Positions 1 to 64,000 of a DNA stretch of 64,000 bases are shown here, in pieces (positions within the stretch are counted from its first letter, which is position 1; each line of letters starts with the position of its first letter). Both the position numbers and the translations under genes were made by a program. The notes below the pieces were generated by a model. It searched no databases. It saw only the letters and a program-made list of their open reading frames with translations, and was not told the DNA's origin. Origin of the DNA: Rhizomys pruinosus (Eukaryota > Chordata > Mammalia > Rodentia > Spalacidae); the NCBI GenBank assembly GCA_009823505.1, contig VZQC01013833.1:338655-402654 (forward strand). Reading direction: 5' to 3'.

Positions 1-1028
1 CCAGTCACAGGCAATAAGAACTGGAAGCAGATCCCAGCTGCACTCTTTCCTGGATCTTTTGACCACAGGGCAGGATGTTTCCTCCTCTAAGAGCTCTCAC
101 TAGTTAAATGTCATCAGATGCTGCTCTCCATGACAAGAATAAAAAAGCCATCTTAACATTTAAAATGATCAGGGTCAGAACTAAGCATCTTTATTTTATT
201 AGCTCATGAATATAAGAGGTATAAGTTGTATTAGTTACTTATGAAATTTTTCCAACAACCATAAAATAGTACACAGTGCAATGGATCCTACAAAGTTATT
301 ACTAGGATCCATTTGCAGGCCAGAAAATTATTTTAAAAACTCACCACATTCTTTAAGGAAGATAGCTGCTTATTAGTACTTTCAAGGTTAGTGTTAACAA
401 CCTGCTCAAAATTCCTACTTTCACTTATTACAGAGGGCCTGACCTGCTGAAGTCACTGAGAAGAGCCCTCACCATCATTACTGCTTCCACTATGCCAGAC
501 TTCAGACATGGGTTTATTGAGGTTTCTAACCTGAAATAATCCCCACATCTATAAATTAAGTTTCATGGCTAGAAAATATCTACATATACCAAAACAACAG
601 AAACAACAACAAAAAATCAATAAAAAAAGAAAATATGTACATATACCACTTTCTATGAAGACCTGGTAGTGTGGCAGGGAAACATTCGTTGGCCTCTAAA
701 GTGGAAAGTCAATGCCATTATGAATATTAGTTAACTCAATACTATCTGAAAGGAAACAGGGGTGTGGCTTCCCCCTTAAGCCTCCTCAAACTGCCAAGAC
801 TCGCTGCTTCCTGGGGGACCTAGTGACTCTAACTAACTACATAAAATAGATGTTTGATAAACATTCCAGGAAAAAAAAATGAACACATGAGTTTCATGGG
901 GGTGACAATGTTTGACTTGTTTTTAGTGTTCTGTGCATTTGTTTTTGTTATCTTTCCCCGTGATGGATACCACTCCTGCCAAACAGGAAAGGTAGACTCA
1001 GACATGAATAATATTTTACAAATGTTTG
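1..1028. other. intergenic or intronic DNA, no gene seen
   Basis: No splice-flanked coding exon and no convincing reading frame is visible. The stretch is AT-rich unique-looking DNA with an A-rich patch near 590-640. The short open frames on both strands at 829-1060 overlap each other and carry no recognisable domain, so they are treated as chance. If the minus-strand BEN gene continues past its exon at 2833, this would be downstream intron or 3' flank. Confidence 0.5.
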
Positions 1029-1140
1029 GTATGATCAAGCTGAATGGCACATGCTTGTAATCCAGTTACCTCAGAGGCTGAGGCAGTGGGACACACTTGA
1101 GCCCTGGCAACATAGTGAGGTTGAGACTCAATAAATAAAA
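1029..1140 (+). repeat. old B1 / pB1-like SINE fragment
   Basis: The segment reads as a diverged 7SL-derived SINE: a 'gcacatgcttgtaatcc' head, a 'gaggctgaggcag' core, 'acatagtgagg', and an A-rich 'aataaataaa' tail. It is more diverged than the B1 at 1798, which suggests an old proto-B1 type. Seen directly; subfamily not determined. Confidence 0.6.
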
Positions 1141-1797
1141 TGCCTTATGAGATTCTAATGTACAAACACAGGTCACAACCAGTGTTATAGGTTAGGTCCT
1201 CTCAAGCTTTAGAGTGCTCACAGATCACCCAGGGCTAGGGTTCTTGATAAAACGTAAATTGCACCTCGGTGACTCCAATATGGAACCCAAGACCACATTT
1301 CCCACAATGTTTCTGTGTCACAGGCCAACTATGAGTGGCAAGAATTTATACCTTGTTTCTTATCAAGCATACCACAGACAACTGGCAGATGTTGCTTCTC
1401 TTTCAATGCCTAAGAAAATATGTAAATTATCATTTTCCAAGCAGTATATGGATTTTACTTGCAATCATTTAGGGTTTGGTTTCTGAAGGCTAGAAAATGG
1501 AGAGTTAAAAATAAGATGTTCTGGTTTCAGACACATGGTACTTAAGCTATCACTGAAATCCAGCCACTCGCCAGGGAAATATGATCTCGGCTACAAATAT
1601 TCTTGGCAAGTAGCTTCCATAAACTTACTAAAAAGGGACAGAAATGACTAAACATGATGAGGATCAAGTGTTGTCTTTGGCGAGATTGGTAAAAATTAGT
1701 ACTTGCCATTTCAGCCAAATATTTCATCTGGAAGAGAATACATTTGACATTCTTCTTTAATGGCCCATTTAAGGTAAAACAAATAGAGTGTACTTTA
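1141..1797. other. no gene seen
   Basis: AT-rich sequence without a supportable exon. Open frames at 1214-1486 (+) and 1542-1823 (-) have no recognisable domain and no credible splice context; the second runs into the neighbouring B1. Confidence 0.5.
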
Positions 1798-1961
1798 AAG
1801 ATGCACGCCTTTAATCCTAGCACTTGGGAGGCAGAGGCAGGTGGATCTTTGTGAGTTCAAGGCCAGCCTGGTCTACAGAGTGAGTTCCAGGACAGCTGGG
1901 GCTACAGGGAGACCCTGTCTCGAAAAGACCAAAAATAAAATAAAATAAAATAAAATAAAGA
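1798..1961 (+). repeat. B1 SINE
   Basis: A near full-length B1 shows 'cctttaatcctagcacttgg', 'gaggcagaggcaggtggatc', 'gccagcctggtctacagag' and a 3' end at 'gaccctgtctcgaaaagacc'. It finishes in a (TAAAA)n tail at about 1935-1958. It lies on the strand opposite to the BEN gene. Confidence 0.9.
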
Positions 1962-2029
1962 TGGAATGGAAGAGAAAGAATTCAAGCTGCTATTGTCATA
2001 TACCACAGTGTATAAAATACCTGCCATAC

Positions 2030-2300
2030 AGGGTGGGGAGACTGCTCAGTGAATAAGAATTTTTGCTGCACGAGCATGAGGACCTGAGTTCAAAGCTCTA
2101 GCACCCACATAAAATGTGTAGTGTGTTCATATACACACCTCTAACCCCAGCCTAAAGATCATTGGGGATGGTTGGCTGCCAGGCTAGCTCCAAATACAGT
2201 GAGGTATCCTGTCTCAAGAGAATAAGCTGGAGAGGGATGGAAGAGTCTATTCAACAAACTCCTTTGACCTCCAAGGTTCCACATAGCAACATTTACCCAC
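2030..2300 (+). repeat. ID/B4-like SINE
   Basis: The head 'gggtggggagactgctcagt' and the following 'gcatgaggacctgagttcaa' match the tRNA-derived rodent SINE core. The 3' half ('ggttggctgccaggctagct', 'gtatcctgtctcaag') resembles a composite B4/ID_B1-type body. The family name is an inference. The left edge of the duplicated block discussed at 11907 falls at about 2302. Confidence 0.55.
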
Positions 2301-2832
2301 CACACATATTCCCACATATCACACACAAAAGAAAGAAAGAGGAGGGCTGGAAAGAATGATCAATGCAAAGAAATTAATCTTTATGATTCAAAGAGAAAGA
2401 AAGGGAAAAGCATGTATCTGTGGTAGTTTAAACACAAGGCATGCATTCTTTGTACTAGGTTCTGCCATCACTAGAAATAGTGAGGATCCTGGCTTGCATA
2501 GGCCTAGTCACCACTGCAATAGACAAGAAGCACACACAGCTGATATGATTCTTTTTGGGAATTACTCTGTAAGATATGGAAATAAATTTGCTAAATATTT
2601 TGTAGCTAACATTTTCTCTAGGATACAACTTGGCTTCAAATATACTAACTGAAATACTTGCTTTCTCTTGAAGTCATTTCATAGAGTGTGAATATCAAAT
2701 AGTAAAACAAAGAGGCAAAAGTACGTCAATAACACATGGCCTGAAGATTGTGGGTTCCATGGTACCAGTTCTGGAGTTTTAGGCAGCAACATGGTCCTAG
2801 CAGGTTCCACATTAAGACAAAAAGTAACTTAC

Positions 2833-2954
2833 AGCGGGTATTTCAGGTTCAGAATCCAAGTTCTTAATCAGAAGATTAACAGAAGAAACACACTCCTTCC
2901 AGTCTTTTCCATTTTCTCTCAAATCATAGTCTGGGAACTCTCTTACCAGATACT
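2833..2954 (-). CDS. Bend2: BEN-domain gene exon: C-terminal third of BEN domain
   Basis: On the minus strand a 122-bp exon is flanked by a 3' splice site (pyrimidine-rich, ending tttgcag, just above 2954) and a strong donor gtaagt just below 2833. It enters with two bases that complete a Glu codon from the exon at 4015 and then reads 40 codons, from YLVREFPDYDLRENGKDW through KECVSSVNLLIKNL to SEPEIPA. The IREYL..FP.YDL...G.DW..CV..IN pattern is the closing part of a BEN domain, a fold found in DNA-binding chromatin and transcription regulators. The exon ends in phase 0. If the donor were not used, a stop would follow after six more codons (VSYFLS), so this could be the last coding exon in some transcripts. 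Bend2 is inferred from domain similarity; another BEN family member is possible. Confidence 0.75.
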
Positions 2955-4014
2955 CTGCAAACAGTGAAAGCATTCACAAAAATTAGATGACTATCAAAGA
3001 AATGAGTAAAAAATGTTTAGTTTCAAACAAATATGAAACTTTTCTCTTCCTAATTGTCATTCTTTTATCTCTTTCTGAGAGTTTGAAAGTTCTATCCAAT
3101 GAGGAAGCTTTCCTGAATTATCTCTGTATGTGAGACTTCCTGAAAACACTAGTTTAGGAGATCAATACTCAGATCTGGTTGCTTTAAAAAAATTGTGTGA
3201 AACCAAGAGCAAACTCTTTCTGGATCCTATGACCACTTACTAACCCAATGGATAGATTATCGGCAAAAAGCAGCTTTTTCAGAAAAAAGTGTCATTGTAA
3301 ACATGATGACACCATTGTCTATATATTGGTACAAGTATCATGACTATCTTCCCTAAGTTACTCCTTCTGCATAAAATGTCCCTCATATGCCATTCCCCTA
3401 GCCAAAGACTACTTTAAAATGGAGCTTAATAGCCATCCTCAGGGAAGACTCCTCAGTGCAGTTGTACTGTTCTAAGCTCTCTCAAAATCACTACAATGGA
3501 AAAAAAATTAAGTTTTGTGATCCATGTGTCTACCCCAATCTAGAGTTTAAGCAATATTCTACAAATGCAACACATCTGCCTTGTGGTGTCTTTGGTGTCT
3601 ATGAATCCTAGGACATCAGAATGCATTTCTGGAAGGCATGAAGGTTAACCCAATATGGATTAATCAAGAGATCCAATTTCAATGTTATCAGTCACTTATG
3701 CTCCCCAACCTTTATTTATTTTAGTTACTAATTAATTCATCTGGTTATTTTTACCTCATAAATTTTGGTACTGAAATCTAATTAACTATTCAACATAAAT
3801 AATTATAATCAAGAAGGCTTTTCTTAATCAACACATAGACATATTTTGTTCTTTAACCTATTCCATATCATTACATCGTAAAATTAGTGTCACCCAAATG
3901 AAATGAACATTTCTAAAAGTTACAATAAATTCAGAGTTCTTTTTTCAACTGCTGAAGCATTCATCACATGATCTAATGATGATTAAAATAAGATTCCATA
4001 TTAACTTTACCTAC
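2955..4014 (-). other. intron between the two BEN-domain exons
   Basis: A 1,060-bp AT-rich intron runs between donor gtaggt (below 4015) and the acceptor above 2954. I see no SINE or further exon in it. The equivalent stretch in the second copy lies at about 12562-13620; its 12.83-13.32 kb part differs from this one by only a few substitutions. Confidence 0.6.
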
Positions 4015-4218
4015 CTCTTATTGCAGCTATTTTGTTCTGATCTAGAGGCACACAATCCTGGCTGCTGTCATCTAATGAGCTGAAAAGCAGGGTTTCCCGG
4101 GGCCATAGCACTTTAACCAAGTAGTAGGCTGCGTAAGTGGGATTGTCCTTATCTTTAGCAATCGCCAAATGAACATTAAGTATCTTGACATTTCTGCTTG
4201 GATTGCCAAGATATCCTT
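4015..4218 (-). CDS. Bend2: BEN-domain gene exon: N-terminal two thirds of BEN domain
   Basis: A 204-bp minus-strand exon lies between acceptor tattttag (above 4218) and donor gtaggtaaag (below 4015). It enters in phase 1 and reads 67 complete codons, beginning GYLGNPSRNVKILNVHLAIA and ending VPLDQNKIAAIR, plus a first base G completed by the exon at 2833. The sequence has the BEN-domain plan: a YLG.P.RNV start, a helix around YAAYYLVKVLWPRETL, then PLD..KIAAIREYL running into the next exon. Both exon phases fit their neighbours (30172 upstream, 2833 downstream), strong support that this is a functional exon. BEN domains bind DNA or chromatin partners in the nucleus; BEND2 is known from mammalian meiosis. 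The gene name rests on recognition of the domain, not on a search. Confidence 0.8.
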
Positions 4219-4348
4219 CTAAAATACAGGGGAAAAAAGAGCTTAATGGTAAAATCCTATTGCTGAAGACATAGCACAATTCAGTCACAGGACATGGAAA
4301 AATCAAGATGGTATGGACAAGGAAGTTTCCTCTGTGCTAACTGTCATA

Positions 4349-4349
<1 letters not shown>

Positions 4350-4394
<45 letters not shown>
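4350..4394. repeat. (CA)n microsatellite
   Basis: An uninterrupted run of about 22 CA dinucleotides lies in the intron upstream (in transcript sense) of the BEN exon. Its copy is at 13954-13992. Confidence 0.95.
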
Positions 4395-4397
<3 letters not shown>

Positions 4398-4498
4398 CGC
4401 GCACAAACATGCACACCCCTAAGTATGGAGAAGTATTTTGAACCAATCTTCCGTTAAAATCTACAATTCTTTTCTCTATTTTAAAAAATCAAAATTGT

Positions 4499-4672
4499 GG
4501 GGCTGGAGAGTCCAGAATCCCAGGACACACATGGTAGCTAACAACTTTCTGTAACTCCAGTTCCAAGAAATCTGGTGTCCTCTTCTGTCCTCTGTAGGCA
4601 TTACATGACACAGGTACACTAACACACAGGCAGGCAATACACTCATGCACATAAAAATAATCAAATACAAAA
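4499..4672 (+). repeat. B2 SINE with internal deletion
   Basis: The B2 head 'gggctggagag' jumps straight to 'tccagaatcccagg', so the A-box region is missing. The rest follows the B2 body ('gtcctcttctgtcctctgtagg', 'cattacatgacacagg') to an AT-rich tail. The equivalent element at 14090 keeps the missing ~30 bases ('ttggctcagcagttaagagc'), so the deletion is specific to this copy. Confidence 0.75.
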
Positions 4673-5629
4673 CTATTGTTTAGCATTCTGTTTAATACCT
4701 GTTTACAGGACATGGAGGGAACCTAATACTAGTATTCTACTAAATATTTGTCATCTTAAACTGCCTCCTAAAAACTTATATATTGTCATATGTATGTATA
4801 TGCATATACAGAGAGATCCAATATATCTCTCAACTCTAACTGGAGTTTACTTATACAACAAATGATGATTAACACAGAAACCAACAACTGTCTCACATGC
4901 AGAGGACAAGAGACTATGGAACACTTATCCCTGAATAGGACAACAGTATTAAAACTTCTGTATCCCAAGACTCTGGGATCACTGCAGAATAAGGGGCAGA
5001 AAGACTGTAGGAGCCAGAGGTGGTGGATGACAACAAGACAACTGAATTTTCCAGACAGCTGGTCAGCTCCTCATACAAATTCACAGCAATTGTGACAGCA
5101 TGCACAAGTCTTATGCAATCACAAACCTGAAAAAAATCCTAATATCAATGTGAAGAAGTAGGTAAGAAGTTATAACCACTTCTAAGGAAATTTTGTCAAA
5201 GGCTGCTGGGAGGAGCAGAGTGACTTGTAAGGGACATTTGGTAGGTCAACCAGGCTCCAGGGGATGGACCTAAACTGGAGGGCATTTGGGAACATAAATT
5301 AAACTCTATAGACCTTATTATACATATAATACAGTACATTAAATTGGGCAGGTGGCAATAAGGGGCAGAGGTGATAAGGGAGGAGAGCTAAATTGCATGA
5401 AATATATTGCATGAAAATCAAAACACTTCAATAGAATGAAAAAAATAATAACAGAATTGAAATCATACATTATATACACTTGAATATTGCTTTTGTCAGT
5501 TAACATGTATTGAAAATTCCTGTTTGGGGGGAATACGAATCTGTTTAATTGAAACAAAATAAAAATCAGACAAATTTTTTATGCTTTTAGAAGACTATGT
5601 AAAAATTACCATTGTAGGATAGTTTGGCT
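4673..5629. other. intronic DNA of the BEN gene, no further exon seen
   Basis: AT-rich unique-looking sequence. Several overlapping open frames on both strands (4786-5105) mirror each other and lack a domain or splice signals. Nothing else supportable. Confidence 0.45.
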
Positions 5630-5862
5630 TTTTTTTTACATTTCATTTATTATTTTTATTCTATGTGTATTAGTGTGTTGCCTGTATGTATGTATGTATG
5701 TATGTATGTATGTATGTATGTATGAGCACCTATGTCACACAATGCCCATGGAGGTCAGAAGAGGGTGTCAGATCCACTGTAAGTGGAGTTCAGACAGTTG
5801 TTAGCCACCAGGGATGTACTAGGGAACTAACCTGGGTCCTCTGGAAGAGCAGTATAAATATT
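5630..5862 (-). repeat. B2 SINE (minus) carrying a (TATG)n tract
   Basis: Read on the minus strand this is a B2. The plus strand shows 'aggtcagaagagggtgtcag', 'agttgttagccacc' and 'ctgggtcctctggaagagca', the reverse of a B2 body. The A/T-rich tail end contains a perfect tetranucleotide run (gtatgtat...) at about 5681-5724. Confidence 0.8.
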
Positions 5863-6079
5863 ATCCTATTTAGAGTAAGAAAGTAGTTGAGGGTCACAAA
5901 ATTAGTAAGATACACTGTTGGCTGAGATTTGAATTTAGGGAGCCAGATTTGTGATCCCACAGTCTAAACCACCATGCCTGACTGCCTCATATTTCATGGA
6001 TAGACCACAAGTCACTTAGTGAATTTCCTGCTGTTGCCTTTTGCTTCAATTTTTTATGATTCTATCAAACAACATTCTC

Positions 6080-6345
6080 ATAGCTAGAGATGGTGGCATA
6101 CACGTCTAATCCAAGCACCGAGAGGCAGAGGCAGGTGGATCTCTTATTAGTTTTAGGCCAGCCTGGGCCAGTGAAATGGTTCCAGCAGGAAAGAACCTTG
6201 CTGCCAAGGCTGAACACCTGAGTAAAATCCTCAGGATTCACAAGGTAGAAAGAGAAAACCAACTCCCACAATTTGTCCTCTGACTTCCACACATGTCCTA
6301 AAGCTTGCCCAAACATATACAATCACATACATAACAAATAAATGA
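6080..6345 (+). repeat. B1 fragment fused to a B2/B3-type SINE
   Basis: A truncated B1 ('ggtggcatacacgtctaatc', 'gaggcagaggcaggtggatc', 'gccagcctgggccag') runs directly into a tRNA-type SINE body ('ttgctgccaaggctgaacac', 'caactcccacaatttgtcct', 'ctgacttccacacatgtcc') with an 'aataaatgaaaa' tail. The same composite recurs at 15850-16115, just upstream of the second L1. Confidence 0.7.
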
Positions 6346-6389
6346 AAAAGGAAAGCATTTAGGAATGTGGTTATGATGATTAGAGTTAA

Positions 6390-7150
6390 TTGTTGACTTG
6401 AAAGAATCTAAAATTGAGGATCTTCTCAGCCCTGGAACTTCCAGTGCATGTGTCCAAGACCATTGGAGCCATGCTCCTTCTATCCCAGAGTTCCAAGACC
6501 AACCCCGCCAGTCCAGGGTTAGTGACAGGCCAGGTTTCTTGGCAGCAGGGTTCCAGGACCATCACAGCTCTATCGCTACCAGCCCAGGGTTCTAAGACCA
6601 ACCTAGCCCAGTAACTTCCACTGTAGTTTTCCAGGACCATCCTAGCACCTTCACTTCCAGTGCAGGGAGAGTGATAGGGTGGAGACCTCAGCAGGTGGGT
6701 CCCAGGACCTTCCCAGCCTTCGCACCTCAAACACAGGGTTCCAGAACCATCAGAGTCTTGTTGCTTCCAGTCCAGGGTTCCAGGACCATCCCAGCCTAGT
6801 CCCTTCCAAAGCACGGTGGATTTCAGGGCCACCCAAGCCCATTTCCTTCCCATGCAGTGTTCCAAGACCATCTGAGCCCCATTGGTTCATGGGTAGGGTC
6901 TCTGGGGCTGCTACAACTTCCAGACCTGATCAGGTAATGCCCTAAGGTCACCTTGGTGGTGACAGGATTGGTCAGGCAAAAACCACTGCCATCCACCCCC
7001 CTTGGAGCCATCCTGGTGGGAACAGAGAAGGTGACTAGGAGCAGAAAGTAACAGAAGAGACAGCAAACCTTTCAACCTAGAGGAAGAGGCCCTAAACCAA
7101 TGAAGAAGCACTTGAATTTCACATCAAACTATAAACAACAAATCAAATCC
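6390..7150 (+). mobile_element. L1 5' UTR with ~40-50 bp degenerate repeats
   Basis: This stretch precedes an L1 ORF1. From about 6480 to 6880 it is built from repeats of a short module of the form 'ggttccaggaccatcccagc' about every 40-50 bases (near 6489, 6548, 6588, 6628, 6690, 6738, 6778 and 6861). The module keeps both strands open, producing long artefactual frames. GC content is higher than in the surroundings, as expected for an L1 promoter/5' UTR. Which rodent L1 family it belongs to is unresolved. Confidence 0.7.
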
Positions 7151-7152
7151 AC

Positions 7153-8196
7153 ATGCCAAGAGCACAAAGGAAAACCAACAACATGGGAAAAGCAAATGAT
7201 AAATACCCAACAAAATCTAGCAGTCCCATAGAAGACTCTAACAATGAGTTCTCCCTGGAGATAAACCAGGGCACAGATCTTAAAAGAACGATAATAGACA
7301 TACTCAAAGAAATCAAGGGAGAGAATGACAAACTCAGGAATGAAGTGGCAACACTGAAAAGATCCCACGCTGAAATAAAACAGGAAACCAACCAGCGAAT
7401 GAAGTATCTAGAAAGAATGAAAAACTCCAAAGGGAACTGGAAATACTAAAGAAATCACAAGATGAAGTGAAAAAGGAAATTGCACACTCATCCAGTCAGC
7501 AGGAAAAGATGGGAGAAAGCCTCAGTAAGAGATTGTATGAAGCAGAACATAGACTATCAACACTGGAAGACAAGGTGGAAGAACTGCAATTTTCAAATAA
7601 AGATTATGAAAAATTTTAAAAAGATCAAAGGAATGGAACAATCAGGAAATATGGGACACTATGGGAAGATCAAACCTCTACACCATATGGATAAAGGAAG
7701 GAGACAGGACAAAGCTCCAACAGAATAATAGAAGAAAATTTCTCCAAACTGAAAAATTACAAACCCATACAAATACATGAAGCACATAGAACACCAAATA
7801 GACAAGATAAGGAAAGGAATACCCCATACCATCTCATAGTTAAAACACTAGACACTGAAACCAAAGACAAATTACTGAAGGCCACAAGAGAAAAACAAGT
7901 TACATATAAAGGAAAACCCATCAGAATTAGAGCTGACTTTTCAGTGCAAATGATGAAAGCCAGAAGAACTTGAACCAAAGAATTCCCAGTACTAAAGGAC
8001 TATAGATGACAGCCCAGATTACTATACCCAGCAAAATGTCAAATATAGTTGAAGGAGAAAGAAAAATATTTCATGATATAAACAAGATGAAGGAATTCAT
8101 GGCCAGGGAACTAACCCTTCAGAAAATACTCAAAGAAATTCAAAGGTCAGAGGAAAGGAGCAACTATCCCCACACACCCAGAGAGAGTAATGAATA
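7153..8196 (+). pseudogene. L1 ORF1 (decayed)
   Basis: The reading frame starts MPRAQRKTNNMGKAN and passes through a Lys/Glu-rich coiled-coil stretch (about 7260-7600). It continues in other frames into the RRM/C-terminal part: a stretch resembling KNYKPIQI, then 'EKQVTYKGKPIRI' and 'LTLQKILKEIQ', ending near 8196 in 'RESNE'. This is the order of the L1 ORF1 nucleic-acid chaperone. Several stops and frame changes (for example after 7449 and near 7728) mean no intact protein. The copy at 16932-17900 has different indels. Confidence 0.85.
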
Positions 8197-8232
8197 AAAG
8201 TATAACTGCAGAAATACAAACCTAGATCAAGA

Positions 8233-11200
8233 ATGCAAACAGAAAAGAAGGTAAAAGGAAGCAGCACACATCTCTCAATAATAACATTAAATATTAATGG
8301 GCTGAACTCCTCAATCAAAAGACACAGATTGGGAGAATGGATTAGGAAACTGAACCCATCTATTTGCTGTCTAAAAGAAACCCATCTTATCCTCAAGGCT
8401 AGGCACCAACTTAAAAGTGAAAGGTTGGAAAAAATATTCTAAGCAAATGGTACCAAAAAGCAAGCAGGAGTTGCTATTCTAATATCAGACAAAATAGACT
8501 TCAAAGTAAAACTAATCAGAAGAGACAGAGAGGGCCACTATACCTTTATCAAAGAAACAATTAACCATGAAGATTTCACAATCATGAATATGTATGCACC
8601 AAACTCCTGTGCACTGAACTTTATAAACGCAATTCTACAGGACCTCAAGGCAAAGATTGATTCCAACAGACTAATAGTGGGGGATTTCAATAACTCATTG
8701 AGCCCATTATATAGGTCACCTGGACAAAGAATAAACAGACAGACATATGAATTAAACAATACAATACACCAAATGGACCTCACAGATATTTACTGAATAT
8801 TCCACTCAAACTCCAGACAATATACTTTCTATTCAGCACCCCATGGAACATTCTCCAAAAACGACCACACAGTGGGACACAGAAAAAAACCTCTATAAAT
8901 ACAAAAGGATTGAAATTATTCCATGCATTCTATCAGATCACAGTGCAATAAAGCTCAATATCAACACCAGAATAAGCCCAACTCTCTACAAGAACACATG
9001 GAGACTAAACAACACACTCCTGAATAATGAATGGTCAAGAAGAAATAAAGAAATAAAAACATTCCCAGAGCTAAATGAAAAAGACAGTACAAGACAGCAA
9101 AACATATGGGATACTTTAAAAGAAGTCCTAAGAGGCAAGTTTATAGCACTCAGTGCCTACATAAAAATCAGAAAGAAGACAAATAAATGAACTAACACTG
9201 CAGCTAAAAAAATTTAAAGACAACAAAAAATGAACTCTAAACCTAATAGACAGGAAGAAATAACAAAAATCAGAGCAGAAATCAATGAAATAGAAACAAA
9301 GAAAACAATACAAAGAATCAATGAATCCAAAAGCGTTCTTTGAAAGGATAAACAAGAAAGATATACCCTGGCCAAGTTAAAACAGAAGAGCAACTCCAAA
9401 TCAGTAGTATTCGATGAAAAGGGAAACATCACAACAGACAGAGAAAAATCCAGAAATCTATGAGAATACTTCAAAAATCATACTCTATAAATTTGAAAAC
9501 TCTAAGAGAAATGGATAATATTTGAAACCTGGAATTCACCAAAGCTTGACCAAAAGAGATTGACAGCTTAAAAATACCCATAATATATGAGGAAATTGAA
9601 ACATAATAGTAAAACTCCCAACTAAAAAAGCCCATGCCCAGATGGTTTCATGTCAAAATCTATAAAACATTAAAACAGGACTTACAAACATTATTACTAA
9701 AACTGTTCAGAAGACAAACGGAGGGAAACCTCCCAAATTCCTTCTGAAGCCAGCATCACTCTAAACCAAAACCAGGCAAAGATACAACCAAAAAAGAAAA
9801 CTATAGACCCATGTCATTAATGAACATAATGCAAAAATTCTCAACAAAATACTTGCAAACTGCATCAGACCCAATCAAAAAGATCATCCATCCATCATGA
9901 CAAAGTTGAATCATACAAGAGATGCAGGGATGGTTCAACATAGGTAAATCAATAAATATCACAAAACACATAAATGGGCTGAAAGACAAAAACTCCATGA
10001 TCATCTCAATTGATGCAGAAAAGCCTTCGACAAAATCCAGCATCACATCATGCTTAAAGTCCTAGAGGAAAATGGAACTGGAGGGAACATCCTCAATAAT
10101 CAAAGCCATATGCAACAAACCCACAGCCAACATCATCCTCAATGGAGAAAAGTTGAAGCATTCCCCTTAAAGGCAGGAACATGGCAAGGCTGTGGCCTAT
10201 CACACACTCCTCTTCAATATAGTGCTGAAACACTTGCTAGGGCAATAAGGAAAGAAAGATAAATAAAGGAGTACTAATTATAAAAGAGGAAGTCAAACTA
10301 TTCCTCTTTGCAGATATATGATAGTTTACAAGGGATGCTAAAAACCTACCAGAAAACTCCTAGAAATATTAAGAGTTTCAGCAAAGTGGTGGAGATAAAA
10401 ATTACCCTAGAAAATAAGTAGCCTTTCTTTACAACAAAATAAGCAACTGGAGAAGGAATACATGACCTTTCCACTCACAAGAGCCACAAAAACAATAAAA
10501 TACCTAGGAACAACCTTAACCAAAGACATAAAGATTCTACAACAAAATGTTAAACCCCTGAAGAAAGAGATTAGAAGAAGAAATCAGAAGATGGAAAGAC
10601 CTCCCAGGCTCATGGATTGGAAAAATTAATATAGTAAAAATGTCCATTCTACCCAAATTGATATACAGATTCAATGCAATCCCAATAAAAACCCCAAGAT
10701 TTCTTCACAGATGCTTGGAAAAACCTTAAATTCATATGAAAAACAAAAACCAAATATCCAAAGTTATCCGAGGGAAAAGTGCAATACAAGGGGGTTCACA
10801 TACCAGACTTCAACTGTATTACAGGATTGAGTAAAAAAACAGCCTGGTACTGGGCACAAAAGAGATCCATAGATCAATGGAACAAAACCTGAAGATCCAA
10901 CGGAACACATACAATTCAGCCATTTATTTGACAGGGCTAAAAAGACCAATGGAGAAAGACATTTTCTTCAAGCAAATGGTGCTGGCAAAACTGGATCACA
11001 ATTTGTAAAGAATAAAATTAAACCCTACCTCTCACCTGTGCAAAAATCAACTCCAAATGGATCAAAGACCTAATGAAACCCAAAATTCTGAAGGTGTTCA
11101 AGAAAACATTGGCAGCAACCTAGAAGACACGTAGGAAAAGACTTTCTAAATCAAACAGCAGCTGTCAGAAAAAGGTCAACAATTGCAAATGGGATCTCAT

Positions 11201-11906
11201 TAAATTCAAAAGATTCTGTACATAGAAAGATGACAATCAAAGTAGAGAAAACACAAGAGTGGGATAAACTTCACCATTGATAAATCTGACAGACCATTAA
11301 CATCCAGAATATAAAACACTCAAAAAACAAAGAAAAAGTAAACAAATGACCCACTCAATAGATGGAGCAAAGAGCTGAACAGAGACTTCACAAGTGAGGA
11401 ATTAGAGATGGCTGAGAACACCTTAAGAAGGTTCAACATCACTAATCATTAAGAAAGCAAATCAAAACCACTTAAGATACATCTTCCTCCAATAAGACTG
11501 ACTAGGATCAAGAAAACAAATGATACCAAGTCTGGGAGAGTGTTATGGGGAAGGGAACACTCATCCACTGCTGGTAGGAATGAACTATAAACCACTATGG
11601 AAAGCAGTGTGGAGAACCCTTGGAAGACTTGGAATGAACTTGCCACCCGACCCAGCCATACCACTCCTAGGCATGACCCCCAAGACTCACCCCACTTGCA
11701 GAGATACATGCCAGAAATGTTTATTTCAGCTCTCTTCACAATAGCAAGGAGCTGGAACCAACCTAAATGCCCCTCAACTGGAGTGGATAGAGAAAATGTG
11801 GTACTCTACACAGTGGAGTTCTATGAGCATTAAAGAAAGATGACATCATGAGCTTTGCAGGAAAATGGCTGGAGCTAGAGGACATCATGCTGAGTGAAGT
11901 AACACA
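8233..11906 (+). pseudogene. L1 ORF2 (endonuclease-reverse transcriptase), decayed, cut at gap
   Basis: The ORF opens MQTEKKVKG and enters the apurinic-type endonuclease ('ITLNINGLNSS', 'CCLKETHL', 'VGDFNNSLSP', 'ILSDHSAIKLN'). The reverse transcriptase follows at about 9640-10300 ('[11 protein letters not shown]' in shifted frame, '[12 protein letters not shown]'), then the C-terminal region to about 11900. It is broken by many single-base indels, densest from 9190 to 11906, and ends abruptly at the N at 11907. Relative to the copy at 17934 it lacks the ~360-bp DNA-element insertion near 10706. Confidence 0.85.
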
Positions 11907-11907
11907 N
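11907..11907. other. single-N gap at a sequence jump
   Basis: One ambiguous base separates L1 ORF2 sequence matching 22018-22046 from sequence matching 2302 onward. Left and right flanks are therefore two overlapping pieces of the same 10-kb locus, joined at this point. Confidence 0.9.
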
Positions 11908-12438
11908 ACACATATTCCCACATATCACACACAAAAGAAAGAAAGAGGAGGGCTGGAAAGAATGATCAATGCAAAGGAAATTAATCTTTATGATTCAAGA
12001 GAAAGAAAGGGAAAAGCATGTATCTGTGGTAGTTTAAACACAAGGCATGCATTCTTTGTACTAGGTTCTGCCATCACTAGAAATAGTGAGGACCTGGCTT
12101 GCATAGGCCTAGTCACCACTGCAATAGACAAAAGCACACACAGGTGATATGATTCTTTTTGGGAATTACTCTGTAAGATATGGAAATAATTTTACTAAAT
12201 ATTTTGTAGCTAACATTTTCTCTAGGATACAACTTGGCTTCAAATATACTAACTGAAATATCTTGCTTTTCTCTTGAAGTCATTTCATAGAGTGTGAATA
12301 TCAAATAGTAAAACAAAGAGGCAAAAGTACATCAATAACACATGGCCTGAAAATTGTGGGTTCCATGGTACCAGTTCTGGAGTTTTATGCAGCAACATGG
12401 TCCTAGCAGGTTCCACATTAAGCAAAAAATAACTTAAC

Positions 12439-12561
12439 AGCGGTATTTCAGGTTCAGAATCCAAGTTCTTAATCAGAAGATTAACGAAGAAAACACAACT
12501 CCTTCCAGTCATTTTCCATTTTCTCTCAAATCATAGTCTGGGAACACTCTTACCAGATACT
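12439..12561 (-). pseudogene. copy of BEN-domain 3' exon, frameshifted
   Basis: This matches the exon at 2833 and keeps the tttgcag-type acceptor. Inside the exon there are at least four single-base indels: a G lost in the GGG near the 3' end, a base lost and bases gained around 12486-12496, and one gained near 12511. The donor reads gttaag instead of gtaagt. The frame is lost after the start, though 'VNLLIKNLDSEPEIP' is still readable in one frame. The indel pattern looks like unpolished sequence, so this may be an error-bearing copy and not a true pseudogene. Confidence 0.7.
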
Positions 12562-13620
12562 CTGCAAACAGTGAAAGCATTCAAAAAATTTAGATGACTA
12601 TCTAAAGAAATGAGTAAAAAATGTTTAGTTTCAAACAAATATTGAACTTTTCTCTTCCTAATTGTTTCATTCTTTTATCTCTTTCTGAGAGTTTGAAAGT
12701 TCTATCCATGAGGAAAGCTTTCCTGAATTATCTCTGTATGTGAGACTTCTGAAAAACACTAGTTTTAGGAGATCAATACTTCAGATCTGTTGATTTAAGA
12801 AAAATTGTGTGAAACCAAGAGCAACTCTTTCTGGATCCTATGACCACTTACTAACCCAATGGATAGATTATAGGCAAAAAGCAGCTTTTTCAGAAAAAAG
12901 TGTCATTGTAAACATGATGACACCATTGTCTATATATTGGTACAAGTATCATGACTATCTTCCCTAAGTTACTCCTTCTGCATAAAATGTCCCTCATATG
13001 CCATTCCCCTAGCCAAAGACTACTTTAAAATGGAGCTTAATAGCCATCCTCAGGGAAGACTCCTCAGTGCAGTTGTACTGTTCTAAGCTCTCTCAAAATC
13101 ACTACAATGGAAAAAAATTAAGTGTTGTGATCCATGTGTCTATCCCAATCTAGAGTTTAAGCAATATTCTACAAATGCAACACATCTGCCTTGTGGTGTC
13201 TTTGGTGTCTATGAATCCTAGGACATCAGAATGCATTTCTGGAAGGCATGAAGGTTAACCCAATATGGATTAATCATGAGATCCAATTTCAATGTTATCA
13301 GTCACTTATGCTCCCCAACTTTATTTTATTTTAGTACTAATTTAATTCATCTGGTTATTTTACCTCAAAATTTTGGTACTGAAATCTAATTAACTATTCA
13401 ACATAAATAATTATAATCAAGAAGGCTTTTCTTAATCACACATAGACAATTTTGTTCTTTAACCTATTCCATATCATTACGTTGTAAAATTAGTGTCACC
13501 CAAATGAAATGAACATTTCTAAAAGTTACAATAAATTCAGAGTTCTTTTTTCAACTGCTGAAGCATTCATCACATGATCTATTGATGATTAAAATAAGAT
13601 TCCATATTAACTTTACCTAC

Positions 13621-13824
13621 CTCTTATTGCAGCTATTTTGTTCTGATCTAGAGTCACACAATCCTGGCTGCTGTCATCTAATGAGCTGAAAAGCAGGGTT
13701 TCCCGGGGCCATAGCACTTTAACCAAGTAGTAGGCTGCGTAAGTGGGATTGGCCTTATCTTTTGCAATCGCCAAATGAGCATTAAGTATCTTGACGTTTC
13801 TGCTTGGATTGCCAAGATATCCTT
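13621..13824 (-). CDS. Bend2: copy of BEN-domain 5' exon, frame intact
   Basis: A 204-bp copy of the exon at 4015 with the same acceptor, donor and reading frame. It differs by five substitutions and no indels. The amino-acid changes include Val to Ala in the ILNVHLAIA stretch, Asp to Ala in AKDKDNP, and Pro to Thr in VPLDQ. Since the BEN 3' exon paired with it at 12439 is frameshifted, the status of this copy depends on how the gap at 11907 is resolved. If the duplication is artificial, 4015 and 13621 are one exon or two alleles. If real, the gene or a partial paralogue has two BEN 5' exons. Confidence 0.7.
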
Positions 13825-13952
13825 CTAAAATACAGGGAAAAAAGAGCTTAATGGTAAAATCCTATTGCTGAAGACATAGCACACTTCCGTCACAGGACAT
13901 GGAAATATCAAGATGGTATGGACAAGGAAGTTTCCTCTGTGATAAACTTCAT

Positions 13953-13953
<1 letters not shown>

Positions 13954-13992
<39 letters not shown>
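13954..13992. repeat. (CA)n microsatellite, second copy
   Basis: A run of about 19 CA units is the counterpart of 4350-4394. The difference in length and the altered 3' flank ('atatgcatgc' instead of 'atgcgcgcac') show the copies are not identical. Confidence 0.95.
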
Positions 13993-13996
<4 letters not shown>

Positions 13997-14089
13997 GCAT
14001 GCACATCTCTAAGTATGGAGAAGTATTTTGAACCAATCTTCCGTTAAAATCTACCATTCTTTTCTCTATTTTAAAAATCAAAATTGTGG

Positions 14090-14285
14090 GTCTTGAGAGT
14101 TGGCTCAGCAGTTAAGAGCACTATTGCGCTTCCAGAATCCCAGCACACAAATGGTGGCTAAAAACAATCCTGAACTCCATCTAGATCTGTGTCCCCTTCT
14201 GTCCTCTGTAGGCATTACATGACACAGGTCCACTCACACAGGCAGGCAATACACTCTAGCACATAAAAAATTATCAAATAAAACA
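14090..14285 (+). repeat. B2 SINE, fuller copy of 4499
   Basis: It retains the B2 head with 'ttggctcagcagttaagagc' that is deleted in the 4499 copy. It then follows the same body and tail with several small indels. Confidence 0.75.
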
Positions 14286-15226
14286 AAAACTGTTTAGCAT
14301 TCTGTTTAATACCTGTTTACAGGACATGGGGGAACCTAATACTAGTATTCTACATATTTGTCATCTTAAACTAACAATTTTATATATTGTCATATGTATG
14401 TATATGCAAATACAGAGAGTACAATATATCTCTCAACTCTAACTGGAGTTTACTTATACAACAAATGATGATTAACACGAAACCAACAACTGTCTCACAT
14501 GCAGAGGACAAGAGACTATGGAACACTTATCCCTGAATAGGACAACAGTAAAACTTTCTGTATCCCAGAGACTCTGGGATCACCCCAGAATAAGGGGCAG
14601 AAAGACTGTAGGAGCCAGAGGTGGTGGAGACAACAAGAACAACTGAACTTTCCAGACAGCTGGTCAGTCCTCATACAAATTCACAGCAATTGTGACAGCA
14701 TACACAAGTCTATGCAACTCAAACCTGAAAAAAATCCAATATCAATGTGAAAAGAAGTAGAAGTTAATAACCACTTCTAAGGAAATTTGTGTCAAAGGCT
14801 GCTGGGAGGAGCAGATGTCTTGTAAGGGACTTTGGTAGGTCAACCAGTCGCCAGGGATGGACCTAAACGGAGCATTGGAACAAAATTAACTCTATAGACC
14901 TTATTATACATATAATACAGTACATTAAATTGGGCAGGTGGCAATAAGGGGCAGTGGTGATAAGGGAGGAGAGCTAAATAGCATCAAATATCTTGCATGA
15001 AAATCACAAAACTTCAATAGAATAAAAAAATAAAAGAATTGAAATCATACATTATATACACTTGAATATTGCCTTTGTCAGTAAACATGTATTGAAAATT
15101 CCTATTTGGGGAATACGAACCTGTTTAATTGAAACAAATAAAAATCAGTCAAATTTTTTATGCTTTTAGAAGATATGTAATTTCTTTAAATTTTTAATAT
15201 TTATTTATTATTTTTCATTTATTAAT

Positions 15227-15418
15227 GAAATGGAAAAATCAAGATGGTATGGACAGGAATTTCCTCTTGCTAACCTTCATAATACAACACAACACACACA
15301 CAACACACACATATGCACGACACCCCTAAGTATGGAGAAGTATTTGAACCAATCTTCCGTTAAAATCTACTTCTTTTCTCTATTTAAATCAAAATTGGGG
15401 CTTGAGGTTGGCTCAGCA
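15227..15418 (+). repeat. misplaced repeat of 13897-14112
   Basis: Sequence from 'atggaaaaatcaagatggta' through a broken CA run, 'aagtatggagaagtattt' and 'gaggttggctcagca' repeats the intron block that already occurs 1.3 kb earlier. It lies in the middle of what is a continuous reversed B2 in the first copy (5630). It is riddled with single-base deletions. Confidence 0.75.
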
Positions 15419-15419
15419 T

Positions 15420-15640
15420 TCATTTCATTATACATTCATTTATTTTTTTATTCTTGTGTATTAGTGTGTTGCTATGTATGTATGTAGTATTGGTATATTT
15501 AGTATTTGTTGTGCGCCTATTACACAAGCCCATGGGTCAGAAGAGGGTGTCAGATCCACTGTAAGTGGAGTCAGACAGTTGTTAGCCACCTGATGATCTA
15601 GGAACAACCTGGGTCCTCTGGAGAGCAGTATAAATATTAT
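15420..15640 (-). repeat. B2 SINE (minus), copy of 5630
   Basis: Reverse-oriented B2 body ('cagaagagggtgtcagatcc', 'gttagccacctga', 'ctgggtcctctggagagca'). The (TATG)n run of the first copy is reduced and interrupted. Confidence 0.75.
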
Positions 15641-15849
15641 CCTATTTAGAGTAAGAAAGAAGTTGAGGGTCACAAAATTAGTAAGATAAACTGTGGCTGA
15701 GATTTGAAATTAGGGAGCCAGATTTGTGATCCCACAGTGTAAACCACCATGCCTGACTCCTCATATTCATGGATAGACCACAAGTCACTGAGTGAATTTC
15801 CTGCTGTTGCCTTTTCCTTCAATTTTTTATGATTCTATCAAACAACATT

Positions 15850-16115
15850 CTCATAGCTAGAGATGGTGGCATACACATCTAATCCAAGCACCGAGAGGCA
15901 GAGGCAGGTGGATCTCTTATTAGTTTTAGGCCAGCCTGGGCCAGTGAAATGGTTCCAGCAGGAAATTACCTTGCTGACAAGGCTGAACACCTAAGTAAAA
16001 TCCTCAGGATTCATAAGGTAGAAAGAGAAAACCAACTCCCACAATTTGTCCTCTGACTTCCACACATGTCCAAGCTTGCCCAAACATATACAATCACATA
16101 CATAACAAATAAATG
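15850..16115 (+). repeat. B1 fragment plus B2/B3-type SINE, copy of 6080
   Basis: Same composite as 6080-6345, with the same junction at 'gccagcctgggccagtgaaa'. It confirms colinearity of the two copies. Confidence 0.7.
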
Positions 16116-16149
16116 AAAAGAGAAAGCAGGAGATGTGGTTAGGATATTA

Positions 16150-16910
16150 GAGTTAATTGTTGACTTGAAAGAATCTAAAATTGAGGATCTTCTCAGCCCT
16201 GGATCTTCCAGTGCATGTGTCCAAGACACATTGGAGCCATGCTCCTTCTACCCAGAGTTCCAAGACCAACCCCGCCAGTCCAGGGTTAGTGACAGGCCAG
16301 GTTTCTTGGCAGCAGGGTTCCAGGACCATCACAGCTCATCCCTACCAGCCCAGGGTCCTAAGACCAACCTAGCCCAGTAATTCCACTGTAGGTTTCCAGG
16401 ACCATCCTATCACCTTCACTTCCAGTGCAGGGAGAGTGATAGGGTGGACACCTCAGCAGGTGGGTCCCAGGACCTTCCCAGCCTTCGAGCCTCAAACACA
16501 GGGTTCCAGGACCATCAGAGTCTGTTGCTTCCAGCCCAGGGTTCAGGACCATCCCAGCCTAGTCCCTTCCAAAGCAGGGTGGATTTCAGGGCCACCCAAG
16601 CCCATTCCTCTTCCATGGCAGTGTTCCAAGACGATCTGAGCCCCATTGGTTCAAGGGGAGGGTCTCTGGGCTGCTACAACTTCCAGACTGATCAAGTAAT
16701 GCCCTAAGGTCACGTTTGTGGTGACAGGATTGGTCAGGCAAAAACCTGCATCCACCCCCCTTAGCCATCCTGGTGGGAACAGAGAATGATTAGGAGCAGA
16801 AAGTAACAGAAAGACACAAACCTTTCAACCTAGAGGAAGAGGCCCTAAACATGAAGAAGCACTTGATTCACATCAAACTATAAACAACAAATCAAATCCA
16901 CATGCAAGAG
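16150..16910 (+). mobile_element. L1 5' UTR, second copy
   Basis: Same ~40-50 bp degenerate module ('ggttccaggaccatc...') as at 6390-7150, with several short deletions toward the 3' end. Confidence 0.7.
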
Positions 16911-16931
16911 CACAAAGGAAACCAACAACAT

Positions 16932-17900
16932 GGGAAAAGCAAATGAAAATACCCAACAAATCTACAGTCCTAAGAAGACTCCACATGAGTTCTCCCTGGA
17001 GATAACCAGGGCACAGATCTTAAAAGAACGATAATAGACATACTCAAAGAAATCAAGGGAGAGAATGACAAACCAGGAAGTAAGTGGCAACACTGAAAAG
17101 ATCCCAGCTGAAATAAAACAGGAAACCAACCAGGAATGAAGTATCTAGAAAGAATGAAAAACTCCAAAGGGAATGGAATATTAAAGAAATCAAAGAGTAA
17201 GTGAAAAAGGAAATTCACACTCATCCAGTCAGCAGGAAAAGATGGGAGAAGCCTCAGTAAGAGATTGGATGAAGAGAAAATAGACTATCAAACACTGGAA
17301 GACAAGGTGGAAGAACTCAATTTTCAAATAAAGATTATGAAAATTTTAAAAAGATCAAAGGAGGAACAATCAGGAAATATGGGACACTATGAAAGATCAA
17401 ACCTCTACACCATATGGATAAAGGAGGGAACAGGACAAAGCTCCAACAGAATAATAGAAAATTTCCCCAAACTGAAAAATGACAAACCCATACAAATACA
17501 GAAGCACATAGACACCAAATAGACAAGATAAGAAAAAAAAAATAAAAACACTAGACACTGAAACAAAGACAAATTACTGAAGGCCACAAGAGAAAAACAA
17601 GTTACATATAAAGGAAAAGCCATCAGAATTACACCTGACTTTTCAGTGCAAATAATGAAAGCCAGAAGAACTTGAACCAAAGAATACCCAGTACTAAAGG
17701 ACTATAGATGACAACCCAGATTACTATACCCAGCAAAAATGTCAAATATAGTTGAAGGAGAAAGAAAAATATTTCATGACATAAACAAGATGAAGGGATT
17801 CATGTCCAGGGAACTAAACTTTCAGAAAATACTCAAAGAAATTAAAAAGTCAGAGGAAAGGAGCAACTATCCCCACACACCCAAAGAGAGTAATGAATAA
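16932..17900 (+). pseudogene. L1 ORF1 (decayed), second copy
   Basis: Counterpart of 7153-8196 with start 'MGKANENTQQ'-like sequence after an early frame loss. The coiled-coil region is near 17000-17350, with 'MDEEKIDYQTLEDKVEELNF' open at 17265. The RNA-binding part lies around 17470-17900. There is a deletion near 17530-17545 relative to the first copy, and multiple frameshifts. Confidence 0.8.
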
Positions 17901-17933
17901 AGTATAACTGCAGAAATACAAACTAGATCAAGA

Positions 17934-20900
17934 ATGCAAACAGAAAAGAAGGTAAAAGGAACAGCACACACTCTCAATATAACATTAAAATAATGGGCTG
18001 AACTCCTCAATCAAAAGACACAGATTGGGAGAATGGATTAGGAAACTGAACCCATCTATATGCTGTCTAAAGAAACCCATCCTATCCTCAAGGCTAGGCA
18101 CCAACTTAAAAGTGAAAGGTTGGAAAAAATATTCTAAGCAAATGGTACCAAAAAGCAAGCAGGAGTTGCTATTCTAATATCAGACAAAATAGACTTCAAA
18201 GTAAAACTAATCAGAAGAGACAGAGAGGGCCACTATACCTTTATCAAAGAAACAATTAACCATGAAGATTTCACAATCATGAATATGTATGCACCAAACT
18301 CCTGTGCACTGAACTTTATAAACGCAATTCTACAGGACCTCAAGGCACAGATTGATTCCAGCATAATAATAGTGGGGGATTACAATACCCCATTGAGCCA
18401 ATTATATAGGTCAACTGGACAAAGAATAAACAGACAGACATATGAATTGAACAATACAATACACCAAATGGACCTCACAGATATTTACTGAATATTCCAC
18501 TCAAGCACCAGACAATATACTTTCTATTCAGCACGCCATGGAACAGTCTCCAAAAACGACCACACAGTGGGACACAGAAAAAAAACCCTCTATAAATACA
18601 AAAGGATTGAAATTATTCCATGCATTCTATCAGATCACAGTGCAATAAAGCTCAATATCAACACCAGAATAAGCCCAACTCTCTACAAGAACACATGGAG
18701 ACTAAACAACACACTCCTGAATAATGAATGGTCAAGAAGAAATAAAGAAATAAAAACATTCCCAGAGCTAAATGAAAAAGACAGTACAAGACAGCAACAC
18801 ATATGGGATACTTTAAAAGAAGTCCTAAGAGGCAAGACTACAGCACTCAGTGCCTACATAAAAAAGCAGAAAGAAGACAAATAAATGAACTAACACTGCA
18901 GCTAAAAACAATTTAAAGACAACAAAAAATGAACCCTAAACCTAATAGACAGGAAGAAATAACAAAAATCAGAGCAGAAATCAATGAAATAGAAACAAAG
19001 AAAACAATACAAAGAATCAATGAATCCAAAAGCTGTTTCTTTGAAAAGATAAACAAGAAAGATATACCCCTGGCCAAGTTAACCAACAGAAAGAGCAACT
19101 CCAAATCAGTAGTATTCGTGATGAAAAGGGAAACATCACAACAGACAGAGAAAAATATCCAGAAAATCATATGAGAATACTTCAAAAATCTAGACTCTAC
19201 TAAATTTGAAAACCTAAAGAGAAATGGATTAATATTTGAAACCTGGAATTCACCAAAGCTTGACCAAGAAGAGATTGACAGCTTAAAAATACCCATAATA
19301 TATGAGGAAATTGAAAACATAATAGTAAACCTCCCAACTAATAAAAGCCCATGCCCAGATGGATTCATGTCAAAATTCTATAAAACATTAAAACAGGACT
19401 TACAAACATTATTACTAAAACTGTTCAGAAGGATACAAACGGAGGGAAACCTCCCAAATTCCTTCTGTGAAGCCAGCATCACTCTAATACCAAAATCCAG
19501 GCAAAGATACAACCAAAAAAGAAAACTATAGACCCATGTCATTAATGAACATATATGCAAAAATTCTCAACAAAATACTTGCAAACTGCATACAGACCCA
19601 CATCAAAAAGATCATCCATCCATCATGACAAAGTTGGATTCATACAAGAGATGCAGGGATGGTTCAACATAGGTAAATCAATAAATATCACAAAACACAT
19701 AAATGGGCTGAAAGACAAAAACTCCATGATCATCTCAATTGATGCAGAAAAAGCCTTCGACAAAATCCAGCATCACATCATGCTTAAAGTCCTAGAAGGA
19801 ATTGAACTGGAGGGAACATTCCTCAATATAATCAAAGCCATATGCAACAAACCCACCGCCAATGGAGAAAAGTTCGAAGCATTCCCCTTAAAGGCAGGAA
19901 CATGGCAAGGCTGTGGCCTATCACCACTCCTCTTCAATATAGTGCTTGAAACACTTGCTAGGGCAATAAGGAAAGAAAGATAAATTAAAGGTGCACTAAT
20001 TATAAAAGAGGAAGTCAAACTATTCATCTTTGCAGATTATATGATAGTTTACCCAAGGGATGCTAAAAACTCTACTAGAAAACTCCTAGAAATGATTAAG
20101 AGTTTCAGCAAAGTGGTGAGATAAAAATTACCCTAGAAAAATCAGTAGCCTTTCTTTACCACAACAGTAAGCAACTGGAGAAGGAATACATGACCTTTCC
20201 ACTCACAATAGCCACAAAAACAATAAAATACTTAGGAACCAACTTAACCAAAGACACTAAAGTTCTCTACAACAATAATGTTAAACCCCTGAAGAAAGAG
20301 ATTGAAGAAGATATCAGAAGATGGAAAGACCTCCCAGGCTCATGGATTGGAAAAAAATTAATATAGAAAAATTTCCATTCTACACAAATTGATATACAGA
20401 TTCAATGCAATCCGAATTAAAACCTCCAAGAGTTTCTTCACAGATGTATTAGTCAGTTTTCTGTTGCTGTGATAAAGCACCATGACCAAGGAACTTATAG
20501 AAGGAAGAGGTTATTTGAGCTTACGATTGGCAGTTCCAGGGAATTAGAGTCAATTGTGGTGGGAGGCACGGGGCTGGATCTGTAGCAGCAAACCGAGGGT
20601 CACATCTCGCAAAAGGTACAGGAAACAGAGAGGAAGCAACTGTAGAGCACGAGGCTTGTTAAGCTCACTAAGCCTACCCCCAGTGACACATTTCCTGCAG
20701 CATGGCCACACACCCCAAGACCTTCAAAAACAGCGCCACCAACTGGAGACAAACGTCTGAATACCTAGAGCCTATGGGGGACACTCATCCAAACCACCAC
20801 AACAGACTTGGAAAAATATCCTTAAATTCATATGGAAAAACAAAAAACCCAGAATAGCCAAAGTGATCCTGAGTGAAAATTGCAATACAAGGGGGTTCAC

Positions 20901-22068
20901 TATACCAGACTTCAAACTGTATTACAGGGATATAGTAATAAAAAGAGCCTGGTACTGGCACAAAAAGAGATCCATAGATCAATGGAACAAAACTGAAGAT
21001 CCAAACTTGAGGAGATACAATTTCAGCCACTTTATATTTGACAAGGGCCAAAAAGACTCAATGGAGGAAAGACATTTTCTTCAGCAAATGGTGCTGGCAA
21101 AACTGGATCACCATTTGTATAAGAATAAAATTAAACCCCTACCTCTCACCCTGTGCAAAAACCAACTCCAAATGGATCAAAGACCTCAACATGAAACCCA
21201 AAATTCTGAAGGTGATACAAGAAAACATTGGCAGCAACCTAGAAGACATACATAGGAAAAGACTTTCTAAATCAAACAGCAGCTGTGCAGGAAATAAGGT
21301 CAACAATTGCCAAATGGGATCTCATTAAATTCAAAAGATTCTACACAGTGAAAGAGATAATCAATGAAGTGAAGTGAAAACTCACACAGTGGGAGTAAAC
21401 CTTCACCATTGATACATCTGACAGACCATTAACATCCAGAATATATAAACGACTCAAAAAACAAAGAAAAAATTAAACGAATGACCCACTCAATAGATGG
21501 AGCAAAGAGCTGAACAGAGACTTCACAAGTGAGGAATTAGAGATGGCTGAGAAACAGCTTAAGAAGTGTTCAACACCACTAATCATTAAGGACATGCAAA
21601 TCAAAACCACTTTAAGATATCATCTTCCTCCATAAGACTGACTAGGATCAAGAAAACAAATGATACCAAGTGCTGGAGAGGTTATAGGGAAGGGGAAACA
21701 CTCATCCACTGCTGGTAGGAATGTAAACACTATGGAAAGCAGTGTGGAGAAACCTTGGAAGACTTGCAATGAACTTGCCACCCGACCCAGGCATACCACT
21801 CCTAGGCATGAACCCCCAAGACTCACCCCACTGCAGAGATACATGCACAGCAATGTTTACTTCAGCTCTCTTCACAATAGCAAGGAGCTGGAACCAACCT
21901 AAATGCCCCTCAACTGGTGAATGGATAGAGAAAATGTGGTACATCTACACAGTGGAGTTCTATGAAGCATTAAAGAAAGATGACATCATGAGCTTTGCAG
22001 GAAAATGGCTGGAGCTAGAGGACATCATGCTGAGTGAAGTAACACAGTCCCAGAAAAACAAACGATGA
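17934..22068 (+). pseudogene. L1 ORF2 (decayed), second and more complete copy
   Basis: The start is equivalent to 8233. The endonuclease is recognisable ('IIIVGDYNTPLSQ', 'ILSDHSAIKLN'). The reverse transcriptase is open at 19555-19983 ('[16 protein letters not shown]', '[20 protein letters not shown]'). The catalytic loop near 20030-20050 reads FADY in place of FADD, so the second active-site Asp is lost. ORF2 is interrupted at 20454-20812 by a DNA element and then continues ('KRAWYWHKKRSIDQWNKTED', 'NIGSNLEDIHRKRLS') to a stop at about 22068 after 'QSQKNKR'. It cannot be active. Confidence 0.85.
20454..20812. mobile_element. URR1-like/hAT-type rodent element inserted in L1 ORF2
   Basis: A block beginning 'attagtcagttttctgttgc' and ending 'catccaaaccaccacaaca' interrupts otherwise continuous L1 ORF2. 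Its body ('gtgataaagcaccatgacca', 'gtgacacatttcctgcagca', 'gagcctatgggggacact') is a common rodent non-autonomous interspersed element; I assign hAT/URR1-like only tentatively. The flanks share 'acaga' (acagat / acagac), a possible imperfect target duplication. The same insertion is in the copy at about 34362-34733 but not at 10706. Confidence 0.6.
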
Positions 22069-22413
22069 ATGATATCCCTCATCTGTGGATGCTAGTGCCA
22101 ATTACCTAGTTGTAAATATTTCTTGTGCACGTCCCCTTGAGCTTTTGTCCAAAGCAGCTGGGAGTGATACAAATTGGAAACAACAACAACAAAAACAACA
22201 ACAACAACAGAAAGGATTGCAATGTATAACTAACTGAAACAGTGAACTTCTGCTCAAAAGAGTCAACTTCCTCATGGAGAATATTGAGAAAAACTGAGAA
22301 AGAGATGAAAAGCATGTTTGGCAGAATGCATGAGCTCTGGTGGGGTGGGGGAATGGGGAGGACACGGGTCTAGATTTGATAAAAAATAAAAAGAAATGAA
22401 TAAATTAAAAAAG
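22069..22413 (+). mobile_element. L1 3' UTR and A-rich tail
   Basis: The stretch following the ORF2 stop contains a (CAA)n run near 22182-22210, a G-rich patch 'ggtggggtgggggaatgggg' near 22340, and the A-rich end near 22380-22413. G-rich polypurine tracts are usual in rodent L1 3' UTRs. Confidence 0.75.
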
Positions 22414-22963
22414 TGTTCAACATCATTCATAATTAAGGAAATGCAAATTAAAACCATTTTAAGATATCATCTCACTCCAATAAGACTGGCTAAGTTCACA
22501 AAAACCAAAGACACCAAATGCTGGAGAGGATGTGGGGAAAGGAGAATACTCAACCACTGCTGGTGGTAATTTAAACTCATACAACCACTATGGAAAGCAG
22601 TGTGGAGAACCCTTAAAAGACTGAAAATGAGTCTACCACCTGATCCAGTCATACCACTCCTGGGTATATACCCACAAGACTTATCCTACCACAAAGATAC
22701 ATGCACATCTATGTTTATTATAGCTTTCTTCACAATAGCAAAGAGCTAGAACCAACCCAAATGTCCCTCAACCAATGAGTAGATAGGGAAAATGTGGCAC
22801 ATCTATACAATGGAGTTCTATCCAGCAGTAAAGAAAGATGACATCATGAACTTTGCAGGTAAATGGCTGGAACTAGAAGTTCCAAGGTCTAAGTGAAGTA
22901 ACACAGTCTCAGAAAAACAAATGAAAACAAAATCAAATACCCAGTAGTAAGGTAAACTGAGCA

Positions 22964-23001
<38 letters not shown>

Positions 23002-23290
23002 CTTTTACTTGAAAGCAACTTTACCATTATAATGTGAATACCTTAATGGGATCTAGAATTAACCTTCCACTTATATTCAGAATTTGTAGTTGTGGTATAT
23101 GGGGGGAGGGTATGTATGCATGCATAATTTAGAGTAATATAAAATTAAGGGGGAAAATGTGACTTCCCCAAAGTAAGAAAGATATGTATGGCAGAATGTA
23201 TGAGCTCTGATGGAGAGGGGGCAAGGACGGGGAATTAGGTCTAAATTTGACTAAGAAATATTGTATAAAATACACAAAACTTCAATAATA
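22414..23290 (+). mobile_element. 5'-truncated older L1 3' fragment
   Basis: Directly after the A-rich tail a second L1 begins inside ORF2 C-terminal sequence. Landmarks are 'caacatcattcataattaag', 'actggctaagttcac', 'ctatggaaagcagtgtggag' and 'acatcatgaactttgcagg'. It then runs through its own 3' UTR, a (TG)n run and an A-rich end. Its sequence differs from the preceding L1, so two L1 3' ends lie in tandem. Confidence 0.8.
22965..22999. repeat. (TG)n microsatellite
   Basis: An uninterrupted TG run of about 17 units within the second L1's 3' UTR. The copy near 36936-36966 is shorter and interrupted. Confidence 0.95.
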
Positions 23291-23329
23291 AAATGAAAAT
23301 AAGAATCTAAAATCACCTGGAAGATGGTG

Positions 23330-23597
23330 TGCTGGGCATGCCTGTGGGTGATTATGTTTAATATTCCAGTAGATTTTAATTGTGGGTGGCATTAGCACTA
23401 GAATACCCTCATTGATTCCTCTTTATTTCTTGATTATGAATGTCATGTGATGTGACTAGCTGCTTTAAGTTCTTGTACCCTTGATTTCTCTGTCATGCTG
23501 GACTGACTATACCTTGAACTTTCAGCTTAAATAAGCACTTTCTCCCTGTTTTTGTCTGGTATTTTATCACAACAACAGGAGAAACAGCTAATACAGT
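23330..23597 (+). mobile_element. rodent non-autonomous DNA element or MER-like repeat
   Basis: The 3' portion 'ttcagcttaaataagcactt', 'tctggtattttatcacaaca' and 'gagaaacagctaatacag' is the recurrent ending of a common rodent repeat. A ~280-bp piece covering most of this element is missing from the copy near 37190. Family assignment is uncertain. Confidence 0.5.
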
Positions 23598-23624
23598 GAG
23601 TTAAACACTGCACCACATAAACTG

Positions 23625-23990
23625 GACATGGGAGTGCCCATCTGTAACCCAAGCACTAGCAGTCAGGAGGGCTCTGGAGATAAAGAGGATCAGGAGTTCA
23701 AGGCCAACCTGCCTGGGATACCTGAGACCTCATTTCCAAAATTCTTTAAAAATAAGAGAGAATAGCAGTATGGCTCAGTGATAGACTGTTTGCCTAGCAT
23801 ACAAATGTCCTGGATTCCCAGTACCACAAAACTTTGGTCAGCCTGGTCTAGTCAAGTATTGTAGCACACACCTTTAATCCTAGCATTTGGGAGGCTGAGC
23901 TGTGTGGATCTTATGACTTCCAAGCCCACTCTACATATTGAGTTATAGGCCAGCCAGGAATACATAGTGAGACCTTGTCTCAAATAGTGA
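23625..23990 (+). repeat. cluster of pB1, ID and B1 SINEs
   Basis: Three short SINEs follow one another: an old proto-B1 (about 23625-23757), an ID-type element ('tggctcagtgatagactgtt', 'ctggattcccagtacc', about 23765-23840), and a diverged B1 ('cctttaatcctagcatttgg', 'agtgagaccttgtctcaaa', about 23860-23985). Confidence 0.65.
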
Positions 23991-24092
23991 TGATGGTGGC
24001 TGCAGTCACTTTTCAATACATTGTGTAATTCACTGTCACAGCTGTTTTCCTTATTGATTTATATTTAATATTTCTGTGGGAAAAATGATGTA

Positions 24093-24480
24093 CTAGCTAC
24101 ATTTTGATACTGTTATAAACACCATAACCAAAACCAACGGATGGTTTATCTGGCTTATAAATTCTACTCCATCAACAAGGGAAGCCAAGGATGTCACTAA
24201 AAGCAGGAACCTTGAGGTAGAAACTGAAACATACCAAAGAGGAACACTGTTTACTGACTGGCTTTTGCTTCCCCTAGCTTGCTTTCCCTGATATATATAT
24301 ATATATATCGCAGACCATGTGTATAAGGATGGCACTGCACACAGTACACTGTGACCAAAATCAAATAGCAATTAAGAAAAATCTTCACAGATATGTCCAC
24401 AGATCAATGTGGTCTAGGAACTTCTTCAGTTGAGGTTCTCTCTTTGCATTAGACTCTAGGTTGTGTCAAGATGACAACAA
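24093..24480 (-). mobile_element. URR1-like hAT element, degenerate
   Basis: It begins 'gatactgttataaacaccat' and ends 'ggttgtgtcaagatgacaa', the reverse of the rodent element whose other end reads 'gtgtcaacttgacac' at 25524. An AT run sits at 24290-24309. Diverged from the 25503 copy. Confidence 0.6.
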
Positions 24481-24572
24481 GCGTGGAGCACGGAGGCAGG
24501 ATTGATGGTTGATTGGGCTTACCAAGGAGGAATCTTCAAACACTTCCTTGGGGAAAACCTGAAATCTTTTGG

Positions 24573-24640
24573 CAAAAAGAAAGAAAAAGAAAGAAAGAAA
24601 AAAAGAGAAAGAAAGAAAGAAAGATAAAGAAAGATCCTCC
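24573..24640. repeat. (GAAA)n microsatellite
   Basis: Purine-only GAAA/AAAG repeats, giving spurious Lys-rich frames. The copy lies at about 38319-38392. Confidence 0.9.
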
Positions 24641-24699
24641 AACTCAGGTGATATGTGTATGTATGTATTTATTTACTTATTTATTTATTTTATTTATTT

Positions 24700-24838
24700 T
24701 TTGGTCTTTTTGAGATAAGGTCTTCCTGTAGCCCCAGCTGTCCTGGAACAGACCAGGCTGTCCTTGAACTCAAAGACATCCGCCTGCCTCTGTCTCCCAA
24801 GTGCTAGGATTAAAGGCATGTGCCACCACGCCCGGTTG
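24700..24838 (-). repeat. B1 SINE (minus)
   Basis: The plus strand shows the reverse of B1: 'tttttgagataaggtcttcc', 'gctgtcctggaacagaccag', 'gtgctaggattaaaggcatg' and 'tgccaccacgcccgg'. Its 5' end forms the left arm of the palindrome at 24817. Confidence 0.85.
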
Positions 24839-24878
24839 TATATATAATTATATATACAGCCGGGCGTGGTGGCACATG
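24817..24878. repeat. 62-bp near-perfect palindrome at a B1 head
   Basis: Centred between 24847 and 24848, the left arm (catgtgccaccacgcccgg, then ttgtatatataa) is matched by the right arm (ttatatatacagccgggcg, then tggtggcacatg) with a single mismatch. The arms include the B1 5' end in both orientations with no spacer. Confidence 0.9.
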
Positions 24879-25063
24879 TATTGCATATATATATATATAC
24901 ATATATACATATATATATGTATGTATTGAATATATATATTGCTTCTCTCTATATATATATTGAATTAAATATATATATGAATTAAATATATATATTCAAT
25001 ACATATATTGAATATATATGTATTGCTTCAATATATACATACATATATATATATATATATGAG
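24879..25063. repeat. AT-rich low-complexity (TATA)n
   Basis: Alternating AT/TA stretches interspersed with 'tgaattaaatatata' and 'attgcttcaatata' motifs, many self-complementary. The copy near 38650-38765 is shorter and heavily altered. Confidence 0.85.
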
Positions 25064-25502
25064 GAGGTCAAAGGTACCTAAACTATATATATTTTGATGC
25101 TTTTTTTGGTATCACAAATTTCACTTATGTTACTTTGATGCTATGTGTACTCTAAAGTTCAACTTAAAATAAAAAACAACAACAACAACAAAAAACTAAC
25201 CAGCACAAAAGCTAAAAGAAGTTGTGCTCAAACCTACAACTATTCTTCAAGTATGAAAGGAAAACAAACTCACTTCACTCTCAGACCAACCAAACTGAAA
25301 GTATTTGTTAATGGCAGAACTAGTCTTTAAACTAGCTAAAATGGTCCTCAAATATTGAAAAGACTATGATGAAAATAGCAATCTTGGAGTAGCATAAAAA
25401 AGAACAGTGATATTCATAAATTGCTGGGAAAGAGGTAAAAATGAAGTAGCTGCCCTGTAAAGTCCTGTCTTTCAAATAACACTAAATCTGCAAATTACCA
25501 TG
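25064..25502. other. no gene seen
   Basis: AT-rich DNA with a short (CAA)n run near 25178. The frame at 25145-25330 is open but has no recognisable domain and sits in low-complexity sequence. Confidence 0.45.
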
Positions 25503-25895
25503 TGTGCTGGATTGTTTTAGTGTCAACTTGACACATCTGGGTTGAGCGAACCTCAATTGGGGAATTTCCTTCATTTTACTGGCCTGTGTTCCTGTCTGTG
25601 TGGTATTTTCTTAATTGTAGAGTGATATGGGAGGGGCCAGCCGCACTGAGGGCAGTGCCACACCTAAGCAGGTGTTCTGTATTGTATAAAAAAGCAGGAT
25701 GGGCATGGACGATGGAAACAAGCCAGTAAACAGTGTTCCTCCATGGCCTGTATTTCAGCTCCTGCCTCTAGGTTCCTGCTCTGAGTTCCTACCTTGGGCT
25801 CCTTCAGTGACAAATTGTGGTCTGGGATATGTAAGCTAAAGAAACTCTTTCCTCCCCAAGTTGGTATTGGTCAGAATATTTCGGAAACTAGAACA
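25503..25895 (+). mobile_element. URR1-like hAT element
   Basis: It starts 'gtgctggattgttttagtgt' / 'caacttgacacatctgggtt', passes 'gggaggggccagccgcactg' and 'gatggaaacaagccagtaaa', and ends 'ctttcctccccaagttggta'. This is a very common rodent non-autonomous DNA transposon, copied at about 39260-39660 with internal damage. Confidence 0.65.
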
Positions 25896-26163
25896 ATATG
25901 TAATTCATTTATCTTGCTATTAGACATTTATCACAGAAAAATACAAGTTCATGTTGGCACATAAAACATCACATGAGAATTCTTAGCAGCTTTTGGCTAT
26001 CTGTAATAGCAAAAAATGTTAAGAAAAGTAAGGTGTCCATTAGCACGTGAAATTTCCAGTCAATTGTGATAATTCTATGCCATAGATTACTAACAAAAGA
26101 AGAGAAATAGAAATACACAACTGTCATTTTTCTCAATCATATAGGATGACTAACATAAAAATG

Positions 26164-26325
26164 AAGCAAGGTGTGGTGGTACATGCCTTTAATCACAGGA
26201 CTCGGGAGGCAGAGGCAGGTGGATCTCTGTGAGTTCAAGGCCAGCCTGGTCTACAAAGTAAGTTCCACCATAGCTGGGGCTATAGAGTGACCCTGTGTCA
26301 AAAAGACAATGATAAATAAATAAAA
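26164..26325 (+). repeat. B1 SINE
   Basis: 'ggtgtggtggtacatgcctt', 'gaggcagaggcaggtggatc', 'gccagcctggtctacaaag' and 'gtgaccctgtgtcaaaaaga', ending in an (ATAA)n tail. Confidence 0.9.
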
Positions 26326-26631
26326 ATGAAAACCTCACCTGTGATCTAAGACAGTGATAATTAAAAGTGAGGAGGTCAAAGATACCTAAAAAGAACTAAA
26401 GTGTCAATACTTCAGGGTAAATGGTAAAATATTGGTACTAGCAGAATGTGACAATCCACATATGTATAGGGTAGAGTTTTAAAAGCTATATTAAATAATA
26501 TATGCAAAATACTAAACAAATAAGGATAGACTGCTTAAAAGGAGTCAATTACCAACAACACATGGGATGGTAAGAGAAACAGAGGAACAACAAATGGGAT
26601 GTAATCAAAAATTTAAAAAAGAAATATAGGG

Positions 26632-26862
26632 GCTAGGGAAATGGCTTAGTGGCTAAAGAACACTGCACCAATTGTTCTTGCAGAGGACCTGAGTTTGATT
26701 TCCAGCACCCATATGACAGCTAACAGTCATCCTTAACTCCAGTACTCAGGGAGTCTGACGACTTCTGACTCTGCAGGCATTACACGACATGGTGCACTTA
26801 CATACCTGCACACAATAACCAGCATGCAGGCAATATACTCACATAGATAAAATAAAAATAAT
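26632..26862 (+). repeat. B2 SINE
   Basis: 'ggggctagggaaatggctta', 'ttcttgcagaggacctgagt', 'gcaggcattacacgacatgg' and a tail 'agataaaataaaaataata'. It abuts the following B1 directly. Confidence 0.85.
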
Positions 26863-27024
26863 AAGCTGGGCGTGGTGGCACATGCCTTTAATCCTAGCAC
26901 TTGGGAGGCAGAGGCAGGTGGATCTTTGTGAGTTCAAGACCAGCCTGGTCTACAGAGTGGGTTCCAGGACAGCTGGGGCTACAGGGAGACCCTGTCTCAA
27001 AAAGACCAAAAAAAAAAAAAAAAA
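26863..27024 (+). repeat. B1 SINE
   Basis: A near-consensus copy: 'gctgggcgtggtggcacatg', 'cctttaatcctagcacttgg' and 'gggagaccctgtctcaaaaa', with a poly(A) tail at about 27007-27023. It inserted at the B2 tail, a typical A-rich target. Confidence 0.92.
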
Positions 27025-27146
27025 GAAAGAGAGAATAAGATGAACCTACACATTGTTTATATAAAGCTTTGGAAATTAAATAACATATATAGGTTAAAAT
27101 AAAAATATGAAAATATATACCATGTGAACATTAATTTAAAAAATAA

Positions 27147-27315
27147 GCAGAGGTTGGTGTGGTGGCACATGCCTTTAATCCCAGCACTCGGGAGGCAGAG
27201 GCAGGCAGATCTCTGTGAGTTCAAAGCCAGCCTAGTCTACACAGGGAGTTCCAGAACATCTGGGGCTATAAGAAGACCCTGTTTCAACAAGACCAAAAAA
27301 AAAAAAAAAAAGGCA
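27147..27315 (+). repeat. B1 SINE followed by an older B1 remnant
   Basis: A recognisable B1 ('ggtggcacatgcctttaatc', 'gaggcagaggcaggcagatc') with an A tail near 27294-27312. The next 120 bases ('gcaggggcatctccatgaaa', 'ggctagctgtggctacttgg', 'agcatgtctctaaacac') read as a much older 7SL-type relic. Confidence 0.75.
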
Positions 27316-27451
27316 AAGAAAAGGAAACAGAACCAGTTCATCCCAGCAAAGGCAGGGGCATCTCCATGAAATTGAGGGTGGCCTGGCCTTCATAGCAGAA
27401 TACAGATTCAGGCTAGCTGTGGCTACTTGGAGAGCATGTCTCTAAACACTA

Positions 27452-27560
27452 AAAAAGAAGATGAAGAAGAAGAAGAAGAAGAGGAGGGGGAGCAGGACAG
27501 AGGTAAAGGACAGGAGGAGGAGGACATCGGGAGGGAAGGGAGGAGAGGGAGCAGGAGTTG
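27452..27560. repeat. purine-only (GAA/GAG/GGA)n tract
   Basis: The run starts as perfect GAA repeats and grades into GGA/GAGG repeats. It gives a chance Glu-rich frame on the plus strand and must not be read as protein. Confidence 0.85.
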
Positions 27561-27939
27561 TCCTCCAGTCTATATAGATAATAGTCAAAATATGCTTCAG
27601 AAAAAAGAAACATGCTAGAGATAAATGACAACATTATAAAATAGCAAAAGGTTTAAGGATTGGACAAAATAATGATCCTCAATGTATATGTAACCAAACT
27701 ATGTGATGTAAAAACTGAAATAAGTACAAGGAGAAATTGATAAATTTACAATGATAGTTGAGGACCTCACCTCAACACATGCTTCTCAGCAACTGACTGT
27801 AATACCACACAGAAAAATCAGTAAGGATACAAAAGACTTTCTTAACATAATTAAGCAGTGACTCATTATGGAATATTCTGTCTAAATAGTTCAAAAATGC
27901 ATATAGGCCACACTCCCACAAAAATGGTACTGCAACAAC

Positions 27940-29085
27940 CAAATATCCATATGCAAAATAATAATGGTTGTGATAATAATAATAATCTTGACTTAAAACT
28001 CATATATTACAGAAGACAGAAACATCAAAATGGATCACAACTTAAATATTAGATATAAAAATATAAAACTTTTAGAGAAAAAAGGAGAAAAAATTGGGAT
28101 CAGGAACCAAACAGAATTCATGTATTTGATACCCACAACACAAGCTTAAGGTGAAAACTGTATGAACTGGACCTTATAAACTTTTTCTCTGTATGAAAAA
28201 CAAAACTATAGAGAAGATGAAAAGACAAACTACAGAGAGGAAGAAAATATTTGCAAGCTATACATCAAAACACAGTTTAGAAAACTCTTGAAATTCAGTG
28301 GTGAAAATGCAAACACTGCATGAGGAAAACATTCACGGATTAAAGGATGTACATGTGGAAAATTATCACATGAAAAGATATACATTATTACTCAAAAGCA
28401 AATTCATATTTAACTCATAGTGACAAATTATCATATACCTGTCAGAATTGCTAAAATAAAAACTAGATAAGCATGGTGGTGTAATCTTAGCACTTGGGAG
28501 GTTAAGCCAAGTTTGCCATGAGTTAGAGGCTAGCTTGTACTACACAGTGAGTTCTAGGACAGCCTAAGCTAGATACAAAGAGACACCCTCTCATTTTTCC
28601 TTTTCCCCCCAAACCAAAGAATGTGAAAACACTGAATGCTGGTAATAATGCAGACACAGTGAACTGCTCTTACATAATAGGAACATAAAATGGCATATGC
28701 ACTCTGTAAATAATTTGATACATGCTTATAAATCTAAAATGCAATGCCTTTACTATTCAGCAAGTAATTTCATTTTGAGGTATTTGTCATGGAGAATGAA
28801 AACTGTATTTTGACTCCAAAGATTTTTTTACTAGTACTCTAAGCAACTTTACTAATAGTGAAAACTATAAATAATCCAGTGTTCCTTTGATGAATGAATG
28901 GCTAAACTGTGGCACATTCTTATTATGGAACAATACTCAGCAATAAAAAGAAGGAACTAATATTTGAAAAAAACCGACACACTATTACTCATGGGAAACA
29001 TTGGATAAACTCCCAGAAAATTATTTTGTTTAGAAAAAAGTAATCCACCAAATCAAATTCTATAGAAGTCCACTTACATAACATT
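27940..29085 (+). mobile_element. ancient L1 (L1M-like) ORF2 3' fragment with B1 inside
   Basis: Relics of ORF2 C-terminal sequence are readable: 'RRQKHQNGSQLKY' at 28010, then 'gaagaaaatatttgcaagct', 'tgaatgctggtaataatgca' and 'ctaaactgtggcacattctt'. A diverged B1-type element interrupts it at about 28465-28600. Divergence is far greater than in the L1 at 17-22 kb, pointing to an early mammalian insertion. Confidence 0.65.
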
Positions 29086-29095
29086 CATGCAATAT

Positions 29096-29627
29096 TTTTT
29101 TAAATATTTTTTAAATTTTATTTATTTATTTTCTATGTGTATGAATGTACTGTCTGCATGTAGGTTTTTTTTAATCCTCTGTTTCTTTACTTTTTTATTT
29201 TATTCATTTTCATATGTGTATGAATGTACTGTCTGCATGTAGGTTTGTGCACCCGTGTCGTGCAATTCCGTGGAGGTCAGAAGAGGGTGTCGGATTCCCC
29301 TGGAACTGGAGTTCTCCTGGAATTTGAGTTACAGACAGTTCTCAGCCGCCTGTGGGTGCTGGGGATAGAACCCGGGTCCTTTGCAAGAGCATTCGGAGCT
29401 CTTAACCGCTAGGCCATCTCTCCAGCCCCTGCTTGTAGGCTTGTGCACCCGTGTCTTGCAATGACACGGAGGTCAGAAGAGGGTGTCAGATTCCCCTGGA
29501 ACTGGAGTTCTCCTGGAATTGGAGTTACAGACGGTTCTCAGCCACCATGTGGGTGCTGGGGATTGAACCCGGGTCCTCTGCAAGAGCAGTCGGCGCTCTT
29601 AACTGCTAGGCTATCTCTCCAGTCCCC
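29096..29627 (-). repeat. B2 SINE inserted into a B2 SINE (both minus)
   Basis: The outer B2 begins at about 29096 and breaks near 29164. An inner, complete B2 occupies about 29165-29427, and the outer element resumes at 29428 to 29627. The inner copy is flanked by 'ctgcatgtagg' (about 29154) and 'ctgcttgtagg' (about 29428), a good 11-bp target duplication with one change. Confidence 0.8.
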
Positions 29628-29741
29628 TCAATATTTTGTAAAGGAGAATGGTATAGCTGGATGGTTAAGGATGAGGTTCAAGATAAATGAAATTAGAAGG
29701 TAATTTTCATAATAAAAATGAACAATATATTTCCTGGAAGT

Positions 29742-29743
<2 letters not shown>

Positions 29744-29801
<58 letters not shown>

Positions 29802-29830
29802 CCTCCCCCCTCTCTCCCTCTCTCTCTCAT
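29744..29830. repeat. (TC)n microsatellite
   Basis: About 25 uninterrupted TC units followed by CCCTC-type interruptions. The copy at about 43619-43715 is more interrupted. Confidence 0.95.
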
Positions 29831-30171
29831 CTCTATGTCTGTCAACTTATTATAGAGAATTCTGAGGACCTCTAAATAGATAAATGCTAATAACATTTTG
29901 TATTGATGTCTAAATAATAGTCATATTATTTGCTTTAATTTTGAAAAATATTAACATTGGGGAAAGCTGGGTAAATGTGTATAAAATCCCCCTATATTAC
30001 TTCTTATATTGACAGATGACTCTGAAATATCTCAAAATGAAAAGTTAAAATTCTCAATAAGAAATAATATCAGGAGTGTTCTGGAGTCTAAGTAAAACAG
30101 TGTAATTTACATTATGTATCATTTGAAATTCATCAAAGTTGGAACAATGGAAAAGAGTAATAAATCATTAC

Positions 30172-30279
30172 CTTTGCCACTAACATTTTCCATGCAAGTT
30201 GAGTAGTTTTCTGGTTGAACTTTCAGTTGTGGTGTAGATCCAGTTTGGGACACTTCAATAGATAAAGCATTGTCAAATA
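30172..30279 (-). CDS. Bend2: BEN gene linker exon (between repeat exons and BEN domain)
   Basis: A 108-bp minus-strand exon with acceptor ttttcag above 30279 and donor gtaatg below 30172. It accepts a phase-1 G from a repeat exon and reads FDNALSIEVSQTGS, then TPQLKVQPENYSTCMENVSGK, ending in a G that forms Glu with the first AA of the BEN exon (4015 or 13621). Length 108 is divisible by three, so it could be skipped without a frame change. The segment is Ser/Thr/Gln-rich, probably a disordered linker; no domain seen. It is supported by phase agreement on both sides and by an open copy at 44060. Confidence 0.7.
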
Positions 30280-31117
30280 CTGAAAACGAGATATCTCACC
30301 AATGATTTTTGTATCAAGTACAACAATCCTCCATGAATGAAGGCGAGATAAATATTCTCAGAAAAAGAAAAAAACTAAGAAAAGATACAACTGGGTGACT
30401 CACCTGTAGAGAACAGCTAGAGGAAATTCTTCAAAGTGAAAGGATATAATGAGGGAAGGAATCTTGTAGCATGAGGAAGGAAGAAAGAACAGTGAAAAGA
30501 GCAGAAATGTGCAAGTGGAAAAAAAATATACCAATGCTAAATTGCTGAAAGGAATAGAAAAATGAGACAGCAAGTGTGCAAAACAGTTTGTTAGTATTTT
30601 ATAAAATTATATATACAATTGTCCTAGGAACCAGCAATTTTCCCCAAATAAAGGAAAACATTTGTTCACATAAAAATCATTTATGAGTGTTCACAGAAAC
30701 TTTATTTTTTATGTGTGTGGTGTGCATGTATATGGGTATTTATGTATGAATACGTGTGGCCATGGGTACAGGTGCATGTGCATATGTGTGAATGCATGTA
30801 GAGGCCAAAAGTTGAGATTGGATGTTTTCTTCATCAATCTCCACTTTACATATTGAGGCAGGATTTCTCAAATGATCCCAGAGCTCAGAAATTCTAATGG
30901 CTAGCTAAACAGCTTGTTCTAGGAATCCATTATTTCCACTTTCCCAGTTCTGGGGCTACAGGGACAGGCAGGCCGCCATGCCAAACTCTCATTTACTTGG
31001 GTCCTGATATCTGGACTCCATTCCTCATACTTCTATGGCAAGCACTCACCCACTAACACTTCGCTCCAGCCCTGCTACTTCTAATCGTCAAAACAGAAAA
31101 CTACCAAGATATTTTTC

Positions 31118-31172
<55 letters not shown>

Positions 31173-32870
31173 CAGAGACAGAGACAGAGACTGAGCCATA
31201 GTACATCCACAGAAAACTGTAGAATAACATTCAACACAGTGACTTGGATGAATCTTTAGGCAATATACAGGGTGAAATAAAAAGCCAATTTCAAATGATT
31301 TCAGACTATATAAACCCATCTATACTAAAATATAGGAAAAGACAAACCCAAGAAGAGGGATATCTGATTAGTGGTTGTTAATGGCAGGGACTGGGAAGAG
31401 TACAAGTAGGAGCCTAAGAGAAAAAAGGGGTGCCATGACATTAAAAAAAGCAAGTGGAATCCTTATGCTAAGTTCCTTGATTGTGACAATTTGGAAACCC
31501 GATATTTTATAAAGCTAAATATCTCTAAAATGAAATATGCAAATCTATCACCAAAATAAGCAAACCAAAACTAATTGTTAATAGATGATTTAGACTTAAA
31601 AATCTCAAAAGAAATGCTTTGAAAGGATATGAAAGAAGGGATAGAATACAAGAAGGAAAGGATGATGGATTGAATATAAGAAATAGGGCAGCAGATGAAT
31701 TGGAGCAATTCATACATTACAGATGGGATTGGAAAATGGCACAGCCATCAGGAAAATGGTTTGTGAATTTCATATAAAAACAAAAGATTTAGTTAAGAAA
31801 GAAAGAACCCCCCAAAATCACTGTTTGATAGTCATCCCAAAGAAATGAAAATCGGTATAAACAGGTAAAATGAATGAAAGAAATTTAAACTACAACTTAA
31901 ATAATATTCATAGTAACCTTATGCCCAACAGCCCAAAAGAAACAACCCACAGGTTTTGAAAAGTATATCCAGACTGAGGAATAGTCTTGAGAAATATAAA
32001 GAGGGAAGGACTGACACACAATATGGATGAGTCCTAAGAGAATTCACTGTGCTGAAGAAAAGATTAAATATTAGTCCAAGAATGGTGGTACACCCCTGTA
32101 ATACCAAAACTCAGGAAGGTTAAGAACAAGGATTGTCTGTGGCCATTTGAGGCCAACCTGAGTTACATTGGAAGGCCTTGTCTTAGAAAATTAAAAAGAT
32201 TATATACAATCAGACCTGTCCAACGTGTAGTCTACACTCCGAATGCAGCCACATGTAACCAAGGATATCTATGGATGTGGCCCAACACAAAATCATAAAC
32301 TTATTTAAAACATTGAGACTTTTGTGGGTGGGTTTTCTTGTGGCTTGACTGTGTAATTATTGAATATGAATTTTGTTGATGACAGACAGCATTATGTCAC
32401 AATGCCAAGGGCTGTGTATACCTGCATAATTCCATATACAGAATAGTAAAGTAATGATTTACAGATTTGGAGAAAAGATTAGTAGAGACAAGCCATTAGA
32501 AAAGGGGATGGGGGATGGGGGAGTGTTAATTACTGAGAGACAATGTGATTGTAAAAGAACAATCTGAGGGATCATGGAAGTGCTAGAATTACTTGGGGGC
32601 ATGCCTAAATTAGAGGACACATGATCCTACCAATATGGTAAAACTGAAATAAAATACATATGTACAAATGTTCACAATTTAATGCAGGGAACAAGAGAGG
32701 GAGAAGGCTTAGGGGAGAGTAATGAGGAGGTGAACATGACTAAATATAATGAAGCATGTGTGCAAACATATCGACATCCATTACGATGCATGTTAACTAA
32801 AAATTAATAAAATAACAAGAGGAAAACATGAATGTAAGAGAAAGTGAGTAAAATTCAATAGTATGTCCAC
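30280..32870. repeat. first array unit, exon missing
   Basis: After about 500 bp of intron, unit sequence runs from about 30840 through a GA tract (31111-31190) and fossil L1 to 31552. It then jumps directly from 'atgcaaatctat' to 'caccaaaataagcaaacc'. In all other units about 400-600 bp, including the 111-bp exon, lie between these two points. The remainder of the unit (fossil L1, old B1 at about 32075-32205, DNA-element relic at about 32210-32420) is normal. Confidence 0.75.
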
Positions 32871-33149
32871 TTTAAATATTAAGGCAGGATTTCTCAAATG
32901 AACCCAGAGCTCAGCAATTCTAATGCCTATCTAATCACCTTGCTCTAGGAATCCATTATTTCCACTTTCCTAGTTCTGGGGCTACAGGTACAGGCAGGCC
33001 GCCATGTCAACCGCTTAATTACATGGATCCTGGTATCTGGACACCATTCCTAATAATTCTATGGCAAGCAATCTCCCACTAACACTTCTTTCCAGCCCTG
33101 CTACTTCTAATAGTCGAAATAGAAAAATACCAAGATGTTTTTCAGAGAG

Positions 33150-33194
<45 letters not shown>

Positions 33195-34041
33195 AGAGAG
33201 AAACTGAGCCATAGTATATCCACAGAATACTATAGAATAACATTCAACACAGTGACTTAGATGATTCTCTAGGCAATATTCTAGGTGAAATAAAAAGCCA
33301 ATTTCAAATGATTTCAGATTATATAAACCCATCTATACTAATATATAAGAAAAGACAAACCCAAGAAGAGGGATATCTGATTAGTGGTTGTTAATGGCAG
33401 GGACTGGGGATTGTACAAGTAGGAGTGTAAGAGACAAAAGGGGTGCCATGGCTTTAAAAAAAGCAAGTGGAATCCTTATGGTAAATTCCTTGATTGTGAC
33501 AATTTGGAAACGATATTTTATAAAGCTAAATATCTATATGATGAAGTATGCAAATCTTTTGATTTTATACATATTAATATATTTATTTTTTACACTATAA
33601 TTTTGTAAGATATTCTCATTAGAAAGCTGTGAACCTGGGCTGGAGAGATGGCCTAGCAGTTAAGAGCGCTGACTGCTCTTAGAGAGGACCCAGGTTCGAT
33701 CTCCAGTACCCACATGGCGGCCGAGAACAGTCTGAAACTCCAATTCCAGGAGAACTCCAGTTCCAGGGGAATCCGACACCCTCTTCTGACCTCTGCGGCA
33801 TTACACGACACGGGTGCACAGACCTACATGCAGACAGTACACTCATACACATACAGAAATAAATAAAATAAATAAAATTTTTTTTGAAAAAAAAAAGCTG
33901 TGAACCTAAAATAAACTCAAATGACATTTAATTTTTCATTAATTTTAATTAGCAAAAGCTAAGACTAGCTCTCATGAAAGTAGTTAATATATGTAGATTA
34001 AAGAGTTTACATGTACTTTGTATGCATCTTTTGTAACTCAC
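32871..34041. repeat. array unit, intron part downstream of exon 34042
   Basis: The unit restarts at 'actttaaatattaaggcagg'. A GA tract lies at 33146-33202 and the fossil L1 3' UTR follows ('gattagtggttgttaatggc' at 33380). A B2 has inserted near 33634. Transcribed on the minus strand, this is the intron following the exon at 34042. Confidence 0.7.
33634..33893 (+). repeat. young B2 SINE with perfect target duplication
   Basis: A full B2 ('gggctggagagatggcctag' to the AAATAAATAAA/poly(A) tail) is flanked on both sides by 'agctgtgaacct'. None of the other array units, including the unit at 45.6 kb that otherwise occupies the matching place, carries it. It therefore inserted after the unit was duplicated. 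Confidence 0.9.
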
Positions 34042-34152
34042 CAAAATCAGGATGAACAGAGGAAGGGAATGAATTAAACTCATCGATAGTCAATGAACGT
34101 ACACTGTTATATACTATCTTAGGGCCATCATTATCTTCAATTTTCACCAAGT
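34042..34152 (-). CDS. Bend2: repeat exon 1 (37-residue repeat nearest the BEN domain)
   Basis: A 111-bp exon between acceptor ccttacag and donor gtgagt. It reads 36 full codons, LVKIEDNDGPKIVYNSVRSL then TIDEFNSFPSSVHPDF, with split codons on either side (AC at the start, G at the end; joined copies give Asp). The phase is 1-1 and the length a multiple of three, so neighbouring copies concatenate in frame. It is distinguished by Tyr in the IVY position where others have Pro or Thr. No named domain recognised: acidic start, hydrophobic middle, F-S-F-P motif near the end. Confidence 0.75.
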
Positions 34153-34239
34153 CTGTAAGGAAAATATTTTTTAAATGATGTACAAATTACCTTTACCCAC
34201 ATATTTTATTTTAACTTTTTTGGTCTTTTTATATCTAGC

Positions 34240-34240
34240 N
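34240..34240. other. single-N gap at a sequence jump
   Basis: The base separates intron sequence just upstream of repeat exon 1 (matching about 45845-45912) from L1 ORF2 sequence matching 20331 onward. The right-hand piece then repeats 20.3-34.2 kb. Confidence 0.9.
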
Positions 34241-36365
34241 CTCCCATGCTCATGGGATGGAAAAATTAATATAAAAAACGGTCCATATCTACCCAAATTG
34301 GATATACAGATTCAATATGCAATCCAAATTAAAAACCCCAAAAGTTTCCGTCAAAGATTATTTAGCAGTTTTCTGTTTCTGTAATAAAGCACCATGACCA
34401 AGGAATTATAAAAGGAAGAGTTTTAGTTGATCTTACGATTGGCAGGTTTCCAGGGAATCGAGATCCCAGTGTGTGGTGGGAGGCCCGGGGCTGGAGATCT
34501 GGAGCAGGCAACCGAGCGGGTCACATCTCGCAAAAGGGACAGGAAACAATAGAAGGACGCAAACTGTAGAGCATGACGGCTTTTCCGCTCCCTCAGCCTA
34601 CCCCCCGTGCCACCTTTCCTGCATCATCGCCCCCCCCCCCAAGAACCTTCACAAACAACCACCACCACCAACTGGAGACAACTGACTGAATACTTAAAGC
34701 CTATGACGGGACACTCATCCCAAACCACCACAACAGACTTGGAAAAATATCCTTAAATCCATAATTGGGAAGAACAAAAACCAGAATATCCAAAGTGATA
34801 CTATGGAAAATTGCAATACAAGGGGTTCACTATACCAGACTTCAAAACTGTTTATCAGATATATTAATAAAAGAGCCTGGTTTCTGGGCAACAAAAAAAT
34901 CCCATTAGATCAATGGAAAAAAACGGAGACACACTTAGTATATCATTTCATTCAAGCCACTTATATTGGACAAGGAGCAAAAAAGACTCAATGGAGGGAA
35001 GGCAATTTTCTTTCCAGCAAGTGGTGCGGGCAAAACTGGATCACCATTTTGTATACGCATACACTTAACCCTCTCCCTCTCACCCTGTGGCCACACCCAC
35101 TCCCAGATGATCCCCGCCCTCAACCGCAACCCAAATTCCTGAAGGTGATAGAAGGAAATGTTGCCAGCAACCTAGAAGACATAGACATAGGAAAAGACTG
35201 TTCTAATCAAACAGCAGCTGTGCAGGAAATATGTCAACAATTGACAAGTGAAACCTCATTAAATTCAGAAAGATTCTACACAGTGAAAGATATAATCAAT
35301 GAAGTGAAGAGAAATCCAACAGTGTGGGAGGAAACCTTAACCATTGATACATCTGACCCGACCATTACATCCAGAATCTATAAATACTCAAAAAAAAACA
35401 AGAAAAAATTAAACGAATGACCCACTCAATAAATGAAGCAAGAGCTGAACAGTGACTTCACAAAGTGAGGAATTAGAGATGGCTGAGAAAAAAGCTTAAG
35501 AGTGTTCAATAAACCACTTATCATTAAGGACATGCAAATCAAAACCATTTAGAGATATCATCTTCCTTTCCTCCATAAGACTGACTAGGATCAAGAAGGA
35601 CAAATGATACCAAGTGCTGGAAGAGGTTATAGGGAAGGAAAACACCATACACTGCTGGTAGGAATGTAAACACTATGGGAAAAGCAGTGTGGAGAGCCTT
35701 GGAAGACGATGCAATAAACTTGCCACCCGACCCACCATACCACTCCTAGGCATGACCACCAACACTTCACCACCCAACTGCAGAGATACATGCAAAACTG
35801 TTTATTTCAGCCTCTCTTCACAATAGCAGGAGCTGGAACCAACATAAAGCCCCTCAACTGGTGAATGGATAGAGAAAATGATGTACATCCTCAACAGTGT
35901 GAGTTCTATGAAGCATAACCAAGGATGACCTTCCTGAGCTTTGAGCTTTGCAGGAAAATGAAATGCTGGAGCTAGAGGACATCATGCTGGAGTGAAGTAA
36001 CACAGTCTCGAAAAAAAAACGTGGAAGATATCCCTCATCTGTGGATCTAGGTACCAATTACCTGATTGTAAATATTTCAGTGTGCACTCCCCTGGCTTTT
36101 TTGCCCAAAGCAGCTGGTAGTGATACAAATATGGAAACAACAACAACAAAAACATACAAAAACAACAGAATGGATTGCAATGTATAACTAACTGAAAGAG
36201 TGAACTTCTGCTAAAAGAGTCAACTTCCTCAGGGAGAATATGAAGAAAAACTGAGAGAAGAGAATGAAAAGCAGGTTTTGGCAGAATGCATGAGCCTGGT
36301 GGGGAGAGGGCAATGGGGGGCACGGGGTCTAGATTTGATAAAAAATAAAAGAATGAATAAATAAA
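34241..36365 (+). pseudogene. L1 ORF2 3' part and 3' UTR, third copy
   Basis: It starts inside the ORF2 reverse-transcriptase region and is interrupted at about 34362-34733 by the same DNA element as at 20454. It continues ('VIEGNVASNLEDIDIGKDC', 'TLTIDTSDPTITSRIYKYS') to the C-terminal part. Many indels; ends in the A-rich tail near 36345-36368. Confidence 0.75.
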
Positions 36366-36369
36366 AGTG

Positions 36370-37195
36370 TCAACATCATGTCATAATAAGAAGAATGCAA
36401 ATTAAACCATTTTAAGATATCATCCTCAAGCATCTCACTCCATAGGACTGGCTAAGTCACAAAATACCCAAAGACACACCAATCTGAGAGGATGTGGGAA
36501 GGAGAATACTCAAAACCACTGGCTGGTGGTAATTTAAACTCATACACCATATGTGAAAGCATTGGTGGAGAACCCTTAAAAAAGAACTGGGGAAAGTAGT
36601 CGAACCACCTGAGCCAGTCATACCACTCACTTCCTGGGTATATAACCACAAGACTTATCCTACCGAAAAGGTACATGCACATCTATGTTAATTATAGCTT
36701 GTCTTTTCGTCACAATAGCAAAGAGCTAGAAACCAACCCAAATTCCCTCAACCATGATAATAGAGAAAATGTGGGCCATCTATACAATGGAGTTCTATCC
36801 AGCAGTAAAGAAAGATGACATCAGGAACTGTGCAGGTATGGCTGAACTAGAATTCCAATGTCTAAGTAATACAGTCCTAGAAAAAACAAATGAAAACAAA
36901 ATCAAATACCCAGTAGTAAGGTAAAACTGAGCAAGGTGTGTGTGTGTGTGTAGTGTGTGTTGTGTGTTTTCTTTTACTTGAAAGCAACTTTAAACCAGTA
37001 TAAGGTGAATACCTTAATGGTATCTAGAATTACCTTCCACTTAATTCAGATTTTGTAGTTGTGGTATATGGGGGAGGGGATGTATGCGCATACTTTAGGT
37101 AAATATAAAATTAAGGGGGAAATGTGACTTCCCCAAAGTAAGAAAGATAGGTATGCTGGCAGAATGCATGAGCTTGATGGAGAGGGGGCAAGGAC
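36370..37195 (+). mobile_element. older L1 3' fragment, copy of 22414
   Basis: ORF2 C-terminal and 3' UTR sequence with a shortened, interrupted TG run (36936-36966). It stops at 'gagggggcaaggac' and then jumps to 'tataccttgaactttcagct'. That leaves out about 280 bases present at 23231-23508. Confidence 0.7.
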
Positions 37196-37199
37196 TATA

Positions 37200-39260
37200 C
37201 CTTGAACTTTCAGCTTAAATAAGCACTTTCCCTCTACCCTGTTTTTTTGTCTGGTATTTTATGCACAACAACAGGAGAAACAGCTAATACAGTGAGTTAA
37301 ACACTGCACCACATAAACTGGACATGGGAGTGCCCATCTGTAACCCAAGCACTAGCAGTCAGGAGGGCTCTGGAGATAAAGAGGATCAGGAGTTCAAGGC
37401 AACATGCCCTGGGATACTGAGAACTCGAGTTCCAAAATTATTTAAAAAATAATGAGAGAATAGCAGTATGATTCAGTGATAGACTGTTTGCCTAGCATAC
37501 AAAGGTCCTGGATTCCCAGTACCACAAACTTTGGTCAGCCTGGTCTAGTCAAGTATTGTACACACACCTGTTATCCGAGCATTTGGGAGGCTGAGCTGTG
37601 TGGATCTTATGACTTCCAAGCCCACTCTACATATTGAGTTATAGGCCAGCCAGGAATACATAGTGAGAACCTTGTCTCAATAGGATGATGGTGGCTGCAA
37701 TTTCCCCTTTTTCAATACATTGTGTAATTCACTGTCACAGCTGTTTTCCTTATTGATTTATATTTAATATTTCTGTGGGGAAAATGATGTACTAGCTACA
37801 TTTTGATACTGTTATAAACACCATAATCAAAACCAACGGATGGTTTATCTGGCTTATAAATTCTAGTCCATCAACAAGGAAAGCCAGAGTGTCACTAAAA
37901 GCAGGAACCGTTGAGTAGAAAACTGAAATATACGAGAGAAACTGTTTTGACGAACCTTGGCATTTGCCTTTCCCCTAGCTGCTTTCCCTGATAGATATAT
38001 AATATATATATATAGATATATAGTATATATATATAGATATATAAATTTGCGGACCATGGTAATAAGGGATGGCACTGCACACAGATAAAACTGTGACCAA
38101 ATCAATAGCACTTAGAACAATCTTCACAGATATGTTCCAATAGATCAATGTTGTCTAGGAACTCTCTTTCAGTTGAGGTTCTCTCTTTGCATTAGACTCA
38201 GGTTGTGTCAAGATGACAAAAGCCATGGAGCACGGAGGCATGATTGATGGTTTTTTGGGCTTGCAAAGGAGGAATCTTCAAACACTTTCTTGGGGAAAAC
38301 CTGAAATCTTTTGTCAAAAGAAAGAAAAGAAAGAAAGAAAAAAAGAGAAGAAAGAAAGAAAGAAAGAAAGAAAGACTGAAAATAAAGAAAGATCCTCCAC
38401 CCACAGTGATATGGTATGTATGTTATTGTATTTACTTATTTATTTATTTTATGTATTTTGTTTGGACTTTTTGAGATAAGGGCCTTCCTGTAGCCCCCGC
38501 TGTCATGGAACAGACCAGGCTGTCCTTGAAAAAACAAGGAAGTATATTCCCCTGCCGCTGTCTCCCAAGTGCTAAGGATAAATCATGTGCCACCACGCCT
38601 GGGCCTGTATATATAAATATATATACAACCGGGCATGGTGGCGACATGAAAGTAACATATATATATATATTGTAGTATAAATTAAATATATTTATTCACT
38701 ACATATATTAATATATAGTAATGTAATTGCTTCATATATACATACATATTATATATATGTGTGTATTATCATCTTGCCGCCATACCCTTGGAGAAAACTG
38801 AACTTCCCTTATTAACCTCTCCCTGTCTGTTGCTGCCTTTTTTTGGTAGCACAATAGGCCTTCTGTTCCTCCTTTGAACATGCCTATTGTAACTCTAACG
38901 TGCCACTTCAACCCTCACCGCCCCCAACAACCACACCCCCCCCCTCACCCGCCCCCCAGCTCAGCCGCAGTTGGTGACTCAAAACCTCCCCTATTCTTGT
39001 CCGTCAAGTATGAAAGGAAAACAAACTCACTTCACTCTCAGACCAACCAAAATGAAAGTATTTGTTAATGGCAGAACTAGTCTTAAAACTAGCTAAAATG
39101 GTCCTCAAATATTGAAAAGACTATGATGAAAATAGCCATCTTGGAGTAGTATAAAAAAGAACAGTGATATTCATAAATTGCTGGGAAAGAGGTAAAAATG
39201 AAGTAGCTGTCCTGTAAATTCCTGTCTTTCAAATAACACTAAATCTGCAAATTACAATGT
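37200..39260. repeat. SINE/URR1/AT-rich block, copy of 23500-25500
   Basis: Contains the pB1-ID-B1 cluster, the degenerate URR1-like element, an AT run (38000-38040), (GAAA)n (38319-38392), the reversed B1 and the degraded palindrome (38580-38650). Around 38765-39005 the sequence is unusually C-rich and does not follow the 25040-25240 counterpart. No gene. Confidence 0.65.
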
Positions 39261-42200
39261 GTGCTGGATAGCTTTAGTGTCACACTTGACACATGTGGGT
39301 TTGAGCGAACGCTCATTGGGAATTCCTTCATTTTAACTACTGCTGTGTGTTGCTTGTCTGTGTGGTATTTTTCTTAATGTAGAGTGATATGGAGGGGCCA
39401 GCCGCACTGAGGGCAGTGCCACACCTAAGCAGAGGTGTTCTGTATTTATAAAAAAAAGCATGAGTGGCATGGACGATGGAAACAAGCCAGTAAACAGGTT
39501 CCTGTTCCGCCTCCAGGGTCCCACCCCCCTGCAGGGCGCCTCACTCCCTCTAGGTTCCTGCTCTGAGTTCCTCCTACCTTGGGTAACTTCAGTGACAGTT
39601 TGTGGTCTGGGATATGTAAGCTAAAGAAACTCTTTCCTCCCCAAGTTGGTATTGGCCAGAATATTTTCAGGAACTAGAACAATATGTAATTCATTTATCT
39701 TGCTATTAGACATTTATCACAGAAAAATACAAGTTCATGTTGGCACATAAAACATCACATGAGAATTCTTAGCAGCTTCTGGCTATCTGTAATAGCAAAA
39801 AAAGTTAAAAAAAAGAAAGGTGCCCATTAGCACGTGAAATTTCCAGTCAATTGTGATAATTCTATGCCATAGATTACTAACAAAAGAAGAAGAGAAATAG
39901 AAATACACATTTAAGTTTTCTCAATCATTAAGGATGACTAACATACAAATGAAAGACAAGGGGGTGGGCGGTCATGCCTTTAATCACAGGACTCAGTAGG
40001 CAGAGCAGGTGGATCTCTGTGAAGGTCAAGGCCACCTGGTCGCCTACAAGTAAGTTCCACCAATAGCTGGGAGCCTGTATAGAGACCCTGTGTCGAAAAA
40101 GACAATGATAAATAAATAAAAAAAATGAAAACCTCACCTGTGATCTAAGACAGTGATAATTAAAAGTGAGGAGGTCAAAGGTACCTAAAAAGAACTAAAC
40201 TTTCAGTACTTCAGGGTAAATGGTAAAATATTTGTACCAGAGAATGTGACAATCACGGTATGTATAGGGGGTAAGTATTTTTAAAAGCATATTAAATATA
40301 GTGCAAAATACTAAACAAATAAGGATAGACTGCTTAAAATGAGTCAATTATGAACAACACATGGGATGGTAAGAGAAACAGAGGAACAACAAATGGGATT
40401 TAATCAAAAATTTAAAAAATATAATAGAGGCTAGGGAATGGCTTAGTGGGCAAAGAACACTGCACCAATTGTTCTTGCAGAGGACCTGAGTTTGGGGTGG
40501 GGATTTTCCAGCACCAGTATGACAGCTAACAGTCCATCCTTAACTCCAGTCTCGGGGGTCGTGAAGCTTTCAAACGCTGCAGGCATTACAACGACATGGT
40601 ACACCGTACATACTTGCACACAATAACCAGCATGCAGGCGTTATACTCACATAGATAAAATAAAATAAAAAAAAAAAAATTGGGCGTGGTGGCACATGCC
40701 GTTAATCCTAGCAATTGGGGAGGCAGAGGCAGTGTATAACTTGTGAGTTCAAGACTCAAGACCAGCCCTGGTCTACAGAGTGGGTTCCAGGACAGCTGGG
40801 GCTACAGGATACCCTGTCTCAAAAAGAACCAGAAAAAAAAAAAAAGGAATAAGATGAACCTACCATTGTTTTTTTTTTTTTTTTTTTTTATTTTATTTTA
40901 TATATAAAATAAAATATGAAATATATACCACCGTGTGAACATTTATTTAAAAAATAATCAGAGGTTGGTGTGGGTGGTGGACACATGCCTTTAATAATAT
41001 CCCAGCACTCGGGAGCAGAGGCAGGCAACCTCTGTGAGTTCAAGCCCACTAGTCCATAACACATGGAAAGTTCCAGACATCTGGGGCTATAAAAGACCCG
41101 GTTTCAACAAGACACAAAAAAAAAAAAGGCAAAGAAAGAAAAAAAAAAAAAAGGGGAACGAGAAGCATGTTCAATCTCACCAGCAAAGCAGAGGAGGCAT
41201 CCCTCCATGAAATTGAGGGTGGCCTGGACTTCATAGCTGAATACAGATTCAGGCTAGCTGTGGCTACTTGGGGAGCATGTCTCTAAACACTAGAAACGAA
41301 GATGAAGAAGAAGAAGAGGAGGGGAATCAGGACAGAGGTAAAGACAGGAATGAGGAGGACATGGGAGGGAAGGGGGCTGAGGAGCGGTTGTCCTCCAGTC
41401 TATACAGATAATAGTCAAAATATGCTTCAGAAAAAAGAAACATGCTAGAGACAAATGACAACATTATAAAATACCAAAGGTTTAAGGATTGGACAAAATA
41501 ATGATCCTCAATATATATGTAACCAAACTATGTGATGTAAACCTGAAATAAGTACAAGGAGAAATTGATAAATTTACAATGATAGTTGAGGACCTCACCT
41601 CAACACATGCTTCTCAGCAACTGACTATAATGCCACACAGAAAAATCAGTAAGGATACATTATGGAATATTCTGTCTAAATAGTTCAAAAATGCATATAG
41701 GCCACACTCCCACAAAAATGGTACTGCAACAACAAAATATCCATATGCAAAATAATAATGGCTGTGATAATAATAATAATCTTGACTTAAAACTCATATA
41801 TTACAGAAGACAGAAACATCAAAATGGATCACAACTTAAATTAGATATAAAAATATAAAAACTTTTTTAGAGCAAACAAGGCGACAACAATGGATCATGA
41901 ACCAAACACAATCAATGTTTTGATACCCACAACCTAAAAAAGTCAAGCGTAAGGTAAAACTTGTATGAAACTGGACCTTATCAACGTTTTCCTCTGTATG
42001 AAAACATAAACTATAGAGAAGAAATGAAAAGACAAACTAACAGAGAGAAGAAAATATTTGCAAGCTATACATCGAAACACAGTTTAGAAAACTCTTGAAA
42101 TTCAGTTGTGAAAATGCAAACACTGCATGAGGAAAACATTCACAGATTAAAGGATGTACATGTGGAAAATTATCACATGAAAAGATATACATTATTACTC

Positions 42201-42940
42201 AAAAGAAAATTCATAGTTAACTCCTAGGGACAATTATCAATATGGCCTGTCAGAAAATTGCTACACTAAAAACTCTATAAGCATGGTGGGTCACTTAGCA
42301 TTGGGAGGTTAAAAGCAAGTGGGCCATGAGTTAGAGGCTAGCTTTTACTACAGAGTGAGTTCTAGGACAAGCCTAAGCTAGATACAAGAGACAACCTCTC
42401 ATGTTTTCGCTTTCTCCCCTCCCCCCAAACCAAAGAATGTGAAAACACTGAATGCTGGTAATAATGCAGACACAGTGAACTGCTCTTACATAATAGGAAC
42501 ATAAAATGGCATATGCACTCTGTAAATAATTTGATACATGCTTATAAATCTAAAATGCAATGCCTTTTTACCGTTTACTACTCAGGCAAGGAATTCATTT
42601 GAGGTAATTTTGTCTGGGAGATGAAAACTGTATTTGACTGTTGACTCCAAAGATGTTTTTTACTAGTACTCTAAGCAACATTACTAATAGTGAAAACTAG
42701 TAAATAAAGCCAGTGTTTCTTTGAATGAATGTATGCCTAAACGTGGCAGACATTCTTATAGGGGAACAATACTCGCAAATAAAAAGAAGGACTAATATTT
42801 GAAAAAATGCGGCACACTTATTACTCATGGGAATCATTGGATAAACTACCCAGAAATTAGTTTGTTTAGCAAAAGTAATCCACACCCATCAAATTCTATG
42901 GAAGATCAACGTACATAATTTGGCATGCCAATTTTTTTTA
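39261..42940. repeat. URR1, B1/B2 cluster and ancient L1, copy of 25503-29095
   Basis: URR1-like element (about 39261-39660), B1 (about 39960-40110), B2 (about 40430-40670), B1 (40680-40835), poly(T)/AT patch (40870-40910), B1 (40965-41120), purine tract (41300-41350) and ancient L1 (41780-42900). No exon is seen. A ~30-base stretch present at 27826-27859 is missing near 41660. Confidence 0.65.
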
Positions 42941-43500
42941 AATATTGTTGACAATTTTATTTATTTATTTTCTATGTGATGCAGGTAACTGCTGTCGCTG
43001 CTGTAGGTATGTTTTTTAATCATCGTGTTTCTTTACTTTTGTATTTATTCATTTTTCATATGTGTCTGAAATGTACGGTCTGCATGTAGTTTTTTTGGGC
43101 AACCCGTGTCATGCAATCCCGTGGAGGTCAGAAGAGGGTGTCGGATTCCCCTGGAAGTGGAGTTCTCCTGGAATTTGAATTACAGACAGTTCTAAGACGC
43201 CATGTCAGTGCTGGCGATAGAACCCGGGTCCTTTGCAAGAGCATTCGGAGCTCTTAACCGCTATGCCATCTCTCCAGCCCCTGCTTGTAGGTTTGTGCAC
43301 CGGTTGCTTGCTCAATACAACAGAGGCCAGAAGAGGGTTGTCAGATTCAGCTAGAATTTGGGAGTTCTCCCTGATTGGAGTGTTACAGAACGAACGGTTC
43401 TCAGCCACCATGTATGTGGGTGCTGGAGAGTTGAACCCGGTCCTCTGCAAGAGCAGTCGGTGCTCTTAACAACTAACTGCGAGGCTATCTCTCCAGTCCC
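42941..43500 (-). repeat. nested B2 pair, copy of 29096-29627
   Basis: Outer B2 interrupted by inner B2, same junctions as at 29 kb, with additional small insertions ('aacaactaactgcgaggct'). Confidence 0.7.
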
Positions 43501-43616
43501 TCAATATTTTTGTAAAGGAGAATGGTATAGCTGGATGGTTAAGGATGAGGTTCAAGATAAATGAAATTAGAAGGTAATTTTCATAATAAAAATGAACAAT
43601 ATATTTCCTGGAAGTG

Positions 43617-43618
<2 letters not shown>

Positions 43619-43662
<44 letters not shown>

Positions 43663-43715
43663 CCTCCCTCCCTCCCTCTCTGTCTCCCTCCCTCCCTCTC
43701 TGTCTCCCTCTCTCT
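43619..43715. repeat. (TC)n / (CCTC)n microsatellite
   Basis: Copy of 29744-29830 with fewer uninterrupted TC units and more CCCTCC blocks. Confidence 0.9.
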
Positions 43716-44059
43716 CGTCTCTATGTATGTCAACTCATTATAGAGAATTCTGAGGACCTCTAAATAGACAAATGCTAATAACATTTTGTATTCATGTCTA
43801 AATAATAGTCATATTATTTGCTTTAATTTTGAAAAATATTAACATTGGGGAAAGCTGGGTAAATGTGTACAAAATCACCCTATATTACTTCTTATATTGA
43901 CAGATGACTCTGAAATATCTCAAAATGAAAAGTTAAAATACTCAATGAGAAATAATATCAGGAATGTTCTGGAGTCTAGGTAAAACAGTGTTATTTACAT
44001 TATGTATCATTTCAAATTCATCAAAGTTGGAACAATGGAAAAGAGTAATAAATCATTAC

Positions 44060-44167
44060 CTTCGCCACTAATATTTTCCACGCAAGTTGAGTAGTTTACT
44101 GGTTGAACTTCCAGTTGTGGTGTAGATCCAGTTTGGGACACTTCAATAGATAAAGCATTATCAAATA
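44060..44167 (-). CDS. Bend2: copy of BEN gene linker exon
   Basis: A 108-bp counterpart of 30172-30279 with the same splice sites and an open phase 1-1 frame. It has five substitutions, all within the last ~55 coding bases and all changing the amino acid: K to E, E to V, M to V, V to I and K to E (TPQLEVQPVNYSTCVENISGE). Flanking intron differs by a similar proportion. Whether both copies exist in one genome depends on the gap at 34240. Confidence 0.65.
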
Positions 44168-45091
44168 CTGAAAACAAGACATCTCACCCGTGATTTTTGT
44201 ATCAAGTACAACAATCCTCCATGAATGAAGGTGAGATAAATATTCTCAGAAAAGGAAAAAAAAAGACTAAGAAAAGATAGAATTGGGTGACTCACCTGTA
44301 GAGAACAGCTAAAGGAAATTCTTCAAAGTGAAATGATATAATGAGGGAAGGAAATCTTGTACATTGAGGAAGGAAGCAAAAAACATGAAAAGAAGAAAGA
44401 AATGAGGGAAGTGGACCAAACATCCCAATCCTACATTGCTGAATGGAATAGAAAATTGAGACAGGAACTACCTGCAAAACAGTTTGTTATTATTTTTATA
44501 AAAAAAAAATTAAATTATAATTGTAATGGGAAACATCAACTTTCCTCAAATAAAGGAGAACATTTGTTCACATAAAAATCATTTATGAGTGTTCACAGAA
44601 ACTTTACATATTTATGTGTGGGGGGTGGTGGCAAATGTATATGTGTATTTATGTAGAATAATGTGTGCCAGGGTACAGGTGCATGGTGCATATGGGTAAA
44701 TGCATATAGCTTCCAAAGTTAGATTGGTTGTTTTCTTCATCAATCTCACTTTAACATAGTGAGGCAAGGAGGCTCAAAATGATCCCAGAGGCCTCAGAAT
44801 TCTAATGGCTAATTACCCAGCTGATCGAGGATCCATTATTTACACTTTCCCCCAGTCTCCTGGGGCTAGAGGTACAGGCAAGGGCCGCCATGTAAAACTC
44901 TAAACCCCTCAGTTTTATTGGGGGCCTGTATCGTGGACACTTCCTCATACTTATGTGGAAGCATCAACAACTAACCCCTTTTTCCTTTCCAGCCCTGATA
45001 CTTCTAATCGTAAAAATAGAAAACTACCAAGATGTTTTTCAGAGAGAGATAGAGAGATCGAGATAAGAGATAGAGAAGAGCGAGATCTAGA

Positions 45092-45141
<50 letters not shown>

Positions 45142-45713
45142 TGAGCCATAGTACATCCACAGAATACTGTAGAAAAACATTCAGCACAGTGACTTGTACG
45201 AATGTCTAGGCAATATTCTAGGTGAAATAAAAAGCCAATTTCAAAAGATTTCAGACCATATAAACCCATCTATACTAAAATATAAGAAAAGACAAACCCA
45301 AGAAGAGGTATATCTGATTAGTGGTTGCTAATGGCAGGGACTGGGGAGAGTACAAGTAGGAGTGCAAGAGACAAAAGGAGTGCCATGGCTTTAAAAAAAA
45401 GCAAGTGGAATCCTTATGGTAAATTAATTGATTGTGACAATTTGGAAACTCGGTATTTCATAAAGCTAAATATCTATACAATGAAGAATGCAAATGTATT
45501 GTTTTTATCCATATTAATATATTTATTTTCTTACATTCTAATTTCGTAATAAATTCGCATTAGAAAGCTGTGAACCTATAGTAAACTCAAATGACATTAA
45601 ATTCTTTTCATTAATTTTAAATAGCAAAAGCTAAGACTACCTCTCATGAAAGTAGTTAATACATGTAGATTAAAGAGTTTACATGTATTATGTATGCATC
45701 TTTTGTAACTCAC

Positions 45714-45824
45714 CAAAATCAGGATGAACAGACGAAGGGAATGAATGAAACTCATTGAAAGTAAATGAACGTACACTGTTAGGTACTATCTGAGGGCCAT
45801 CATTATCTTCAATTTTCACCAGGT
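45714..45824 (-). CDS. Bend2: repeat exon 2
   Basis: 111 bp, acceptor ccttacag, donor gtgagt, phase 1-1. It reads LVKIEDNDGPQIVPNSVRS then FTFNEFHSFPSSVHPDF. It is the most diverged in the middle (Phe-Thr-Phe-Asn for Leu-Thr-Ile-Asp). It occupies the place, relative to the linker exon, where the unit at 31.5 kb has lost its exon. Confidence 0.75.
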
Positions 45825-45840
45825 CTGTAAGGAAAATATT

Positions 45841-47399
45841 TTTTTAAATGATGTACAAATTACCTTTACCCACATATTTTATTTTAACTTTTTTGATTTT
45901 TTATATCAAGCAAAAGTATCCATTGTGAGTCAGGTGAAAACAAAGACATTCACCAACATAAGCAAACCCAAAGTATTTGTTAATAGATGATGTAGACTTA
46001 AAAATCTCAAAAGAAAACCTTTGAAAGGATATGAAAGAAGGGATAGTATATAAGAACGAAAGGATGATGGATTGAATATAAGAAATAGGGCAGCAGATGA
46101 ATTCGAGAAATTCATACATTACAGATGGGAATGGAAAATGGCACAGTAAGAACGAAAATGGTTTGTGAATTCCAGAAAAAAAAAAGATTTAGTTACTAAA
46201 GAAAGAGCCCCCAAAATCACCATTTGAAAGTCATCCCAGAGACATGAAAATCGGTATAAACAGGTAAAGTGAATGAAAGAAATTTAAACTACAACTAAAA
46301 TAGTATTCATAGTAATCTTATGCCTAACAGTCCAAACCAAACATCCCACAGGTTTTGAAAAGTATATCCAGACTGGGGAATAGTCTTGAGAAATACAAAG
46401 AGGGAATGACTGACACACACAGTATGGATGAGACCTAAAGGAATTCACTGTGCTGAAGAAAAGATTACATATTAATCCAAGAATGGTGGTAAAACCCTGT
46501 AATCCCACATATAAGAAAGGATATCTATGGATGTGGCCCAACACAAAATCATAAATTTATTTAACACATAGAGACTTTTGTGGGTGGGTTTACTTGTGGC
46601 TTGACTGTGTAATTATTAAATATGAATTTTGTTGATGACAGACAGAATCATGTCACAATGCCAAGGGCTGTGTATACCTGCCTGATTGCATATAGAGAAT
46701 AGTAAAGTGATGATTTACAGATTTGGAGAAAAGATTAGTAGAGACCAGCCATTAGAAAAAGGGATGGGGGATGGGGGAGTGTTAATTGCTTGGAGAAAAT
46801 GTGATTGTAAAAGGACAATCTGAGGGATCATGGAAGTGCTAGAATTACTTGGGGGCATGCCTAAAATAGAGGAGACATGATCCTACCAATATGGTAAAAC
46901 TGAAATAAAATTCATATGTACAAATGCTCACAATTTAATGCACGAAACAACAAAGGGAGAAGGCTTAGGGGAGAGTAATGAGGATGTGAACATGACTAAA
47001 TATAATGATGCATGTGTTAAAACGATTCGAAATACATTACTATGCATGTTAACTAAAAATTATTTAAATAACCAGAGGAAAACATGAATGTAAGAGAAAG
47101 TGAGTAAGTTTCAATAGTATCTCCACTTTATATATTGAGGCAGGATTTCTCAAATGAACCCCGAGCTCAACAATTCTAATGCCTAGCTAACCAGCTTGCT
47201 CTAGGAATCCATTATTTCCTCTTTCCTAGTTCTCGGGCTACAGGTACAGGCAGGCTGCCATGTCAACCTCTCATTTACTTGGGTCCTGGTATCTGGACTC
47301 CATTACTCAAAATTCTATGGTATTCACTCAAACGCTAACTCTTCTTTCCAATCCTGCTACATCTAATAGTCAAAATACAAAACTACCAAGATGTTTTTC

Positions 47400-47449
<50 letters not shown>
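45841..47449. repeat. array unit, intron upstream of exon 45714, cut at gap
   Basis: Minus-strand intron with the fossil L1 end (46240-46480) and a short old-B1 remnant. A deletion at 46507 joins 'aatcccacata' to 'taagaaaggatatc'. Then come the DNA-element relic, poly-G patch 'gatgggggatgggggagtg' and a GA tract running into the N. From about 46200 to the N it is nearly identical to 55270-56510. Confidence 0.7.
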
Positions 47450-47450
47450 N
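47450..47450. other. single-N gap inside a GA tract
   Basis: The left flank ends within (GA)n. The right flank starts at 'taaatgatgtacaaattacc', the intron just upstream of a repeat exon, which already occurred at 45845. Sequence jumps back within the unit at this point. Confidence 0.9.
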
Positions 47451-49049
47451 TAAATGATGTACAAATTACCTTTACCCACATATTTTATTTTAACTTATTT
47501 GGTCTTTTTATATCTAGCAAAAGTATCCATTGTGAATCAAGTGAAAACAAAGACACTCACCAACATAAGCAAACAAATAGTATTTGTTAATAGATGATTT
47601 AGAGTTAAAAATCTCAAAAGAAAACCTTTGAAAGGATATGAAAGAAGGGATAGAATATAAGAAGGAAAGGAAGATGGATTGAATATAAGAAATAGGGCAG
47701 CAGATGAATTGGAGCAATTCATATATTACAGATTGGAATGGAAAATGGCACAGCCACCAGGAAAATGGTTTGTGAATTTCATGAAAAAACAAAAGATTTA
47801 GTTACTAATGAAAGAACACCCCAAATCACCGTTTGATAGTCATCCCAGAGACATAAAAATCGGTATAAACAGGTAAAATGAATGAAAGAAATTTAAAATA
47901 CAACTTAAATAGTATTCATACTAATCTTATGACTAACAGTACAAACCAAATATCCCACAGGTTTTGAAAAGTATATCCAGACTGTGAATATCCTTGAGAA
48001 ATACAAAGAGGGAATTACTGACACACACAATACGGATGACTCCTAAAGGAATTCACTGTGCTGAAGAAAAGATTATATATTAGTCCAAGAATGGTGGTAC
48101 AAGCCTGTAATCTCAAAACTCAGGAAGCTTAAGCACAAGGACTGTGCATGGCCATTTGAGGCCAACCGGACTTACATTGGAAAGCCTTGTCTTAGAAAAT
48201 TTAAAAGGTTATATACAATCAGACCTGTCCAACCTGTAGTCTACACTACGAGTGCAGCCACATGTAACCACGGATATCTATGGATGTGGCCCAACACAAA
48301 ATCATAAACTTATTTAAAACATTGAGACTTTTGTGGGTGGGTTTTCTTATGGTTTGAGTATGTAATTATTGAATATGAATTTTGTTGATGACAGACAGCA
48401 TCATGTCACAATGCCGAGGGCTGTGTATACCTGGCTAAATCCATATAGAGAATAGTAAAGTGATGATTTACAGATTTAGAGAAAAGATTAGTAGAGACCA
48501 GCAATTAGAAAATGGGATGGGGGATGGAGGATTGTTAATTGCTGGGAGACAATGTGACTGTAAAAGGACAATCTGAGGGATCATGGAAGTGCTAGAATTA
48601 CTTGGGGGCATGCCAAAAGCAGAGGAAACATGATCCTACCAATATGGCAAAACTGAAATAAAATACATATGTACAAATGCTCACAATTTAATGTAGGGAA
48701 CAAGAGAGGGAGAAGGCTTAGGGGAGAGCAAGGAGGAGGTGAACATGACTAAATATAATGATGCATGTGTGAAAACATATCGAAATCAATTACTATGCAT
48801 GTAAACTAAAAATAAATAAAATAACAAGAGGAAAACATGAATGTAAGAGAAAGTGAGTAAATTTCAATAGTATCTCCACTTTAAATATTGAGGCAGGATT
48901 TCTCAAATGAACGCAGAGCTCAGCAATTCTAAAGCCTAGCTAACCAGCTTGCACTAGGAATCCATTTTTTCCACTTTCCTAGATCTGGGGATACAGGTAC
49001 AGGCAGGCCGTCATGTCAACCCCATATTTACTTGGGTACTGGTATCTGG

Positions 49050-49169
49050 ACACCATTCCTCATAATTCTATGGCAAGCACTCACCCACTAACACTTCTTT
49101 CCAGCCCTGACACCATTCCTCATAAACCTATGGCAAGCACTCACCCACTAACACTTCTTTCCAGCCCTG
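49050..49169. repeat. 60-bp tandem duplication
   Basis: Two direct 60-bp copies, each starting 'acaccattcctcata' and ending 'ctttccagccctg', lie head to tail just before the GA tract of this unit. Other units have a single copy. Confidence 0.92.
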
Positions 49170-49233
49170 CTACTTCTATTAGTCGAAATAGAAAACTACC
49201 AAGATGTTTTTCAGAGAGGAATGAGAGAGAGAA

Positions 49234-49278
<45 letters not shown>

Positions 49279-49857
49279 AAGAGAGAAACTGAGCCTTAGT
49301 ACATCCACAGAATACTATAGAATAACATTCAACACAGTGACTTAGATGATTCTCTAGGCAACATTCTAGGTGAAATAAAAAGTCAATTTCAAATGATTTC
49401 AGACTATATAACCCCAACTATATTAAATATAAGAAAAGACAAACCCAAGAAGAGGGATATCTGATTAGTGGTTGTTAATGGCAGGGACTGGGGATTGTAC
49501 AAGTAGGAGTGTAAGAAACAAAAGGGGTGCCATGGCTTTAAAAAAAGCAAGTAGAATCCTTATGGTAAATTCCTTGATTGTGACAAATTGGTAATGATAT
49601 TTTGTAAAGCTAAATATCTATACGATGAAGAATGCAAATCTATTGATTTTATCCATATTAATATATTTATTTTTTTACAATATAATTTTGTAACATATTC
49701 TCATTAGAAAGCTGTGAACGTAAAATAAGCTCAAATGACATTTAATTATTTTCATTAATTTTAATTAGTAAAAGCTAAGACTAGCTCTCATGAAAGTAGT
49801 TAATACATGTAGATTAAAGAGTTTACATGTACTATGTATGCATCTTTTGTAACTCAC

Positions 49858-49968
49858 CAAAATCAGGATGAACAGAGAAAGGGAATGAATTAAACTCCTC
49901 AATAGTCAATGAACGTACACTGTTAGTCACTATCTTAGGGCCATCATTATCTTCATTTTTCACCAAGT
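49858..49968 (-). CDS. Bend2: repeat exon 3
   Basis: 111 bp with intact ccttacag acceptor and gtgagt donor, phase 1-1. It reads LVKNEDNDGPKIVTNSVRSL then TIEEFNSFPFSVHPDF. Distinguishing changes are Ile to Asn at position 4 (shared with exon 8), Thr after KIV, Glu for Asp in TIEEF, and Phe in SFPFS. No stop, no indel. Confidence 0.78.
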
Positions 49969-51684
49969 CTGTAAGGAAAATATTTTTTTAAATGATGTAC
50001 AAATTACCTTTACCCACATATTTTATTTTAAAATTTTTGGTCTTTTTATATCTAGCAAAAGTAACCATTGCAAATCAAGTGAAAACAAAGATATACACCA
50101 ACATAAGCAAACCAAAAGTATTTGATAATAGATGATTTAAACTTAAAATTCTCAAATGAAAACCTTTGAAAGGATATGAAAAAAGGGATAGAATATAAGA
50201 AGGAAAGGATGATGGATTGAATATAAGAAATAGGGCAGCAGATGAATTGGAGCCATTCATATATTACAGATGGTAATGGAAAATGGCACAGCCACCAGGA
50301 AAATGGTTTGTGAATTTCATGAAAAATCAAAAGATTTAGTTACTTAAGAAAGAGCCCCCCAAATCACCTTTTGATAGTTATCCCAGAGACATGAAAATCG
50401 GTATAAATAGGTAAAATGAATGAAAGAAATTTAAAATACAACTTAAATAGTATTCATAGTCATCTTATGCCTAACAGTCCAAACCAAACATCCCACAGGT
50501 TTTGAAAAGTATATCCAGACTGTGGAATAGGCTTGAGAAATACAAAGAGGGAATGACTGACACACAATACGGATGAGTCCTAAAGGAATTCACTGAAGAA
50601 AAGATTATATATTAGTCCAAGAATGGTGGTACAACCCAGTAATCTCAAAAGTCAGGAAGCGTAAGCACAAGGACTGTGCAGGTCCATTTGAGGCCAACCT
50701 GAGTTACATTGGAAGGCCTTGTCTTAGAAAATTAAAAAGGTTGTATACAATCAGACCTGTCCAATCTGTAGTCTACATTCTGAGTGCAGCCACATTTAAC
50801 CAAGGATATCTATGGATGTGGCCCATCATAAAATCATAAAATTATTTAAAACATTGAGACTTTTGTGGGTGGGTTTTCTTGTGGTTTCAGTGTGTAATTA
50901 TTGAATATGAATTTTGTTGATGACAGACAGCATCATGTCACAAAGCCAAGGGCTGTGTATACCTGGCTAAATCCATATAGACAATAGTAAAGTGATGATT
51001 TACAGATTTAGAGAAAAGATTAGTAGAGACCAGCCATTAGAAAAGGGGATGGGGGATGGGGGAGTGTTAATTGCTGGGAGACAAGGTGATTGTAAAAGGA
51101 CAATCTGAAGGATCATGGAAGTGCTAGAATTACTTGGGGGCATGCCAAAAGCAAAGGACACATGATCCTACCAATATGGTAAAACTGAAATAAAATGCAT
51201 ATGTAAAAATGCTCACAATTTAATGCAGGGAACAAGAGAGGGAGAAGGCTTAGTGGAGAGCAAGGAGGAGGTGAACATGACTAAATATAATGATGCATGT
51301 GTGAAAACATATCGAAATCAATTACTATGCATGTAAACTAAAAATAAATAAAATAACAAGAGGAAAACATGAATGTAAGAGAAAGTGAGTAAATTTCAAT
51401 AGTATCTCCACTTTAAATATTGAGGCAGGATTTCTCAAATGAACCCAGAGCTCAGCAATTCTAATGCCTAGCTAACCAGATTGCTCTAGGAAACCATTAT
51501 TTCCAGTTTCCTAGTTCTGGGGCTACAGATACAGGCAGGCCGCCATGTCAAACTCTTATTCACTTGGGTCCTGGTATCTGGAATACATTCCTCATAATTC
51601 TATGGCAAGCACTCACCCAGTAACTCTTCTTTCCAGCCCTGCTACTTCTAATATTCAAAATAGAAAACTACCAAGATATTTTTC

Positions 51685-51737
<53 letters not shown>

Positions 51738-51739
51738 TG

Positions 51740-52110
51740 AGTAATAGTACATCCACAGAATACTGTAGAATAACATTCAATACAGTGACTTGGATGATTC
51801 TCTAGGCAATATTCTAGGTGAAATAAAAAGCCAATTTCAAAAGATTTCAGACTATATAAACCCATCTTTACTAAAATATAAGAAAAGACAAACCAAAGAA
51901 GAGGTATATATGATTAGTGGTTGTTAATGGCAGGGACTGGGGAGAGTACAAGTAGGAGTGTAAGAGAAAAAAGTGGTGCCATGGCTTTAAATAAAAGCAA
52001 GTGGAATCCTTATGGTAAATTGCTTGATTGTGACAATTTGGAAACTCGGTATTTTATAAAGCTAAATATCTATACAATGAAGTATGCAAATGTATTGTTT
52101 TTATCCATAT
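51740..52110 (+). mobile_element. fossil L1 3' UTR inside array unit (representative)
   Basis: 'ctaggcaatattctaggtga', 'gattagtggttgttaatggc', 'agggactggggagagtacaa' and 'cttgattgtgacaatttgg' follow the pattern of old mammalian L1 (L1M-type) 3' ends. The same block recurs in every unit, so it predates the tandem amplification. Subfamily not determined. Confidence 0.55.
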
Positions 52111-52327
52111 TAATATATTTATTTTGTTAAACTCTAGTTTTGTAAGAAATTCTCATTAGAAAGCTGTGAACCTAAAATACACTCAAATGATATTTAATGA
52201 TATTTAATGATATTTAATTTTTAATTAATTTGAATTAGCAAAAGCTAAGACTAGCTCTCATGAAAGTAGTTAATACATGTAGATTAAAGAGTTTACATGT
52301 ACTATGTATGCATCTTTTCTAACTCAC

Positions 52328-52438
52328 CAAAATCAGGATGAACAGAGCAAGGGAAGGAATGAAACTCATCGATAGTCAATGAACGTACACTGTTAGGTAC
52401 TATCTTAGGGCCATCATTATCTTCAATTTTCACCAAGT
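52328..52438 (-). CDS. Bend2: repeat exon 4
   Basis: 111 bp, acceptor ccttacag, donor here gtgagttag. It reads LVKIEDNDGPKIVPNSVRSL then TIDEFHSFPCSVHPDF. This is close to the majority sequence; the Cys in SFPCS is shared with exons 6, 8 and 9. Its unit and that of exon 5 are nearly identical over 2.4 kb, indicating very recent duplication. Confidence 0.78.
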
Positions 52439-53074
52439 CTGTAAGGAAAATATTTTTTAAATGATGTACAAATTACCTTTGCCCACATATTTTAACTTTT
52501 TTGGTCTTTTTATATCAAGCAAAAGTAGCCATTGTGAGTCAAGTGAAAACAAAGACATTCACCAACATAAGCAAACCAAAAGTATTTGTTAATAGATGAT
52601 TTAGACTTAAAAATCTCAAAAGAAAACCTTTGAAAGGATATGAAAGAAGGGATAGAATATAAGAACGAAAGGATGATGGATTGAATATAAGAAATAGGGC
52701 AGCAGATGAATTCGAGAAATTCATACATTACAGATGAGAATGGAAAATGGCACAGCAAGAACGAAAATGGTTTGTGAATTCCAGAAAAAAAAAGAAAAGA
52801 TTGAGTTACTAAAGAAAAAGACCCCAAAATTACCTTTTGATAGTCATCCCAGGGACATGAAAATCGGTATAAACAGGTAAAGTGAATGAAAGAAATTTAA
52901 ACTACAACTAAATAGTATTCATAGTAATCTTATGCCTAACAGTCCAAACCAAACATCCCACAGGTTTTGAAAAGTATATCCAGACTGTGGAATAGGCTTG
53001 AGAAATACAAAGAGGGAATGACTGACACACACAATACGGATGAGTCCTAAAGGAATTCACTGAAGAAAAGATTA

Positions 53075-53420
53075 TATATTAGTCCAAGAATGGTGGTACA
53101 ACCCTGTAATTCAAAAGTCAGGAAGCGTAAGCACAAGGACTGTGCAGGTCCATTTGAGGCCAACCTGAGTTACATTGGAAGGCCTTGTCTTAGAAAATTA
53201 AAAAGGTTATATACAATCAGACCTGTCCAACCTGTAGTCTACATTCTGAGTGCAGCCACATTTAACCAAGGATAACTATGGATGTGGCCCATCACAAAAT
53301 CATAAACTTATTTAAAACATTGAGACTTTTGTGGGTGGGTTTTCTTGTGGTTTCAGTGTGTAATTATTGAATATGAATTTTGTTGATGACAGACAGCATC
53401 ATGTCACAATGCCAAGTGCT
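53075..53420 (+). repeat. old B1 and DNA-element relic in array unit (representative)
   Basis: About 53085-53205 reads as a proto-B1-like SINE ('gaatggtggtacaaccctgt', 'gttacattggaaggccttgt'). It is followed by 'caatcagacctgtccaacct' and 'ggatgtggcccatcacaaaa'. I recognise the latter as the end of a mammal-wide DNA transposon family but cannot name it with certainty. Both occur in most units. Confidence 0.5.
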
Positions 53421-54150
53421 GTGTATACCTGGCCAAATCCATATAGAGAATAGTAAAGTGATGATTTACAGATTTGGAGAAAAGATTAGTAGAGTCCAGC
53501 CATTAGAAAAGGGGATGGGGGATGGGGGAGTGTTAATTGCTGGGAGACAAGGTGATTGTAAAAGGACAATCTGAGGGATCATGGAAGTGCTAGAATTACT
53601 TGGGGGCATGCCGAAAGCAAAGGACACATGATCCTACCAATATGGTAAAACTGAAATAAAATGCATATGTAAAAATGCTCACAATTTAATGCAGGGAACA
53701 AGAGAGGGAGAAGGCTTAGGGGAGAGCAATGAGGAGGTGAACATGACTAAATATAATGATGCATGTGTGAAAACATATCGAAATCAATTACTATGCATGT
53801 AAACTAAAAATAAATAAAATAACAAGAGGAAAACATGAATGTAAGAGAAAGTGAGTAAATTTCAATAGTATCTCCACTTTAAATATTGAGGCAGGATTTC
53901 TCAAATGAACCCAGAGCTCATCAATTCTAATGCCTAGCTAACCAGATTGCTCTAGGAAACCATTATTTCCACTTTCCTAGTTCTGGGGCTACAGATACAG
54001 GCAAGCCGCCATGTCAAACTCTTATTCACTTGGGTCCTGGTATCTGGAATACATTCCTCATAATTCTATGGCAAGCACTCACCCAGTAACTCTTCTTTCC
54101 AGCCCTGCTACTTCTAATATTCAAAATAGAAAACTACCAAGATATTTTTC

Positions 54151-54201
<51 letters not shown>

Positions 54202-54782
54202 TGAGTAATAGTACATCCACAGAATACTGTAGAATAACATTCAATACAGTGACTTGGATGATTCTCTAGGCAATATTCTAGGTGAAATAAAAAGCCAATT
54301 TCAAAAGATTTCAGACTATATAAACCCATCTTTACTAAAATATAAGAAAAGACAAACCCAAGAAGAGGTATATATGATTAGTGGTTGTTAATGGCAGGGA
54401 TTGGGGAGAGTACAAGTAGGAGTGTAAGAGAAAAAAGTGGTGCCATGGCTTTAAAAAAAAGCAAGTAGAATCCTTATGGTAAATTGCGTGATTGTGACAA
54501 TTTGGAAACTCGGTATTTTATAAAGCTAAATATCTATACAATGAAGTATGCAAATGTATTGTTTTTATCCATATTAATATATTTATTTTGTTAAACTCTA
54601 GTTTTATAAGAAATTCTCATTAGAAAGCTGTGAACCTAAAATACACTCAAATGATATTTAATGATATTTAATTTTTTAATTAATTTTAATTATCAAAAGC
54701 TAAGACTAGCTCTCATGAAAGTAGTTAATACATGTAGATTAAAGAGTTTACATGTACTATGTATGCATCTTTTCTAACTCAC

Positions 54783-54893
54783 CAAAATCAGGATGAACAG
54801 AGGAAGGGAATGAATGAAACTCATCGATAGTCAATGAATGTACACTGTTAGGTACTATCTTAGGGCCATCATTATCTTCAATTTTCACCAAGT
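54783..54893 (-). CDS. Bend2: repeat exon 5
   Basis: 111 bp, intact splice sites, phase 1-1. It reads LVKIEDNDGPKIVPNSVHSL then TIDEFHSFPSSVHPDF. The only amino-acid peculiarity is His for Arg in SVHSL (a CpG-type change in the CGT codon). Together with exon 4 it represents the youngest pair in the array. Confidence 0.78.
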
Positions 54894-56468
54894 CTGTAAG
54901 GAAAATATTTTTTAAATGATGTACAAATTACCTTTACCCACATATTTTAACTTTTTTGGTCTTTTTATATCAAGCAAAAGTAGCCATTGTGAGTCAAGTG
55001 AAAACAAATACATTCACCAACATAAGCAAACCAAAAGTATTTGTTAATAGATGATTTAGACTTAAAAATCTCAAAAGAAAACCTTTGAAAGGATATGAAA
55101 GAAGGGATAGAATATAAGCACGAAGGGATGATGGAATGAATATAAGAAATAGGGCAGCAGATGAATTCGAGAAATTCATACATTACAGATGGGAATGGAA
55201 AATGGCACAGCAAGAACGAAAATGGTTTGCGAATTCCAGAAAAAAAAAAGAAAAGATTTAGTTACTAAAGAAAAAGACCCCAAAGTCACCATTTGATAGT
55301 CATCCCAGGGACATGAAAATCGGTATAAACAGGTAAAGTGAATGAAAGAAATTTAAACTACAACTAAAATAGTATTCATAGTAATCTTATGCCTAACAGT
55401 CCAAACCAAACATCCCACAGGTTTTGAAAAGTATATCCAGACTGGGGAATAGTCTTGAGAAATACAAAGTGGGAATGACTGACACACACAATATGGATGA
55501 GTCCTAAAGGAATTCACTGTGCTGAAGAAAAGATTACGTATTAGTCCAAGAATGGTGGTACAACCCTGTAATCCCACATATAAGAAAGGATATCTATGGA
55601 TGTGGCCCAACACAAAATCATAAATTTATTTAACACATAGAGACTTTTGTGGGTGGGTTTACTTGTGGCTTGACTGTGTAATTATTAAATATGAATTTTG
55701 TTGATGACAGACAGAATCATGTCACAATGCCAAGGGCTGTGTATACCTGCCTGATTGCATATAGAGAATAGTAAAGTGATGATTTACAGATTTGGAGAAA
55801 AGATTAGTAGAGACCAGCCATTAGAAAAAGGGATGGGGGATGGGGGAGTGTTAATTGCTTGGAGAAAATGTGATTGTAAAAGGACAATCTGAGGGATCAT
55901 GGAAGTGCTAGCATTACTTGGGGGCATGCCTAAAATAGAGGAGACATGATCCTACCAATATGGTAAAACTGAAATAAAATTCATATGTACAAATGCTCAC
56001 AATTTAATGCACGAAACAACAAAGGGAGAAGGCTTAGGGGAGAGTAATGAGGATGTGAACATGACTAAATATAATGATGCATGTGTTAAAACGATTCGAA
56101 ATACATTACTATGCATGTTAACTAAAAATTATTTAAATAACCAGAGGAAAACATGAATGTAAGAGAAAGTGAGTAAGTTTCAATAGTATCTCCACTTTAT
56201 ATATTGAGGCAGGATTTCTCAAATGAACCCCGAGCTCAACAATTCTAATGCCTAGCTAACCAGCTTGCTCTAGGAATCCATTATTTCCTCTTTCCTAGTT
56301 CTCGGGCTACAGGTACAGGCAGGCTGCCATGTCAACCTCTCATTTACTTGGGTCCTGGTATCTGGACTCCATTACTCAAAATTCTATGGTATTCACTCAA
56401 ACGCTAACTCTTCTTTCCAATCCTGCTACATCTAATAGTCAAAATACAAAACTACCAAGATGTTTTTC

Positions 56469-56522
<54 letters not shown>

Positions 56523-57113
56523 AGAGAGAGAGAGAAAGAGAGAAACTGAGCCATAATACATACACAGAATTCTATAGAATAACATTCAACTCAGTGACTT
56601 GGATGATTCTCTAGGAAATATTCTAGGTGAAATAAAAAGCCAATTTCAAAAGATTGTAGACTATATAAACCCATCTATAGTAAAATATAAGAAAAGACAA
56701 ACCAAAGAAGAGGGATATCTGATTAGTGGTTGTTAATGGCAGGGACTGGGGAGAGTACAAGTAGGCATACAAGAGACGAAAGGGGAGCCATGGCTTTAAA
56801 AAAGCAAGTGTAATCCTTATGGTAAATTACTTGATTCTGACAATTTGGAAACGATATTTTATAAAGCTAAATATCTAAATGATGAAGAATGCAAATCTAT
56901 TGATTTTATCCATATTAATATATTTATTTTGTTACACTCTAATTTTGTAAGATATTCTCATTAGAAAGCTGTGAACCTAAAATAAACTAAAATGACATTT
57001 AATTTTTTCATTAATTTTAATTACCAAAAGCTAAGACTAGCTCTCATAAAAGTAGTTAATACATGTAGATTAAAGAGTTTACATGTACTATGTATGCATC
57101 TTTTGTAACTCAC

Positions 57114-57224
57114 CAAAATCAGGATGAACAGAGCAAGGGAAGGAATGAAACTCATCGATAGTCAATGAACGTACACTGTTAGGTACTATCTTAGGGCAAT
57201 AATTATCTTCAATTTTCAAAAAGT
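57114..57224 (-). CDS. Bend2: repeat exon 6, clustered changes
   Basis: 111 bp, frame open, splice sites intact. It reads FLKIEDNYCPKIVPNSVRSL then TIDEFHSFPCSVHPDF. The first eleven codons carry four replacements otherwise constant in the array: Leu to Phe, Val to Leu, Asp to Tyr and Gly to Cys. All arise from G-to-T changes on the coding strand. The rest equals exon 4. It may be under weaker constraint, or may contain base-call errors. Confidence 0.7.
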
Positions 57225-57980
57225 CTGTAAGGAAAATATTTTTTAAATGATGTACAAATTACCTTTACCCACTTATTTTATTTTAACTTTTTTGGTCTTT
57301 TTATATCTAACAAAAGTATCCATTGTGAATCAAGTGAAAACAAAGATGGGGGATGGGGAGTGTTAAATGCTTGGAGAAATTGTGATTGTAAAAGAACAAT
57401 CTGAGGGATCATGGAAGTGCTAGAATTACTTGGGGACATGCCTAAAATAGAGGACACATGATCCTACGAATATGGTAAAACTGAAATAAAATACATATGT
57501 ACAAATGCTCACAATTTAATGCAGGGAACAAGAGAGGGAGAAGGCTTAGGGGAGAGCAAGGGGGAGGTGAACATGACTAAATATAATGATGCATGTGTGA
57601 AAATATATCGACATCCATTACTATGCATGTTAACTAAAAATTAATAAAATAACAAGAGGAAAACATGAATGTAAGAGAAAGTGAGTAAATTTCAATAGTA
57701 TCTCCACTTAAAATATTGCGGCAGGATTTCTCAAATGAAACCAGAGCTCAGCAGTTCTAATGCCTAGCTAAACAGCTTGCTCTAGGAATCCATTATTTTC
57801 ACTTTCCTAGTTATTGGACTGCATGTACAGGAAGGCCGACATGTCAACCTCTTATTTACTTGGGTCCTAGTTTCTGGTCTACATTTCTCATAATTCTATA
57901 GCAAGCACTCACCCACTAACTCTTCGTTCCAGCTCTGCTACTTCTAATAGTCAAAAAAGAAAACTACCAAGATATTTTTC

Positions 57981-58031
<51 letters not shown>

Positions 58032-58603
58032 TGAGCCATAGAACATCCACAGAATACTGTAGAATAACATTCAACACAGTGACTTGGATGAATGACTAGG
58101 CAATATACAAGGTGAAATAAAAAGCCAATTTCAAAAGATTTCAGACTATATAAACCCATCTATACTAAAATATAAGAAAAGACAAACCCAAGAAGAGGGA
58201 TATCTGATTAGTGGTTGTTAATGGCAGGGACTGGGGAGAGTACAAGTAGGAGTGTAAGAGAAAAAAAGGGGTGCCATGGCTTTAAAAAAAGCAAGTGGAA
58301 TCCTTATGGTAAATGAATTGATTGTGACAAATTGGAAACTCGGTATTTTATAAAGCTAAATATCTATACAATGAAGTATGCAAATGTATTGTTTTTATCC
58401 ATATTAATATATTTATTTTCTTACACTCTAATTTTGTAAGATATTCTCATTAGAAAGCTGTGAACCTAAAGTAAACTCAAATGACATTTAATTTTTTTCA
58501 TTAATTTTAATTAGCAAAAGCTAAGACTAGCTCTCATGAAAGTAGTTAATACATGTAGATTAAATAGTTTACATGTACTATGTATGCATCTTTTGTAACT
58601 CAC
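57225..58603. repeat. shortened array unit
   Basis: At about 57345 the sequence jumps from 'caagtgaaaacaaagatg' straight to 'ggggatggggagtgttaaa'. About 1 kb (fossil L1 end, old B1, DNA-element relic) is skipped, giving an exon spacing of 1,490 bp here against about 2,450 bp elsewhere. The exons on either side are intact. Confidence 0.85.
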
Positions 58604-58714
58604 CAAAATCAGGATGAACAGAGGAAGGGAATGAATGAAACTCATCGATAGTCAATGAACGTACACTGTTAGGTAATATCTGAGGGCCATTATTATCTTC
58701 AATTTTCACCAAGT
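58604..58714 (-). CDS. Bend2: repeat exon 7
   Basis: 111 bp, intact splice sites, phase 1-1. It reads LVKIEDNNGPQILPNSVRSL then TIDEFHSFPSSVHPDF. Asn for Asp in EDNNG is private to this copy. Gln in GPQ is shared with exon 2, and Leu in IL with exon 9. Confidence 0.78.
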
Positions 58715-60429
58715 CTGTAAGGAAAACATTTTTTTAAATGATGTACAAATTACCTTTACCCACATATTTTATTTTAACTTTTTTGATACTTTTACATCAA
58801 GCAAAACTATCCATTGTGAGTCAAGTGAAAACAAAGATATTCACCAACATAAGCAAAACAAAAGTATTTAATAGATGATTTAGACTTAAAATCTCAAAAG
58901 AAAACCTTTGAAAGGATATGAAAGAAGGGAAAGAATATAAGAACGAAAGGATTTTGGATTGAATATAAGAAATAGGGCAGCAGATGAATTCGAGCAATTC
59001 ATACATTACAGATGGGAATGGAAAATGGCACAGCAACAAGGAAAATGGTTTGTGAATTCCAGAAAAAAAAAAAAAGATTTAGTTACTAAAGAAAGAGCCC
59101 CCCAAATAACCATTTGATAGTCATCCCAGAGACATGAAAATTGGTATAAACAGGTAAAGTGAATGAAAGAAATTTAAACTACAACTTAAATAGTATTCAT
59201 AGTAATCTTATGCCTAACAGTCCAAACCGAACATCCCACAGGTTTTGAAAAGTATATCCAGACTGCGGAATAGTCTTAAGAAATACAAAGAGGGAATGAC
59301 TGAAACACACAATATGGATGAGTCCTAAATGAATTCACTGTGCTGAAGAAAAGATTACATATTAATCCAAGAATGGTGGTACAACCCTGTAATCCCAAAA
59401 CTCGGGAAGCTTAGGCAAGATGACTGTGCATGTCCATTTGAGGGCAACCGGAGTTACATTGGAAGGCCTTGTCATAGAAAATTACAAAAGGTTATATACA
59501 ATCAGACCTGTCCAACATGTAGTCTACAATCCAAATGCAGCCACATATAACCAAGGATATCTATGGATGTGGCCCAACACAAAATCATAAACTTATTTAA
59601 AACATTGAGACTTTTGTGGGTGGGTTTACTTGTGGCTTGACTGTGTAATTTTTAAATATGAATTTTGTTGATGACAGACAGAATCATGTCACAATGCCAA
59701 GGGCTGTGTATACCTGCCTGATTCCATATAGAGAATAGTAAAATGATGAGTTACAGATTTGGAGAAAAGATTAGTAGAGACCTGCCATTATAAAAAGGGA
59801 TGGGTGATGGGGGAGTGTTAATTGCTTGGAGAAATTGTGATTGTAAAATGACAATCTGAGGGATCATGGAAGTGCTAGAATTACTTGGGGACATGCCTAT
59901 AGTAGATGACACATGATCCTACCAATATGGTAAAACTGAAATAATATACAAATGTACAAATGGTAACAATTTAATGCAGGGAACAATGGAGGGAGAAGGC
60001 TTAGGGGAGAGCAATGAGGATGTGGACATGACTAAATATAATGATGCATGTGTTAAAACGAATCGAAATACATTACTATGCATATTAACTAAAAATGATT
60101 AAAATAACCAGAGGAAAACATGAATGTAAGACAAAGTGAGTAAGTTTCAACAGTATCTCCACTTTATATATTGAGGCAGAATTTCTCAAATGAACCCCGA
60201 GCTCAACACTTCTAATGCCTATCTAAACAGCTTGCTCTAGGAATCCATTATTTCCTCTTTCCTAGTTCTGGGGCTACAGGTACAGGCAGGCTGCCATGTC
60301 AACATCTCATTTACTTGGGACCTGGTTTCTGGACTCCATTCCTGAAAATTCTATGGCAAGCACCCAAACACTAGCTCTTCTTTCCAATCCTGCTACATCT
60401 AATAGTCAAAATACAAAACTACCAAGATG

Positions 60430-60437
60430 TTTTTCAG

Positions 60438-60496
<59 letters not shown>

Positions 60497-60606
60497 TGAG
60501 CCATAGTACATCCACAGAATACTGTAGAATAACATTCAACACAGTGACTTCTTTCCAGCCCTGCTACTTCTAATAGTCGAAATAGAAAAATACCAAGATG
60601 TTTTAG

Positions 60607-60664
<58 letters not shown>
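60430..60664. repeat. duplicated GA tract segment
   Basis: A ~170-bp segment ('ctgctacttctaatagtc', 'accaagatgttt', GA tract, 'gaaactgagccata', 'acattcaacacagtgactt') occurs twice in direct succession, so this unit has two GA tracts (60439-60494 and 60610-60664). The copies differ at several bases. This explains the longer unit (2,631 bp between exons 7 and 8). Confidence 0.85.
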
Positions 60665-60666
<2 letters not shown>

Positions 60667-61234
60667 CTGAGCCATATTGCATACACAGAATACTATAGAA
60701 TGACATTCAACACAGTGACTTGGATGATTCTCTAGGAAATATTCTAGGTGAAATAAAAAGCCAATTTCAAAAGATATTAGACTATATAAACTCATCTATA
60801 CTAAAATATAAGAAAAGAAAAACCCAAGAAGAGGGATATCTGATTAGTGGTTGTTAATATCAGGGACTGGGGAGAGTACAAGTAGGCGTGCAAGAGACAA
60901 AAGGGGAGCCATTGTTTAAAAAAAGCAAGTGGAATCCTTATGGTAAATTCCTTGATTGTGACAAATTGGAAACAATATTTTATAAAGCTAAATATCTAAA
61001 TGATGAAGTATGCAAATCTATTGATTTTATCCATATTAATATATTTATTTTGTTACACGCTAATTTTGTAAGATATTCTCATTAGAAAGCTGGGAACCTA
61101 AAATAAACTCAAATGACATTTAATTTTTTTCATTAATTTAATTAGCAAAAGCTAAGACTAGCTCTCATGAAAGTAGTTAATACATGTAGATTAAAGAGTT
61201 TACATGTACTATGTATGCACCTTTTGTAACTCAC

Positions 61235-61345
61235 CAAAATCAGGATGAACAGAGCAAGGGAAGGAATTAAACTTATCGATAGTCAATGAACGTACACTGT
61301 TAGGTACTATCTTAGGGCCATCATTATCTTCATTTTTCACCAAGT
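61235..61345 (-). CDS. Bend2: repeat exon 8
   Basis: 111 bp, phase 1-1, donor gtgagt intact; the acceptor region reads ctttccttacag. It reads LVKNEDNDGPKIVPNSVRSL then TIDKFNSFPCSVHPDF. The Lys in TIDKF replaces an otherwise constant Glu. Asn at position 4 is shared with exon 3. Confidence 0.78.
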
Positions 61346-63070
61346 CTGTAAGGAAAGTATTTTTTAAATGGTGTACAAATTACGTTTACACACATATTTT
61401 ATTTTAACTTTTTTGGTCTTTTTATATCTAGCAAATGTATCCATTTTGAGTCAGGTGAAAACAAAGACATTCACCAACATAAGCAAACCAAAAGTATTTG
61501 TTAATAGATGATTTAGACTTAAAAATCTCAAAAGAAAACCTTTGAAAGGATATGAAAGAAGGGATAGAATATAAGAAGGAAAGGATGATGGATTGAATAT
61601 AAGAAATAGGGCAGCAGATGAATTGGAGCAATTCATACATTACAGATGAGAATGGAAAATGGCACAGCAAGAACGAAAATGGTTTGTGAATTCCAGAAAA
61701 AAAAAGAAAAGATTGAGTTACTAAAGAAAAAGACCCCAAAATTACCTTTTGATAGTCATCCCAGGGACATGAAAATCGGTATAAACAGGTAAAGTGAATG
61801 AAAGAAATTTAAACTACAACTAAATAGTATTCATAGTAATCTTATGCCTAACAGTCCAAACCAAACATCCCACAGGTTTTGAAAAGTATATCCAGACTGT
61901 GGAATAGGCTTGAGAAATACAAAGAGGGAATGACTGACACACACAATATGTATGAGTCCTAAAGGAATTTACTGTGCTGAAGAAAAGATTATATATTAGT
62001 CCAAGAATGGTGTTACAACCCTCTAATCTCAAAACTCAGGAAGGGTAAGCAACAGGACTGTGCAGGTCCATTTGAGGCCAACCTGAGTTACATTGGAAGG
62101 CCTTGTCTTAGAAAATTAAAAAGGTTATATACAATCAGACCTGTCCAACCTGTAGTCTAAAATCAAAATGCAGCCACATATAACCAAGGATATCTATGGA
62201 TGTGGCCCAACACAAAATCATAAACTTACTTAAAACATTGAGACTTTTGTGGGTGGATTTACTTGTGGCTTGACTGCGTAATTATTAAATATGAATTTTG
62301 TTGATGACAGACAGAATAATGTCACAATGCCAAGGGCTGTGTATACCTGCCTGATTCCGTATTGAAAATAGCAAAGTGATGACATACAGATTTGGAGAAA
62401 ATATTAGTAGAGACCAGCCATTAGAAAAAAGGATGTGGGATGGGAGAGTGTTAATTGCTTGGAGAAATTGTGATTGTAAAATGACAATCTGAGGTATCAT
62501 GGAAGTGCTAGAATTACTTGGGGACATGTCTAAAATAGAGGACACATGATCCTACCAATATGGTAAAACTGAAATAAAATACATATGTACAAATGCTCAC
62601 AATTTAATGCAGGGAACAAGGGAGGGAGAAGGCTTAGGGGAGAGCAATGAGGATGTGGACATGACTAAATATAATGATGCATGTGTGAAAACATTTCAAA
62701 ATCCATTTCTATGCATGTTAAGTAAAAATTAATAAAATAACAAGAGGAAAACATGAATGTAAGAGAAAGTGAGTAAATTTTAATAGTATCTCCACTTTAA
62801 ATATTGAGGCAGGATTTCTCAAATGAACCCAGAGATCAGCAATTCTAATGCCTAGCTAAACAGCTTGCTCTAGGAATCCATTATTTCCACTTTCCTAGTT
62901 CTGTGTCTGCATGTACAGGAAGGCCGACATGTCAACCTCTTATTTACTTGGGTCCTGGTTTCTGGTCTACATTTCTCATAATTCTATGGCAAGCAGTCAC
63001 CCACTAACTCTTCTTTCCAGCCCTGCTACTTCTAATAGGCAAAATAGAAAACTACCAAGATATTTTTCAG

Positions 63071-63123
<53 letters not shown>

Positions 63124-63691
63124 TGAGCCATAGTACATCCACAGAATACTGTAGAAAAACATTCAGCACAGTGACTTGTACGAATGTCTAGGCAATATTC
63201 TAGGTGAAATAAAAAGGCAATTTCAAAAGATTTCAGATTATATAAACCCATCTATATTAAAATATAAGAAAAGACAAACCCAAGAAGAGTGATATCTGAT
63301 TAGTGGTAGTTAATAGCAGGGACTGGGGAGAGTACAAGTAGGAGTGTAAGAGAAAAAAGGGGTGCCATGGCTTTAAAAAAAGCAAGTGGAATCCTTATGA
63401 TAAATTCCTTGATTGTGACAAATTGGAAATGATATTTTATAAAGCTAAATATCTAAATGATGAAGTATGCAAATCTATTGATTTTATCCATATTAATATA
63501 TTTATTTTGTTACACTCTAATTTTGTAAGATATTCTCATTAGAAAGCTGTGAACTTAAAATAAACTCAGATGACATTTAATTTTTTCATTAATTTTAATT
63601 AGCAAAAGCTAAGACTAGCTCTCATGAAAGTAGTTAATACATGTAGATTAAAGAGTTTACATGTACTATGTAGGCATCTTTTGTAACTCAC

Positions 63692-63802
63692 CAAAATCAG
63701 GATGAACAGAGCAAGGGAAGGAATTAAACTCATCGGTAGTCAATGAACGTACACTGTTAGGTAATATCTTAGGGCCATCATTATCTTCAATTTTCACCAA
63801 GT
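63692..63802 (-). CDS. Bend2: repeat exon 9 (most 5' in the window)
   Basis: 111 bp, intact splice sites, phase 1-1. It reads LVKIEDNDGPKILPNSVRSL then TTDEFNSFPCSVHPDF. Thr for Ile in TTDEF is private. Since it enters in phase 1 and the array continues to the window edge, further repeat exons and the true 5' end of the gene must lie beyond 64000. Confidence 0.78.
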
Positions 63803-64000
63803 CTGTAAGGAAAATATTTTTTTAAATGATGTACAAATTACCTTTACCCACATATTTTATTTTAACTTTTTTGGCCTTTTTATATCTAGCAAAAGTATCC
63901 AAGTATCCACAAAAGAATCAAGTGAAAACAAAGATATTCACCAACATAAGCAAACCAAAAGTATTTGTTAATAGATGATTTAGACTTAAAAATCTCAAAA
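63803..64000 (-). other. start of a further array unit's intron
   Basis: Same sequence as upstream of every other repeat exon, with one local change: 'gtatccaagtatccac' at 63893-63908 duplicates 'agtatcca'. No exon before the window ends. Confidence 0.7.

Follow-up and report, generated by a model that had tools for sequence, protein, structure and literature searches.

The locus raises the question of why one short exon should be present many times over, in tandem and in a single phase, and whether the copies are parts of a working gene. Within the window (the whole 64,000-nucleotide stretch analysed, C3440:338655-402654; numbering extended beyond its ends is referred to as the window frame) there are nine exons of 111 bp on the minus strand, at 34042-34152, 45714-45824, 49858-49968, 52328-52438, 54783-54893, 57114-57224, 58604-58714, 61235-61345 and 63692-63802. 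All nine are open, free of indels and phase 1-1, with intact splice sites; CCTTACAG directly precedes each of them and GTGAGT directly follows. In each, 36 complete codons are flanked by two bases at the start and one at the end, such that joining the exons splits an Asp codon (G|AC) and generates direct 37-residue repeats. The coordinates, AG and GT dinucleotides, open frames, phase and split Asp of the original prediction were thus all reproduced, and within the window a profile built from the nine exons finds no further copy that passes the inclusion threshold.

The exons are carried by larger units, as had been proposed from the arrangement of exons and introns; the unit length is 2.46 kb (the reference unit, which contains the exon at 52328-52438, is 52262-54717, 2456 bp), and aligned unit pieces are mostly 87–97% identical, in agreement with duplication of an intron-exon unit. 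Six of the eight intervals between neighbouring exons are 1.49–2.63 kb; the other two are 11.67 kb, where a duplicate block is inserted, and 4.14 kb, which includes a unit whose exon lies at a one-N gap at 47450. The acceptor-side flank of that unit is present at 47451-47491 (minus strand), and about 715 bp including the exon is missing. Unit sequence also occurs at 30837-33636 (minus strand), beyond the last repeat exon ahead of the BEN exons (34042-34152), with its exon deleted whole; the deletion, with its junction at 31548, is clean and takes away the exon and some 455 bp of the unit. Other unit deletions fall in introns, for example those at 46504, 55573 and 57345, the last of which shortens the unit of the exon at 57114-57224.

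The consensus repeat has seven acidic and three basic residues among its 37, and a single unit has no Pfam family match. A Ribosomal_L31 match to the nine joined copies (2.3e-07, 31.4 bits, cut-off 27) was rejected as a sum over repeats, with no stretch passing singly and one unit alone giving no match. There are no Rfam matches in the window, and the DNA contains B1- and B2-like repeats, which point to a muroid rodent.

The gene is indicated by the exons that follow the array. A 204-bp phase 1-1 exon (4015-4218, minus strand) encodes the first half of a BEN domain (BEN-A), and a 122-bp exon (2833-2954, minus strand), starting in the phase that matches the end of the first, encodes the second half (BEN-B). 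Joined, they match Pfam BEN (PF10523; E 3.5e-10, 40.4 bits, cut-off 23.2); either exon alone is below the cut-off. The predicted position of the array upstream of a BEN domain is therefore correct, and the donor phase of the repeat exons fits the acceptor of the BEN exon. Both BEN exons have duplicates on the same strand, the first being open (13621-13824) and the second broken in frame (12423-12580). A splice-site scan at strict thresholds yields no phase 1-1 candidate; at loosened thresholds it yields the phase 1-1 candidates, including a 108-bp candidate exon, Y, with a first copy adjoining the array at 44060-44167 and a second at 30172-30279 (both minus strand). The 204-bp exon has the length of mouse Bend2 exon 11, which sits in the first BEN domain of that protein and whose skipping shortens an RT-PCR product by 204 bp, from 576 to 372 bp (PMC12367297).

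At about −8090 to −7956 in the window frame there is a terminal stretch resembling BEN-B, with a stop after it (tblastn E 0.005); it has no Pfam match on its own, a 7-kb gap lies between it and the window, and no first half was found for it. Of 17 SLED matches, three are on the same contig, at 539575-558082; SLED is found in SCML-type genes, and it occurs in other genes too. The human BEND2 gene is X-linked and flanked by SCML2 and RAI2; the single SOBP/RAI2-family match here falls on a different contig, C2801, where SLED is present as well. A 444-residue composite of the nine repeats and the two BEN halves finds no homologous protein at E 1 among 7993 candidates scored. Together, the joined BEN match, the 204-bp exon and the SLED matches on the contig make Bend2 the most likely identity of the gene, with support that is good if not complete.

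The array extends beyond the window, with six further exons upstream starting at 66154, 68822, 71262, 73769, 76237 and 78701 and the last ending at 78811 (window frame). This gives 15 intact collinear copies on C3440, and one more is probably hidden at the 47450 gap. Searches of the genome (3.67 Gb in 3921 contigs; match counts are lower bounds) recover at least 21 matches with the DNA, one being only the flank at the gap, and at least 20 with the peptide, 19 of the 20 being stop-free; all lie on C3440 and a second contig, C2905. The second locus has four intact repeat exons on the plus strand, two of them with donors other than GTGAGT (GTGAAT and GTGAGA), and an inverted copy at C2905:3904896-3904789. 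This is the sole copy found in opposite orientation, and it carries a stop and indels; it may simply be older. Gaps at this locus (one N at 3905203, 668 N at 3909445-3910112 and one N at 3924537) make its copy count a lower bound, such that the 15 and four intact copies seen in one genome are to be read with gaps at both loci.

One reading of such an array is that a single unit has been multiplied by misassembly or haplotype duplication. One-N gaps do touch it, at 34240, 47450 and 67977, and transitions are not commoner than transversions (402 versus 445 in ten blocks compared between the loci; 119 transitions among 322 singletons in the array), a possible sign of sequence error, which could inflate the divergence. 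However, every pair among the 19 intact exons differs, by 2–15 nucleotides, with 18 distinct peptides encoded, and flanking sequence diverges between neighbouring copies by a mean of 6.8% and a minimum of 2.0%. Moreover, eight copies lie in the gap-free stretch 47451-67976 and five in the gap-free stretch 67978-111159 (window frame). Because the exons are all different and these copies lie in gap-free stretches, this is not one sequence multiplied in assembly, and we regard an artefact as highly improbable.

Comparison of the two loci provides some indication of the history of the array. The ten compared blocks are 94–97% identical, and both loci have the common order repeat(n)-Y-repeat-Y-BEN. 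Over one block of 5621 columns the loci differ by 139 substitutions, or about 2.5%, whereas neighbouring copies within an array average 6.8% divergence, the closest neighbours being 2.0% apart on C3440 and the closest C2905 pair 1.4%. We therefore infer that most copies predate the duplication of the locus and that a few duplications are younger. Similarity is slightly greater between copies that lie closer together (Spearman 0.35, divergence on distance; the pairs are not independent), and the exons at 52328-52438 and 54783-54893 are sisters in the tree.

Both loci might instead be pseudogene amplicons of a Bend2 gene located elsewhere or absent from the assembly. The frameshift in the duplicated second BEN exon is in keeping with this, as is a 23-bp deletion in one Y copy on C2905, from which we suggest that the C2905 locus may be decaying. 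Differences between paralogous exon copies are also not mainly synonymous: for example, the two C3440 Y copies differ by one synonymous and five nonsynonymous changes, the main BEN-A exons by three and four, and the BEN-B exons by two and two. Y at 44060, however, differs from its C2905 counterpart by two synonymous changes and no nonsynonymous ones. Against this interpretation, one full BEN exon pair is open at each locus, and a search of the whole genome with the BEN-A peptide gives three matches (five candidates scored), all on C3440 and C2905, with no other Bend2 visible. We thus consider it unlikely that both loci are pseudogenes.

A less easily dismissed alternative is that the unit was duplicated in tandem within a Bend2 intron, with one or a few exons spliced and the remainder being silent passengers that have yet to decay. 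The original prediction had taken the lack of stops and indels in the exons as a sign of selection to keep each of them coding, and for the open frame this holds. None of the 19 intact copies is broken, and all ten exons in the ten complete units are unbroken, compared with 3 of 489 consensus-open 108-bp windows outside the exon that are unbroken in all ten units (1 of 406 among windows with homopolymers of five or less), noting that these intron windows overlap and represent 32 distinct reading frames, with one or more unbroken windows in two of them. Among 203 flank windows covered by at least 14 of up to 19 copies, none is unbroken. On average, an open intron window of the units is broken in 44% of copies, which argues against passengers. 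So does the absence of indels, whose neutral probability, on the basis of 46 events in the flanks (29 being single-base), is 0.004. Absence of stops has a neutral probability of 0.092 for 19 copies and 0.131 for 15, as passengers would allow. The comparison with intron windows inside the units is the stronger test. The open frame is thus kept better than expected by chance.

The splice sites are also kept, mildly and less surely than the frame. In a tree of 19 copies (trimmed flanks plus exon, inverted copy left out) the 20 nt of the acceptor have three changes compared with 11.8 expected, and the acceptor together with the 6 nt of the donor have five compared with 15.3 (P 0.002), a pattern not anticipated for silent exons; the 60-nt stretches flanking the exon have tree lengths of 0.33 (upstream) and 0.47 (downstream). 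On the other hand, 5.7% of 20-bp windows in the far intron have three or fewer changes, like the acceptor, and an intron stretch 106–126 nt downstream is equally conserved (three changes, P 0.003).

The residues themselves appear nearly free. Tree lengths are 0.69 for the exon and 0.65 for the far downstream intron, and the exon has 75 parsimony changes where 65 are expected at the far-intron rate, as passengers would predict. Changes at codon positions 1, 2 and 3 number 30, 16 and 29, with 21 expected at each. Pairwise NG86 comparison of the 15 copies gives pS 0.111 and pN 0.072, a ratio of 0.63, and the Ka/Ks test proposed earlier gives an omega of 0.64 on the 19-copy tree, not significantly below 1 (p 0.094), and 0.97 when tied to the intron rate; constraint on residues is thus not demonstrated, and the repeats change about as fast as introns. 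Weighing the open frames, missing indels and conserved acceptors against these rates, we consider it rather improbable that most copies are silent.

We therefore favour, with reasonable confidence from the genomic evidence, the interpretation that the array is an intron-containing coding VNTR in a rodent Bend2 gene, of the kind represented by LPA KIV-2 and DMBT1. The units are in tandem and each contains a whole exon and intron; all 19 intact copies have symmetric phase (1-1), and the neighbouring exons are also phase 1. Unequal exchange presumably amplified a 2.46-kb unit with one symmetric 111-bp exon into a head-to-tail series, and further exchange between units would insert or remove symmetric exons in their entirety. 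Because the repeat exons and their neighbours share phase 1 junctions, any number of copies could be spliced or lost with the frame intact. The N-terminal part of the protein before the BEN domain would then be a run of 37-residue, net acidic repeats, and 15 copies, if all spliced, would give 555 residues. All of the repeat exons may be spliced together and their number may vary, and the repeat would probably serve as a flexible, length-variable N-terminal tether or as a segment for multivalent docking, with the count of repeats being more important than their precise residues. More tentatively, Bend2 in this rodent lineage could have an exon VNTR with rapid turnover, under selection for number, frame and splice integrity and not for residues, with the length of a germline BEN protein varying between individuals or species as a length switch for a meiotic chromatin protein.

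A search of titles and abstract beginnings for a Bend2 repeat or exon array found none, although in part of that search most of the papers do not mention BEND2, and a VNTR of this kind is new for Bend2 in the literature searched. Among the closest known systems is KIV-2 of human LPA (lipoprotein(a)), in which head-to-tail units of whole exons and introns make up as much as 70% of the coding sequence, with up to 40 repeats per allele (PMC11201333). There, a unit spans some 5.6 kb, its two exons (160 and 182 bp) encode a kringle domain, and polymorphism is proven, whereas the Bend2 unit is 2.46 kb with one 111-bp exon, has no Pfam family and is known from one assembly. In DMBT1 the number of protein repeats is likewise set by tandem copy number, with alleles containing 7 to 21 SRCR domains and transcript length mostly tracking the genomic number (PMC9038570); DMBT1, however, is a microbe-binding glycoprotein with SRCR domains, while the array described here would contribute short, net acidic repeats to a BEN-domain gene. 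Polymorphism and transcript inclusion are established for both of these systems; the Bend2 array is known here from genomic sequence. Mouse Bend2 (Gm15262) has C-terminal BEN domains and the 204-bp exon 11 in the first of them, with a predicted full-length product of 80.9 kDa, and the main text of that report is without the word 'repeat' (PMC12367297).

The LPA and DMBT1 arrays are medically or adaptively important and hard to resolve with short sequences. Bend2 is needed for mouse meiosis and ovarian reserve (PMC12367297). If the interpretation favoured here is true, Bend2 gene models for rodents of this sort may leave out the greater part of the protein, which could hold a long repeat that may readily change in length, and the array would make it possible to ask whether fertility is altered by the number of repeats in a chromatin protein.

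The array of tandem repeat units, each carrying one 111-bp phase 1-1 exon, is split by a large duplicated block, the two copies of which (window 20331–31548 and 34241–45499) share 86% identity and carry the candidate 108-bp phase 1-1 exon Y. The block containing the BEN exons is likewise present in tandem copies, at window 2302–11906 and 11908–22046, with 91–94% identity; in the second copy the first BEN exon is still open and the second BEN exon contains a frameshift. There is a single BEN exon pair in the examined part of C2905, the contig with the second locus of the exon array.

Window 45041–63120 contains ten runs, each 46–98 bp long, of the (AG)n or (TC)n type, spaced at about one per repeat unit, and a 171-bp tandem duplication at 60377–60721 encloses two of them; it is possible that these runs act as sites of slippage or exchange. 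Transitions are not commoner than transversions, either between C2905 and the contig holding the window, C3440 (402 and 445, respectively, in ten compared blocks), or within the array (119 of the 322 singletons), reflecting either an unusual mutation spectrum or sequence error.

Upstream, a candidate 147-bp phase 1-1 exon is present in two copies at each locus, at 106111–106257 and 109914–110060 of C3440 (counted from the window start) and at C2905:3880232–3880378 and 3887336–3887482; its Rad4 BHD_1 match is below the Pfam threshold (E 0.0004, 20.7 bits vs 27). The 17 matches to SLED, a domain of SCML-type genes, are spread over nine contigs, with match regions at C3440:539575–558082, C1223:731344–744687 and C2801:1128154–1131542. 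The first part of SLED occurs in two copies on C3440 and two on C1223, suggesting that an SCML-type gene may have been duplicated as well.
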